Shown here: positions 1-64,000 of the stretch, in pieces
Layout of the letters: every line of letters starts with the position of its first letter
How positions within the stretch are numbered: the first letter of the stretch is position 1
NCBI GenBank assembly: GCA_030765065.1
Contig: CM060990.1
Location: 663,598,618 to 663,662,617 of the forward strand
Reading direction: 5' to 3'
DNA from: Deroplatys truncata
Taxonomy: Eukaryota; Arthropoda; Insecta; Mantodea; Mantidae
Length of the DNA stretch: 64,000 bases
Made by a program: the position numbers and the translations under genes
The notes under the pieces: model-generated
What the model was told of the DNA's origin: nothing
The model's database searches: none
What the model saw: only the letters and a program-made list of their open reading frames with translations

Positions 1-213
1 TAAAATGATTGTTTGAGGATAGAATTTGTTTGGGGCTGAACATTTCTAATGAATACAGCAAAACAATACTTTGAGGAATGATGAATATGGGTTTTCTTTA
101 TATAAGATATAATGTAAACTGACCAGGAGCACATAAACTGAATTATGAATGTGGAAAAATGATAGTTCTAGGAAAGATAGATCGAGGTTCAACTATGTAA
201 AGATGTTACTTAC

Positions 214-412
214 CAATCCTTGTGAGTTTCATGCCATCATACAGTGTATCTATATCACGCTGACAGCGCTCTCCAGCTTCTTTTATGTACAGCTGATTGT
301 CAGAAATAATAGACTCAACAAAACATTCATATCTGCCAGCATCCTGACGTTGGGTATAATGTATATGTGAGTCCATTTTCTTTCCACTGCCCCAAGCAGC
401 GATATTTCCTTT
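214..412 (-). CDS. Host exon, cysteine-rich extracellular protein (DUF704x-like), with frame change
   Basis: A minus-strand exon with acceptor ttttcag and donor GTAAGT. It enters in the phase left by the 15539-15619 exon and first reads YRCLGQWKENGLTYTLY. The frame then changes, and the rest reads RYECFVES, YIKEAGERCQRDIDTLYDG and MKLTRIG. The two halves together resemble one contiguous module of an arthropod extracellular family of unknown function. Entry and exit phases require a length divisible by three, but the exon is 199 nt, so one base is extra (or two missing) near 340-355. It may be a sequencing error or a pseudogene lesion. The next exon lies beyond the window edge. Confidence 0.6.
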
Positions 413-1160
413 CTGAAAATCAAATATTCATGATTTATGAATAACAAGTTCTATGCATGCTTAACCATTATTGGAATGACAAACAAATAGCATAACAACC
501 ATAGAGAGTTTCAATTAGGAGTTATGAAATCAAAATCATCTTTTAATACAAATTATCGTTTTAAGTTCATAAAGCTGCGGTATTCTACATGTCAATGAAG
601 ATTGCTTTTCTATATGAATGTGCTTAACGGAACTACAGTTCGTGAGTTTGAGCATTAAATGCAGCTAAGAACAAGTGTCCTTCTGTAACAGATAATTACT
701 CAAGCGCTAAAGCTTCCACTGCATTCAGTGAATGCAATTACAATTATGAGCTGCCAAGAAAGCTACTTACTGACTGGCAGACCTGTATCTGCATTTATAT
801 TTTAAAATAATGCAATCACAGAGATTTATGAATGTGTCTTTGTTTAGTACTATAATTAAATTTGTGGAATAAAGTGAATCATAGCATTAACACTAGCAGT
901 ATCAGTGGAATTTTTTATGTTGGTAAAAAACAGCTAAAATATCCAGTAGCTGCATAATAAAACCAAAAAATATATAATTGGGCAGTTTTTCTGTAAGTTA
1001 ATTTGAATGGGTATTGATTGACATAGGTAGAAACTGTATCCTCCTGAAGGGGCGATACAGAACAAGCAATGAAGCTCTTCAAGGAAAGTGTAACCTATTA
1101 AAGAACTACTCATACTGGACCTGGTGCTTTAAACCTAAAGTGCATTATATCACATAATTA
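413..1160. other. AT-rich intronic sequence
   Basis: This stretch lies upstream (minus strand) of the 214-412 exon and would be intron. I see no coding pattern, repeat or RNA gene in it. Confidence 0.4.
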
Positions 1161-2095
1161 CACTGGATTAGTCTCCTAAAACTTTCACTGCAAGTATCTC
1201 TGAAACAAAAATAGAAATTAAAAAACGACTTTCTCAGGCATGAAGGTAGGGGAGGGGCTCATCAAAGCAGATGATAGGCATTCAAAAATGTAAGCAAGTA
1301 TGATCTCCAACATAAACTTGTGAGTTTTTTAAATGGGAACGCTTTTTGGCGCAAGCGATAGGTGGAAAATAACATTAAAAATGGCATTTGCAGCATTACA
1401 ATATGTCAATTATAACCCAAGAAATAGTAATGTGAAGTTAAGGCTTGCGATACAATGAAATGCACATCAATTACATATTCTGAGGTTCAACCACATTGTT
1501 TATTTTCAAGTACAAACTTCATGTTACAGTTAATCGTGACGTAACTGATGTATTCCAATGCAACAGAAACTGTTTTTAATACTATTTTTCCTGTTATCAA
1601 TTGGGCTGGAAATGACACAGGGTTTCCAGTCACAAAAATATAAAAGGAAAATAAATAAAGGTTTATCGTTTTTTAAAATATTCTTGGAAAAACCACAGTG
1701 AAGTTTAATACTTGTATGTATAAGTTGAGATTTTTATTATTCTAGCTTCACAGTGAAGCTACAGTAACAGAAATTTCAATTTGTCCTTACAAAGGTTCAT
1801 CTCTTTCATTGTATCTCAAGATCAAATTCACACTACAATACCTCAGATTGTAATTAACCTACTGAATGGCAAAAAGTGGTTTCTTAATGCTATTTTTATA
1901 TTATCGATTGTATCAAAAGAATACAGGGTTTTCATTTTAAAAAAATCACAAGTTTATGTTAAAAATCATATTTGTTTACATTTTTTAATCTACTTTAATG
2001 AGCCCCTCTCCTACCTACATACTGTGAAACTGTTTTTCAATTCTCATTTTTGTTTCAGAGGTGTCTGCAGTGGAAGTTTTAGGTGACTTGCCCTG
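1161..2095. mobile_element. Foldback (long inverted repeat) DNA element, non-autonomous
   Basis: Left arm (about 1161-1460) and right arm (about 1780-2095) are diverged reverse complements of one another. Ends are CACTGGATTAGTCTCC and, reversed, CAGGGCAAGTCACC. Both outer flanks carry TA (1159-1160 and 2096-2097). Shared inner blocks include CTGAAACAAAAAT and AACATAAACTTGTGA. It has no coding capacity. Long arms plus a TA target site suggest a Tc1/mariner-type foldback MITE. The arms have diverged enough to imply an old insertion. Confidence 0.7.
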
Positions 2096-2097
2096 TA

Positions 2098-3897
2098 TAC
2101 TGTTTTTTCAGTTTATTCCTTGCCAGTATTATGGATATTCATGTGGAAGCACTATACTTTCATAGCTGAAAAAAGGGTTACCTATTAAAGGAATACTATT
2201 ATCATATGCCTTCCTCTGTCAGCTCCACAAAAGTTTATAGAAAATTTAAGAGGCAAGTTCTATTTATTGTATACATTATTTAAATGTCATTCTTAAGTTT
2301 TTCTTAAGTAGAGAATCCAAGGATTTAACAAAAGAAAATGGAAAGAAATTGAAAGTGCAAAAACTTTTAATATATTTCTCCCAGTCTAACATTCACTAAA
2401 AAATATGCCTACAGAAATATGAAGTTCTTTACACCAAGGGGTATTTAATTGTGCTATATCTACATATTTTCTCTCTCCAAGGTGTTCTTATTTTACCTGT
2501 CTACATCAGTTCAGAGCTAACTATACATACGAATGAAAGCTATGTAGTAATGAGAATTTATATTTTGTCCTTAATTATCTTTAAAAGAACAAGGGGGAAA
2601 AAAAAAGGGAATTGAGCATTCAAAACTCTGCATGTAAATTGTCTACTCAACTGATTGAAGTCTGTGTTGGTAATGTAATTTTAGTAGTACAAAATGGCAA
2701 AGGTAACTCTTTATGAATGAAAAATTAAAAATTCTCCAAAAACTATATTTGCTTATTTTCAGTGCAACTATTGAACAAAGAATATGTTAACCATCCCATG
2801 AATATTTCCCCTGTTTATCACTGTCCCACTAATTCTTTAGTCCCTCAAAGAGCATATTAATGGAGTTAGTAAAGAGTATTTAACGTTAAGTAGATGATAC
2901 ACAGTATCTTCAGCTACCTTAAAATAGGTCTTTCTGTCATTTGTTCGTAATACATAATTTCCTCAAACATTGTAGCAATCAGAAATGGAACACTGAAAGG
3001 TGAAATAAAAAATGCAGCACTCTTTTTCACCATTACAAAAATAAATTCATACTTATTTGAGTTTCATTGTACGTCAGTTTGAACAGATAATTTCATTATT
3101 CAGAGGGAGAGGAAATGAGAGAACAGAAGTATCTGCCTGTAAATACTTAATAATGCCTGAACATAGGTAAATTTTATTATTTATTTTTATATGTTTGCTA
3201 GAGAAATATTAGTTAATGCAACTACCCTGATAAATTTTCTAAAGTTTTAACTGGTAGCCTGCATAAATTTTAATTATCAAAGAAAATAAATTAATTTCTA
3301 CAGCATGGAATCATGAAGTAGTCCTTATATTTTTGTTTTAGAATGGAAATAATTTTCAGCACTAAAAACTTGCTGCTCAATGGTGATTTACATGCTTCTA
3401 ATAACGATCTGAGCGCAATGTGGTGTGAACCATTCGACAAATTACATTGCTGAAGACATTTATTTTCTCCGCACCACCCTTCAAGATAAAATATATCAAC
3501 TAACAATTACATCATCCACTAAAACTGATTGGAAGTTAGGTCTGAATAAATATGATCATGTAAATTAATTATTGTGAGGAAAGATTATCTCACTAAGAGA
3601 TCTTAGTGTGCTACAAGCATTGTCTGACTTTTTAACTAAGTATACTAGAAATAAACCATTTTTCAGAGATATTAAAAGTTTAAACCTACTAAAAAAATAT
3701 GTATCACGAAGGATGGCATATTGACATCTTAAATCATGTCTGCAGAATCTTATTTTGCTGTGTGCTATATTTCTTTTAAATTCTTTAGGAATGCCGCCAA
3801 TTCAAGTGACAAGGAACAGGTGTTGAACTACTTGGGACTAAGTTATAAAGTATTACTTAAAGATAGTGTGCCTATATTGTTAACTGTATACATACAC
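2098..3897. other. AT-rich sequence without recognised features
   Basis: About 1.8 kb of AT-rich sequence. Short open frames here have no family resemblance or splice context. I see no tandem or inverted repeat of note. Confidence 0.4.
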
Positions 3898-4186
3898 ATA
3901 GGGTGGAATGCATAAAATCCAAGCTTTGTCTTGAAGATTAGTCTTTAAGTTAAAGCGAAAGCTTTAAGATTACTCTACAAGATTAAGCTTTGGCTTGTTC
4001 AACTCATGCATAAAAAGAATCTTAATCTAGCAAGCTTTCGCCAGACGTTTTTCCAGCAAACGCTTGAAATACGTTGCGCGCGCAGCTATCGCCTGCCAAA
4101 TGCGGCTCATAACTGTTGTCTCATGTGGCGAGTACAGAAGTGTTTTGCGAATATGGTACCTAACCTATATCGAAGTTATATGCGTA

Positions 4187-4549
4187 ATGGCAGACGAAGT
4201 GAATATTCAGAATACCTTTCTAGCAATTCTTAAGCAGTTTCCAATACTGTTGAATAAATCGCAAATCCCGAGCATCAAAGAAGAGAAAGTGAACGCTTTG
4301 CAAACCACCTGCATCAAACTGGAAGAAATTTTAGGCAGAAAATTCACTCCACAGCAGGTGCAGAAAAAGATTCAGAATATGAAAACTGAATTAAAAAGAA
4401 AAACTGACCGTAAGGCCACGGGAAATCAGAAAATAAGGTTAAAAAGGTGGGAAGAAGAATTTCTGCAGCTGCTTGATGTCGAAAGCAACCCAACCATTGG
4501 TAGGATTCCAGGTAAGAATGCAAGTCGATCTCAGGAGCCAATTATTTAG
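4187..4549 (+). CDS. MYB/SANT-like DNA-binding accessory protein of the transposon
   Basis: An open frame starts MADEVNIQNTFL and contains an N-terminal three-helix pattern with spaced hydrophobics and a basic block (QQVQKKIQNMKTELKRKTDR), then RWEEEFLQLL. This is the layout of the MADF/zeste-type MYB domain in Harbinger accessory proteins, which in that family bind transposon ends and help import the transposase. An upstream in-frame ATG at 4064 exists, but homology-like sequence begins at 4187. A good splice donor (CCAG/GTAAGAAT) lies at 4511-4512, so the gene may have been spliced to an exon now lost. Confidence 0.55.
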   Translation: MADEVNIQNTFLAILKQFPILLNKSQIPSIKEEKVNALQTTCIKLEEILGRKFTPQQVQKKIQNMKTELKRKTDRKATGNQKIRLKRWEEEFLQLLDVESNPTIGRIPGKNASRSQEPII

Positions 4550-5194
4550 AAATTTTTTTGCTTTGGTTTGTAGTATCAAATACAATTTAAAATGTATTCT
4601 GTAATGTGATACATGTTATACGTAACTGCTATAAAATATAAATATATCGGAAAATTACAGCGAATGATAAAGTACGTAACAATATGATACTACTTTGGCA
4701 AAAAAGGACAGTTTCAAATTCTTTTTTTGCTTCATTACGAATTTTTTCAGGTTCTTCAAGACAGTTTTCAAATGGGTTTACACATGTCTTTCCTGTAAAC
4801 AACACTAAAATTGCTTATTTTAGTTGCCTTTATTTCTGGTTAACAACTGGACGTTGTTGAGTTTACCATTTATATAAGTTTTATTGGAAAATCTTTCTTT
4901 TCTATTGTAGCTCCTCTAGTTTTAAGAGTTCCAAAATGTAACTGTCTATAGCTCTTGTTTGATGGAGCTAGTTTTACCAGCATATAACTAATTTCTCTTA
5001 AGAAATTTCTCATTTTCATTGAGATTTGAAGTTATTATGAGCAAAAGTAATCTCAGCATTTATACGTAAGATGTTAATTATTGAAAGAACAGTGACAATT
5101 GACATCATCTGTATCCCTCTGCTACTGAAGAAATTTCACTTTTAGGATCACCTCTGAATAACCTAATGAAGGTTACATTACTAATAACTAAGCC

Positions 5195-5386
5195 CCGGAT
5201 TCTTAGGTTCTGACCTATTTTATTCCTGACCTCATACACTCCAAACTTCGGTTTATATTAATGTTTTAGTTACCAACTAGTAATATACTTCAATTTTATA
5301 GAGCCTAAATTGACCTAATTTTACGTTAGGACCTAATAAAACCTATTTTTCGTGATAGAACCTAAAAGTGCCTAATTCGGTTATTT
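5195..5386. repeat. Cluster of spaced CCTAA/TTAGG motifs
   Basis: Within the Harbinger-like element, CCTAA or TTAGG occurs about eight times over roughly 190 bp at irregular spacing. The ends read CCGGATTCTTAGG and CCTAATTCGG, which are loosely inverted. It could be a small nested MITE or a set of transposase-binding motifs. Irregular spacing argues against a true telomeric array. Confidence 0.25.
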
Positions 5387-6379
5387 AAGCAAATAAGAGT
5401 AGATTTATGAATATAAAAATATTTTTAAAACGAAGGGAGACCGTTCGAATAATGAAACTATTAAATAATTAGATTATGAAATCTTGCGCAATACCTTACA
5501 ATAATAAACTTTAATTAAACCGTCCGCCACAATAATAAAGTAATTAAAACGTTCGCCGCCTTCAGTTATCATTTTCTAGCTATAGTCGAAAGAGGTGGTC
5601 AGTGGCACGCGGCATTTCTGAAACGTGTGATGTTTACATACCGCAACAATAGGTGAAAACTAGAGGCAAACATTTTAATAGCGCTGTTGAGTAGTATGCA
5701 TTATTGCTTCTTCCGTTATAGGGAGCTTCTAACACGACATTTTTTAATTTGGTACTTTCAAATACATACTAAAGTTACAGTTAATTTAACTTTTTACACT
5801 TTTCTTTGACGGATATTCATGAACTGTGCCATTTTGTGTGATAAAACAACTCTTAAGACTTCTCTTGTATGAATCAAGTCACCTACTGAGGTAGCTTGAA
5901 AAAAGTCAAGATTAATCTAGAGGAAGTGAAGCTTTCGCTTGTTTTATGCATCGGATTTGCACTTAAAGTCAAGTCATTGCTGGAAAATTCAAGCTAAAGC
6001 TAGGCAGCTAGCTGGCTCCAAAGCAAATGCTAGACTTAAGGAAAGTCGAAGCTGTTTTATGCATTAAAAACCAAGATTACACTTGAAAATTAGCAAGGTA
6101 AAGCTTATGCTTGACTTTATGCATTCCACCCATAGCCTTTGTTTGGATGCGTGGCCGTATTACAGCGAATTGCTTGCCTGCACTGTGCTGTTTCTAACTG
6201 TTTTGCTCCCTCTCCATGAGCCCACTAATCAGTTGATGCTATCCCTTTGTTCAGAGGTTGATATGTTTTAAGATCTGTGTTTTGTGTTATAGTATGTTAA
6301 TGCTGTTATAATGCCAAAAAGTCTGTATACTTGCACATAAAATCTTTATGTATGATATGTGACAGCAAACTGCTAGATA

Positions 6380-7320
6380 AGTGAGATGGCGATTTATAGA
6401 CAGATTCCCTACTGTTCATACACCTCACAGAGAAATGGTTTGTAATTTTGTGAATAGGTTTAATGAAACAGGATATATTCTTGATAAGAAAACAAAAGTA
6501 AGTCATTTTTCTTACAGAAAAATTAAATTAAACTGAGTTGCATTTATGGACGCTCTTTCAACTACTATGGTTCTTAGCATCCCATTCTATATTGAGTATG
6601 AAAGACCGAAAATTTTGCTCAGAGGCCTCTTTATCATGTTTCAGATTCTTTTACGTGCTGTAAATCTACTACAGCAGACCACCGGCTTTACTTCCTTTCC
6701 AAAGCTATGCTAAAGATTTTTACGGTCGAAAAAATGTATCACCCTCTGCCAGGTTTGAACCCACGAGCTAGGGAAAAAGAGTTTTTCCTCTATTCTTACA
6801 GAGGAAGAACTCTCTGACATCATAGAAAAGTTAAAATGAAGTCCAAATAAATCTCTGAGAAAGCCTGTACAGAAATCAGGAATTTTACAAACCTCGGCTT
6901 TGAATGCCAATAAACTTTTAAAATTAAAACCTTATAAGGTAACTGTAGTTCAAGAATTGCAACCATGCAATAATATGAATAGAGTTAATTTCTGCAATTG
7001 GGTACTGGATAATGTTAATAATGGCTCTATTGGTCTGCTTTTAATATTTTTTTTTAAATGGATAAAGCATGGTTTTAATGGCCATGCAAATTTTCTCAAG
7101 AGAGGGAGAGATACGTGGCACCAAAAGGACATTATTTCCAACAACATCTATGATAAAGCTATGTGGTTATTGTATTTATAATTTGCATGAGGAATCTATG
7201 TGCTTAAGCACAGCCAGCAGTGTGTGTCCCAGTGCCAAGAAAATTCCTGTTAAGCTGGCTACGCACCCAAACATAGATGACTGTTTATACAGGGCTACAT
7301 ACGTATATTTTTAAGAATAG
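6380..7320 (+). pseudogene. Tc1/mariner-superfamily transposase fossil
   Basis: Degenerate plus-strand coding patches recall the common insect transposase-derived protein with an N-terminal helix-turn-helix: REMVCNFVNRFNETGYILDK (about 6430), LTEEELSDIIEKLK then SPNKSLRKPVQ and a patch ending KLLKLKPYKVTVVQELQ (6795-6960), and a weak DDE core (7060-7200). Frame breaks are frequent. An insertion, perhaps a SINE, separates the first patch from the second (about 6515-6768). No inverted repeats were found, so the ends are approximate. Confidence 0.55.
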
Positions 7321-7321
7321 A

Positions 7322-7689
7322 GCTGCACTATGCCTGTAAATACTTTTGTCACTTTTCCCCAAGAACTCCATACCAAAATTTCCCTGGCTGATAGTAATAT
7401 TCTACATGCTTTCCTGCAGTATTTAAAAACAATATACACAGTATTTGTGATTATACTCATAATAAAGGAGAATTACAACACTTCATAAAATCCTTAAACC
7501 ATGAATGGATGAAACTGATACATAGCATGCAGTGAATTTTCATTTATTGTGAACATGTAATTTTGATTGACACAACAGGAAATGCAGGTCAAAGCAGAAG
7601 AGTTCAATCATAGGGTATAAAAAAGCAAAGATGTGGTTGAAGGGCAGAAAAGCGTGTATTTGCAAACAAAGAGCATGCCACAAAAATTT
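7322..7689. other. Unassigned AT-rich sequence
   Basis: I see no coding pattern, tandem repeat or element terminus between the transposase fossil and the WSTE-repeat pseudogene. Confidence 0.35.
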
Positions 7690-8661
7690 TTATGCAAGTA
7701 GGCACACAAAGTGGGGAAAAAGTACTGCTCCTAAAGCTACCTTCTTTTTTGAATGATACAGATGTTCTTGCAACAGCATTGGGCCTCTCATCCCATTTGG
7801 AGCTCCATGAACCTGTTGTTTTGCAAAATGTTTGTTCATTTTGGGATGAAATTCCAGGTCCATTGAACTGAGGAATATGTGTTGGTTGTCAGCTAGTGAG
7901 TGTTTATTGTAATGATTTCCTGGCTGATTGGAGTTCATATTCCAGGGAATAGGTCTTTCTGTACCACGATTTCCTTTCTAACCGATAGGTACCTTTCGAT
8001 TTGTTTCTGTACTCCACTGAATGGGATTTTCTGTACCCTTTTGACCAACATTAACCATATTAGTCCTTGAATGGAGCTCAGTATTAAAAGCCAGATGCCT
8101 TTCAGTTTTACTTGGTCCTGTAAAGCCAATATTTGACTTATGAGATGATTCTTTACTCCAGTCAGAAATGCTCTTTAGTGTTAAATCTGGTATTCGTGTA
8201 TACATAGATGTTTCAGCATTCCAGTGCCAGAAACCTCCACCTTCCAGATGACCTGCTGAAGCAGAATTAGTATGATAAGCAAATTTAGGATCATATTGAG
8301 GTCTTGCATTACCCCTAGTTTGTTGATGATAAGATTCTGTGCTCCAGTAAGGTCGCTCTCTGATGAATGGCTTAAAGGGATCTGTTACTGTTCTATTGTA
8401 CACATGCAAAGATGTTTCACTTGTTCTTTGTGCTGTATAACCTGAACTAGTTGAATGGTAAGGCTCTGTATTCCAGTGCACTGGCCTTTCAATTCCTCTT
8501 ATATTCACTGGATCTGAATTTATTTGTCGATGTGGTTCTATGTTCCAACTTGGAGGACTTGTGCTTCCTTTTGTTGTACATTTATCGAACTGACATAAGA
8601 GATGGAGTCTGTATTTACAGAATGAAATCCCTCAGTACTCCATTGACCTTTTGGATATATA
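7690..8661 (-). pseudogene. W-S-T-E repeat protein, 3' part (pseudogene or retrocopy)
   Basis: Minus-strand coding sequence with a degenerate unit every 25-35 residues: KGQWSTEGFH, PPSWNIEPHR, RPVHWNTEPYH, ERPYWSTESYH, FWHWNAETSMY, SDWSKESSH, NPIQWSTETNR, RPIPWNMNSNQ. The 7978-8508 block is open for 176 codons and continues in frame past one TAG at 7978-7980 to about 7690. A frame change separates it from the next block upstream (about 8570-8580). No introns are visible over more than 1 kb, suggesting a retrocopy or a single-exon gene. I do not recognise the family; spaced aromatic/acidic repeats are seen in some axonemal proteins, but that is speculation. A mariner splits the sequence. Confidence 0.5.
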
Positions 8662-9956
8662 CGAGGGTGGTCTGAAAAGTTTCCGACCTCAACATGAAGA
8701 TGGCAGCACTCGTAAATAAAAGTAGTGAATTTCGTTGTTCATCTGTTGATAGTTACTCACCAAAGTTTCAGCCATTTTGGATGCTCAGTTGTTATGTAAC
8801 AGTCGTTTGAGTGAGGTGATGCGAGTGTTTTTATGAAAATGGACAAAATCTAGTATCGATCTGTCATTAAATATTTGTTTTTGAAAGGCAATACACCTAC
8901 GCAAATCAAAGATGAGTTGGAATCTGTGTATGGGGACTCTGCACCATCATTTACCACAGTGAAATTTTGGGTAGCTGAATTTAAACGTGGCCGTAAGAGC
9001 TTGGGAGACGAACGTTCGGGACGTTCAAAAATTGCAACTACCGACGAAAACATCACCAAAGTTCACCAAATGGTGCTAGACGACCGCTGAATTAAAGTGA
9101 GAGAGATAGCAGAGGCTATGAATATGTCAAAAGAATGTGTTTATCACATATTAAATCAACATTTAGGCATGAGAAAGCTGTCCATGCGTTGGGTGCCGCG
9201 TTTGCTCGCGTTTGACCAAAAACGTGTTCGAATGAACATTTCCAACGCTCTGTTGGTGCAGTTAAGGCGCAATAAATCCAAGTTTTAGCGCCGATTAATT
9301 ACTGTAGATGAATCTTGGATACACCATTATACGCCCGAAACAAAAATACAGCCCAAACAGTGGACTGCAAAGGGGGAACCGGCTCCAAAAAAAGCAAAAA
9401 CTGTTTTTTTCGGCTGGGAAAGTGATGGTGATTGTTTTTTGGGATAGTCATGGAGTTATTTTAATCGATTATCTTCAAAAAGGAAAAACCATTACAGGAG
9501 CATACTACGCATCATTACTTGACAAGCTGAAGGCAGAACTTGTGGAAAAACGGCCACATTTGCAGAAAAAGAAAATTCTGTTTCACCAAGACAACGCACT
9601 GTCTCACACCTCAGCGGTTGCAATGGCGAAAATCCACGAATTACGGTTTGAACTGCTTGACCATCCGCCTTACTCACCAGATCTAGCCCCAAGTGACTTC
9701 TTTTTGTTCCTTCATCTGAAAATTGCGCTCAGAGGACAGAGATTTTCGTCAAATGAAGAGGGAATCACCTTCGTGAACAATTATTTTGCAGAGAAAAATG
9801 CAGAGTACTATTTGGACAGGTTACAGAGAAGGGAGCATCGCTGGGAGAAGTGTGTAGAGTTACAAGGAGACTATGTTGGAAAAAAAAAAAAAAAAGAAAA
9901 TTCTGAAAAAATGTCTTGTATCTTTATTAGGTCGGAAACTTTTCAGACCACCCTTG
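8662..9956 (+). mobile_element. mariner transposon
   Basis: A 1295-bp element with about 28-bp terminal inverted repeats, CGAGGGTGGTCTGAAAAG at the left and the complement of CAAGGGTGGTCTGAAAAG at the right. It is flanked by TA on both sides (8660-8661, 9957-9958). It carries one decayed transposase gene and sits inside the WSTE-repeat pseudogene, whose coding pattern resumes on the other side. Ends are well preserved, so the insertion is fairly recent relative to the host pseudogene. Confidence 0.92.
8836..9900 (+). pseudogene. mariner transposase (D34D), broken
   Basis: The reading begins MDKI, then TAG, then YRSVIKYLFLKGN. Helix-turn-helix sequence GNTPTQIKDELESVYG is followed by RSGRSKIATTDENI, REIAEAMNMS and the linker MRWVPRLL. 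Catalytic residues are visible: VDESW (first D), HQDNALSH (second D) and YSPDLAPSDF (third D, 34 residues later). Lesions visible are in-frame stops near 8848, 9088 and 9286 and one extra base in the T-run near 9405. The C-terminus runs into an A-run at 9881-9894. The product would not be functional. Confidence 0.9.
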
Positions 9957-10300
9957 TATTCTTGGTCTGATAACTTTCTGTGCTCCAATAAGATCGTCTG
10001 TTGCTCACCTGGTGTGTATTGTGGTTTGCATATTTCTAAAGATTTCTATCTTTTCTAGGATCAGTAGGCTTTTCTGGTCTTTCCAATTTGGCTTTGACCC
10101 ACTTTGATAAACTTCGGTACTATAGTATACATTACTCCTACCTGCTTCTACATAATGAGGATTTGTGTGTTACAAGGAATTTAAGTAGCTATAATAGGCC
10201 ATCTGTTGGTCATGGAAACCAATATTTCAGCTGGGGGAAGCATAGTGCTGACCACACTATTTCCCCATATCAGCTGTATGATTGTCCACTACTGCTGTGT
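9957..10300 (-). pseudogene. W-S-T-E repeat protein, 5' part
   Basis: Beyond the mariner the same minus-strand repeat pattern continues: RSYWSTESYQ (about 9960-9995) and YYSTEVYQSGSKPNW (about 10090-10135), in different frames with stops between them. This shows the mariner interrupted an existing repeat-coding sequence. The 5' end is not resolved. Confidence 0.4.
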
Positions 10301-10389
10301 GCCTATTAGTGCGAAGCTGACCCTTGGGTTGCATACTCTAGGGCCCATTACGGCTGTTGTGCCATGGATTACAAAAATGTTTGTATTCA

Positions 10390-10437
10390 ACCAAGAAAGA
10401 AAAAAGAAAAGAAAGAAAAAAGAAAAGAAAGAAAAAT
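10390..10437 (+). repeat. A/G-rich simple repeat (AAAAG-type)
   Basis: A run of imperfect GAAAA/GAAAG units. Open frames read through it in several phases and are not genes. Confidence 0.85.
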
Positions 10438-10509
10438 GAAACATAAGACAACAACAATTTGCAAACAATGTTATAAAATGTAATACCATGTTTTGTTCAC
10501 TCTAGTCAT

Positions 10510-10625
10510 GTGTAGTTGGAAAGCCAATTTGAAACATTCGATGCTATGGCCAGTATTCGAATCATGGATCTTCAGCTACCTATGACCAAGCATCCATGAT
10601 ATCTTGAGTAATCGGTACCACCTTT
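10510..10625 (-). repeat. tRNA-derived SINE fragment
   Basis: On the minus strand a tRNA-like region ends in CCATGATTCGAATACTGGCC, a B-box-like stretch, followed by a body resembling the SINE at 55350. The A-box part is degraded. Confidence 0.45.
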
Positions 10626-11421
10626 AAGCATTAATGGAATACTTGAATCAAATGAAAAGGTTTAATATGTAGTCTGTATTTAAAAATTCATGACTTTTTC
10701 ACTATTTTTTTATAAAAATCTTTTCGCGTGTGAAAAGTACTGCTTCATTTTCTAAGCATTTCAACAATTTTTTATCACTTTGATATTACAATTGTATGCC
10801 CAAAAATGTGTAGCTATGGCCAATTTTTCCAACTGCTTAAACATTATGTTCCGAAAATGTTCTTTAGTGCAAATATCCAATTTCCTTTTGGTTTTAACTG
10901 CACTCAATAAATTCATCACATCGCTAGATGTCTCCCCGCATACCCATGAATGGTCAATGCTCCTGTCAGTCAAATCTACAGCAGATGATGAGGACAACAG
11001 ATCTTTGAAACATAGTGTTATTGTAACAAGTGAAGTAGTGTCACTAAAACAATGTTAGTTTATGATTCGATTCAACTTCACTCTTCAGCCTCAAAAAAAT
11101 AAAGAATTTACATTAACTTACATTATTTAAAAAATTGTTGGGCTACAATAATTAAAACTGGTGCTACATACAGATTTACTTTTTCACTTATGATACATTC
11201 TAATTTGTTATAAAATTTGAAGAAAAGAAAAAGAAAAAAAAAAGACCATTTTAATTTAATATTTTACTTTTTTTTTTAAGTAAAAAATATTTATACTATG
11301 AGGGCCTTTTATAAAGCTTCTTCCCTTTTTTAACAAAAACATTAATGAATTTATATCACTAGTCTGAAACTAAAGCTTCATATTATTTTTCCGCATAGTT
11401 TCTGGCTACATTCAGGCATTT
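10626..11421. other. AT-rich spacer
   Basis: Short opposed open frames occur at 10761-11058 but without recognisable domains or splice context. A- and T-runs occur at 11220-11280. Nothing further can be supported. Confidence 0.3.
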
Positions 11422-11429
11422 GTAATAGC

Positions 11430-13834
11430 TAGAGACTGGATGTTAGGCAAAATGCCTATACTTTATTATTACAGATATCATAAAAATGGCAAAAAAACTT
11501 CATATAATGATATTAGGGTTGAATACAGCAAAGATAATTTTGCTTATATTTATCTATTCTCACGTTTAATGCCTATTTTATTGATTTTTTAAAATTAACT
11601 TTGCATTGCATTAAAACAAAATGAAAATTATATGTTTGGCTGCTGACCAATATTTTCTGAATGTGTTATACCTTCCTTTTATTCTATATCATAAAAATTC
11701 CAAGTCACATTTTCCTTAGCCTTTGGCAACCCAAACTTATTCCTGGAAGGGTACTTTTCCTCATGTAATGACTTCTATTGAACATTATGGTGGGTTGAAG
11801 GCTTGGAAAATGTTATGAGGGCTTACAGACCGAGTGTGGTCATTCACCACTTTATCCAAAAAGAAAAGCAGCACTATTAACACACCCATCCCTTTCTTAA
11901 GTTGTCACCTAACTGTAAACACGTGTGAATGCTGTGTTGTGGAAAGGACGGAGGGACAGTGTTGACCTCCTTATTCTCAGTCCACTTTTATCATCTAACA
12001 AAGACTGGTATTTTATGGAAATAATGTAGCAGTGTAAGTGGTTTCTTGCTGAGATACACTGGGCAGTTGTTTAACTATGCCAAAGAACCAACAGGATTAA
12101 AAACAAACTTAATAGGTCTGTGAGAGAATTTGGTGAAGTATTTTCAACAGATGGATAAGTCTTGTTTGGCAAAGTGTGTGAAATGTTGGTGAACTGTGCT
12201 ACAAAGTGTCACATTTCTCAGCATGTGCAAACCTGAAACAAAATTTTCTCTGTGCTGAATGACAAAAGCAGGTGAACCAAAAGCATCTCTGATCTCTTTG
12301 TATGAAAACTCCCAGTGCCAATCACAGTTTTCCCTAGGTCTCTGCAAAGTGGTTATTGACGCTGGTATTCCTTTGTGGAAGATAGAAAATACAACTCAGA
12401 AGAATTTCTTGCAAAATTACACTAAAGAACAAATCCCAAGTGAAAGTAAAGTACATAAGAACTGTTTGGATGTTAGGTACAGTGATATAATTTATCATAT
12501 TAGGGAAGCAGTCAGTGGGAAGAACATACGGATATCGGTTGATGAAAGTAGAGATCCCTGTAGTCAGTTCATGGCAAATGTTTTAATTGCAACAATCAAC
12601 CCTCTACAATACATCTTTTTGCATGTGAACAATTGGATAAAACAAAAAGTATAACTGTAGCTCAAGTGTTTACCTTTTCTCTGAATACATTATGACCAGA
12701 TAGAGTTAAACTTTAAAACATTCTTCTGCTTGCTTCTGATGTTGTAACGTATAAGAAAAAAGCTGGCAAGGTTCTTAAAGTCCTGTTTCCCAACATGCTT
12801 CATGTTACATGTCTCAACCACATGCTGCACAGAATTTGTGAAGAAATTCAAAGACTAAACGCAGAAGTAGATGCTTTGATTTCCAACACAGAGGAAATAT
12901 TTCTTAAATCTTAGACCAGGGTTCAGTTCCTCCTGAATAACCCTTACCTCTGTAGCCAGTATTAACTAGGTGGGGTACATGACTGTCTCTTATTATACTA
13001 TGGCAACAAGTTTATCAAGGTGCAGGATATTGTCAATAATCTGCGTGAAGATGATGCATCATCGATATGTATTGTGAAAAAGTTGTAAAATATAACTTGA
13101 CTTTCATTGCTGCCAACTACTCTTCACTGACAGATACAATCAAATGTCTAGAAGGAAGAAACAAAAGATTTATGAAGGCATTGGATATCATACATACTAT
13201 GCAGAAAATTCGCTTGGTGCCAGGTGATGTAGGCCCAACTGTTCGGGAAAAATGTGAGCAGGTACTTGCTGACAATCAGGACTTTAAACAAGTGAAAGAC
13301 ATTGGAATGATTCCTTGAGGCGAAAACAATGCTTCAACTTACATTGGCCCAAACACCGTAACGCTGTTCATATATGCTCTAGTAATGTCTGTAGATGTGG
13401 AGAGATCATTTTCTGCTCAGAAAAATGTGATGTCTACCAGAAGACAACATTTAAAAGTGGAAAATTTGCAAAAATATCTTCTTGTCTTGTGCAATCAATG
13501 ACATTTTATTTTCTTAATGACTGCCAAGGACTATAGTGTACTGATATTTTGTGCTGCATTCAGAGTGTCAAGAAGCAATCATATATTATTTGGATTTACC
13601 ATATATACTCAGGTATGTTGATTTATTAAATGGAGCATGATTTAAAGGTTTATTTCATTTGGTAGCAAGTAGTACATGACAAATTGCATCTGTAGACCAA
13701 TATTGTCATAACATTTAAGTAATACTTTAAAAGATACTATACTGAATTTAAAAATAAGTGCCCATTTTCATGATTTTTAGTGGCTTTATATCTGCCTATT
13801 TGGAAAATGTTTAGTGCCTAACATCCAGTCTCTA
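11430..13834 (+). mobile_element. hAT transposon with 8-bp target duplication
   Basis: Perfect 20-bp terminal inverted repeats TAGAGACTGGATGTTAGGCA lie at 11430-11449 and 13815-13834. Flanks are GTAATAGC (11422-11429) and GTTATAGC (13835-13842), a 7/8 match, as expected for the 8-bp hAT target duplication with some decay. The interior encodes a broken transposase on the plus strand. Length is 2405 bp. Confidence 0.9.
12076..13510 (+). pseudogene. hAT transposase (CGGBP1-like/BED type), broken
   Basis: The 5' part in several frames resembles the BED-type zinc finger start of CGGBP1-like hAT proteins (MPKNQQ..., then a cysteine/histidine region to 12240). An open stretch 12259-12654 contains the DDE entry region with IRISVDESRDP. 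A middle patch with CLNHMLHRICEEIQRLN follows (12790-12870), then 13067-13318. The C-terminal dimerisation patch around 13395-13490 reads as a VERSFSAQ-like region. Many stops and frame changes make it non-functional. Confidence 0.75.
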
Positions 13835-13842
13835 GTTATAGC

Positions 13843-15538
13843 ACTCAATGAGGTTAGAAATTCAGCTGCTGGCGACACAGCCAAACTATGGCAGGACTAT
13901 AACCGTTCATCAAAGTGCAGAGATACAAGTCACTTCTTCATGTTCATGAAGAGATGTTAATTGCTAACCAAATCATAGCTGTATGGAGGGTGATCAACAC
14001 TTCCCGAGTTGAATTGTTGTCGTTTGCAAACATATTTAATAAAGTTATTAATAAATACTTTTATTCAGAAGAAAGTCGCCACAAAATCAAAACATATTCC
14101 TAGGATTTCTCCGTTATACAGTTTGTGTAGATTAGTGTGAAATATGATGGGAAATTCAGAGTACTGACTTATATGTGATTTTGATTCTTTCATATTGGCT
14201 ATGGGAAAAGGGTTGAGGACATAATGGAATATTAAGCTATATATGATTTCACTGTTTCTGTACTTTGCATACTTTACATGCAAAATAGGTTAGGAGCTTT
14301 TAGTAATTTTGGGTTACTATGTGTTGCATTAGATCATACTTAAGCAAACATGTAAATTAAAAAAGAAAAAATCAATTAAATTTAAAAAAATTACAACAAT
14401 CAAACCATCATCTTAAAAAATCATGAGTTATGCTGGAAATATTAGACAGCAAAAATTAAATAGATAATAAAGCAAATTGTGCACTTTTAGACAATATTGA
14501 TTCCTTTTTGAAATTCATTTCAACCCTTTGAATTATACTCTGAGGTGTAATTAATGTGGCTTACCTTCACTCATACAAATGTTGAGCCAACATTTTGCCT
14601 TCAGAATTGCTGTCCCCTATCTACTGAGGCTGAAGGTACACCAATTTTGTATGGTTAACTCAGCACTCTGTTACCCAGCATGGCAGCTGAATGCTAGGAA
14701 CATCTCCCAGTTAGCTCTTAATCAAAGGTCCTAATATGAACATCTAGACCTGCCTTCTAGTTAGCAGCTAACTGAAATGTTAACTGGAGATCATAATACA
14801 AGCCCTCACTTCAGTGTACATGTGGTTAGTGAGCTGTTGGTAAGCATGGGCAATAACATGAACATTTCTGATGTTAAAAAGCATCTAAAGGGAAATCATT
14901 ATTAAACAGTGGTGAAAAGCAAATAGTGGTAAATTTTGTCAATTGTTGCTCTGGTAGGAGCAGAAGAAAAGTGCTGTGGTACTTCACAACTAATTACAAG
15001 TCTCTCAACACAGACAGATATTTAATGTTACACAGAACACCCAACATATTAGTAATTCTGGGCAGAGAGTAATTACTTAGTCTCAATAACTATGTGACTT
15101 TAAGCATGTAATGCATGAATTTAGATTTCATTGTTACTCATCTTCTGCCTCTCTTCCATACCAGCTGATTAACTTGAATAACTCTTGAATTCTAAAATTA
15201 AAATTAGTCACTAGTAAATGCATGAAAGCTAGTTACTAATGGAGTTATTTCACAGATAATAATTATGCAAAATGTGACTGATGCAGAAAGAAAATGTTTC
15301 CATTCTACTGGAACAAATAAATAATTATGAAAACATGAGATAACATTTTTATCTGAAATATCATTAAAATCCAATCTCTTACAGGGCAAAAGAGACTTCA
15401 TCGTAAAAAGTAACTACAAACGGAGTTATTAATAAGTTAATCACTAATTGTGACTGATAAATGAAAATAACAGCTTATCATGTCCATATTACATAGTCTA
15501 ATAAAAGCATTCGCTAATTTAAAAAGGAAAGTACTTAC
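13843..15538. other. Unassigned intronic sequence
   Basis: Sequence between the hAT element and a host exon. No family resemblance seen. Several short CAGTTAGCT/GTTAACT-type motifs occur at 14660-14790 but do not form a clear array. Confidence 0.3.
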
Positions 15539-15619
15539 GTCCTTGAGTTATCCATATCTTTGACTGAAAGTTGTTATCAGAGCACGGAAATGGGTCTGGG
15601 TATGTGCTGGAGCATAGAC
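15539..15619 (-). CDS. Host exon, cysteine-rich extracellular protein (DUF704x-like)
   Basis: An 81-nt exon with acceptor ctgctttacag and donor GAC/GTAAGT. In the phase left by the 58998-59065 exon it reads LCSSTYPDPFPCSDNNF then QSKIWITQG. Its exit phase joins the 214-412 exon to give ITQG-Q-RKYRCLGQW, which continues the family module. Cysteine spacing fits an extracellular domain. It sits in the minus-strand gene with introns of about 15 kb on each side. Confidence 0.6.
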
Positions 15620-15758
15620 CTGTAAAGCAGAACATAAAAGATGTATACTATAAAAACACTATACAAAATATTAATAATAAAATTCCAATCGATAAACAAA
15701 ACAGCTAAAATTAAGATTTTATTTATAATAAAATTAATATATACTCTTGATTCTTGTA

Positions 15759-17012
15759 CCAAACTGGATCAAATATAAACCAACATTCATTTTAAAATAT
15801 TTATTACACCATTATTTTGCAACATAATACATCTCTCATTTTTCTATATAATTTCCAGCTTTGTCTATGCACTTCTGTCAGCAATTGGAAGTTTCTTAAT
15901 TCAAGTCTTGAAGAAAGAATGAGGACATGTCCATAGCCAGTTATGCACAAACTACTCCACCTGCTGTTCACTGTGGAAATGCTCCACTCCAAGCATCTCG
16001 AGTGACCCAAAGTGCAAGTCACATGGTGACAGATCTGGGGTATAGGGAGTGTTGGAGGGAAGTCCAGTGCATTTCCACCACTTTTTGTTGTGTCTGAGCC
16101 ATGGTGTGAGACTGAACATTTTCATATAACACCACCATGTTTTGGAAGGGGCAATCTAGTCTTTTGAATTGACAGGCCACTCACAAATTCCACATAACCT
16201 CATGGTAATAAGCTGTATTGACAGTTCCGCACTCATGTAAGAAATCAATAAGTAAGACACCTTTGTAGTCCCAAAAGACTGTTGTCAGGAGTTTGCCAGC
16301 TGAGAAAACAGTTTTTGGCATTACCAAACACCCCTCGCCTTTTCATCACCACTCTTTGATTTAGGGGTGTATTGGTGCATAGGCACAGAAATGCCTCTCC
16401 TGCTTCATAGCGTGCCAACAACTGTTGAGAAATTTCCAACTGCGCAGTCTTTTATTGTTCACTCAACAGCCTTAGGAACCACTGAGCAGCAGCAGTGTTG
16501 GGGTGCTGAAGCTCACGTTTGATAATGGATAGAACATTCCTGTAACTAATCCCTGCTCATGATGAATTTGCAACACTACTTGCTAATGATCACCTTCAAC
16601 ACAGGTCCACTAGGTCTAATCTTATCTGGAGTGTTACTGGTCCTGGGCCAGCATTCATGGCTTCTATTTTGCACAGGATCTTGTGCTTTGCAAAACTGTT
16701 TGCTGCACCAAAATTTACTTGTTTTTTTGACAACACTGATTCCACATATTGTCTACATAGTCTGAACCAAATTTCATTAAGCCAAACATCTTCCTTTGTG
16801 AGAAAACAAATGACAATACCTTGTGTAGCAGAACAATGAACAGCCTTTTTTCTCATCTTAAAGGCAATTATATAAGTAGCCTTGGCCTTGAAGCAGCTTA
16901 ATGGTGGGGGGGGGCCCTACTTCCCAATCTATCACTAGGAAAATCCCACCTCCCTCCTAGATGTTCAGTGGTCACCAAGAGGACAGGTTGGTTTATATTA
17001 TATCCACCCTCA
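15759..17012 (-). mobile_element. mariner transposon, minus strand, decayed
   Basis: Terminal inverted repeats include AATATAAACCAAC (right end, reversed) and AAATATAAACCAAC (left end), within about 28 bp of related sequence. TA flanks both ends (15757-15758 and 17013-17014). Length is 1254 bp. The interior reads as a mariner transposase on the minus strand. Confidence 0.8.
15800..16860 (-). pseudogene. mariner transposase, broken
   Basis: Reading on the minus strand gives the helix-turn-helix start FLTKEDVWLNEIW with VESVLSKKQVNFW, the HTH/linker remnant SNTPDKIR, then KTVFSAGKLLTTVFWDYKG, LLIDFLHECGTVNTAYYHE and the third catalytic motif YTPDLSPCDLHF. Several frame changes and stops interrupt it. 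The first catalytic D region is badly eroded. It belongs to the D34D group by motif, though more diverged than the 8662-9956 copy. Confidence 0.75.
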
Positions 17013-17199
17013 TATTAAAAGAAGTGCTTTACAGAAGCCTTATAATGGATTATACAAATGAAAGTATTACTTTAAGGCTGTCCCTTTTGTCTTATCTGTG
17101 ATCAAATTTAGTTCTGAATACAGGGTAGTCACATTTATCTTAGCTAATTGGGACTGCTGTGGCTTTTGGCTAAAAATTTTTGGGATTTGACAACTAAAA

Positions 17200-17345
17200 A
17201 TTACACAAAACATATAAAATCAAAAAACCCAACTCATACTAGTATATCAAAATATTTTCTTGCTTGAAAAAATATGTGATATCCTACTGTTTTTGTGAAT
17301 GGCTTAGGTTTTTTACTAACTGCTACAGGAATTACAGGTGTAGAG
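17200..17345 (+). repeat. Direct repeat, copy 1
   Basis: About 150 bp sharing blocks such as GATATCCTACTGTTTTTGTG and AATTACAGGTGTA with 18110-18260 in the same orientation, at roughly 85% identity by eye. Confidence 0.75.
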
Positions 17346-17351
17346 CTTCTG

Positions 17352-17352
<1 letters not shown>

Positions 17353-17444
<92 letters not shown>
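17353..17444 (+). repeat. Compound microsatellite (AAC)n(AAT)n
   Basis: About 12 AAC units followed by about 17 AAT units. Polyasparagine or polyisoleucine open frames across it are artefacts. Confidence 0.98.
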
Positions 17445-17445
<1 letters not shown>

Positions 17446-18105
17446 TGAGACAAATGGAAGCTGGAAAAAAGGAATGAAAGTAATGTAGATAAACTGGTAA
17501 AAAGTTGAAAAGAAGACATATAAAGGCAGGAGATATGGGGAAATTTAAAAAAACAAGAAATCATTACAATTTTATAACCAAATAAAAAGAAACTGGGAAC
17601 AAGAACCATATAAAGATTACTGTAACACATAAGAAAGAGAAGGAAAGCTTGGATGAGAAGAGGAACAATATTTCTAAGAGGGATAAGAGGTAGTGACAAA
17701 GGAATATGTGAAATGTGCATGAGAAATAAAGTATAGCACATTACATGACAGAATCCAAGGAGTTTTCCTTGTGGAGAAAAAATGGGAAAAAGTAGAGGAG
17801 AAAATTGTAGCTATAAAAATGTTAACAGGGAAAGAAGAAAGGAAGATTAAAGTATAGGCGAGTTTTTACAGAAGGCAAAAGAAAAATTGGCAAGGAAAGT
17901 AAAGAATACAACAGAAGATGACAGAGGGAAGGAGAGGGATAATTAAGATAAAGGGGAAGGAACAACAAGAGTTACGAGCTGAGGTGAACAGCCTGGGTGC
18001 CATGTAAGCCGAGGCAGCAACAAGGTCAATCAATAATTTGTACATAGTTTAGGTAAGATAAATGAAAAATTCTAAAGGATGTAAAGTAAGTTGTGCAAAT
18101 AAATT
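17445..18105 (+). pseudogene. LINE 3'-end fossil
   Basis: A-rich plus-strand coding residue with a CxxC patch (GICEMCMRNK) after an arginine-rich helix (RRGTIFLRGIRGSDK), like the C-terminal zinc motif of non-LTR retrotransposons. It ends in a 3' tail like that of the 59645-60494 LINE (GTGCAAATAAATTC). Frame breaks are frequent. It lies between the two 150-bp direct repeats. Confidence 0.4.
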
Positions 18106-18109
18106 CATT

Positions 18110-18260
18110 CATTCACAAAACATATAAAAACACAAAACTCAATTCGCACTATATCAAAACATTTTCTCGCTTGAAAAACTCTGAGATATCCTACTGTTTT
18201 TGTGAATGGCTACGGTTGTTTTGTAACTCCTACAGAAATTACAGGTGTAAAGTTTTCGAT
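18110..18260 (+). repeat. Direct repeat, copy 2
   Basis: Partner of the 17200-17345 repeat, about 0.9 kb downstream. The two flank the microsatellite and LINE fossil. Confidence 0.75.
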
Positions 18261-18639
18261 CTACTCCTCTTCATGCCAATACTAATAATACTACCAATAC
18301 CAACAACAACCACCACCACAAGTACTTAAACAATAAACATGACTAGCAAAATTGAAATGTTTGCAAATATCTCACACTATTTTATAAATGTTGTTCAACA
18401 TAATGCTGAAGTATTCCCAATGAAAACTTTCCGAATATTTCCAAAGTGGTAATGCTTTAATAATGCATTACAACTTTGGAGCATACAATTACGGAAAACA
18501 ACTTAAATTGAACAGTATTAAGCATTACGATGTATTGTAAGGCCATGCACAAATAACGCTTAGCCTGTTTGCCACAGCAAGACTCAAGGATACAAGAGAA
18601 AGGTTTCCCAATTTCGTCTCTTGAACTTCGTTTCTGCCA

Positions 18640-20177
18640 TCAGGTTGCATAAAGGTGAGTTCACACTCTCATGATGGGAGGCGTGCAAAGAGGTACTCCA
18701 CATGATATGAAAATTTCAACATCCTGAAGCTTGTTCCCTTGAATACCAGCCCATTCATCAAGCCAGTGCAACAGAACAGAATCACACAACACAACGCTAA
18801 AATCATCACAAAGAACACAAGAACTAAAACATTTGGGGGTGCAATTGCAGGTTAGAAAGCTGTAACAGCAGCCTAAATCCCTGGCAGGCCGATATGTCCA
18901 AAAACACACACAAAGGACATATTGATGCTAGCATCAGCAAGTGAGTGAGGGCAATCCTGGATGAGGTGTACATAGCGACTGAATGCTGTGGAGTACACTC
19001 AAGCAATCAGTACAAATTACACATTGCTCAAGGTCTTGCAACTGGGTATATAAAAGAGCTTGGAGAATATTAAGCAGCTCAGCTGCAAAAATTAAACACT
19101 GCTGTAAAAGGTGAAATCTAAAAATATGTCACAGAGTAAGAGCACAACCTACTCCCCTTCGCTTTTTGAGCCTCAGTGAAAACAAATTGGCAGTTGCCAA
19201 ACTGCTCTTTAAATGCTATAAATGCTGAATGAATAACTGAACAGGGGGTTGTAGACTCCAGAGCAAATGTCAATTCCAGATGGAAGTGGGTCTCAATGAG
19301 GAGTCATGCTGGAAAATGTGTTTCCCCTCTGGTAAAGTGATGGAGAACAGCAGAAAGAGCAAACAAAAATGACCTCCAGGGTAAGTAAAGTCAGGGAGCT
19401 TGCTATCTACTTACGGTCCAATGAATAATTAAAATCATAAATTTTAAGACAGATGTCCAGGCAGGCTAGAGAGACTGCATGCGTAGCTACACAGAAGAAC
19501 ATTGTGTCAAAAAGGTAACAGAGGTGTAGCAGCTTCTGCAAATAGAAAGATAACTGGACTTGTGGGAAAGGCCAATATTCAGCCTGATACCATGATGATG
19601 AAGTGAATTTATACAACTTAAAATGGAAGGTGGCGCCAAAGAATACACAATGCACCTGTAATCAAGTTTCAGTCGGACCAGTGAGCAATACAGTCTTAAA
19701 ACAAAATTCCAGTCATGAAAGATTAAGATACTGCTCACTCCTTGATTTTAAGTAAAATATATGAGACCAGCTGAACTTCCTGTCAAAAATCAATTTTAAA
19801 AGTTTTGTCTTATATGCAAAAGGAACATGATCTAGCCCAAGATGTACAGAAGGCTTACAGAATGTGTTCCGTCAACAGAAGTTCACGCAGATGGTTTCTC
19901 GGCAAAGTTAAAGATATTTTTTATACTCCAAGTAAAGAGGCAGTATCAAGACATCATTGGAGTTGGTGTTACAGGAGATAAGCCCAGTGGGAAGTACATT
20001 AAATTACAAAATCATCCACAAACAATGAAGATGAAACATCAGGTGGAATGCATTCCACAGAAGGGTTGCTGACAACACCAAAATATGTGACACGAGCCCT
20101 GTGGTACTCTGTTAATAAAACAGAGCCCAATGATATCCCAAACTCCGTAGCCCTCATGAACACTTGAAAAAGAGGGG
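18640..20177 (-). mobile_element. Old I-type LINE, left part (split by younger LINE)
   Basis: Decayed minus-strand LINE related to the 20178-26269 element. LLHWLDEWAGIQGNKLQ (about 18720-18780) matches SRWRDEWTALRGNKLRE in the younger copy. VRLKLDYRCIVYSLAPP (about 19640-19690) matches VRSKLDYGCIVYSSARP. PPDVSSSLFVDDFVI (about 20000-20045) is the RT active-site block. Sequence resumes at 26270 after the younger insertion. From 19215 onward it is near-identical to 60488 and following. Confidence 0.8.
20169..20177. repeat. Target-site duplication of the young LINE, left copy
   Basis: AAAGAGGGG here matches 26270-26278 exactly. The uninterrupted paralogue at 61420 has one copy. Confidence 0.8.
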
Positions 20178-20553
20178 GTGATGATGATGATGATGATATG
20201 CGGTTTAAGGGCGCTAAACTGCAAAGGTCATCAGCACCCTTACAATGTATAAAATATAAAGTCAAAATATAAAAGACAGGTAAAAGAACCGCATAATTAA
20301 AAAACGGGACACAAACCCGCGATGTTCAGCAAGCTAAAAATAACAATAATAGAACAATAACAACAGTAACAATAACAGTAATAACAATAAAAATATCCAA
20401 AAAACCAACACACTAAAAGCATAGGCAATAAAAGATTAAAACGTGTCAAGAACTGTAGAATGCGAGGGACATGAGCGCCATATATCCACTGGGGAGTAAG
20501 TCCCTATTAAAACATACAGAAGAAAATAACAAAGCTAAAAGACGCTCAGCGCA

Positions 20554-23500
20554 TCAAATGCGACGATTAAAACCAATGTCACCTATAAAACGTAAAAGAC
20601 ATTCTACAGCATGCGCATCGTCTGCCAAAACGTTGGCTATGCCAACAGGCAGACCCACGCGAACGTGCAGTGGAGCTAAAACTTGACACTCAGATAAAAT
20701 GTGACGCACCGTTAAGGGCACGTCACACTGCTGACACAGGGGAGCGGGATCACCACTGAGCAGGTAACTATGACTAAAACGGCAATGTCCAATTCGTAAA
20801 CGGGCTAAAAGTACCTCTTCCCGACGTGAAGAACGAGAAGAGGTACCCCAGATTAACGGGAGAGGTTTAACCTCCCGCAACTTGTTCCCCCGGAGAGCTG
20901 TCCACTCATCGCGCCAGCGCGAGAGGATGCGGCGACGTAAAATAACACACGAATCTGACGAGGGAACAACAGAGGTAAAAAATCTGGGTAATAAAATCGC
21001 CGATTTTGCAGCGGCGTCGGCAGACTCATTACCTGAGATGCCCACATGACCTGGAATCCACATGAAGGAGACGCTGATGCCAGAGACACCAAGCGAGTGG
21101 AGCAGGTCATGTATGCGCTGTACAAGTGGGTGGTAATGGTACAGCGCATGAATAGTCTGAAGGGCACTCAGAGAGTCCGTACAAATAAAACAGTGCTGTA
21201 AGGCGAGGCGCTGAATGTATAAAACAGATTGATAAATGCTAAAAAGTTCGGCGGTAAAAATTGAACATTGTCCAGGTAAACGAAGCTTAAAACTACAGTG
21301 ACCAGAAACAAAGGCACATCCAACTCCAGCTTCAGTCTTAGATCCATCGGTAAAGATAAAATGGAAGTCCCCGAATTGAGCCCGTACTTCTAAAAAAGCC
21401 AATCTAAAGACTGAAGCAGGGGTCTCAGTCTTCGGCATCGACGTTAGCCCAAGGTGACAGTGGGCCTCAGCGCGGGACCACGGAGGAAAACGCGTTTCCC
21501 CCCGTGGAAGGGCCGGCACTGGCGGAACGTCTAAATGCCGAAGGAGCTGTCGAAAGCGAACCCCTGGTGGGAGCAAAGCAGAGGAGCTAATAAAATAGTG
21601 ACGATCAAGTGACTCCTCGAAAAATAACTCGAAGGACGGGTGGTCAGGCAAGCTTGAGAGTCGACAGGCATAGCTGCACAAGAGCATCTCACGCCTGAAG
21701 GACAGCGGAGGCTCTGCAGCTTCAGCATACAGGCTAAAAACAGGGCTGGTTGGAAAGGCCCCTGTAGCGACTCTTATACCACGATGGTGAATGGCATTCA
21801 ATCGACGTAACACACATGGACGTGCCGACGAATAAACAATACACCCGTAATCAAGCTTGGATCGGACCAAAGAGCGATAAAGGCGAAGAAGGACGGTCCG
21901 ATCAGCTCCCCAGGATGTGCCACTTAAAACACGTAAAATATTAAGAGAACGGTCACACTTTGCTTTTAAAAAGGAAACGTGCGAGGTCCAACACAACTTC
22001 CTATCAAAAATCACCCCAAAAATTTCGCCTCGTCTGGAAATGGAAGTATCCCTGGCCAAAGATGGAGAGAGGGCGGAGGGAAATACTTCCGGCGCCAGAA
22101 GTTGATGCAGGCGGATTTCTCGGCGGAGAAATTAAAGCCGTTGGCATTACTCCAGGCGTAGAGATGGTCGATACAGCTCTGGAGACGGCGTTCAAGTAGA
22201 CAGGTCCGCCGTGAACTACAATAAATGGCAAAATCATCAACAAAAAGGGACGATGAAATGCCAGGTGGAATACAATGAACAATGGGGTTGATAGCAATCG
22301 CAAAAAGTGTGACACTGAGTACAGAGCCCTGCGGTACTCCGTTCTCTTGAATAAAACGACTAGATAAAACCGAGCCCACACGTACACGAAAGACGCGGTC
22401 CCTCATGAACTCCCAAAGAAATATGGGAAGACGACCGCGGATATTCCATGCGTGAAGTGTATGTAAAATGCCGCCCCTCCAACAAGTGTCATAAGCTTTC
22501 TCCAGGTCAAAAAACACAGCCACGGTTTGACACTTTCTCAGAAATCCATTCACAACATGCGTCGACAGGGACACCAGATGGTCGACGGTAGAGCGATAGC
22601 GACGAAATCCGCACTGAGCGTTCGCTAGAAGTTTCTGAGACTCAAGCCACCATGTCAACCGCCCATTGATCATGCGCTCCATCACCTTGCAAATGCAACT
22701 GGTGAGGGAGATAGGGTGGTAGCTGGAAGGTAGTTGGCGATCCTTCCCAGGCTTAAGAATAGGGACAATGGTAGCTTCACGCCAAACGGAAGGAAAAATG
22801 CCGTCTTGCCAAATACGGTTATAGACCTGTAAGAGAAAGAGTTTACTGTCGGCTGAAAGGTTCTTTAACATCAGGACATAAATGCCGTCCGGCCCAGGAG
22901 CGGATTGCCGAGAGCAATGAAGAGCGTGCTCCAGCTCCCTCATTGTGAATAGTTCGTTATAACATTCATTATTAGCAGACCGAAAAGTATATGATGCAGA
23001 ATCCAGCCGGTCTTTAAAAGAGCGAAAGCCGGCGGAATAATGGTCTGAACTGGAAACCGCCTCAAAGGCAGAACCTAGGGTGTTAGCAATGGCAGCCGGA
23101 TCTACTATGATGGCATTGGGAACCTGAAGGCCAGAAACAGTACAATGCGACACTTTACCTGAGAAGCAACGAAGTTTATCCCAAACTACAGATGAAGGCG
23201 TAAAGCGATTAAAAGACTCGACAAAACGAGTCCACGATGCCTTCTTGCTATCCTGAATAATGCGACGAGCCCTGGCGCGCGATTGTTTAAAAGTCACCAA
23301 ATTATCAAGTGTAGGGTGTTGCCAAAACACCCTAAGTGCAGTCCTACGGGCACGAACGGCGTCCCGACAATCCTCGTTCCACCACGGAACAGGTGGCCGC
23401 CGAGGTTGAGAGGATGAACGGGGAATTGCACGTTCGGCGGCAGAGAAAATCGTAGACGTAAGGTGCTGCACTAGTTGGTTAATGTCAGCGAAGGGCTGAT

Positions 23501-24242
23501 CGTAAAAATGCACGAGGCTGGAATACAAGTTCCAGTCGGCTTTTGGGAATATCCAGGTAGGTACTCTGGAATGCTGTATGTGGTGCGACAGAAGAGAGAC
23601 GATGCAGGGGTAATGGTCGCTGGAGTAGGTGTCAGCGACGATGTTCCACTGAAGACGACTAGCAAGCTGGAGGGAGCAAATGGCAAGGTCCAGGTGTGAG
23701 AATGTACCAGAAGAATCAGAAATAAAAGTAGGCTCACCTGTATTGAGGATTGAAAGATTGAACTGGTAAAAAATGTCGGAAAGAAGAGTTCCCCTTGCAC
23801 AAGCCCTTGGCGAACCCCATAGTGGGTGATGGGCATTAAAATCTCCCAACAGAAGAAATGGTGTTGGGAGAGCGGACAGGAGAGATCGAATGTCCGCGGG
23901 AGCGAGGGGAGACGATGGAGGTCTATACACAGAACAAACAGAAAAGAAAAAACAGGGTAACTGCAGTCTAATGGCAACAGCTTGCAAGTCGGACGTAAGT
24001 GTGATAGTTTGAAAATGAACGTCATTACGCACCAAAATCATGACACCACCATGAGCAGGAGTACCCTCCTCCGGTTCAAGGTCGTAGCGAACCGGAGTAT
24101 ATCCTCGGAGATCAAAAGGATCGTGAGGGCGAAGCTTAGTCTCCTGCAAACATACGACCATAGGCGAATGGGAACGCAATAAAAGTTGCAGTTCCGCCCT
24201 ATGCGATCGTACACCACGTACATTCCAGGTCAGGATAGCCAT
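20554..24242 (-). pseudogene. LINE ORF2: AP endonuclease, reverse transcriptase, RNase H (one frameshift)
   Basis: The first part (24242-22011, 743 codons) opens with TWNVRG and LQETKL, then LLGDFNAHHPLWG (about 132-144) and SSDHYPC (about 207-213), the endonuclease signature. RT motifs follow: APGPDGI, FFDLEKAYD, GVPQGSV and FVDDF (about 667-671). The second part (to 20554) carries RNase H: IFTDGSK (D238 of its frame), E271, TDS (295) and GNESADAAAK (near 343-352), then CQQC...H...C. The two parts are out of frame by one base at a G-run near 22020 (KFLG/VIFDRKL), which looks like a single-base loss or an assembly error. No other break was seen. Confidence 0.88.
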
Positions 24243-24263
24243 TAAGAAAAAGGGATAAACTGC

Positions 24264-25571
24264 CTATTTAGAAGGGCGGCTTAAAATTACCTTTTGTTTA
24301 ACCTTTGGGCTCGGGCTTTTTGTATGGAGTTGGTCAGACTCCATAGCTCCCTCGGAGGGAGGGCCCACGCGCTCAGTGCCAGAAACCGATTCAAGCGCCG
24401 TGAATCGGTTCTGGGTGGTGATGGGTGAGGGGTGCCGCTGAGCGCGGCTTGTCCCAGGAGCTTCCTGGGACAGCGACCTCCGAGGAGAAGGTGAACTTTT
24501 GTTACCGCGCGCACGCGGAGGGTCTTTCAAAAAATCTTCCCTACGAAGTTTCTGCTTGGGTTTCTTTTCAGCGGCTTGCGACTTCATTGACTTCGGACCA
24601 GGTATATACGGCTTGGTAACTGTAGCTTTAATGGACGGCCGGATGGTAGTGGCCAATCCAGTCATGCTCCAGGTCTGAGTTTCGGCATCTACTCGTGGTA
24701 CTGGCGAGGCAACAACAGAACTAAATGTGCCAGATCGCAGGAGTGAAGGTTGGCGCGCATGGTAACGCCTCCGGGCTTCAGCGAAGGAGAGTTTTTCCTT
24801 TACCCGGATCTCCTGGATCGCCTTCTCGTCCAAGTACCGCGGACAGTCGGCAAACGAAGCAGAATGAGACCCTTTACAATTAATGCAGACGGGGGCTGTT
24901 GAACAGGTACCTTCGTGTGAGGACTGGCTACATGTTGCACAGATGTTAACGGCACTCTTACATGAGACTTGCGTATGCCCAAAACGTTGGCATTTAAAAC
25001 AATGCAGAGGTCTAGGAATATAAGGCCTCACAGAAATCCGTTCGTACCCTGCGGAAATGCTTGTGGGCAGATCGACGCCATCAAATGTTAGAAACAGGGT
25101 ACGAGTGGGTACCAATACGCCGTCGCGTTTGGCCTGCACTCGATGGACCGCTGTCACCTTCTGGTCTGCAAGATATTCCACCAGGACCTCGTCCGATATT
25201 CCATCGAGGCTATGCGTGGTGACAACGCCTCGGCAAGAATTCAAGGTGCGGTGCTTCTCAACATGGATAGGATAACCGTGGAGAAGCGTAGTGCGCAACA
25301 AGGTCTTACTCTGCTGTTCGGATTTGGTTTGAACCAACAAGGAACCAATCCGTAGACGAGTGCAGGACTGAACCGCACCTGAAATAGCGTCAATGCCCTT
25401 CTGGATAATGAAAGGGTTCACCTCAAACGTTTGACCTTCCTCAGTTCGTGAAACCACTAAGTAACTACCAGTTGTCGGCGGTGCTACTTCTGTTGCAAGT
25501 ACTTTACGGCGCTTATTATTAATAATGGAGAAAGGGTGCTCCATAGCGAAAGAAATCCTCCACCATTGCAA
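24264..25571 (-). CDS. LINE ORF1: nucleic-acid-binding protein with zinc knuckles
   Basis: An open frame of 435 codons ending 21 bases before ORF2. Three CCHC-type knuckles lie at about residues 191-245: CFKCQRFGHTQVSC, CATCSQSSHEGTC and CINCKGSHSASFADC. The N-terminal part resembles the RNA-binding fold of I and jockey ORF1 proteins; the C-terminal part is basic and proline/serine-rich. In these elements ORF1 coats the RNA and aids target-primed integration. An alternative start (MEHPFSIINNK) lies ten codons in. The frame is intact. Confidence 0.88.
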   Translation of the reverse strand: MQWWRISFAMEHPFSIINNKRRKVLATEVAPPTTGSYLVVSRTEEGQTFEVNPFIIQKGIDAISGAVQSCTRLRIGSLLVQTKSEQQSKTLLRTTLLHGYPIHVEKHRTLNSCRGVVTTHSLDGISDEVLVEYLADQKVTAVHRVQAKRDGVLVPTRTLFLTFDGVDLPTSISAGYERISVRPYIPRPLHCFKCQRFGHTQVSCKSAVNICATCSQSSHEGTCSTAPVCINCKGSHSASFADCPRYLDEKAIQEIRVKEKLSFAEARRRYHARQPSLLRSGTFSSVVASPVPRVDAETQTWSMTGLATTIRPSIKATVTKPYIPGPKSMKSQAAEKKPKQKLRREDFLKDPPRARGNKSSPSPRRSLSQEAPGTSRAQRHPSPITTQNRFTALESVSGTERVGPPSEGAMESDQLHTKSPSPKVKQKVILSRPSK

Positions 25572-26107
25572 CCGTCTCCGACCTCGGGCTCTGACTTCCC
25601 GGGCATTACCCCGGCTTGGGTGAGTGGCCTATCTATACCAGACTCACCCCAGGGTCACACCTCCCAGAACATAGACAGAGGGACCCAATCGCCGTCGGAA
25701 GCCAGCAGCTCATGCAATGGCCCCCCCCGCGGGACTGCAGTTGAACAGCGGATACGAACACATACGCTACATGACGACCCCGGGTGGTGGGGATGACGCC
25801 ATTACCCACTCACCCAGCTGCGCACCCAGTGCGCGGGTATCCGTCAGGCTGTGTCCACGGAGGATTAAAAGAAAGATAAAAGAAACTAAAACTGTGTGGG
25901 CGTTTCGCACGCAAGGTAGGCCGGCGAGGAAGTGAAATAGAGGCGTAAATGAATGAACGTGGGGCGAAATGCGCAGAAATATAGAAGAAAGAAACGATAT
26001 TGAGGTGCGGTATGAATGTGATGCAAAGCACGCACGAGAGCCTACCTTGGGTCCACCGGTCACAAGAAGAACCCACCTCGACCGGATGGGGGTGAGGGGT
26101 TGAATGT

Positions 26108-26269
26108 GGCGATGATTGGCTCGGGTATTCCGGGTGCGCCTAACCCGTACTCACAAAAGGTGAGCCCCTGGGGGGGGGGGGGTGGAAGGATGATGATGGC
26201 GATGATTGGCTCGGTTATCCCGGGTGCGCCTAACCCGTACTCACAAAAGGTGAGCCCCTGGGGGGGGGG
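26108..26269 (-). promoter_or_regulatory. LINE 5' UTR tandem monomers with G-runs
   Basis: Two copies of a roughly 90-bp unit (GATGATTGGCTCGG at 26111 and 26201; GTGCGCCTAACCCGTACTC in both). Each ends on the plus strand in CCCCTG plus a run of 10-14 G. Multi-monomer 5' UTRs act as internal promoters in some LINEs; that role here is inference. The element's 5' boundary coincides with the second G-run. Confidence 0.6.
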
Positions 26270-27116
26270 AAAGAGGGGAAGATGGTCACGAATGCTCCAC
26301 TTATGGAGAGTACAAAGAATACCTGAACTCCAGGAACTGTCACACTTTGAGGTCAGGTAAGACTGCAAACATCTGCATCCATGATTTGTGTGGATTGTGA
26401 AGCTAAGTAATTAATTGTAAAACTGTAGTAACGAAAACCACACTTAACATTCCGACAGCAGTTTTTGAGTCTCCAGGCCACCATGTCAACTGCATGTTAA
26501 CCATATGCTCCATCACCTTGAAAATGCAACTGATGATGGCGATTGGGGGGTAACTGGATGGTAGATGACAACTGTTATCAGGTTTCAGTAATGGGATGAT
26601 GGTAGTATAAAGCCAAGTGTAGGAAACTTAGCAGTTCACCATACAGTTGAAGACCTGCAACAGAAAGAGTTTGCCTGTGGAAGAGAGCTGCTGCAGCATT
26701 AGCATCATCTAGACCAGAAGCTGAGTGCCTAGGATGAGGATAGGATCTGCTCCAGCTCCTGCATGGTGAAAAATGCATTCTAACACTTTCCATTAAAAGA
26801 TGGTTCATGTGATTCATCTCATCTCAACAAGAAGAACATTCCTTTGATGCATGCAGGACCAGCTATGTTATCCAGACCAGATTGAATGGCGAATGGGTTG
26901 ACCTTCTGAAAATCCTGAACCATTTCCATTATGTTAATCACAAGGTAATGAGTGGACAACATTACATTTCATAATGCACCTAGCCATAAAAGATAGGCTA
27001 ATAATTTTATACACAAGTGCTCCCCACCAATCACAAAGTCTAACAAGTGGTTATCCCATAAGGATGACAGAGCTACCTCCCACTGACCCTAGAGTTCAGT
27101 TGAAGACATCCCGTCC
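26270..27116 (-). mobile_element. Old I-type LINE, right part
   Basis: Continuation of the 18640-20177 copy after the younger LINE. It is near-identical to 61425-62275, including long non-coding decayed stretches (for example the block around AGACCTGCAACAGAAAGAG). Weak coding traces on the minus strand (a PISLTSC-like region in the partner copy) mark the RT N-terminal part. The first nine bases are the right target duplication. Confidence 0.75.
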
Positions 27117-27158
27117 TGCCCCGTCTCATTTTAAAGCTTAATGAATGTAGCTAATTAA

Positions 27159-28241
27159 CCAATTGCATATATTTAAATGCCCACTCAGCTAACCAGGAAA
27201 TCAGATTTACATCCCCTACCTGTGAGGGTGGTAACAGCTTAATGCTTAAAATATCATTTAAAATCAACCAATAACAGTTTTTGTTGAAAATTTGTGTGCA
27301 CAATATTAAAAGCATAAACTCTCCTAGTACTGTTGTTGTGTGTGATAGAACTCAAAACAATCTTTCTAAAAGAAAAGCAACATCATATTTTTTACTTACA
27401 ATTGGGGTTTCAAGGCATCGGCCTTTGCTCCAGTACAATTAGATATGCGATTTTCGCACTTGAGACATCAAACTAACAATACAGCCCTAATTTCATCTGC
27501 CGTAGCTTTAGACCATTTTTCATTGTCTTTCAAAATTTTTCTGTTGGATTGTTCAACTTCCTTGTTGCATAAGCATTAGCTTCGCAACACATTTTGTCAA
27601 ACAACGGTATCATGTATTCCGAAAAAAAACTGAAAGTGCAATAGCATGTGTGATGCATGCTTGATCAGTATGTCTTTATCAAAACCACTATTTGCAGTAG
27701 AAGGGTAGAGAACAGGGTTATTGTCAGTTTTAGTCCAATTTCAATCACACTGTTTTTTCCGTGTCATAATATGGACATGTTTCAAAGGGCCTGGCGTGTC
27801 ATCACTGGTTTCATAATTATTTTCCTTGCTGCTTTCTGCACTAGATTCATTATCAATGTCAATAGAACTTTCTTAAGTCTGTGTTTCATATTCAGAAAAC
27901 TCACCATTTTAACTATCACTCTCTAATACACTTTGTATCAGTTTCCTCAAACCCTCCTTGTTATCCAAACAGATTCTTTCTGCAGCCATGATGGCTACTA
28001 CTGACGCTAGTGAAGGAAGAATAAAATTATTTTGAAACACAGTTGGTGAGGTCATACTGTGAGAATTACAACCACCACATGTCAGCACTTCATTTGAAAC
28101 GTATACAAATGAAGCTGTGAAAAGGAACCTAAACTACATGTAGTTATGTAGAGTAATGTAGCATTGTGAGCTGAGTTTGCCATATAATTTATATGCAAAA
28201 AAAGTGTGTGCGAACCCTGATCATCAAGTGATGCAAATGGG
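27159..28241 (-). mobile_element. piggyBac-like deletion derivative
   Basis: TTAA lies at both ends (27155-27158 and 28242-28245), as required for piggyBac. Ends read CCAATTGCAT (left) and, reversed, CCCATTTGCATC (right), the usual piggyBac CCC...TTTGCAT terminus. At 1083 bp it is far shorter than a complete element. It contains only the N-terminal part of the transposase on the minus strand. Confidence 0.75.
27430..27990 (-). pseudogene. piggyBac transposase N-terminal fragment
   Basis: Minus-strand reading starts MAAERICLDNKEGLRKLIQS, then an acidic region with IDNESSAESSKENNYETSDD, then NSGFDKDI, a HFQFFFG patch, ADEI and LYWSKGRCLETPIVS. That order matches piggyBac proteins (acidic N-terminus, F-D-F-F block, Y-W-S-x-D-x-x-L-E-T-P-I). 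Several stops and frame changes occur, and the DDD catalytic core is missing. Confidence 0.65.
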
Positions 28242-28320
28242 TTAATGAAGGCTCTATCATGATCTTAGAGATTGTACACGTGTTTAACATGTGCTGAAGT
28301 TCATTTTAAGAATTTAAGTA

Positions 28321-30090
28321 CAGTAAAACCTTGTTAATCCGGATCCCTTTAAACTGGATTTCCCTTAATCCGAAAAAGCATCCTTAAAAAGAAAAACTCT
28401 GCGAACTGCTAACTTAAATTACAGTACTGCACTATGACAAACTTAAGGAAATTGTCCATTTTATTTTTGCACAGACTGTACAATAGGCATTTCTTGGGAA
28501 TACCAGGAATACAGTAGTGACAATGGTACATTAGGCTGCCCTCCTTACCACACCCTTGCTGTACCTGCGATAGGGCTTGCAACTCTTGTCAGAAGGGTTA
28601 GTTTAACACTTGCCTTTCTCAGTGATTAAGCTAAAAAAACAAATCGAGTGAATGTCGTTTAGTAAATCTACAATGTCATCGTGGAAACGTAAACATAAAT
28701 CGCTTACAATACACGAGAAACTGAAAATTATCGAAAGGCTTGAAAATGGTGACACTGTTGCATGTGTATGTGCAGAATATGGAATTGCAAAACAAACAGT
28801 TTTGGACATAAAAAAGAAAAGGGTGAACTTTTATCATTTTTTATTAAATGTGATGTAAATGAGGAAAATTGTCAGGTCAAATGAATGCAGCAGCTGGCTG
28901 AACAAAAGTTAGAAGTCGTGACATACAAGTGGTACGAACAATTTCGTACAAGCAGAATTGCAGTGAGAGGTGTTGAAATTCAAGCTGCTGCTGCTGAACA
29001 TCTTGCGAATCAACTTGGTATCAATGGATTTTTGGCTAGTTTAGTCTGCTTATACAGATTCCACAAGTGTCGTAACATAGTGAACAAAATAATGTATGGA
29101 GAGAAGTTAAGTGCCGATACATCAGCTGTTGACCCATTTACATAAAAACTATAATCTATCATTCAAGAAGAAAAATTACATTTGCCTCAAGTGTATAATG
29201 CCGACGAGACAGGTCTATTTTGGCGCACCTCGCCCGAGAACACGCAAGCCTCCAAATCCTTAAAAAATACGCCTGGACAAAAAATTTGCAAAGAGCGTGT
29301 TTCTGCGTTATTGTGTGCTAATGCAGATAAAAGCTATATTTTAAAGCTAGTTGTCATAGGTAAAAGCAAACAACCAAGGGCTATTAGGAAAGTAATGTCC
29401 ACATTGCCTGTTCATTACTACAATTCAAAAAATGCGTGCTTTACGGCAGGCATCAACCATGATTAGTTTCACAACCATAAAGCCATAATCCTATTAGATA
29501 ATGCACCTGCACATCTAGATGCAAAGAAACTGTGTAGTGCCAATGTGTTCTTGCTACCTAACACAACTTCCCTGATACCCCCAATGGACCGAGGCATTAT
29601 CTACACTGCAAAGCGGTTGTACAGAAAGAAATTCCTGTCTGAAGTTTTTGAAGTTGAGGAGCCTCTGGACGGTAAAGATAAACGGGTGGAATAAACACTC
29701 CAGAATATAAAATCATATGATTTCAGATCCATGATTTTAATTTTGCTAGTGCAGTAAACAGCATTTCAAACATCACATTGACTAATGCGTGGAAGAAACT
29801 TGTGTATGATGACAGTGTTGAATAAAACGCCAATGCAATTGAATTAAATGGCTTTCACCTAACACTGGTTGTGGGTGGCGAGAAAGCTGTCACAGTAGAC
29901 AAGATTGAAGACTGGCTTGACAGAGATGAAGATGATCCAGGCTATCACAACATGACTGACGAAGAAGTTGTGGAAAGTGTAAGCAATGCGAGGGACACTA
30001 GTAGCTAATCTGAGGCTGAGGATGTGGATTTTGGAAAGTCGAAAGTGAAATTAAGTAAGGTTAAACAGCATCTGAATCATATAATATTAT
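28321..30090 (+). mobile_element. Tigger/pogo transposon, 3' end lost
   Basis: The left end CAGTAAAACCTTGTTAATCC is the characteristic pogo/Tigger terminus, preceded by TA (28319-28320). A second inverted-type copy of the motif (CCCTTAATCCGAA) follows within 50 bp. No right-end partner is found; coding traces stop near 30005 and a 140-bp tandem repeat begins at about 30110. The 3' end has been deleted or replaced. Confidence 0.75.
28673..30005 (+). pseudogene. Tigger/pogo transposase, broken
   Basis: Psq-type helix-turn-helix: KRKHKSLTIHEKLKIIERLE with GIAKQTVLDIKK (28673-28830). CENP-B-like helix-turn-helix: LEVVTYKWYEQFRTSRIAVR (28910-28970). The DDE core shows YNADETGLFW (29197-29226), ILLDNAPAH (29488-29516) and PPMDRGII (29578-29602). 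Frame changes separate the first and second blocks; stops follow DPFT (29143) and at 29464, and decay increases after 29690. In this family the protein cuts and pastes the element at TA sites. Confidence 0.85.
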
Positions 30091-30109
30091 GTAATAATCA
30101 TGCATCTGA

Positions 30110-30362
30110 AATATGGAGAAGACGTGTAAATTAGGTGAAATAGAAGCATACGTTATTACACTGAGGCAGTTGCAGCATTGTTGTCATTGTCCTTGAGCTA
30201 CAAAATACACATTGTTGTATTAATGCACTGCAATGAGGTGACAATAGGATATCTGGAGGAGACGTGTAAATTAGGTGAAATATCAGGAGCATACATTATT
30301 ACACAGAAACAGTGACAGCATTGTTGTTATTGTCCTTGAGCCACAAAACATAAATTGTTAAG
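30110..30362 (+). repeat. 140-bp tandem repeat, about 1.8 units
   Basis: Unit marked by GACGTGTAAATTAGGTGAAA (30121 and 30261, period 140). The same unit recurs at 55806-56200. It follows directly after the Tigger remnant. Confidence 0.85.
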
Positions 30363-30573
30363 AATTTAATAGAAATTGCAATTGTTAGCATGAATAGCTT
30401 TGGGAATACATAAGTTTACACTTAGGCCAGTATGCAGTTTTTAGATAGATTTGCAGCTGGTAATACTACCACAAAAACATTTACCATTTACAGGAAACTC
30501 CATTATGATAAGCAAGTACCTTCAGCAAGGTTTAATTATTCTTGTAACAAAATAAGTTATAAATTCTGCTTAC

Positions 30574-30732
30574 CACTGAGTGCATGCAAATACTGGAATC
30601 CTTTCATTAGGACCACGGTCTGAATCAAGACAGCAAACTTTGTATATATTGAAGAAAGAATGGTCCATGTAGGTGAGCGTGTTTCCATCAACAAAAATGT
30701 GCTGCCAATAGCCATGTGCCCAGGATGGAAAC
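30574..30732 (-). CDS. Host exon, cysteine-rich extracellular protein (DUF704x-like)
   Basis: A 159-nt exon with acceptor tttcttag and donor CAGTG/GTAAGC. It reads FPSWAHGYWQHIFVDGNTL, then MDHSFFNIYKVCCLDSD and RIPVFACTQ, followed by TG to be completed by the next exon. The FPSWAHG...W..H and C-T-Q-C pattern recalls the first half of an arthropod extracellular module. The natural continuation (TG/T = Cys, then GEEMYTC) is the 58998-59065 exon, which lies upstream in the genome rather than downstream. The frame is fully open. Confidence 0.6.
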
Positions 30733-30849
30733 CTAAGAAATTGACATAAAAATGTATGTAAAAAATTATAAAAACTGCATTTTTATTGATTCATTGTGGA
30801 TTGTTTGTTTTTAACATTTAATTATTATATTTCCTTTTAAGAATACAGT

Positions 30850-31095
30850 TTAGGGAAAGTCATGTGTGCCAATTCAAGGAAATCTCACATTTTCATAGAT
30901 CAGTGTGAGAAAAGATGCAAATTTTGGGAAGGAAACTTTCAGGCCCAGCTTTGGGAAACCTCCCCAGCATTTTCAGGAATGAGAACTGAGGTCTACAAAC
31001 CTGTCAGGGAGAACAGTCCTGGTGGGATTTGAATCGCAGACGTCCGCATCACGATTACATGCCTTAACAATTTAGGCTACCCATGCCAGTTATAA
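30850..31095 (-). repeat. tRNA-derived SINE, family 2
   Basis: The minus strand begins with a tRNA-like segment, GGTAGCCTAAATTGTTAAGG then GCGATTCAAATCCCACCAGG (B box), followed by a body also present at 51270-51445 (a TTTTCAGG...CTC pattern). Confidence 0.55.
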
Positions 31096-31388
31096 TGTTA
31101 TGACAACAATCACAGATTAACACGAAAAGAACAAGATTACAGTGAAACCCCTATTTTACACTTCCATGGGGGCACTTAAAAACCGTGTAAATTCAAGGAA
31201 AAATAATGTGATTGCATACAGAAAATTCTGAGGTGAATGCAACAACAAAACTGATGAAGACCACTTTTAATAACCAGTTCTTTCCAATCATGAACTGACA
31301 CATGTATTACTGTCCTGAAATTTCAATTAATGTATTTATGAACAAACCCTCTTACACAGACTGATTTTCAGTAGATTTTATAAAATAT

Positions 31389-31411
31389 AAATATATATAT
31401 ATATATATTTT
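31389..31411. repeat. AT dinucleotide repeat
   Basis: About ten AT units within the Tigger remnant. Confidence 0.9.
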
Positions 31412-32055
31412 AAAAAAAACACTGAATTTCTATATGCTAAAAACTAAGTTTTATGAATATATGTACTTTTATGTACAACATACATTCCTAGTACATACAG
31501 AGGGGGGGGACTGAAAAGAATGCAGCAATAATGCAATAACTAGAGACCCGTACATTTTGCAATTCACAAAAAGCTAAAAACGTATGACTTTATACATAAA
31601 ATGTATCGTCATTACGGTAAAAGTTGGTTTTCAGGTGTCTCAAACCGCGAACTACTCGCGAATTTCTTAAAATATTCAACTATATACAAATTTTGATGTT
31701 TACCCACGAATTTTAACAAAATGCATGTTCATTACACTTTGGACAACGCAAGCATAAATTCTGCTTTTTTTAAGGTAAAAGAAGGAAAAAATGCAGATGA
31801 TTGGCTAAAACTCGTCAGGTAAATCTTTATTCAACAGCGCTTGGGGCGCTAGGTCGGAAAATGCGAAAAGCCGGTTGGCTGCGCGATGGATCCTGTAACT
31901 AAGTTCAAGATACAGTGTGGGGCCGGGTGGAAGGCAGCTTACACATAATTCCAGCTATCGGCCTAGGCATAGTTGACCACAGAACAGGAATCAGTCCGTA
32001 TATCACAGGTGTTACGTGATTATTCTGTGCAGTGTCCTATTTTCTTAAAGTTAAC

Positions 32056-32266
32056 AATGCCACCAAAAATAAAATTACGTGAGCGAGCAAAACAGTTTGC
32101 TAGCGACGGCACGATAAAATCAGGACAGGTAATGTTATGTCGATTCTGCAACAAGAGAGTTTCATGGGATACTGGTGATTCAGTTAGAAAATACATTGCA
32201 TTCAGAGCCCACGTGGAAGCCACAAAAGCAGAAAAAGGCAAACGACAAATTACTATTGCGATGTAA
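32056..32266 (+). CDS. hAT transposase, BED-type zinc finger exon
   Basis: Starts MPPKIKLRERAKQF and includes the zinc ligands LCRFCNKRVSWD and a distal RAHVEATK, ending KGKRQITIAM. This matches the N-terminus of CGGBP1-like hAT proteins (zinc finger then K-R-Q-x-T-x-A). The continuation AVDGAKKAK appears at about 33310-33339, before a GTATGT donor; a dispersed repeat lies between. Confidence 0.7.
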
Positions 32267-32329
32267 TTTGTTCTTCAATTTGCAGTTTGTATATTAAGCC
32301 TCACGCTTTGGAGACCAATTTGAAGTAGA

Positions 32330-33285
32330 TTTTTGGCTTACGTAATTTATTATTATGTATATTTGAAAAAGTGTGTTGTTATATAATTATTTAGCTCCAC
32401 ATTGTAATTTGAAGACATATGTTTGTTGCCAACTTTAAAAAAATTATTCAGCTGAATGCTGGATATGAGGTGTAAGAATCCCCTTGTATGTGCGTCACTT
32501 TGAGAATGTATTTAGGTTACGTAATGAAGATACACTTTGATGTTGTTTGATGCTTGGGACGCCAAACTTTATAGTAAAGATGATGCTTGTTTTACGTAAT
32601 ATTATTAAAGTTATTTGCCTCGGCTGCTCTCAGTCGCACTATAGAAACACACGTTCTTTTAAGGTTGTGATAAGACAAGAATTAAAATACATCACAGAAT
32701 TTACTTTTTAATTTCACTTTCTTTTTATTTCTCTTTATACTTGCACATTTATAAACACAACACTTTATAAAAGAAAACTGTGAGCACTTTATATATTCTA
32801 GCGGAGAACACAATTTTTACCATCCGTACTCACCAACATCTTACCCGCAACTGACTAAATTCAATGGTAAAAATCTCATAGCTTTGGTAATGCCAGTCTC
32901 TTATTGGCTAATTCTAGTCCAATTGAATTTAAGTATTCAAACTAAAACTTTTCTTTACTTTTGATTGGCTAATTCCAAACTGTAAGTGAAATTACGTTAT
33001 TGCCGATCTTTTCATAACCAGTATTTTTTTTAAATTCCAGACACATTGTCACCAAAATTACATTATTACCTCATTATTAACATCCTAAAACATATTATTC
33101 TCACAGTTTTTGCACTATTAGAGTATATATACATTTACTATCACTAATAAATAAGTTTACAATAAAAAATAAGTATTTACAATGACTTTACATACAATTT
33201 AAATAATAATTATATACATATTGTTTTTATATGGGCTGTTATTGAATTTAATTATAATAAAACACAATTAATATAATTTAGGCAT
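32330..33285 (+). repeat. Dispersed repeat of about 1 kb, copy 1
   Basis: Reverse-complement homologue of 43020-44000. Shared blocks include the CTTGCACATTTATAAA region, the ACATCACAGAATTTACTTTT region, GATTGGCTAATT and the end GGGCTGTTATTGAATTTA. Both carry scattered TTACGTAATATT-like palindromes in their 5' third. No coding capacity is visible. It lies inside the hAT gene, separating the BED exon from AVDGAKKAK. Family unknown. Confidence 0.6.
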
Positions 33286-33339
33286 TAAAAACTGCCTCAT
33301 TATATATGAAGCTGTTGATGGGGCTAAAAAAGCAAAGGT

Positions 33340-34795
33340 ATGTATATTAATTCCTTATTGAAGCAACTTCTACATCCTGCGTTTTTTGTTTTGAAAATTA
33401 CTTTCTGATTACTTGTGTAATAGAAGACCGGTTAAATGGTGCATTGGAATAAATTTGAATCTGATCTGCATTTACGCATTGAAACTGATTTGCTATCTGA
33501 TCTACGCAGATCGTATTCTTACCATACTCAATACATACTGAATTCTCATATAAACATGGTAATAACTGCGGTGATGTTTGAATGCTGGGGACCGCTAAAT
33601 TCGTCAAGTGGTGAGAACTCAGAACAATGGTATAGGTCTCGTCATGGATATTGGCGTATGTCCTTGAAGGCTAGTCCAGTCAGCTAAACCCTCGCGATGT
33701 GTTTCCTTCCCACAAGTACATGGTACTGAATAAACGAAACCAACACATTACAATGTTTATACAGTACACTCTGAGCAGTCTGGCAGTACATTCTCTATAA
33801 AACTGTCGTACCCTCGAGTGTGTCCGGCTTTATTAGTGCATTCATTTACATTACTGCCTCACATTAGTTCGAAATTGATAGGGGAAACCTTGCACAGTCA
33901 GGAAAAGTATCGAACGTTTATGAGTAGATGAAACAACAAAAAGTAGTCTGTGTATGGACTCCATAGGTTACAATGTTTTATATGGACTGCCAAATACGCT
34001 ACATTGTATATACATGTGCCGAGCAACTTCCAACATTCTTACAACTGTCGAGGAGCAATGCCGAGATTACAAAAAACTTAATGTAACGTGATTTAACTTG
34101 ACGCAATATAATGTGAAAGTCTAACACATTGTATTAAATGGAGCTATTTAGGATCGACTTAACATAACAACTTAAAAGTTTGGCAACTTTTCCTTCCAGT
34201 TACGTTAAGCTTGATGTCACTGGCAATTACAAACAATTAGCGCGAAGCAGTAGCACGAAGTAATAAAACCAACTACCAATCGTGAGTCATTCTCCTTGTG
34301 TTAAGTGCACCCTAAAGACCTTTATTTCATAACTTTACGTTACATCCCGCTGCGTTAAGTAAAGTTCATCGTAATCCCAGGATTAGTGACTCGCACCATA
34401 GCACTCAATAACATGATCACATGCCAAAATCCCTGGCGCTACTAGTCAAGTTACAATCTATTTTCATGATTTGGCGACCGATGGCATGCAAAATGAAATT
34501 AATGTTTCGACTATGGAGAAAAGCATTATTGTACGCTATTGGTGGCTTGCACCATTGTTCCGGTTTCTCGTCAACTCCCCAGCTCCTCTCACTGAGGGTG
34601 AGATTATTCAGCGGTTGGCAGATTTAGCAGTTCTTGGCATTCAAACATTACCATAACTGCATTGAAGAAATGTCATTTAAATATGTGCAAACATATACAT
34701 AAAATCGGAATTTTAAGGGATATTATATTTTAATTATAAAATTTATTTATGGTTTTTAATAGCTTATTAAACCAATTCCTTTTTTAAATTTCAGG
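33340..34795 (+). other. Probable intron of the nested hAT gene
   Basis: Begins after AVDGAKKAK with GTATGT and ends with ttaaatttcag at 34795, where coding resumes. No recognisable feature inside. Confidence 0.45.
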
Positions 34796-36213
34796 CTGTC
34801 AAATTGGATTTTATTACCAGCACAGTTGAAATGTTTGTGACCACAAACATTCCTCTTGAAAAAGCAGACCATCCTGCATTTAGAAGTTGGTTGCATCGTC
34901 AAGTTGTGGGAGGAAGTGAACTACCATGCAGTGATAACCTTAGGAGGTAGTATTTACCACAGCTCAGATAAAAGAAAAGTTACCGCTGTTGCTGCTTTAA
35001 AAAACAAAAACATTGCTATTATGAGCGACGAAACAACGGACAAGAAGGGCAGAGCAGTGTTTGTTGTTATCTTATTTACTGTAGAACCAGCAGACCATCA
35101 GGAGTAGTATGTTGCAGCTGTAACATCCCTGGAGGCTATTAACAGATAAATTTGTGCTAGTGCGATTTCTGATGACCTGCAGGATATGCCGGTTGGGTAC
35201 AATTAGGTGGTGGCATTTGTCAGTGAATCGGCAAGGTACACGAATACATATTTCCAGGGTCTTAAAATTCTTCTGTCTGATCAGGTTGTTCAGGTACTAT
35301 GTTGGGCACACAAAATTATTTATTGGCTGAAATTCTTCCATGCAATCTCACGGAACTAAATAGGGTGGATATGTCAGTCAAACAAATGTTTTTGAATGCA
35401 AGAAAAAGGCGCCATGCATTCAAACAATACCTTGACCAGTTCACCAGCTGGCCTCTTCCCCCATCCCTGTTCCAACACGTTGGAACTCTTGGTTAACAGC
35501 AGTTGAATGGCTGACAGAGAACTGGCACATTTTCTTAATTTCCTACATTCAGGAAGGGCAGAGGAATGCAATTTCAACTCTGGCTGCAAATTCCTGAGCA
35601 GTCTCAAGGAGAAGGATCTACATGTTCATTGCTTGTTTGTGAAGTCACTTAGTATACTACTGAAGTCATTGCTCATTCAATTGGAGATTAGCAAGCAGCC
35701 TCAGGAGGGGGAACTCTATCCACGACTTCATCATCTGAAGAAAAGACTTCATGATACTACAGGAGATGTTTTTAGTGATCAAGTGAATGATGGCATGAAA
35801 AAAATTAAGTGTGTTCAAAGAGGAAGGAATATAGAAACTTTGAAGAACATTGCCGTCCATATGTGTGTGAAATTGGACAGTTTAATTTCTTCTGATCCAG
35901 CCAGAGCAATCTTGGAGCTTGTTTCAGAGTTATTCTGCAGGCAGAATGTTCTTATTCAGAACACAGATAAGCTAAAGTCCCTGATGTCCCAAGTGCCCTC
36001 TTTAAAAAATGTTCCAGAAAATGAAGCTATGCATGGATATCTGGAACTCAAGGAACTCTTGCAGAAAACTGCGAACCTGAGTATCCTTGAAGCTCTGATA
36101 TCCATGCAGAGTACTCATAAAACATTTGTGGATGGAGCATTAAAAGCACTTTGGATACCAGTTTCAAATGTCGTCTGTGAACAATTTTTTGTAAGTTTTC
36201 TTGTGTTCTTATA
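34796..36213 (+). pseudogene. hAT transposase, catalytic and C-terminal part, broken
   Basis: Starts AVKLDFITSTVEMFVTTNIP then LEKADHPAFRSWLHRQV. A DDE entry region around 35010-35090 reads IAIMSDETTDKKGRAVFVV. An open stretch 35507-36214 covers the later alpha-helical region (FLNFLHSGRAEECNF...). It ends with VCEQFF before the LINE insertion. Several frame changes and stops lie between 34930 and 35510. The host CGGBP1 gene is related by descent but this is a transposon copy. Confidence 0.7.
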
Positions 36214-36291
36214 GATCGACAAATGGACTTGAGCATGACAAATCTGGAAATACTCTCCTCCTATACTTATGAAAGTAGCATTCAGAAGTGA

Positions 36292-36824
36292 TGATGATGA
36301 TGATGAGATGCGGTTTAAGGGCGCTAAACAGCTAAGGTCATCAGCGCCCTTACAAAGTATAAAATTTACAGTCCAAAAAATAAAAGACTGGTAAAAAACC
36401 GCATGGTTAAAAAATGGGATACAAACCCGTGATGTCCAAAAAGGTAAAATACAAAACACCAAATTCCAAAAACGGACACACTAAAAGCATGGTCAATAAA
36501 AGAATAAAACAACGTGCCAAGAACTGTAGAATGTGAGGGACATGAGCGCCAGATGTTCACTGGAGAGTAGAGGCCCCATTAAAAAGACAATATAAAATCA
36601 CACAGTCAAAAGACGCTCAGCACCTCAAATGCATCGGCTAAAACCAATGTCACTGATAAAATGTAAAACACATTCTACAGCACATGCGTCGTCTGCCAAA
36701 ACGTTGGCTAGGCCAAAAGGCAGACCAACACAAACGCGCAACGGAGCTAAAACTTGACACTCAGTTAAAATGTGACGCACCGTTAAGGGCGCATCACACT
36801 CCTCACAGAGAGGTGCTGGGTCAT
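36292..36824 (-). mobile_element. 5'-truncated I-type LINE copy
   Basis: A 533-bp copy of the 3' end of the 20178-26269 family, with the TGATGATGA tail at 36292. It is flanked by an exact 12-bp duplication ATTCAGAAGTGA (36280-36291, 36825-36836). It runs from the C-terminal zinc region of ORF2 to the tail and differs at scattered sites from the full-length copy. It is inserted in the nested hAT. Confidence 0.9.
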
Positions 36825-37455
36825 ATTCAGAAGTGAGTGGATATGTATTTTATTAATGCATATCGAGGGATAAGAACAGAGACTTTGTAACTGACATTTT
36901 AGAAAATTATAGATTTTAACACAAAATACATTGGAGAAACAATACAAATGTTTCTGTAGAGATCTTGCATCAATCATAGAACTTTAAAATACATAACTAG
37001 CATTATCTTGTATGTGAAGAAAAAACTAGTTCGTTATTTGAAAAACTCATGAGGAAAATAGACATATTTAATAAAAACCAAAATGTAAATGTTCAACTTA
37101 TAATTAATATAATAAACACACAGCTGCCAAAATATTACTCTTATAATTTATATAGAAACTGCAATTGTTTTTTCTCTGCTGTTACCCAAGAATTTTCATG
37201 TATTTACTCAAGAATTTTTACCTTTATTGCTCAAGAATTTTAAGGATGTCTACCCAAGAATTTTATGGGTCCCTAGCAATAACATTACTTTTTAATAACC
37301 AAGTTTTATTCAGAGAAGCCTTTGTCATATAATTTATTTAAAAACGATAATATTACATAATAAATTCTGACCTTATGCTACAGTTCAAGTGCATACATTA
37401 AACGTGCAATAGTTTGTTCTAATGTTACAATGTTCGTTGCGTTCATCCTCACTTT

Positions 37456-37740
37456 TTAAGCCATCACAACAAAGAGGTTTGTTTTGTGTTCTTGTCCTTT
37501 TAGTCTGTACAGTTCATTTTCCATTTTTTGACACATAGTAAGCATTTCATTACTAACACTGAACTTTTGGAAATATGCTCTTGTATTTTGCAAACCTTGT
37601 AGAGCATCTATGAATTTAATATTCTCTACATTTACCTTATAGCACATATCTTGATCTACTTTGTCTTCTTCTTCTTCCATGACTGACATAAGTTTATCAT
37701 TAAGCACTTCATCAATGCTGTGCACTTCACAAACATTCAC
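37456..37740 (-). pseudogene. Tigger-like transposase C-terminal remnant
   Basis: Minus-strand open stretch: SIDEVLNDKLMSVMEEEEDK, then IKFIDALQGLQNTRAYFQKF and MCQKMENELYRLKGQEHK. An acidic segment followed by an A-L-x-x-L-x-x-x-R-x-Y-F helix is the usual tail of insect Tigger transposases. The DDE core is missing. It lies in the right remnant of the 31140-38239 element. Confidence 0.5.
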
Positions 37741-38241
37741 TTGATCATCACAAGCAACGTAATTATCAAATTACACACCAGTAGGTTGTATGGATTCCCA
37801 TTCGTAAAGAAACCACAAAAGGGTATAACATGGAAACACCACAGTACAAGTACCAGCTGGTAAACAACACATTGTGTGAACAAACTCTTGCTGAATATAC
37901 CGTCCAACTGAACATAATTAAGCACAATTTTGATGGCAACCAGCGCGTGCTTATGGAAACAAAAATTCATATGGAAATAGAATCGTGCAGTCAGCTGCTG
38001 ATGGTACCGCTATCAACTGTATTGTGACGTTGCCATATATTGCATATAATTGAGGTGTTAAGTACTGTAGGGCACAAATATTCCTGTGCAAGATCGAGGT
38101 AAACATAAAATTGGGGAGCGTAAAATAGGAGACATTTTTATATTTCTTAAGTTGTGGACATTAATTTCGGACTTTAAATTAATGGTGTAGAATGCAGGAA
38201 AACGTAAATTTTGGAGTGTGTAAAATAGGGGTTCCAGTGTA

Positions 38242-40023
38242 ATTGGACTTTTGTGGTGCAAAACATTGTCTGCTGATTCAAATGTGGCAATTCATTCTTA
38301 GTAGCAGTTCTTTAGGATCCACCCATCTACCATGTGCTCTTTTGCTATCAATCTAGTCAAACGTTTGTGTCATGAATATATAGATTTACAACTAAATTAT
38401 TAAGTATTAGATTCATTTACATTGTATTCTTGTGAAAATTCATGACTCAAGGCATTCCACAATACTCGTTTCTTCAATTCAAAACTCTTGTAGTACAAAT
38501 GGCAACAAAGCAGCCATTAACACTTATTACACATCACTTCTGTTTTGGTCATTTAAAGCCTGAAAATAAGTATAATTTCTCTGATGACACAATATTTTAG
38601 TACTGAAAACAGTGCAATTGTTCATTCTGTTTACACATATTTCTGTGGCAGAAGTGTGACAAGGAGATGGCCTGAGATCATCATCTCCATTGCTGCAGCT
38701 GGCCAGAAACAAGAATTTCTGAAGCTTTGGAGCAACTTCATAACCTTCTAGAGGTAGAAGGGGCAGCAATCTATGTAACAATGGAACGTGATAGAGGAAG
38801 AAACTTATGTAATGCTAGCATTTTTAGTTTAAACCCAACAGCAAGTGAGCTGTTGTGATGTAGGAAGGCTGCTTCGATACATGGCATAGATTAGCCATGT
38901 AAGATATGTGAGTGAAGTAGGCATTTTTACAAGTATTTAACCATTTGCTTTAGTTTGAGACCTGAAAAAATTATGAAAAGTGGAACAAGTTGCTATGAGT
39001 AGACCCTGACAAAGACAAATTTATGGAGCATCTTGGAACTTTATTTGGACACAGTGGAGTCAGGAGTGGAATTTGGGTACAAGTTTAAGGAGATATTGAA
39101 GTAGCTATTGATGAAAATCAACTTAGAATTTAAGGGAAGAGGAATCAGGAAATGAAATGGATCAGGAATGAGAAACAATTTTCAGAAAGTGAAATTTCAT
39201 TTGGAACTAACATACGTTCACTGAAATCTATAGTGATGAAGTGCATGAGTAAAATTAACAGGGGGATTAAAAACCTGATTGAGAGTATTCCAAAAGAAGT
39301 AAGAGAAATAAGATGTGATAAGGCTGGTTCACAATAACCAGGAATAGAAACCAGAATTGGGACAATAAGGTTAAAATACATGTCATATAGTGTGAGCATT
39401 CACAATTATCAGAAAGATTACCGAAGCCCAGGAATGGTCAAGTTTCAAATTTTCCATTCCCATTACCAGAAACAGCTTTAGTTGTGCCAAAATTTAAGTA
39501 TGTTGTAAGCATGTATTTGTAATTGTATACTTATTGCATATAAGTAAATTCAAAGAACTCAATGAAGTAAGCAAACATAATTTCCGTGGATGACAGCAAT
39601 TTGTTGATGTACCCTGTCCTAATGGTTTCAGGTGGATAGCGCCTACAGCTTGCATTTAGGAGGTCTCAGGTTCAAATCACATACACAGGCCAATCTGCTC
39701 GGGATTTTTTTATGGATTTCTCAAGTAAATATGGAACTAGATACTTAAGTGCCACAACCCAAAGTTTCCCACTCCAATGAAAGTAAAGTCAATCAAATAT
39801 ACGGCACACATAGCTGACTATGCAGTCTTTTGAGCAGGTTATTCAGTAGATAGTACAGAAAGGAGACTACAGAACTAAGGTCATTTGTCTGGTATACACT
39901 GACATTATGCAGCTGTAAAGTTTAAAAATGTACCTAAAGCATTCTCTAGGGGAGAAAAAAAATCATAGTGTAAGGCATGACATGAAATATAATATGACAG
40001 TGACTCATAATACTATCAGAAAA
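38242..40023. other. Spacer with SINE and MITE-end fragments only
   Basis: A tRNA-SINE-like segment occurs at about 39625-39720 (GTCTCAGGTTCAAATCAC as B box). GGCTGGTTCACAATAACC at 39323 resembles sequence at 58405 and, inverted, at 62518, probably ends of one MITE family. The open frame at 38527-38781 (minus) has no recognisable domain. Confidence 0.35.
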
Positions 40024-40037
40024 ACATAACAGTATGT
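40024..40037. repeat. Target-site duplication of Penelope palindrome, left
   Basis: ACATAACAGTATGT, identical to 42925-42938. Confidence 0.85.
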
Positions 40038-40083
40038 AATTTATTTAAAGGTGAGTCGAAATTGTTACACTAACATCACTTAA

Positions 40084-40139
40084 GTTTACTCACTTAACAT
40101 GTTTCGGGAAACCGTTGTTCCCATCCTCAGAAGGTTAAC
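40084..40139 (-). ncRNA. Candidate type I hammerhead ribozyme in Penelope terminal repeat
   Basis: Minus strand: CTGAGGA, stem II GGGAAC/GTTTCCC, GAAA, minimal stem III C-AT-G, and predicted cleavage after GTT. Penelope elements are known to carry such ribozymes. Confidence 0.6.
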
Positions 40140-42778
40140 TCGACTGGCCCGTGTTGTTGGTGTTTCCATTTTTTGGACTGGATCCTGTGGTGGCATCTTG
40201 TGGTGGAGAAATGTACTTCCAGAGAGGATTTGGTGGCGGCAAATCAAAATTCATTAGATGTGTGTTGTGTTTTAGAATGGTGATCTTCTCCCATGCATCT
40301 AATTCGGCTGCAAATTTGGCTGGTTTGACTAATGTAATATTGGGTTTGATGTTGTGATTAGTGATCCAAAAATGGTGTGAAACTGCAGATTTGTCCATTT
40401 GTTTGTATTTAATACATCTCATGTGCTCCTTTAGCCTAGTTTCTAAGTTTCTTTTTGTCTTACCAATGTATACTTTATTGCAATCTGAACAAGTGATTTT
40501 ATAGATTCCAGCTTTTTTGTCTTGTGGAATGGGGTCTTTTAACTTGTTACAAAGTAATTTCTCTATGTTAAATTTGTTCTGTGGAGCTAGGATGATGTTA
40601 TGTTTCATGATAATCTTCTTAAATTTGTGAAATGTTCCTGGGTGGTATGTGAATTTCTTGAACTTTAGTTCTTTATCTTGCTGGCTGAGATTAGTTGTGT
40701 TTCTGATGTGCATCTGTCGTTTGAATTTTGCAATTTTTTTGTCAATAGTTGCTTTGTTGTACCCATTATGTATTGCTGTGTCTACTATATGCTGGTATTC
40801 TAACTGGTATTCTTTTTTATTTAAGGGGGTATATACCAGTCTATGTGTTAGGCTGTTTAGTACTGCATGTTTGTGTGTGGTTGGATTGAAACTCTTATTT
40901 TTTATGTAATTAGTAGAGTGTGTTGGCTTCCTGTATATGCCAAAGGTTAGGTTCTTTTGTTCTCTGATGATTTTTAGGTCTAAAAATGGTAGCATGCCTT
41001 CTTTTTCTATTTCTATGGTGAATTTTATTGATTGGTTCTGTAGGTTTAGTAAGGCTAAGGAGTCTTGTATGAACCTATTAGGGACAACAGCGAAGATGTC
41101 GTCAACATATCTGTGCCAAACTTTAAACATGTATGGAAAGGAAGTTGTTATGTGTATTTCTAAGTAGCTCATAAATAAATCTGCCAAGAAGGGTGAAAGT
41201 GGGTTGCCCATGGTTAGACCAGTTGGTTGTTGATAGAACTTCTTATTGAAACTAAAACAATTTTGTCCAATGCATAAATTGGTAAGTTGTATGAGGTCTT
41301 CTATTTCTTCTTCAAGTAGGTTAGTCTGCTGTAGCCATTTCTTTAATTGACGCAGGAGTTGATCTGTAGGGACACTTGGAAATAGTGCAGTGACATCAAA
41401 GGAAACTAATCTGTCTTCTGGTTCGAGTTCCAGGGATTTTATCTTCTGTATTAAATTAAATATTTAATACAGAAGATAAAATCCCTGGAACTCGAACCAG
41501 AAGACAGATTAGTTTCCTTTGATGTCACTGCACTATTTCCAAGTGTCCCTACAGATCAACTCCTGCGTCAATTAAAGAAATGGCTACAGCAGACTAACCT
41601 ACTTGAAGAAGAAATAGAAGACCTCATACAACTTACCAATTTATGCATTGGACAAAATTGTTTTAGTTTCAATAAGAAGTTCTATCAACAACCAACTGGT
41701 CTAACCATGGGCAACCCACTTTCACCCTTCTTGGCAGATTTATTTATGAGCTACTTAGAAATACACATAACAACTTCCTTTCCATACATGTTTAAAGTTT
41801 GGCACAGATATGTTGACGACATCTTCGCTGTTGTCCCTAATAGGTTCATACAAGACTCCTTAGCCTTACTAAACCTACAGAACCAATCAATAAAATTCAC
41901 CATAGAAATAGAAAAAGAAGGCATGCTACCATTTTTAGACCTAAAAATCATCAGAGAACAAAAGAACCTAACCTTTGGCATATACAGGAAGCCAACACAC
42001 TCTACTAATTACATAAAAAATAAGAGTTTCAATCCAACCACACACAAACATGCAGTACTAAACAGCCTAACACATAGACTGGTATATACCCCCTTAAATA
42101 AAAAAGAATACCAGTTAGAATACCAGCATATAGTAGACACAGCAATACATAATGGGTACAACAAAGCAACTATTGACAAAAAAATTGCAAAATTCAAACG
42201 ACAGATGCACATCAGAAACACAACTAATCTCAGCCAGCAAGATAAAGAACTAAAGTTCAAGAAATTCACATACCACCCAGGAACATTTCACAAATTTAAG
42301 AAGATTTTCATGAAACATAACATCATCCTAGCTCCACAGAACAAATTTAACATAGAGAAATTACTTTGTAACAAGTTAAAAGACCCCATTCCACAAGACA
42401 AAAAAAGCTGGAATCTATAAAATCAATTGTTCAGATTGCAATAAAGTATACATTGGTAAGACAAAAAGAAACTTAGAAACTAGGCTAAAGGAGCACATGA
42501 GATGTATTAAATACAAACAAATGGACAAATCTGCAGTTTCACACCATTTTTGGATCACTAATCACAACATCAAACCCAATATTACATTAGTCAAACCAGC
42601 CAAATTTGCAGCCGAATTAGATGCATGGGAGAAGATCACCATTCTAAAACACAACACACATCTAATGAATTTTGATTTGCCGCCACCAAATCCTCTCTGG
42701 AAGTACATTTCTCCACCACAAGATGCCACCACAGGATCCAGTCCAAAAAATGGAAACACCAACAACACGGGCCAGTCG

Positions 42779-42836
42779 AGTTAACCTTCTGAGGATGGGA
42801 ACAACGGTTTCCCGAAACATGTTAAGTGAGTAAACT
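42779..42836 (+). ncRNA. Candidate type I hammerhead ribozyme, plus arm
   Basis: CTGAGGA at 42789-42795 matches the CUGANGA core. Stem II (GGGAAC, loop, GTTTCCC) spans 42797-42813, GAAA is 42814-42817, and a 2-bp stem III with loop AT is followed by the expected UH (cleavage after 42823). CTT/AAG begins stem I. Confidence 0.65.
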
Positions 42837-43019
42837 TAAGTGATGTTAGTGTAACAATTTCGACTCACCTTTAAATAAATTCAATACACATCACTGTTTC
42901 TAGCTTCTTTTCATTACAATACACACATAACAGTATGTCTTTTGTAAACAGGTTGCCTAGTAATCTCTGTGGTTTGAGGCAGTATTTTAATACCTGAATA
43001 ATTTCAATTGTATTATATA

Positions 43020-44000
43020 AAAGTAAATTCAATAACAGCCCGCCTTGAAACAATATGTATGTAATAATTGTTTAAATGTATGTAACAGTCATTGCATATG
43101 CTTATTTTTATTGTAAGGCATGTTTAATAATGTTATGTGAATACATTACATACTTTAATAATGCAAGAGCTGTGAGAATAATAAGTTTTAAGTTGCTAAC
43201 AATCAGGTAATAATGAGGTAACCTTGTAGCAATAATGAGTTACAGTGTTTGAAAATTACTAGTCATGATTATAGCAACGATAAGGTAAATTCAGTAACAG
43301 TTTAAAATTAGTCAATCAACAGCAAAGAAAAGCTTTAAGTAAAATGCAGATATTCTATTGGACTACAATTAGCCAATCAGAGACTTGAAATACCGAAGCT
43401 TACGGGTTTAGACCGTTGATAGTTGCTCAGTTGCTGGCAAGCCTTGGTAGTGAACAGATGGAAGATGTGTTCTCTACAGGAATATTACGTGTGAATCGTA
43501 AAATATGTATACGCGCTAAGTGAAAGTATTAAAGATTCTCACAGATCTTAAAAAGTGTAGTGCTTTATAAATGTGCAAGGATTAATAAAAGAAGTGAATT
43601 TAAAAAGTTAAATTCTGTGATGTCTACATTCTTGTTGCACCAAGCCTTGACTAAGATATACGTGACTCTACAAACAAGACTGACGCAGCCAAGGCAGACA
43701 TAAGCATAAATAATATATAGAACCAGTTTTAATAACAAAGTTAAATATTATAGTGTAAAACTTGGAGTGTAACAAAAAAATTACATCGTAAAATCAGCTT
43801 CTCGTACGTAGCAGCATATTGCGTAATACCAGTAACTATTACATAATCAACAAAATACAAAACGACGCCCAAAGCATGTTGCAAACTCCTTAAACCAACT
43901 AATAAATATTACGAAAAACATATTACGTAACTAAAATACCTATCAAGTCTAAAAAAATATTACGTGAACAAAACAACAACGAACTTCAGGTTATATATAT
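43020..44000 (-). repeat. Dispersed repeat of about 1 kb, copy 2 (inverted relative to 32330)
   Basis: Homologous to 32330-33285 on the opposite strand. It starts just inside the right flank of the Penelope dimer (ATTCAATAACAGCCC at 43027) and runs to the TTACGTAATAT-rich part near 43930. Identity is patchy, so both copies are old. Confidence 0.6.
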
Positions 44001-44357
44001 AATGACTTGAGTTAAAATGTTGGCTGCCTTGATATATACAGCATCAGCCATCTTTGTTTTTTGGTCATATGAATAAAGGTGTGTTGTCTATAATCCCCTC
44101 CCCTGCACAAAAGAGAGAGATAAGCATTGCTGTGTTACCTACAGTTACTGATCTCCACATGTGATGGCATTACACCAAGACTCAGAGTTTCAAACCCGCA
44201 AGTTGCACTTCTGAGGTTGGAACTGCAGGTAGAATCACTGGAGAAGGCCATCAGTACCGTCCTGTTCCTGCTTCTTCACAGTATAGCTGCAGAAAAATAA
44301 AATAAGTTATGAACTTATTTAAAGGTGAGTCGAAATTGTTACACTAACATCACTTAA

Positions 44358-44412
44358 GTTTACTCACTTAACATGTTTCGGGAAACCGTTGTTCCCATCC
44401 TCAGAAGGTTAT
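44358..44412 (-). ncRNA. Candidate hammerhead ribozyme, 3' terminal repeat of full-length copy
   Basis: Same core and stems as at 42779-42836, located just downstream of the 834-codon gene. Confidence 0.6.
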
Positions 44413-46913
44413 CTCGACTGGCCCGTGTTGTTGGTGTTTCCGTTTTTTGGACTGGATCCTGTGGTGGCATCTTGTGGTGGAGAAATGTACTTCCAGAGAG
44501 GATTTGGTGGCGGCAAATCAAAATTCATTAGATGTGTGTTGTGTTTTAGAATGGTGATCTTCTCCCATGCATCTAATTCGGCTGCAAATTTGGCTGGTTT
44601 GACTAATGTAATATTGGGTTTGATGTTGTGATTAGTGATCCAAAAATGGTGTGAAACTGCAGATTTGTCCATTTGTTTGTATTTAATACATCTCATGTGC
44701 TCCTTTAGCCTAGTTTCTAAGTTTCTTTTTGTCTTACCAATGTATACTTTATTGCAATCTGAACAATTGATTTTATAGATTCCAGCTTTTTTGTCTTGTG
44801 GAATGGGGTCTTTTAACTTGTTACAAAGTAATTTCTCTATGTTAAATTTGTTCTGTGGAGCTAGGATGATGTTATGTTTCATGAAAATCTTCTTAAATTT
44901 GTGAAATGTTCCTGGGTGGTATGTGAATTTCTTGAACTTTAGTTCTTTATCTTGCTGGCTGAGATTAGTTGTGTTTCTGATGTGCATCTGTCGTTTGAAT
45001 TTTGCAATTTTTTTGTCAATAGTTGCTTTGTTGTACCCATTATGTATTGCTGTGTCTACTATATGCTGGTATTCTAACTGGTATTCTTTTTTATTTAAGG
45101 GGGTATATACCAGTCTATGTGTTAGGCTGTTTAGTACTGCATGTTTGTGTGTGGTTGGATTGAAACTCTTATTTTTTATGTAATTAGTAGAGTGTGTTGG
45201 CTTCCTGTATATGCCAAAGGTTAGGTTCTTTTGTTCTCTGATGATTTTTAGGTCTAAAAATGGTAGCATGCCTTCTTTTTCTATTTCTATGGTGAATTTT
45301 ATTGATTGGTTCTGTAGGTTTAGTAAGGCTAAGGAGTCTTGTATGAACCTATTAGAGACAACAGCGAAGATGTCGTCAACATATCTGTGCCAAACTTTAA
45401 ACATGTATGGAAAGGAAGTTGTTATGTGTATTTCTAAGTAGCTCATAAATAAATCTGCCAAGAAGGGTGAAAGTGGGTTGCCCATGGTTAGACCAGTTGG
45501 TTGTTGATAGAACTTCTTATTGAAACTAAAACAATTTTGTCCAATGCATAAATTGGTAAGTTGTATGAGGTCTTCTATTTCTTCTTCAAGTAGGTTAGTC
45601 TGCTGTAGCCATTTCTTTAATTGACGCAGGAGTTGATCTGTAGGGACACTTGGAAATAGTGCAGTGACATCAAAGGAAACTAATCTGTCTTCTGGTTCGA
45701 GTTCCAGGGATTTTATCTTCTGTATTAAATCTTCTGAATTCATTATGTTTTTGCTGTTGAATTTTGGTAGTGAAGAGAATCTCTGTACTAACCATTTTGC
45801 CAGTTTGTAGGTAGGAGAATCAATATTGCTGACGATTGGTCTCATCTTATTACCCGGTTTGTGTATTTTAGGTAGAGCATACATTCTTGGTAAAATGGGG
45901 TGGTCTGGTTTTAATCTAGATTTATCAGTGTCTGTTATAGTTTTGCTTTCCTGGATGGTTTGATTGAAGGCTTTTAAATGTGATTTTAATGGGTCTTCTT
46001 GAATTTGTATGTAATTTTCTTGTTGCAGCATATTTTCTACTCTGGTAATATAATCATCTTTTTGAAGTACAACTAGTTTATTTCCCTTGTCAGCTTTTGT
46101 GTATACTACTGGTTTTGATTTTAATGTTTTGATCACATGTTTGGTTGGGAAATTGTTATGTTTATCTGCTTGTATTTCTTGGAGAACTATTTCACATTCT
46201 TTTTTTATAGTGGTTTTACTATTTTCATTTAGGTTGTAAGTAGCAATCTCAATGTCTGCGACTATTTCATCGGTTGTTTTTGTGTAGCCAACACATGTTT
46301 TTAGGCCAAGGTTTAATACCGATAATTCTGCTTTGGTGAAAGTTACATTTGAAAGATTAATTACGTCAGAGTATGGCGTCGTTTTTTCATTTTTTAGGTT
46401 AGGTTTATATGAATGTTGCTTCCGGCGTAGTATGTCTAGTTTTTTCTTTAATTTCAGCGTTTTTGTTTTCATCCTGTAGCTAAGAATAGTGAGGAATTTT
46501 GATTGCATGTTTTGCCAAAGTGGATAGCCGAGTGTGTCCGTTAATTTAAGGTGAAGAGCATATAATTCCAGTTCCAATTTTTGTAATTTTGCGTAGTGGT
46601 TGTTTCTCTCAATTATTATTACTTTTTTATCGGCTGATGTTTGGTGTTTGCTGTTTTTGTCGTATTTTACAATTCTCCTTACAAACTTTGGTGTGACTTT
46701 GCTTTGTATGCATAGGTTTAAAAAACGGATGTCCGCAAATGTGTTTTTTCTTTTTTCTTCAATTTTTTGGTATCTTTTGATGTCACTTTTTATTCCACTG
46801 AAATCTGTATTGAAATTTAGGGTTTCTAATCTTACCTTGTTTTTTGCCATGACTTGCATCTTTTCCACGTGGTGGCCAATTATAAATTTTGCTTTTTGTG
46901 ACTTGTTGGTCAT
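44409..46913 (-). CDS. Penelope reverse transcriptase with GIY-YIG endonuclease
   Basis: An uninterrupted 834-codon frame. N-terminal lysine-rich region; RT domain with KADKGNKLVVL (about 274-284), LPKIHKPG, RPIVSNIDSPTYKLAKWL, SFDVTALFPSVP, PTGLTMGNPLSPFLADLFM (about 471-490) and active site YVDDIFAV (511-518); thumb region with GIYRKPTHSTNYI. GIY-YIG nuclease from about 709: AGIYKI, CSDCNKVYIGKT, RNLETRLKEH, SAVSHHFW. The RT/GIY-YIG order defines canonical Penelope elements, where the nuclease nicks target DNA and the RT copies the RNA. It is the only complete retroelement frame in this cluster and may be active. Confidence 0.92.
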   Translation of the reverse strand: MTNKSQKAKFIIGHHVEKMQVMAKNKVRLETLNFNTDFSGIKSDIKRYQKIEEKRKNTFADIRFLNLCIQSKVTPKFVRRIVKYDKNSKHQTSADKKVIIIERNNHYAKLQKLELELYALHLKLTDTLGYPLWQNMQSKFLTILSYRMKTKTLKLKKKLDILRRKQHSYKPNLKNEKTTPYSDVINLSNVTFTKAELSVLNLGLKTCVGYTKTTDEIVADIEIATYNLNENSKTTIKKECEIVLQEIQADKHNNFPTKHVIKTLKSKPVVYTKADKGNKLVVLQKDDYITRVENMLQQENYIQIQEDPLKSHLKAFNQTIQESKTITDTDKSRLKPDHPILPRMYALPKIHKPGNKMRPIVSNIDSPTYKLAKWLVQRFSSLPKFNSKNIMNSEDLIQKIKSLELEPEDRLVSFDVTALFPSVPTDQLLRQLKKWLQQTNLLEEEIEDLIQLTNLCIGQNCFSFNKKFYQQPTGLTMGNPLSPFLADLFMSYLEIHITTSFPYMFKVWHRYVDDIFAVVSNRFIQDSLALLNLQNQSIKFTIEIEKEGMLPFLDLKIIREQKNLTFGIYRKPTHSTNYIKNKSFNPTTHKHAVLNSLTHRLVYTPLNKKEYQLEYQHIVDTAIHNGYNKATIDKKIAKFKRQMHIRNTTNLSQQDKELKFKKFTYHPGTFHKFKKIFMKHNIILAPQNKFNIEKLLCNKLKDPIPQDKKAGIYKINCSDCNKVYIGKTKRNLETRLKEHMRCIKYKQMDKSAVSHHFWITNHNIKPNITLVKPAKFAAELDAWEKITILKHNTHLMNFDLPPPNPLWKYISPPQDATTGSSPKNGNTNNTGQSR

Positions 46914-47011
46914 AAATTACGTATGTATTGTAATGAAAAGAAGCTAGAAACAGTGATGTGTATTGAATTTATTTAAAGGTGAGTCGAAATTGTTACACTA
47001 ACATCACTTAA

Positions 47012-47067
47012 GTTTACTCACTTAACATGTTTCGGGAAACCGTTGTTCCCATCCTCAGAAGGTTAAC
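47012..47067 (-). ncRNA. Candidate hammerhead ribozyme between tandem Penelope copies
   Basis: Lies in the terminal repeat shared by the partial upstream copy and the full-length copy, just upstream of the full-length start codon. This is the position where self-cleavage would define the transcript 5' end. Confidence 0.6.
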
Positions 47068-47853
47068 TCGACTGGCCCATGTTGTTGGTGTTTCCGTTTT
47101 TTGGACTGGATCCTGTGGTGGCATCTTGTGGTGGAGAAATGTACTTCCAGAGAGGATTTGGTGGCGGCAAATCAAAATTCATTAGATGTGTGTTGTGTTT
47201 TAGAATGGTGATCTTCTCCCATGCATCTAATTCGGCTGCAAATTTGGCTGGTTTGACTAATGTAATATTGGGTTTGATGTTGTGATTAGTGATCCAAAAA
47301 TGGTGTGAAACTGCAGATTTGTCCATTTGTTTGTATTTAATACATCTCATGTGCTCCTTTAGCCTAGTTTCTAAGTTTCTTTTTGTCTTACCAATGTATA
47401 CTTTATTGCAATCTGAACAATTGATTTTATAGATTCCAGCTTTTTTGTCTTGTGGAATGGGGTCTTTTAACTTGTTACAAAGTAATTTCTCTATGTTAAA
47501 TTTGTTCTGTGGAGCTAGGCTGATGTTATGTTTCATGAAAATCTTCTTAAATTTGTTAAATGTTCCTGGGTGGTATGTGAATTTCTTGAACTTTAGTTCT
47601 TTATCTTGCTGGCTGAGATTAGTTGTGTTTCTGATGTGCATCTGTCGTTTGAATTTTGCAATTTTTTTGTCAATAGTTGCTTTGTTGTACCCATTATGTA
47701 TTGCTGTGTCTACTATATGCTGGTATTCTAACTGGTATTCTTTTTTATTTAAGGGGGTATATACCAGTCTATGTGTTAGGCTGTTTAGTACTGCATGTTT
47801 GCGTGTGGTTGGATTGAAACTCTTATTTTTTATGTAATTAGTAGAGTGTGTTG
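47063..47853 (-). pseudogene. Partial Penelope gene, C-terminal part
   Basis: A 5'-truncated copy of the RT/GIY-YIG gene covering the last part of the RT and the whole GIY-YIG domain. It is nearly identical to 44409-46913 and ends at the junction with the inverted terminal repeat. Confidence 0.85.
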
Positions 47854-47881
47854 GAAAACACCAACAACACGGGCCAGTCGA

Positions 47882-47938
47882 GTTAACCTTCTGAGGATGG
47901 GAACAACGGTTTCCCGAAACATGTTAAGTGAGTAAACT
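47882..47938 (+). ncRNA. Candidate hammerhead ribozyme in inverted terminus
   Basis: Plus-oriented copy of the same motif in the inverted terminal repeat at the element's 5' side. Confidence 0.6.
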
Positions 47939-48033
47939 TAAGTGATGTTAGTGTAACAATTTCGACTCACCTTTAAATAAATTCAATACACATCACTGTT
48001 TCTAGCTTCTTTTCATTACAATAAGTTATGAAC

Positions 48034-48925
48034 ATTTGGAGCATTAGCTACTTATGCAGAATAGGAGGAGTGTCCACCTGTAAACTATGAATATACAGAT
48101 CCAGGATACCTTTAGGGAGGGGATAACATATTTTGAAAGATAACTCACCAATGAGCAAAATGCAGTCGGTAATAAGAGCATTTTCATTTCTAAATTTCCA
48201 AACATCATATGAAAGTCCCACAAATTATTCTTTGTAAGCAAAGATTAATTTAAATTTTGAGAAAACTTATGATTTATTAAATAAAGATACCTTTTAAACA
48301 TAATCTTATGTTTAAGTAGTTTACTAAGTTTAAATGTAAGTTATTGGTATTAATTGTTTGAGAGCTTAAGTCTTATCCAGAAGTTACTTAATAATGAATG
48401 TCAAGCATATCTGAATCAGTAAATTTGTTTGTTTGTTTTTTTGTTTTTTTTTTGAGTTAGTGGAACATCTCTTGGCATATAGTCCACCATTATGATGAAT
48501 TCACTCATTGATGGTGAAAAAATAGATGTTATCCAGTATAAGTAAATAAAATAGAAATAAAAAGCAACACCATCTGTATATAATCTCTACAATTAAGAGA
48601 GAGGGTACTATAGCCCCTGTTAACCCCTCCCTGGGTCTGCCTGAGATATAAAATACATTGAAAGGGTTGCAAAATTCTTCATTGCCTTTGGTCCATTTCC
48701 AAGCATGGCCACAACTAAATAATTTGCAATGTCATATTTGGCAACATAGCCCACTGAAGTATGTGCCACACTGCCTGCCAAACTGAAGTAATTAATACTG
48801 CTCATGCCCGGAGGAAGAGGGAGTGTGCATGAAGTGTTTATGTGTTAAATGCATCTACACTGATATCTAATCACAAATGACTGAAAAAGTCTATGCCAAA
48901 AGTACACGGTAAAGCAAAGTATATG
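48034..48925. other. Unassigned sequence with one unrecognised open stretch
   Basis: The minus-strand stretch 48620-48805 reads MSSINYFSLAGSVAHTSVGY, then LGNGPKAMKNFATLSMYF. It has coding-like codon use but no family I recognise and no clean splice sites. A T-rich run lies at 48429-48454. Confidence 0.3.
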
Positions 48926-48929
48926 TTTA

Positions 48930-49085
48930 AGTGAGACACCAATAAACACTTTACATGGGGAGAAAACATGTATTGGAAAGGTAGAATCAGACTGAAAATT
49001 CAATGCCATAGCTTGGATTTGAATCACGGATCTTTGCCTTTCTGTGCTGTTGCCCTAACCAAATGAGCTACCATGGCAACATGCC
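48930..49085 (-). repeat. tRNA-derived SINE, family 1
   Basis: Minus strand: TGGTAGCTCATTTGGTTAGG (A-box region), CGTGATTCAAATCCAAGC (B box), then the family body CAGTCTGATTCTACCTTTCC. A related tail fragment lies at 49225-49300 on the plus strand. Confidence 0.65.
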
Positions 49086-49689
49086 GGTACAACATTAAAT
49101 TCCCCAAATGATTCACATTTTTCCTGGTAAACAACAAGACATTCTCAAATTGATTTTCAGATAACACACCCCAATGGCGACATACAATCTTGTAAGTTCT
49201 TTTTAAGCCCCAACCTTCATGTTAACCATTATTAGGTCAATCAATGAAAATCAGTCTGATTCTACTTTTCCAACTTTAGCCTACATATGCATGTGCGGAA
49301 GAACAATTAATTATATTCTCATCTGCGCACATAGAACTGTTGTGAAAATCTTAAACACCATATTTTGCAAATCATGCTTCATCTACCACTAATATGTTAT
49401 TATGCCCATGAAAGAATTTGGGAGTTATCCAAACTATTATTCACTTTCAGATTTCACTCTCTCAGCAGCAGAATACATTTTTCTACGTTTAAGAATGTTT
49501 GGGTGGTGTTTGCAGACCTATCTTCTAGTGTAGCTATTCAAATTTCCTGTTTCTGCATTCAGCACCAAGAGATCACCCAGAGAACCTTCTGATAAGACAG
49601 TTTAAGTTCATACAATGTTAGTTGCATCTCAATTCTGCAAGATAATTTCTAAGTATTACTGATATGTGTAAGGCTTCAAAGCTGAAATG

Positions 49690-49830
49690 CTTAAAATAAA
49701 GAGAGTTGAAGGTTGTTACACTACATCACTAAAATATTCTTACTTGAACGCGTTTCGGGAGACGGCTTGTTCCCATCGATAGCATGTCCTCAACTGACAC
49801 ATCACTGTTACTAGCTTCTAAATCCTCAAA
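49690..49830 (-). mobile_element. Decayed Penelope terminal-repeat trace
   Basis: TTGTTACACTACATCAC, CGTTTCGGGAGACGGC and TTGTTCCCATC follow the order of the Penelope terminal repeat (minus). They are followed by a plus-oriented end (ACACATCACTGTTACTAGC), so it also has inverted termini. It is diverged from the 40-53 kb copies and contains no gene. Old insertion. Confidence 0.6.
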
Positions 49831-49879
49831 ATTAGTCTGAAATGCTTATGCTAAACTCTGACCCAGCTTCACCTCTGTG

Positions 49880-51165
49880 CAAACTATAACCACTATAAAA
49901 TCTGGGGCCTAAAGCCTGACATATACCGCTGACTCTATGAGGTTGTGGTTAAACCACAAATCATTTATGGAGTATTGGTGTGGTGGCCAAAGACTCTATA
50001 AACTAAAACAAAAGAAAAACTAAATAGTCTCCAGAGGATGACTAGTTTAGGTGTATGGAGCTTTTAAAAGCTAACCCTCTTTTATTTTGGAAACTATACA
50101 AGGTCTTACTCTGCTGGAACTATGTATCCAAGCTGAAGCTAGACTAGCAGCATACAGAATCATCCAGGTAAGAATATGGAGAGAAAACTGCTGTAAAACA
50201 GGCCACCCTTCCATCCTCAACAAAATGGAAGATGGTGTATTATTAATGAAATCTGATTTCATGTCAGAAGTAATTTCACTTTCTCAACCCTTCAAAGTAA
50301 GTATTGCTGATAGAAACATTGAAGAAAAATCTCATCTAAGGCATAAGAACCATTTGGTAATATATACAGATGGTTCATGCATAAATGGGAAAACTGGCGC
50401 AAGTATTAATGTGATCAATGAGCAAATGCTATAGCATAAGCCTAGGAAGATCTCCTTCTATCTTTCAGGCAGAGATACTTGCTATACTTGAAAGTGCATG
50501 CCTATGCTGGGAAAAGAGAATTATAGGAAAATATATCCTTATAAACTCTGACAGACAGGCTGCACTAAAAGCCCTTACTTCCCATCACTTTAAATCCCAA
50601 TTAGGTGGGAATGTTATCAACATTTAGCAAACCTTTCCACCCACAATACAGTAGAATTGCAATGTGTACCGGGCACACAGGTATAACAGGAAATGAAAAG
50701 GCAAAGAAGGGAGCAAAGAAGGGAGCATCTCTCCCTTTTACAGGACCAGAACCCGCCTTGGAATAAGCATGCTAAATGTGAAAAACAGACTTTGGGTTTG
50801 GAAAGCAATCCTAAAGAAATGGAAAACCATACCCAAAAACAACCGTATAAGTGATTAATTAATAAGCCTAGAGAAAATTTAAGTAATTTACTTACTAAGC
50901 TTAATGAACCCTCACTCAGAAGAGCTATAAGCTTCATAACTGGACATAAAAAGTTCAGAAAACACTTAAAGACAATGGGATTATACCATATGGAACCCAT
51001 CTGCCATCTGTGTCTAAGACCTGATGAAATGGCAAAACACATTCTATTACAATGTGAAGCCACAGAATGGACAACATACCAAGTTATTGGAGCTACTGCA
51101 AAATTGGAAACAGGCCCTAATTTAGGCAGACAAATACGACAAATATCTAAAATGTAGATATTGAT
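49880..51165 (+). pseudogene. LINE ORF2 3' half (RNase H) fossil
   Basis: Plus-strand traces: LKPDIYRWLYEVVVKPQIIYG (about 49900-49970), LLELCIQAEARLAAYRIIQ (50110-50170), RNase H start LVIYTDGSCINGKTGAS (50355-50410), FQAEILAILESACLCW (50467-50515) and NSDRQAALKAL (50545-50575), then CHLCLRPDEMAKHILLQCEA (51003-51062). This is the RT thumb, RNase H and zinc order of R1/I-type LINEs, of a family different from the one at 20 kb. Many frame breaks. Confidence 0.7.
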
Positions 51166-51269
51166 CCCTAAATTACAAACCAGGTAGCGCTTAATGATTA
51201 AAAACCAAAGTGCAAGAAACCAAAAGACAAGAGTTACATGAGTTAACACCATAGCCAATAATTGAGAAA

Positions 51270-51445
51270 GGAAATTTGGGTAGGAAACATTTAAGGCCTA
51301 AGTTTAAGGTACCATTTGCCAGTTATGAGAATTTAGGAAAACCTGAAAAAACCTGCCAGGGGGGATGATCCTGGCCGAATTTGAACTGCAGATCTCCTGT
51401 TCAGGAGTTCCATACCTTAATGACCTCAGCTACCCATTTGGTTAA
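51270..51445 (-). repeat. tRNA-derived SINE, family 2
   Basis: Minus strand: GGGTAGCTGAGGTCATTAAGG (tRNA-like A-box region, shown over 51418-51438), CTGCAGTTCAAATTCGGCC (B box), then a TTTTTTCAGGTTTTCC body related to 30850-31095. Confidence 0.55.
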
Positions 51446-51509
51446 GTAGAGTGCCTCTGTATATTGAAAAATATTGTGTGTAATAAGCTTTGATAATGAT
51501 AATACTCAC

Positions 51510-51575
51510 CGCACATCTGTAGTGTGGTCGATGTTCTGCACCATGGAGTGCCAGATATCTTTCATCTTGAGACCC
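51510..51575 (-). CDS. Possible small host exon, unassigned
   Basis: A GC-richer minus-strand stretch reads GLKMKDIWHSMVQNIDHTTD then VR, ending at a good donor (GTGCG/GTGAGT) in the phase needed by the 30574-30732 exon. The obvious acceptor (gatacag at 51608) would introduce an in-frame TGA, so the start is unsure. No family recognised. Confidence 0.25.
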
Positions 51576-51792
51576 CTGCCGGTCTCCCAAACATTGTCAT
51601 GTCACATCTGTATCACAAAAGTGCAGAACTTGCTGTATTTCAATTTAAAATAAATATTAGGTACTGTAAAACACTTTGCTTAAAAGCTAGTGTCTTATTT
51701 TCCAGAAAAGCATTACTTCATAGGCACCAGCTTGCATAAGGAAGTACTGTGTGAGGTTGGCAGTGTACTGTATGAAAATTTGGATGATAGAC

Positions 51793-51880
51793 TGAAATTA
51801 GGGAAAAGTTAATGGAGCATGTGAAATAGACAAATTATATAAGGAAGCTGTATACGATAGTGAATGAAGGTTCAAACTTC

Positions 51881-51932
<52 letters not shown>

Positions 51933-52179
51933 ATAACTGGGACAATAGATATGAAGAAACTAGTTATTCAAAATATGCAATGGAAGAAGTTGAGTTTGGG
52001 AAAAACTTTGGGGCAGAAGAAGATACCAGATGACAGACAGTTCACAACTAAGATAAAGGGGAATGTATAACAGAGGAAGAATGAAGAAGGCTGAAATTAG
52101 GGAAAAGTTAATGGAGCATGTGAAATAGACAAATTATATAAGGAAGCTGTATACGATAGTGAATGAAGGTTCAAACTTC

Positions 52180-52253
<74 letters not shown>

Positions 52254-52413
52254 ATAACTGGGACAATAGATATGAAGAAACTAGTTATTCAAAATATGCA
52301 ATGGAAGAAGTTGAGTTTGGGAAAAACTTTGGGGCAGAAAAAGATGCCAGATGACAGACAGTTCACAACTAAGATAAAGAGGAATGTATAACAGAGGAAG
52401 AATGAAGAAGGCT
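51793..52413 (+). repeat. Two tandem 300-bp repeats each with a (GA)n tract
   Basis: Units begin CTGAAATTAGGGAAAAG (51793 and 52093) and share all flanking sequence (for example GGGACAATAGATATGAAG). GA tracts lie at about 51884-51929 and 52182-52251, the second about 20 bp longer. RERERE-type frames here are artefacts. Confidence 0.95.
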
Positions 52414-52740
52414 GTGTTTGCAGTGGAGGACAGGAGAGGAAACCTATGATTGACTTAAATTCATGTGAAACAACTTTCTACAGCACTGAGCGCTTCACAA
52501 GCGTCAATTTAATGCAGCTATTTTGTGCTTTTTATAACAGTTCTTCTACACTAGCCATGTTTTTAGCTACTAAGATGAAAAAATGGATCAGATTTGAAAA
52601 CCTCATTGCCAAAGCTAGAACTCAAAACAAAATATTCAACTCTCCATGCCGATGATGCAACTGCACGAACTACCCACTGCAGGTCACCTTTGAAAGTTTT
52701 ACAAAATTATGCTATAACAATGTTGAATAAGTAGTTGTTT

Positions 52741-53532
52741 TTATTTATAAGGTGAGTCGGAATTTTTACACTAACATCACTTAAGTTTACTCACTTAACA
52801 TGTTTCGGGAAACGGTTGTTCCCATCCTCAGAAGGTTAATTCGACTGGCCCGTGTTGTTGGTGTTTCCGTTTCTTGGACTGGATCCTGTGGTGGCATCCT
52901 GTGGTGGAGAAATGTACTTCCAGAGAGGATTTGGTGGCGGCAAATCAAAATTCATTAGATGTGTGTTGTGTTTTAGAATGGTGATCTTCTCCCATGCATC
53001 TAATTCGGCTGCAAATTTGGCTGGTTTGACTAATGTAATATTGGGTTTGATGTTGTGATTAGTGATCCAAAAATGGTGTGAAACTGCAGATTTGTCCATT
53101 TGTTTGTATTTAATACATCTCATGTGCTCCTTTAGCCTAGTTTCTAGGTTTCTTTTTGTCTTACCTATGTATACTTTATTGCAATCTGAACAATTGATTT
53201 TATAGATTCCAGCTTTTTTGTCTTATGGAATGGGGTCTTTTAACTTGTTACAAAGTAATTTCTCTATGTTAAATTTGTTCTGTGGAGCTAGGCTGATGTT
53301 ATGTTTCATGAAAATCTTCTTAAATTTGTGAAAAGTTCCTGGGTGGTATGTGAATTTCTTGAACTTTAGCTCTTTATCTTGCTGGCTGAGATTTGTTGTG
53401 TTTCTGATGTGCATCTGTCGTTTGAATTTTGCAATTTTTTTGTCAATAGTTGTTTTGTTGTACAATTCCGACTCACCTTTAAATAAATTCAATACACATC
53501 ACTGTTTCTAGCTTCTTTTCATTACAATATCA
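52741..53532 (-). mobile_element. Short Penelope-like element with inverted terminus
   Basis: A 5'-truncated minus-strand copy (52741-53462) joined to a 65-bp plus-oriented terminal segment (53463-53529). It is bounded by AAGTAGTTGTTT (52729-52740 and 53533-53544). It contains the end of the RT region, the GIY-YIG part in broken form and the terminal repeat. Slightly more diverged than the 44 kb copy. Confidence 0.88.
52785..52839 (-). ncRNA. Candidate hammerhead ribozyme, short Penelope copy
   Basis: Core and stems are preserved; the only clear difference lies in the stem II loop region. Confidence 0.58.
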
Positions 53533-53544
53533 AAGTAGTTGTTT

Positions 53545-54074
53545 GTTTTCTGATATTAGGTAACCACATGTTTATTGATATTAACATACAGGTAGTATAT
53601 GTTTATAAGATAGACCGACATAGAGTTCCTGTTTTAAATACTGTTTTGTCAATGATACAGTTTCATATATTAATGCAATTCCAGATTTGTTTGTAAAGTT
53701 TTGCTAAACCCAAATTCCTTGAGTGGCTTGGGTAAAAACAATGTCCAACATGGCTCTTGGCTGCAGTTTTGCCCTGATTTGTGGAGCATGAATAGTAATA
53801 ATGTTATTATTTCCCGCATTTAAGCAATTAATGTCTGATGCACAAATCCTGTAGTTTCGGCCTCAGACATAGAAAGACTGAAATATCTATGGATTCCCTT
53901 CATAATAAATTGTAAATAGACCATAAAATTTAATGTGTATTAATTACTCTACCATCTGTGCCCTTTCCTTTTGAGCTATGCTATCTCTAATATTTCATAC
54001 TGTCTTGAAGGTTTATAAGGTTATTTGCGTCAGATGAGAAGGTTTAATGTGTGTATGGGTATCTTGCCATGAAA
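53545..54074. other. Unassigned AT-rich spacer
   Basis: No coding pattern, repeat or RNA seen. Confidence 0.35.
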
Positions 54075-55349
54075 CGAAGGTCACTCCAAAACCTTACAGA
54101 ATGGGCAACAATGAGTAGTGGTAAGCCAAAGCAGTTTTTCCTAACTTCAGACTGAAGTCCAGATAGCAACATGTGCAAGTCTGGGCGTGCTCCAACAATG
54201 TGCATTGTCAGCTGTGTGTGTTTATGTATAGCAGGTGATGCTGCGCCATGTGCTAGGATGGATATCAAGCGAGAGCATTTCCGTGCTATGATTTGCTATG
54301 ACTTTAAAGTCCGCTTACAAGAGGGAGAATGCCCTGAAAGACTGCAGCATGTATTTGGGGATCTTTGCCCTTCACAATCCACCATTTATGGATGGTGTGC
54401 AGAGTTTAAAAGAGGAAACGATTCCCTCAAAGATGAAGACCGAGCAGGATGGCCAGCTACAGCAACAATAGATGAAAATGTGGTTAAAGCAGAACACATG
54501 TTGCAGGAAAAACATCGTTGCACATACGGTCAGATTCAAGAAGCCTTAAATATTGGATCTGCAGCACTGAAAACAATCCTGAAAGAAAAACTTGATGTCA
54601 GGAAGCACTGCAGTCACTAGATTCCCCACCGAAGCACAAATGAGCAGAAACAAGCATGTGTGCAATGGTGCCAGGAAATGATTGAAAGATTCAATGGAGA
54701 AAGATCCAAGAACATGTTTAACATTGTAACAGGTGACAAAAGCTGGACTTACCAGTATGATCCAGAAACTAAACAACAGCCATCGGTCTGGGTCTTCCCA
54801 GGAGAAGATCCCTTAACAAAAAATAAGCAAACAAGAAGTTCTGGTATGATGATGATCTGTTCCTTCTTCTCAGCAAGTGGCCACACAGTGACGATTCCAC
54901 TTGAGGGACAAAAGACTGTTACTGCCAGATGGTACACCACAAAATGTCTGCCACAAGTGTTCAATGAACTGAGAAAAAAAGTGTCCTAAGGCTAGTCTGC
55001 GTGGAATGTTGTTGCACTGCACAAGAAACAACCCAATTTCTGCAGCAATTAAGTCAGATATTTGCCCCATTCTCCAAATCTGGCCATATGCAACTTTTTT
55101 TCTATTCCCCAAAATTAAAAGGAAAAATTTGAGGTCACCGATTTGAGTCACCTGAAATTGCAGTAGCTGCTTACAAAGAATGTATTTGCACTCTCTCCAA
55201 AGAAGAGTGGCACCCATCATTTGGAAAATGGGTTGAAAGGATGAGACGGTGTATAGAATGCAATGGAGAATATTTTGAAAAGATGCACTGATCAGATCTA
55301 ATTTTTTAATATTTTATTGCATCCATTCTTAAAACTTTTGGAGTGATCC
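54075..55349 (+). mobile_element. mariner transposon, second family, plus strand
   Basis: Left end GGTCACTCCAAAACCTTACA (54079-54098) pairs with the reversed right end GGATCACTCCAAAAGTTTTA (55349-55330). TA follows the right end (55350-55351); the left target site is unclear. It carries a broken transposase and is distinct in sequence from the other two mariners. A SINE abuts its right end. Confidence 0.8.
54258..55290 (+). pseudogene. mariner transposase, broken
   Basis: MDIKREHFRAMICYDFKVRL starts the helix-turn-helix part; LCPSQSTIYGWCAEFKRG, TIDENVVKAEHMLQEKHRCT and IQEALNIGSAALKTIL follow. A stop at 54618-54620 precedes CVQWCQEMIERFNG and the first catalytic motif VTGDKSWTYQYDPETKQQ. 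The second and third catalytic D regions are degraded, though FLFPKIKRK survives near 55100, and the C-terminus reads RMRRCIECNGEYFEKM (about 55240-55290). At least one stop plus frame changes after 54985. Confidence 0.85.
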
Positions 55350-55545
55350 TATATGGCTCAAGTGATAAGAGCTTTGGCACAAAGAACCAAAGATTCATAG
55401 TTCGAGTCCAGGCTATAGCATGGAATTTTCTAAGTCTGATCCCACTTTCCAACTTAATGCCTGCACATGGCTACTATGGAAGAGCATTCGTCAAAAGCAC
55501 TAATTAAACATAATAGTGGTTAACTATTAAGCCTGGAAGTCTAAC
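55350..55545 (+). repeat. tRNA-derived SINE, family 1, best-preserved copy
   Basis: TATGGCTCAAGTGATAAGAG (A box) and TTCATAGTTCGAGTCC (B box) are spaced as in a tRNA, followed by a tRNA-unrelated body TCTGATCCCACTTTCCAAC. The cloverleaf is too imperfect for a functional tRNA. Confidence 0.75.
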
Positions 55546-55555
55546 TTGAATGTTT

Positions 55556-55725
55556 GCATGGATATCTTGCCACTCGAGCAGCAAGAGTGAAAGATCCATG
55601 TTTCAAGACTTGGCCATGGCATTTAATTTTTTAAATGATTCAACTTTCCATCTTAGTACCTACACACACACACACGCATGGCTATTGTGAATAAACCATG
55701 AAAAAAAGCACAATTTAACATGTTT
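55556..55725 (+). repeat. tRNA-derived SINE, family 1, second copy
   Basis: ATCTTGCCACTCGAGCAGCA, then CATGTTTCAAGACTTGGCC (B box) and body GATTCAACTTTCCATC with an internal (AC)n (55664-55677). Adjacent to the previous copy in the same orientation. Confidence 0.65.
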
Positions 55726-55805
55726 GTGTGGCCACTTATTGTACAAAGTTAACCAAACCTGCATGTTGATTCATACCCAGTGAAAATGCTTTTCTTTCAG
55801 GGCAA

Positions 55806-56200
55806 ACACATTATCGCACATATACGTTATTACACAGTAGTAGTGGCAGCATTTTTGTCATTATCCTTGAACCACAAAATACACATTGTTGTATTAATGT
55901 ACTGCAATGAGGTGACAATCGGAAATCAGGAGAAGACGTGTAAATTAGGTGAAATATCAGGAGCATACGTTATTACACAGAAGCAGTGGCAGCATCGTTG
56001 TTTTTGTCCTTGAGCCACAAAACGCACATTGTTGCATTAACGTACTGCAATGAGGTGGAAATGGAAAATCTGGAGAAGACGTGTAAATTAGGTGAAAAAT
56101 CAGCAGCCTACGTCATTACACAGAAGCAGTGGCACATTGTTGTCATTGTCGTTGAGCCACAAAACACACATTGCTGTATTAATGTACTGCAATGAACATC
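55806..56200 (+). repeat. 140-bp tandem repeat, about 2.8 units
   Basis: Same unit as 30110-30362 (GACGTGTAAATTAGGTGAAA at 55936 and 56079, period about 143). Units share TTGAGCCACAAAA and GTACTGCAATGA. Confidence 0.88.
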
Positions 56201-56299
56201 ACAATAATAAAAAACTGATGTCATTAAAAAATAGAAATTTAAGTATGCACCTTGGATTAAATTCAACATTGTTAAATTACACCGGGTAATGCTGCACTA

Positions 56300-57255
56300 T
56301 CACATGCAGTTTTACACCAAACATGTCTTGTCCCCGAAAACGATTCCGGAAGAGGAATTTGTGGAGATACGATGTGAAGAGGGCGTCACTGGTACCAACG
56401 GCGCCGAATTTTCCTCTTCATCCACATCCACATGTTTTCCACATTCTGCGTGTAGATGTAGTCGTCCTTGGGGTCAAAAAGTTCTACTCATGGACAATAA
56501 CATCGTGAATGTATATGCCGTCAAGTAGATTTACAATGTTGGCGTAAGAAGCCCATCCATCTGAGATGATGTGGCTTCCAGGAAAAATATGCTGTATGAT
56601 CAGGTCTTCCAGGGTTTGTGCCGTCCTGTCGGGCACTTCCACCAGGAAGCATTTCCCAAAGCCCCTCCTAATACCACCGAACATCCACTGGTCCTCACGC
56701 CACATCCCTCGATGGCATTTATGGTGAAAGAATTTAGACTTATCAATCTCCACGGTGATGGGCTCATTATTTTCATCGAGGCCGCCAATGAAATCTGGGT
56801 TTTCCTCCAACCACCGCTTGGTTTCTTCTCTGACGAAGTTGCACCAGTCCACAGAGGTATGGCAAGTAACCGCCGAGGCTTCCTGTCTCATAAGTATTAT
56901 GGCAGCTCGAAAGCCCAGGTGTACACCAGGAATATCACCTGCTCCAAGTGTAGCTTACTCATGGACAAGAACGATCCATCCTGATGGACTTCCTCCTTCC
57001 GCAAGATCCACAGGACCCCGCTTACCATCGACGCTGTCATTGTAGTTTTGCAGCACACATGGCTGCTGGCAGTCATTGCAGATCTTGCTATTCGAAATCA
57101 GTCTTCTGTGGGCTATCCACTGCAGAACTGCTAGTATCCTGTCTATCCTGCAGAACAGAATTGGCAACAACCAAACTTTGCCAATCACTGCTGGCTGGTT
57201 AAAAATTTCCTCTTCAGGCACAATTGCAAACACATTTGAGAGAGCAGCCAATCCA
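56300..57255 (-). pseudogene. Merlin-type transposase (IS1016/ISXO2-like), broken
   Basis: N-terminal part: HRRLISNSKICNDCQQPCVL (zinc-ribbon-like CxxC) and DGKRGPVDL; GSFLSMSKLHLEQVIFLVY follows in another frame. The longest open stretch (56891-56484) has DWCNFVREETKRWLEENP, TVEIDKSKFF (first D), WMFGGIRRGFGKCFLVEVP, DRTAQTLEDLI and IISDGWASYANI (second D). The end reads NFLTP, then TQNVENMW-like traces toward 56400. These are the DDE_Tnp_IS1595 motifs. Two or more frame breaks. Terminal inverted repeats were not located. Confidence 0.85.
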
Positions 57256-57549
57256 GCTGCCAGACAACGCTTTTTTGAGTTCCCTACTCTATTGTAAGCA
57301 GAGTGAGGCTACCTTCTTTTCGATGCTGCTTCTGGAACAACAATAAATTGCACATAGTTTGGCATAATTGTCCACCTCTTTTACCTTGTGCCTATACTCT
57401 TTGCATGAAATGTCCCACAATGACAGCCTCAACATAATATCATTGATTAATGAAAATGTCTTTCTTCTGTCCATTCCATAACTTCATGTGGAGCAAATCA
57501 AATCAAGGATACAAGCACAGAACAATACAAGTGAACAAGAGAAATAATA

Positions 57550-57852
57550 AGCAATGACTTGTGATGAATAGTGTGCAGGAATTGGAATGCACCATTGCAT
57601 GGTCACACTCTGGAAACTTCCTAATCTTGCCCGATAATGTATGAAGAGCAAGCAATGACATGTGATGAATAGTGCGCAGGAATTGGAATGCACCATTGCA
57701 TGGTCACACTCTGGAAACTTCCTAAGCTTGCCCGATAATGTATGAAGAGCAAGCAATGACATGTGATGAATAGTGTGCAGGAATTGGAATGCACCATTGC
57801 ATGGTCACACTCTGGAAACTTCCAAAGCTTGCCCGATCATGTATGAAGAGCA
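57550..57852 (+). repeat. Three tandem 101-bp repeats
   Basis: Units begin AGCAATGAC at 57550, 57651 and 57752, and each contains GCAGGAATTGGAATGCACC and CCATTGCATGGTCACACTC. Near-identical copies suggest recent expansion. Located between the Merlin fossil and an inverted repeat. Confidence 0.95.
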
Positions 57853-57904
57853 AATTGACTTAATTTTTCCACCAAAAGCGAAAAAAACACCCAAAACGTT
57901 AAAG

Positions 57905-57998
57905 GTGTCAAGTGCAACACCCTCAGTTAACATGTTAAGTCAATCCTGATACCAAAATTTGGCTAACATGCAAAATGTTAACATGTTGCACTCGACAA
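57905..57998. repeat. Imperfect inverted repeat (hairpin)
   Basis: GTGTCAAGTGCAACA (57906-57920) faces TGTTGCACTCGACA (57982-57995), with TTAACATGTTAA-type sequence inside each arm. It could be a small MITE or an end of the Merlin element. Confidence 0.6.
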
Positions 57999-58012
57999 CT
58001 TTTGTTAAATGT

Positions 58013-58997
58013 TAGTCAGTGTGGACATGGCTTAAGACAGGTTTTTCTTGATCTGCCCAGCATTAAGGAAAACTGCCTGCTATGCATAGGTTGGCCCACT
58101 GAAAACCTACCTGATGCGGAAAGCATGTGCAGGCAGTAGAAATCACAAAAATGTATACTTCTAGCAGAAATTTTTCTTATGCCTATACAATAGCCATTAG
58201 ATTCACATCCCATTTGACCTATGAATCTCCATTTTTTCAAATTTATCAAATTGCTTTAGTTTGCTTTGTTGATAAACAACTTACTCCCACCTGTGTGTCA
58301 TACTGAAATTGTACCACATGGTTCTATTCAAACTTAATCATTTGCTCTAGCTCATATTAAGAAAGTAAAAAGCTCAGAATATCAAAAGTAAACCACATAT
58401 TAAGGTTGGTTCACAATAAACAAGGAACAGGAACCAGAATAAGACCAACAATGTAAAGCAAAAATATGTACATTTGGTTCATAAATGCAATCAGAGAGAG
58501 GGGGTTGTGTGTGCGTGGGTGGGTGCATGCGTGTGTGTGTTAAACACCTTATTTTGTAAGTAAAGGCTATATATGCTTAATATAGTCATGTATATTGCAT
58601 TTCATGTTCCTTAATTTCGTTTTTCTTTCCTTAAAATATGTCTACAAAGCCCAATTTAAATGCTCAGTTCTATTATTGGGTAACTGGGGAGAGCCAATGC
58701 AGGGTTTAAATGGACGGCAGGACGTTTACAAGATTTTTATTAATTTTTTAAGCAGGATACTCCAGAAGGCCAAAAAGTATTTTATTTTTATTATTATCTC
58801 AAATTTTTGGTCCATTATTGCAATGGATAAACAAGATTTAAACAGAAAACTAAGAGGTAGTTGTCACATTTCTCAACATGCAAGCCTGCAATATATAAGG
58901 ATACTGTATGCATGGTATAATTCTATTGGGCTGGTTGTGTTATTCCAATTGAAGGTCTACAGGAAGGCACATATCTGCAGAAATAAGGGTCACTCAC
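58013..58997. other. Intronic sequence with MITE-end fragment
   Basis: GGTTGGTTCACAATAAAC at 58405 resembles 39323. A GT/GC-rich simple stretch lies at 58500-58545. No gene seen. Confidence 0.3.
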
Positions 58998-59065
58998 CTA
59001 TCTGAAATTCCAAGACATTTACACCACGTTGTTTCGGCTATGCACACGTGTACATTTCCTCACCA
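58998..59065 (-). CDS. Host exon, DUF704x-like, with in-frame TAG
   Basis: A 68-nt exon with acceptor tttgttgcag and donor GATAG/GTGAGT. After completing a Cys codon it reads GEEMYTCA, TAG, PKQRGVNVLEFQI. This matches the family pattern in which C-G-E-E-x-Y-x-C is followed by a Trp and ends NVLEFQ. The TAG at 59038-59040 replaces the expected TGG. Entry phase fits the 30574-30732 exon and exit phase fits 15539-15619, yet it lies upstream of both in the gene direction. Confidence 0.55.
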
Positions 59066-59384
59066 CTGCAACAAACATTAACATTAAACTACAGTAACAG
59101 CATTTACATTTGAAATAGACATTTTCAAAACAGATAACCTTTGAAACATGACCCTTTCAGAGTTTACAAATGTAACATGAGCAGATCAATCAAGAGGTTA
59201 AAATGCTCTAGGAATAGAAACATCTCAAATCTGGGGTACATATGTTTTTAAAACATTTTTGAACTAATGATCCTACAAGTGGATGCATTCCCTCAATCTA
59301 ACTAACATCAATATTATAACAGGGCCATTGTGAGGTTATGACAAGCTAAGATGAAAATATAAGTAAAAACTGAGAAATCCAATG

Positions 59385-59465
59385 ATGTCATACCTAGGAA
59401 TCAAACAATGAATCTTCAATTCTCTGTACCAATGCTCTCACAACTTGAGCTACCATTTTGAGTAG
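59385..59465 (-). repeat. tRNA-derived SINE fragment, family 1
   Basis: Minus strand: AATGGTAGCTCAAGTTGTGA and ATTGTTTGATTCCTAGG, the A- and B-box regions of the family. Confidence 0.6.
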
Positions 59466-59644
59466 TAGTAGGATAGAGCTTTATTAAACACATCTATGAT
59501 TATTAGCGCCTGAACACTGTGTGAAACATTACCAAACACTACAAATAAAATGGATTAGGAATTCCAGATACGTAATTCAATAGTCCTACAAATAGATATT
59601 GAAAATCAGTGTCAGCAATGGCAGAACTTGTAGCTAGAAGACAA

Positions 59645-60223
59645 TGAAGCTTAAAGAAAAATGGGTGGAGTTATAGTATACAAACTAATTTGGAAAATAG
59701 TGGTCTGGGAGAAATTTGGAGGAGGGAAAATAATGTTAAGGGTTTTTGGAAAGAAGCTAGGCAGAGGTTTGAAGATATAGACATACAAAATTTATTTAGT
59801 AATATTGGGAAGAAAAGTTCCTTGGAAACATATATATTAATAAAAAATGTATGGGCTAGAGAACAGTATGTGGATAACTCAAATAAGGAACAAAGAGAAA
59901 GTATAGCCTGGGTACGAGCAGGTGTATGGAGACTAATAGGAATGAGAAATGGGTTCCCACAGAACCAGTATCCAATATGTGGGGAAAGAGAAGACTTAGA
60001 ACATATCGTTTTTGACTGTAAAGGTACACGGCATTGGAGAAAGGAAGCTATAAATGGGAAATGGTTCAAACTGGACAGGAAAGTAGCTTTAAGCAAGATT
60101 TTTAACAAGGATAGTAAAAACGTAGGAGAGTACCTGTCCAAAGTAAAAAAGAAATGGTTATGGACAGTAAAAAGAGATGTAAATTAATTTCATCATGTGA
60201 TGTTAAGTTATGTAATTATATTA

Positions 60224-60276
<53 letters not shown>

Positions 60277-60494
60277 ATAATATTAGTATTATAAGATTAT
60301 TATTTTGGTATTACTATTTTTTTATTATTATTATTATTATCATCATCATCACCGTTATCATTTATTATGTTATAATTAAAAAGTGTAATTTGGGTAGAAT
60401 ATGGCAAGATAAAAGCTTGGGCTGATGTATAGCCATATTCTAAGGAAGATTGCTAGCACAAATAAATAAATAAATAAATAAATAAATAAATGCT
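59645..60494 (+). mobile_element. 5'-truncated LINE with AAAT tail
   Basis: Contains the last 165 codons of an ORF2 (59690-60187), a 3' UTR with (TTA)n (60222-60275 and 60331-60350), and an (AAAT)n tail (about 60460-60494). The tail joins sequence of the old I-type LINE copy, suggesting insertion at or next to it. Confidence 0.75.
59690..60187 (+). CDS. LINE ORF2 C-terminus with zinc motif, truncated
   Basis: Open frame with helical basic sequence (NVKGFWKEARQRFEDIDI), SIAWVRAGVWRLIGMRNGF and the zinc-type end YPICGEREDLEHIVFDCKGT, where a Tyr stands in place of the usual first Cys. It ends LSKVKKKWLWTVKRDVN. RT and endonuclease are absent through 5' truncation. Unrelated to the 20-26 kb LINE. 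Confidence 0.7.
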   Translation: MENSGLGEIWRRENNVKGFWKEARQRFEDIDIQNLFSNIGKKSSLETYILIKNVWAREQYVDNSNKEQRESIAWVRAGVWRLIGMRNGFPQNQYPICGEREDLEHIVFDCKGTRHWRKEAINGKWFKLDRKVALSKIFNKDSKNVGEYLSKVKKKWLWTVKRDVN

Positions 60495-62275
60495 GAATGA
60501 ATAACTGTACAGGGGGTTTTAGACTCCAGAGAAAATGTCAATTCCAGATGGAAGTGGGTCTCGATGAGGAATCATGATGGAAAATGTGTTTCCCTTCTGG
60601 TAAAGTTATGTAGAACAGCAGAAAGAGCAAACAAAAATGACCTGCAGGGGAAGTAAAGTCAGGAAGCTTGCTATCTACTTACAGTCCAATGAATAATTAA
60701 AATCATAAATTTTAAGATAGATGTCCAGGCAGGCTAGAGAGACTGCATGCGTAGCTACACAGAAGAACATTGTGTCAAAAAGGTAACAGAGGTGTAGCAG
60801 CTTCTGCAAACAGAAAGATAACTGGACTTGTGGGAAAGGCCAATATTCAGCCTGATACCATGATGATGAATTGAATTTATACAACTTAAAATGAAGGTGG
60901 CACCAAAGAATACACAATGCACCTGTAATCAAGTTTCAGTCGGACCAGTGAGCAATACAGTCTTAAAACAATGGTCCAGTCATGAAAAATTAAGATACTG
61001 CTCACTCCTCGCTTTTAAGTAGAATATATGAGACCAGCTGAGCTTCCTGTCAAATGTCTTATATGCAAAAGGAACATGATCTAGCTCAAGATGTACAGAA
61101 GGCTTACAGAATGTGTTCTGTCAACAGAAGTTCACGCAGATGGTTTCTTGGCAAAGTTAAAGCTATATTTTATACTCCAAGTACAGAGGCAGTATCAAGA
61201 CATCATTGGAGTTGGTGTTCCAGGAGATAAGTCCAGTGGCAAGTACATTAAATTACAAAATCATCCACAAACAATGAAGATGAAACATCAGGTGGAACAC
61301 ATTCCACAGAAGGGTTGCTGACAACACCAAAACATGTGACACGAGTCCTGTGGTACTCTGTTAATAAAACAGAGCCCATTGATATCCCATGTTCCGTAGC
61401 CCTCATGAACACTTGAAAAAAAGAGGGGAAGATGGCCACGAATGCTCCACTTATGGAGAGTACAAAGAATACCTGAACTCCGGAAACTGTCACACTATGA
61501 GGTCAGGTAAGACTGCATACATCTGCATCCATGATTTGTGTGGATTGTGAAGCTAAGTGGTTGATTGTAGAACCGTAATAACGAAAACCACACTTGATAT
61601 TTCGACAGCAGTTTTTGAGACTCCAGGCCACCATGTTAACTGCATGTTAGCCATATGGTCCGTCACCTTGAAAATGCAGCTGGTGAGGGAGATAGGGGGG
61701 TAACTGGATGAGAGATGACAACTGTTCTCAGGTTTCAGTAATGGGATCATAGTGGTATCAAGCCAAGCTGTAGGAAACTTAGCAGTTCACTATACAGTTG
61801 AAGACCTGCAACAGAAAGAATTTGCCTGTGGAAGAGAGCTGCTGCAGCATTAGCATCATCTAGACCAAAACCTGAGTGCCTAGGATGAGGATAGGACCTG
61901 CTCCAGCTCCTGTATGGTGAAAAATGCATTTTAACACTTGCCATTAAAAGATGGTTCATGTGATTCATCTCATCTAAACAAGAAGAACATTCCTTTGATG
62001 CATGCAGGACCAGCTATGTTATCCAGACCAGATTGAATGGCAAATGGGTTGACCTTCTGAAAAGTCTGAACCATTTCCATTATGTTAATCACAAGGTAAT
62101 GAGTGGACAACATTACATTTCATAATGCACCTAGCCATAAAAGATAGGCTAATAATTTTGTACACAAGTGCTCCCCACCAATCACAAAGTCTAACAAGCG
62201 GTTATCCCATAAGGATGACAGAGCAACACTCCCACTGGCCCTGGAGTTCGGTTAAAGACATCCGGTCCTGCTTGG
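60495..62275 (-). mobile_element. Old I-type LINE, duplicated second copy
   Basis: Matches 19215-20177 plus 26270-27116 almost continuously, with the junction at 61420 uninterrupted. Shared decay in non-coding-like parts shows both descend from one already broken copy. SSSLFVDDFVI on the minus strand at about 61248-61280 is the RT active-site block; PPISLTSCIFKV lies at about 61670-61710. Confidence 0.8.
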
Positions 62276-62761
62276 TCGTATTGGAAATAGTAATGGATCT
62301 GCATTCAGAAAATGTTTACTACTGAATTTTGATGTTGGCTAACCTCCAATTAGTTGGCTGAATTGGAAGCATGAGAAATAATATCACTGATCAGTTACAA
62401 GCAAATGACACCCCAATGCACATAATTGACTACCCACTTTGCTATTGATATCCATTCTGGTTCTCGTAACCAGGGTATTATGAATTACAATGTTTTATGT
62501 TCTTTTGCTTCTTGTTATCAGGTTATTGTGAACCAGTCTTTACACACTCTCTTAAATTATGTCACCATGATGACTAGCAGGAAGTTCTTAATAAATCTGT
62601 TCACCAATCGGCACCATTTCTTAAATAATGGATTGAATTAATAAAATGCATATCAGAGCATTATTAATTCATTAATCACGGTACGCACACACAGCATTAT
62701 GCTTCTGCACATAATGAAGATATTAAAAGCTGAGCTTTGTAGTAAATACATGCACACTCAC

Positions 62762-62925
62762 TGTATAACAGTATTTCTTTGGATTGGTCATTTTCATCAG
62801 GACATCTGGCTTGTGCTGCATCCTGATTTGAGTAGCATTTATCCAGTCCCTCGGTTCGCACTTGTAATACATTTCTTGATCGAAGGACTATATGGAAACA
62901 CCGACTGCAATTGGTTCCGCCAGAA
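62762..62925 (-). CDS. Host exon, related cysteine-rich module
   Basis: A 164-nt exon with acceptor ctgtttgaacag and donor TACA/GTGAGT, fully open. It reads SGGTNCSRCFHIVLRSRNVL, then VRTEGLDKCYSNQDAAQARC and PDENDQSKEILLY. C-x-x-C-F-H...R-x-x-N-V-x-Q...K-C-Y...C-P resembles another module of the same arthropod extracellular family. Its exit phase does not fit the 58998 or 30574 exons directly, so an exon is missing between or it belongs to a neighbouring paralogue. Confidence 0.55.
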
Positions 62926-63070
62926 CTGTTCAAACAGAGAATTAAATACATTTTAAATAAATCAATGGTTTGTTCCATGGTATACTACAGTATAAAATTG
63001 CAAAAGTATATAACTTAAACTATGCGTTACATTGAATTTATACTAACAGCAGCATCTATTTTGTAAGATA

Positions 63071-63428
63071 TACAAGGTGGACCATTTGAGTTAAGACTGC
63101 GCAATATCAACTAGGCATCGTAGAAAGAAATGTCTTAGTTAAAAGTTGCTTGATATTATGTAGGAAAGTAAATACCATTAGCCATGTTTTGTTTGGAGGA
63201 CGTTGTGATGGCCATTTTAGGGACAATTTAATATTTTTAAATGGGAACCTAATATTAGAGTCAATTTAAATTGACCTTACAATGACCATCACAACATACA
63301 AACAAAACACAACTAATGGCATTTACTTTCCCCCATAATATCAAGCAACTTTTATTCAAGACATTTCTTTCTACAACACTCAGTTTTGGAGATATTGTAC
63401 AGTCTCAGCTTAAATGATTCAGCCTGTA
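63071..63428. mobile_element. Foldback MITE
   Basis: Arms of about 165 bp are reverse complements (shared blocks AGAAAGAAATGTCTT, AAAGTTGCTTGATATTATG and GAAAGTAAAT). The ends carry ACAAGGTGGACCATTTGAG and, reversed, ACAGGCTGAATCATTTAAG, flanked by TA. No coding capacity. Confidence 0.85.
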
Positions 63429-63884
63429 TAAGATCCAATTTGTACATTATTCTTTCAATAGGTTATGTTCAGAGTAAGAACTGGAGGGGGCAAATTTGGA
63501 TAAAGCCAATATTAATGATCGGAGCTAATGAGCAGTCAACTGCCAAGGTCTTCTCAAATGATAGAGACAGATCCAGAGAAGGACTAACGGGGGTTTCAGA
63601 CCGACCCCCACAAGTCACATTTAAATTTACAACCTTGTTTTTGTTTAATGAAATTAAACTAAATGGTTTTATTTCTGCCTTAAATACATGTGTCATCAAA
63701 GCGTTCACTAGCAATAGCTGGAGAACTGACAAGAATAGTCTGCATATCGGTATGTGTCGTTTACCATACGAGTCCAGTGCTTCACAACACTGGATTATAT
63801 CAGCACTGTACGTGTGGCAGGATTTTGTCTACCAAGAAGTCTTTAACATTCCAGTGTACATTTAACCACTTGCATGAAGCTGCC

Positions 63885-64000
63885 ACACTTAAGTGCCATT
63901 ATTTTGACCTGGGACCAAACTTATTGCCTGAAGCACAGAAAGCCAATGCTCAACCAACTGTGTCACTCTCGGCAACCTTAGGGTTTATGATACAATGCAT
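63885..64000 (-). repeat. tRNA-like SINE fragment
   Basis: Minus strand: GAGTGACACAGTTGGTTGAG (A-box-like) and TTTGGTCCCAGGTC (B-box-like). Cut by the window edge; related to but more diverged than the other SINEs. Confidence 0.4.

Follow-up and report, generated by a model that had tools for sequence, protein, structure and literature searches.

Tandem duplication followed by random loss has been proposed for gene order in mitochondrial genomes. Translocation by circular intermediates is described for colour sidedness at cattle KIT (Durkin et al. 2012, as described in PMC3927395 and PMC12104558). Here we analyse a stretch of 64,000 nucleotides from the mantis Deroplatys truncata (the window), which contains a decayed copy of a gene with the Pfam domains DUF7044, DUF7042, DUF7043 and DUF7045. 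Two neighbouring blocks of this copy, [F-A] and [B], have probably been exchanged through three breakpoints via a head-to-tail intermediate. No literature naming DUF7042-7045 was found in the library searched. The exons, listed in gene direction, are as follows.

62762..62925, minus strand: exon E, DUF7044 (PF23071) profile positions 46-93 of 94; 37.8 bits, E 2.3e-9, and 42.1 bits on its own
58998..59065, minus strand: exon B, DUF7043 (PF23070) positions 60-80 of 104; entered in phase 2 and left in phase 1; interrupted by an in-frame TAG; position out of order
51510..51614, minus strand: exon F, DUF7042 (PF23069) positions 54-88 of 123; 16.3 bits in a long stretch, 22.7 bits alone
30574..30732, minus strand: exon A, DUF7043 positions 7-58; 30 bits, E 7.1e-7; frame open
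15539..15619, minus strand: exon C, DUF7043 positions 81-104; frame open; B+C score 33.1 bits over 58-104
214..412, minus strand: exon D, DUF7045 (PF23073) positions 47-99 of 100; 35.6 and 20.4 bits in two different frames

The initial annotation had reported that the exon order contradicts the encoded protein, and this conflict is confirmed, with coordinates, splice sites and phases as given and with Pfam positions running from A (7-58) through B (60-80) to C (81-104). Exon A ends in ACT-CAG-TG before gtaagc. The 68 bp of exon B follow cag, begin T-GGT-GAG and end CAG-ATA-G before gtgagt, and exon C follows cag, begins GT-CTA-TGC and ends GGA-C before gtaagt. Exons A, B, C, D and E have splice sites that appear usable. 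Joined as A+B+C, the exons give a single frame interrupted solely by the TAG within B, and A joined to C without B is out of frame. The exon inventory was incomplete, lacking E (near 62.8 kb), which has an open frame and leads the detected exons in gene direction, and the weaker F (near 51.5 kb), which alone falls below the Pfam cut-off of 27 and differs from both sister copies described below by a 12-bp in-frame gap and an in-frame TGA. The proposed fit of C to D stands as far as the phases go, yet half of DUF7045 is missing between the two and D carries a frameshift that splits its coding over two frames. Minus-strand Pfam scans, which excluded mobile-element sequence at 19.8-26.4, 40.1-42.8 and 44.4-47.9 kb, gave no match to DUF7042 1-53 and 89-123 or DUF7045 1-46; exons so short may fall below detection.

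Exon B by itself is weak (16.5 bits, E 0.011, below the cut-off), and exon C searched alone against Pfam gave no match. Together, A+B+C with X at the stop reach 71.1 bits against DUF7043 over positions 7-104. The score drops to 33.1 and 32.7 bits with two versions of B shuffled by hand, 31.5 bits with B as X, and 33.3 bits with B omitted, so that the residue order in B is worth about 38 bits. The placement of B between A and C in DUF7043 is therefore more than chance, and the order expected from the Pfam positions needs no paralog. An intact equivalent of B between 15.6 and 30.5 kb, which would have removed the conflict, was not found. A second B between A and C was detected neither by tblastn nor by a motif scan of both strands. 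Outside the LINE block there was no Pfam match to B on the minus strand (15601-19802 and 26401-30587) or the plus strand (15601-19302 and 26901-30602). Among 148 stop-free candidate exons between A and C the top score was 13, against 126 for B itself, and a genome-wide DNA search with B gave 22 matches, of which the only one within the window was B itself. Another minus-strand B was rejected on all of these searches but the plus-strand Pfam scan, and an inverted B on tblastn, the both-strand motif scan, the plus-strand Pfam scan and the genome search.

The module had been taken as coding, and the in-frame TAG in B and the frameshift in D had been overlooked; together with the TGA in F they are the disabling lesions of the window copy. 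The TAG is common to the sister copy P6, while the other sister copy, P2, reads TGG there; the TGA occurs in the window copy only. Membership in the DUF7043 family is supported by score (30 bits for A alone, 71.1 for A+B+C, cut-off 27), and an intact reading frame over DUF7043 is absent, given the TAG in B and the frame shift between A and C without it. Introns are retained, with homologous introns in the sister copies, and with the disabling mutations this makes the copy a candidate unprocessed pseudogene. The 22 matches to B mark the gene as part of an amplified family, of which the window copy is decayed. Because of the stop codons and the frameshift, the premise that this exon order must yield a protein falls away. 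As the copy would no longer encode an intact protein, selection presumably did not maintain its exon order.

Genes with DUF7044-7042-7043-7045 are amplified on contig C16. A genome search with PF23070 at E 0.001 gave at least 6 matches, the window's own exon A being absent among the matches listed. The suggested search for second exon copies elsewhere in the genome was carried out for B, and two sister copies were read through. Further matches to B lie at 663.447, 663.928 and 664.003 Mb. P2 (C16:654910001-655010000, minus strand) lies about 8.7 Mb from the window and has E at 65880, F at 55062, A at 48376, B at 43297 and C at 38025, so its domain order E-F-A-B-C is the expected one; no stop interrupts the five exons where they were aligned, and D lies just beyond the stretch read. 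P6 (C16:663220001-663320000, plus strand) lies about 0.35 Mb from the window, inverted, with F at 36544, A at 49997, B at 57033 and E at 62001. The order F-A-B-E is a rotation of the expected order, and the outer ends of P6 map to P2 positions 61107 and 61483, a distance of 376 bp; P6 thus looks like a rotated unit. Substitutions relative to the window in the compared segments are about 3-8% for P6 and about 10-14% for P2. One copy is thus unrearranged and two, the window and P6, are differently rotated, and the predicted ancestral order is E-F-A-B-C(-D). Elsewhere, 8 pattern matches in viral contigs included no relative, a PDB sequence search with exon A gave one match that was not meaningful (E 0.68), and Rfam at gathering scores and a tRNA search found nothing.

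Relative to P2, the block order of the window is E, B, F-A, C. In gene direction it maps on P2 as E 67486-65386, R1 46687-44881, B 43886-41433, pre-F to R2 60204-44314, and C from 41067 onward. The block [B], with a transposon remnant, has come to separate E from F, and no B remains between A and C; hence the neighbouring blocks [F-A] and [B] are swapped, with three breakpoints. The repeats and junctions involved are the following.

62269..62271: junction J3, post-E intron to LINE fragment R1, with 3-bp microhomology (GCA)
60486..62271, minus strand: R1, LINE-like fragment that repeats the one in the canonical A-B intron; falls within the window/P6 lineage
59644..60485: unmatched segment of 0.84 kb, no match in P2 or P6; replaces the roughly 0.9-kb R-B link of P6
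55732..57230, minus strand: q, downstream of B; DNA-transposon remnant and R'; common to P6, no match in P2
55720..55732: junction J2, R' end to pre-F segment through an 11-bp filler
19218..27119, minus strand: R2, LINE-like fragment at the canonical A-B intron place, split by a 6.1-kb LINE (20178-26270)
18667..18668: junction J1, blunt by comparison with P2, which has its 3.2-kb B segment at that place

Microhomology of 2-4 bp at J1 is ruled out by the junction letters. The remnant in q is of the DDE_Tnp_IS1595 type, ISXO2-like, below the cut-off, and R' is a 143-bp tandem array. The 0.84-kb segment holds a plus-strand ORF (59648-60187) that on inspection looks like the end of a LINE, without a Pfam match at E 0.01. 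Among the earlier proposals, the one of an exon moved by local rearrangement is supported, since P2 keeps E-F-A-B-C and three sharp junctions set the window apart from it. On P2 the two sides of the breakpoints are separated by 428 and 366 bp in two cases and by 4.4 kb in the third; the outer ends of the rotated order are thus close together in the unrearranged copy for P6 (376 bp) and at two of three breakpoints for the window.

We favour a head-to-tail intermediate, which would have arisen by tandem duplication of [E-F-A-B] or as an excised circle. Complementary losses after the duplication, or rejoining of the circle from another starting point, would then have produced the present order, with the ends sealed by end-joining. 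B and R1 would be expected to lie nearer to P6 than F-A and E; their divergence from it was 5.10%, versus 5.87% for F-A (z about 2.0) and 6.30% for E (z about 1.8), with a spread of 2.99%-7.86% among segments, and this comparison does not separate the tandem from the circular form. F and also B alone score below the Pfam cut-off, which counts against the model.

For the tandem form, the chances are not far short of even. Unequal exchange, perhaps between R' arrays, would have given E1-F1-A1-B1-E2-F2-A2-B2-C-D, from which F1-A1, E2 and B2 were deleted. R' is found also upstream of E in the right flank of the window, and P6 contains a B-q-R'-E join, the head-to-tail junction that the model requires, where the window has q joined to pre-F. 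There are two copies of R, and R1 differs by 4.4% from P6's R, 5.3% from R2 and 11.7% from P2's R; R was therefore copied within the window/P6 lineage, favouring a duplication step. The ends of R1 nearly coincide with the apparent ends of the LINE itself, and R1 may therefore have inserted separately, but its position inside the window/P6 lineage argues against this. That 3' transduction or ectopic copying carried B along together with R was rejected, as the flanks of R1 and R2 differ beyond the fragment. The tandem form calls for a duplication plus three deletions, after which every exon is left once, and the pairs at 428 and 366 bp would be a coincidence if the deletions were independent. 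Only R occurs twice in the window over more than 200 bp; otherwise P2 is covered doubly in stretches of just 48-194 bp, an outcome that a purely tandem history would not predict.

The circular form is a tentative possibility. In a single event, the segment from pre-F to q would have been excised, self-closed (q to p, with filler), reopened between R and B and inserted again. This accounts for three breakpoints with three junctions and for the near-adjacent breakpoints on P2; P6 independently resembles a rotated unit, and the available text on cattle KIT (PMC3927395, PMC12104558) provides a precedent. Taken alone, it leaves the second R unaccounted for, and the window lacks about 4.4 kb of the E-F intron and, at the two remaining breakpoints, about 0.8 kb.

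Misordering of the assembly, raised initially for this repeat-rich region, which is also rich in sister copies, is unlikely: the window is without N, it diverges from both sister copies to the degrees given above, and its junctions show filler and microhomology rather than long repeats, although a LINE-like fragment lies at J3. It is similarly improbable that B was brought in by insertion of another paralogous gene, since lost apart from B, and that the gene of the window lost its own B independently. The suggestion that two paralogous genes each keep part of the module is right in that paralogous copies are common, as the 22 matches to B attest, but no A-, C- or other DUF7043-like exon of its own was found near B, and the sequence on either side of B carries on the A-B and B-C introns seen in P2 and P6. 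The window may instead be the remnant of two tandem units of one gene. Restoration of the protein by back-splicing or trans-splicing would have usable-looking splice sites at A, B, C, D and E, but is extremely unlikely given the in-frame TAG in B, the frameshift in D and the TGA in F.

Scrambled exons can be mistaken for misassembly or exotic splicing. In this case the expected order and the base-level junctions come from sister copies within one genome, and the cause is therefore readable from the DNA. With one unrearranged and two differently rotated copies so far, the family is a test system for how often amplification uses tandem or circular intermediates. A wider and rather unlikely reading is that such intermediates were used repeatedly as the family spread over C16 (639-664 Mb), with several of the 22 matches to B in differently rotated units; if true, circle-driven amplification would be recorded in this nuclear family at the scale of exons.

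The locus resembles tandem duplication-random loss in its altered block order, for which duplication and complementary losses are a proposed explanation. It differs in that the blocks are exons within a single nuclear gene and the copy is decayed, with scarcely any redundant non-transposon sequence left. With the cattle KIT translocation it shares the rotated block order and the adjacent ends in P6 and possibly the window; here, however, the change lies inside one gene and spans tens of kb, and the circle would be a putative intermediate. The retained introns, the stops and frameshift, and the sister copies with homologous introns are those of an unprocessed pseudogene in a segmental duplication, whereas the rotated exon order is outside the usual definition. 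Compared with the Pfam families PF23071, PF23069, PF23070 and PF23073, the window copy matches exon by exon at the stated domain positions, but it is broken and several domain stretches were not found in the scans.

All four exon-like stretches proposed in the initial annotation (A-D) are present, with good splice sites and the phases it had stated. Scanning translations with stops read as X added two further exons, E and F. In gene direction, the exons of the window are:

62762-62925, minus strand: exon E, DUF7044 46-93 of 94, E 2.3e-9
58998-59065, minus strand: exon B, part of DUF7043
about 51510-51614, minus strand: exon F, DUF7042 54-88 of 123, E 0.0094 and 16.3 bits (22.7 bits alone), under the Pfam cut-off of 27 in both scorings
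30574-30732, minus strand: exon A, part of DUF7043
15539-15619, minus strand: exon C
214-412, minus strand: exon D, second half of DUF7045, split over two different frames

The usual domain order is 7044-7042-7043-7045; DUF7042-7045 are named in no paper of the literature searched. Pfam scans of the minus strand, outside 19.8-26.4, 40.1-42.8 and 44.4-47.9 kb, found none of the domain stretches expected between the detected exons. The window gene copy is broken, with a TAG in B, a TGA in F and a frameshift in D, while E, A and C are open.

Regarding the fit of the exons, A ends in two codon bases, B supplies the missing base and exits with one, and C opens with two. Joined, A, B and C read in a single frame save for the in-frame TAG within B, and the frame shifts when A is joined to C without B. 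The placement of B between A and C was borne out by Pfam, since A spans DUF7043 positions 7-58, B takes up 60-80 and the A+B+C join extends over 7-104. The full join scores 71.1 bits over positions 7-104, against 33.1 and 32.7 bits with two hand-made shuffles of B, 31.5 with B as X and 33.3 with B omitted; A+B gives 58.7 bits and B+C 33.1. On its own, B is a weak match (16.5 bits, E 0.011) and C has none in Pfam. The relationship of DUF7044 and DUF7043 shows in a weak DUF7043 match of exon E (16.7 bits); B has no DUF7044 match in Pfam. Between A and C, several searches found no further B-like exon: tblastn, a weighted search for motifs on the two strands, and Pfam on 18 minus-strand translations of about 1,500 bases each (from 15601-19802 and 26401-30587) and on six plus-strand ones of 3,700 bases (from 15601-19302 and 26901-30602). 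None was found among 148 stop-free candidate exons of 50-95 bases with the right phases (best score 13, and 18 in the whole window, versus 126 for B itself).

A PF23070 search of the 4.29-Gb assembly (818 contigs; window at C16:663598618-663662617) listed six matches, all over the cut-off. Four are on C16, in copies whose introns are homologous to those of the window, and two on C13. The DUF7043 matches outside C16 (L001 and L003, C13, about 98.65 Mb) do not match exon A by tblastn at E 0.001 and show no DNA homology to the window exons; they are possibly distant relatives of the gene. A DNA search with B plus 40 bases on each side gave 22 matches, 17 on C16 at 639-664 Mb and five on contigs C755 and C758; the only one inside the window is B itself. 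At C755:42168-43819 and at C16:654197925-654199582 B is matched twice, about 1.5 kb apart, a pattern suggesting that C755 represents the 654.1-654.2 Mb stretch of C16 in an alternative version. Two sister copies, P2 and P6, were read at 100 kb each, the others as loci of about 3 kb (L002-L006). P2 (C16:654910001-655010000) carries E, F, A, B and C in order on a single strand, giving 7044-7042-7043, with no stops in the aligned parts. P6 (C16:663220001-663320000, opposite strand) carries F, A, B and E. The TAG in B is common to P6, with TGG at the site in P2; among the three copies the TGA in F is confined to the window, where F also has a 12-bp in-frame gap versus both P2 and P6.

In gene direction, the window consists of five blocks relative to P2:

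P2 67486-65386: block 1, E region
P2 46687-44881: block 2, R1, one of two copies of R, a LINE-like fragment of the A-B intron
P2 43886-41433: block 3, B region
P2 60204 down to 44314: block 4, from before F to R2, the other copy
P2 41067 onward: block 5, C region

The joins of the rearranged blocks lie at 62269/62271 (GCA common to both sides), 55732/55720 (11 extra bases) and 18668/18667 (blunt versus P2). Between R1 and B, 0.84 kb is unmatched in P2 or P6, where P6 has a 0.9-kb link. Insertions versus P2 include 31139-38240 and 28320-30352; copy L002 has no segment 28320-30352. Immediately downstream of exon A, at 26901-30600 on the plus strand, lies a DDE_1/CENP-B-type transposase. The P6 homology forms a unit (32740-66260) whose ends map to P2 61107 and 61483, 376 bp apart; its post-B segment ends in a 143-bp tandem array, after which comes the sequence upstream of E, and the array is also upstream of E in the right flank of the window. 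An inverted second exon E with two in-frame stops (L028:8368-8535, C16 about 663.681 Mb) lies 18 kb past the right end, with P6 homology extending past the exon; the cluster thus holds inverted pieces too.

Among the mobile elements, a 6.1-kb LINE at 20178-26270, within the older R2, has endonuclease, reverse transcriptase and RNase H open reading frames and may be flanked by a target duplication no longer than about 15 bp. A palindrome at 40513-42405 has two 944-nt arms, 100% complementary and 5 nt apart, of Penelope-like sequence, with related copies at 44.3-45.7, 46.9-47.9 and 52.7-53.5 kb. An 835-codon frame (44409-46916) matches RVT_1 and GIY-YIG. Two other open frames, 35507-36211 (plus, 235 codons) and 7981-8631 (minus, 217 codons), have no Pfam match at E 0.01. 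Except where a Pfam match is cited, the labels LINE, Penelope-like, pogo-like and ISXO2/Merlin-like are our presumed assignments.

Two histories fit the exon order. Unequal exchange could have produced two head-to-tail units, followed by deletions of F1-A1, E2 and B2. Consistent with this, R is present twice, R1 differs by 4.4% from the R of P6, 5.3% from R2 and 11.7% from the R of P2, ten sites group R1 with P6 (versus three and two for the alternatives), and a head-to-tail join is seen in P6. Alternatively, the segment from before F to q, downstream of B, could have been cut out, closed and rejoined after opening between R and B. This agrees with paired breakpoints that lie close together (428 and 366 bp; 376 bp for P6) and with the want of other redundant sequence: outside R, the double coverage of P2 amounts to 48-194 bp in each region and falls in tandem repeats or at the edges of blocks. 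Divergence from P6 is 5.10% (241/4722) for the B-R1 block, 5.87% (811/13826) for F-A and 6.30% (97/1540) for E; with z of about 2.0 and 1.8 against F-A and E, and segment values of 2.99%-7.86%, a closer affinity of B-R1 to P6 than of the rest of the window is suggestive at most. A head-to-tail or circular intermediate may lie behind both the window and P6, and would be their simplest common cause. The flanks of B continue introns seen in P2 and P6, which speaks against an origin of B in a foreign second gene, and misassembly is disfavoured by the lack of N, the divergence of the sister copies and the filler at a junction. Back-splicing faces the absence of an intact coding product at the locus.

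In mitochondrial genomes, gene order has been modelled by tandem duplication-random loss. Circular intermediates have been described as the source of rotated segments in cattle KIT and considered for the spiny rat (PMC3927395, PMC12104558). Exon scrambling in RNA, traced to circular RNAs (PMC3270023), differs from the case of the window.
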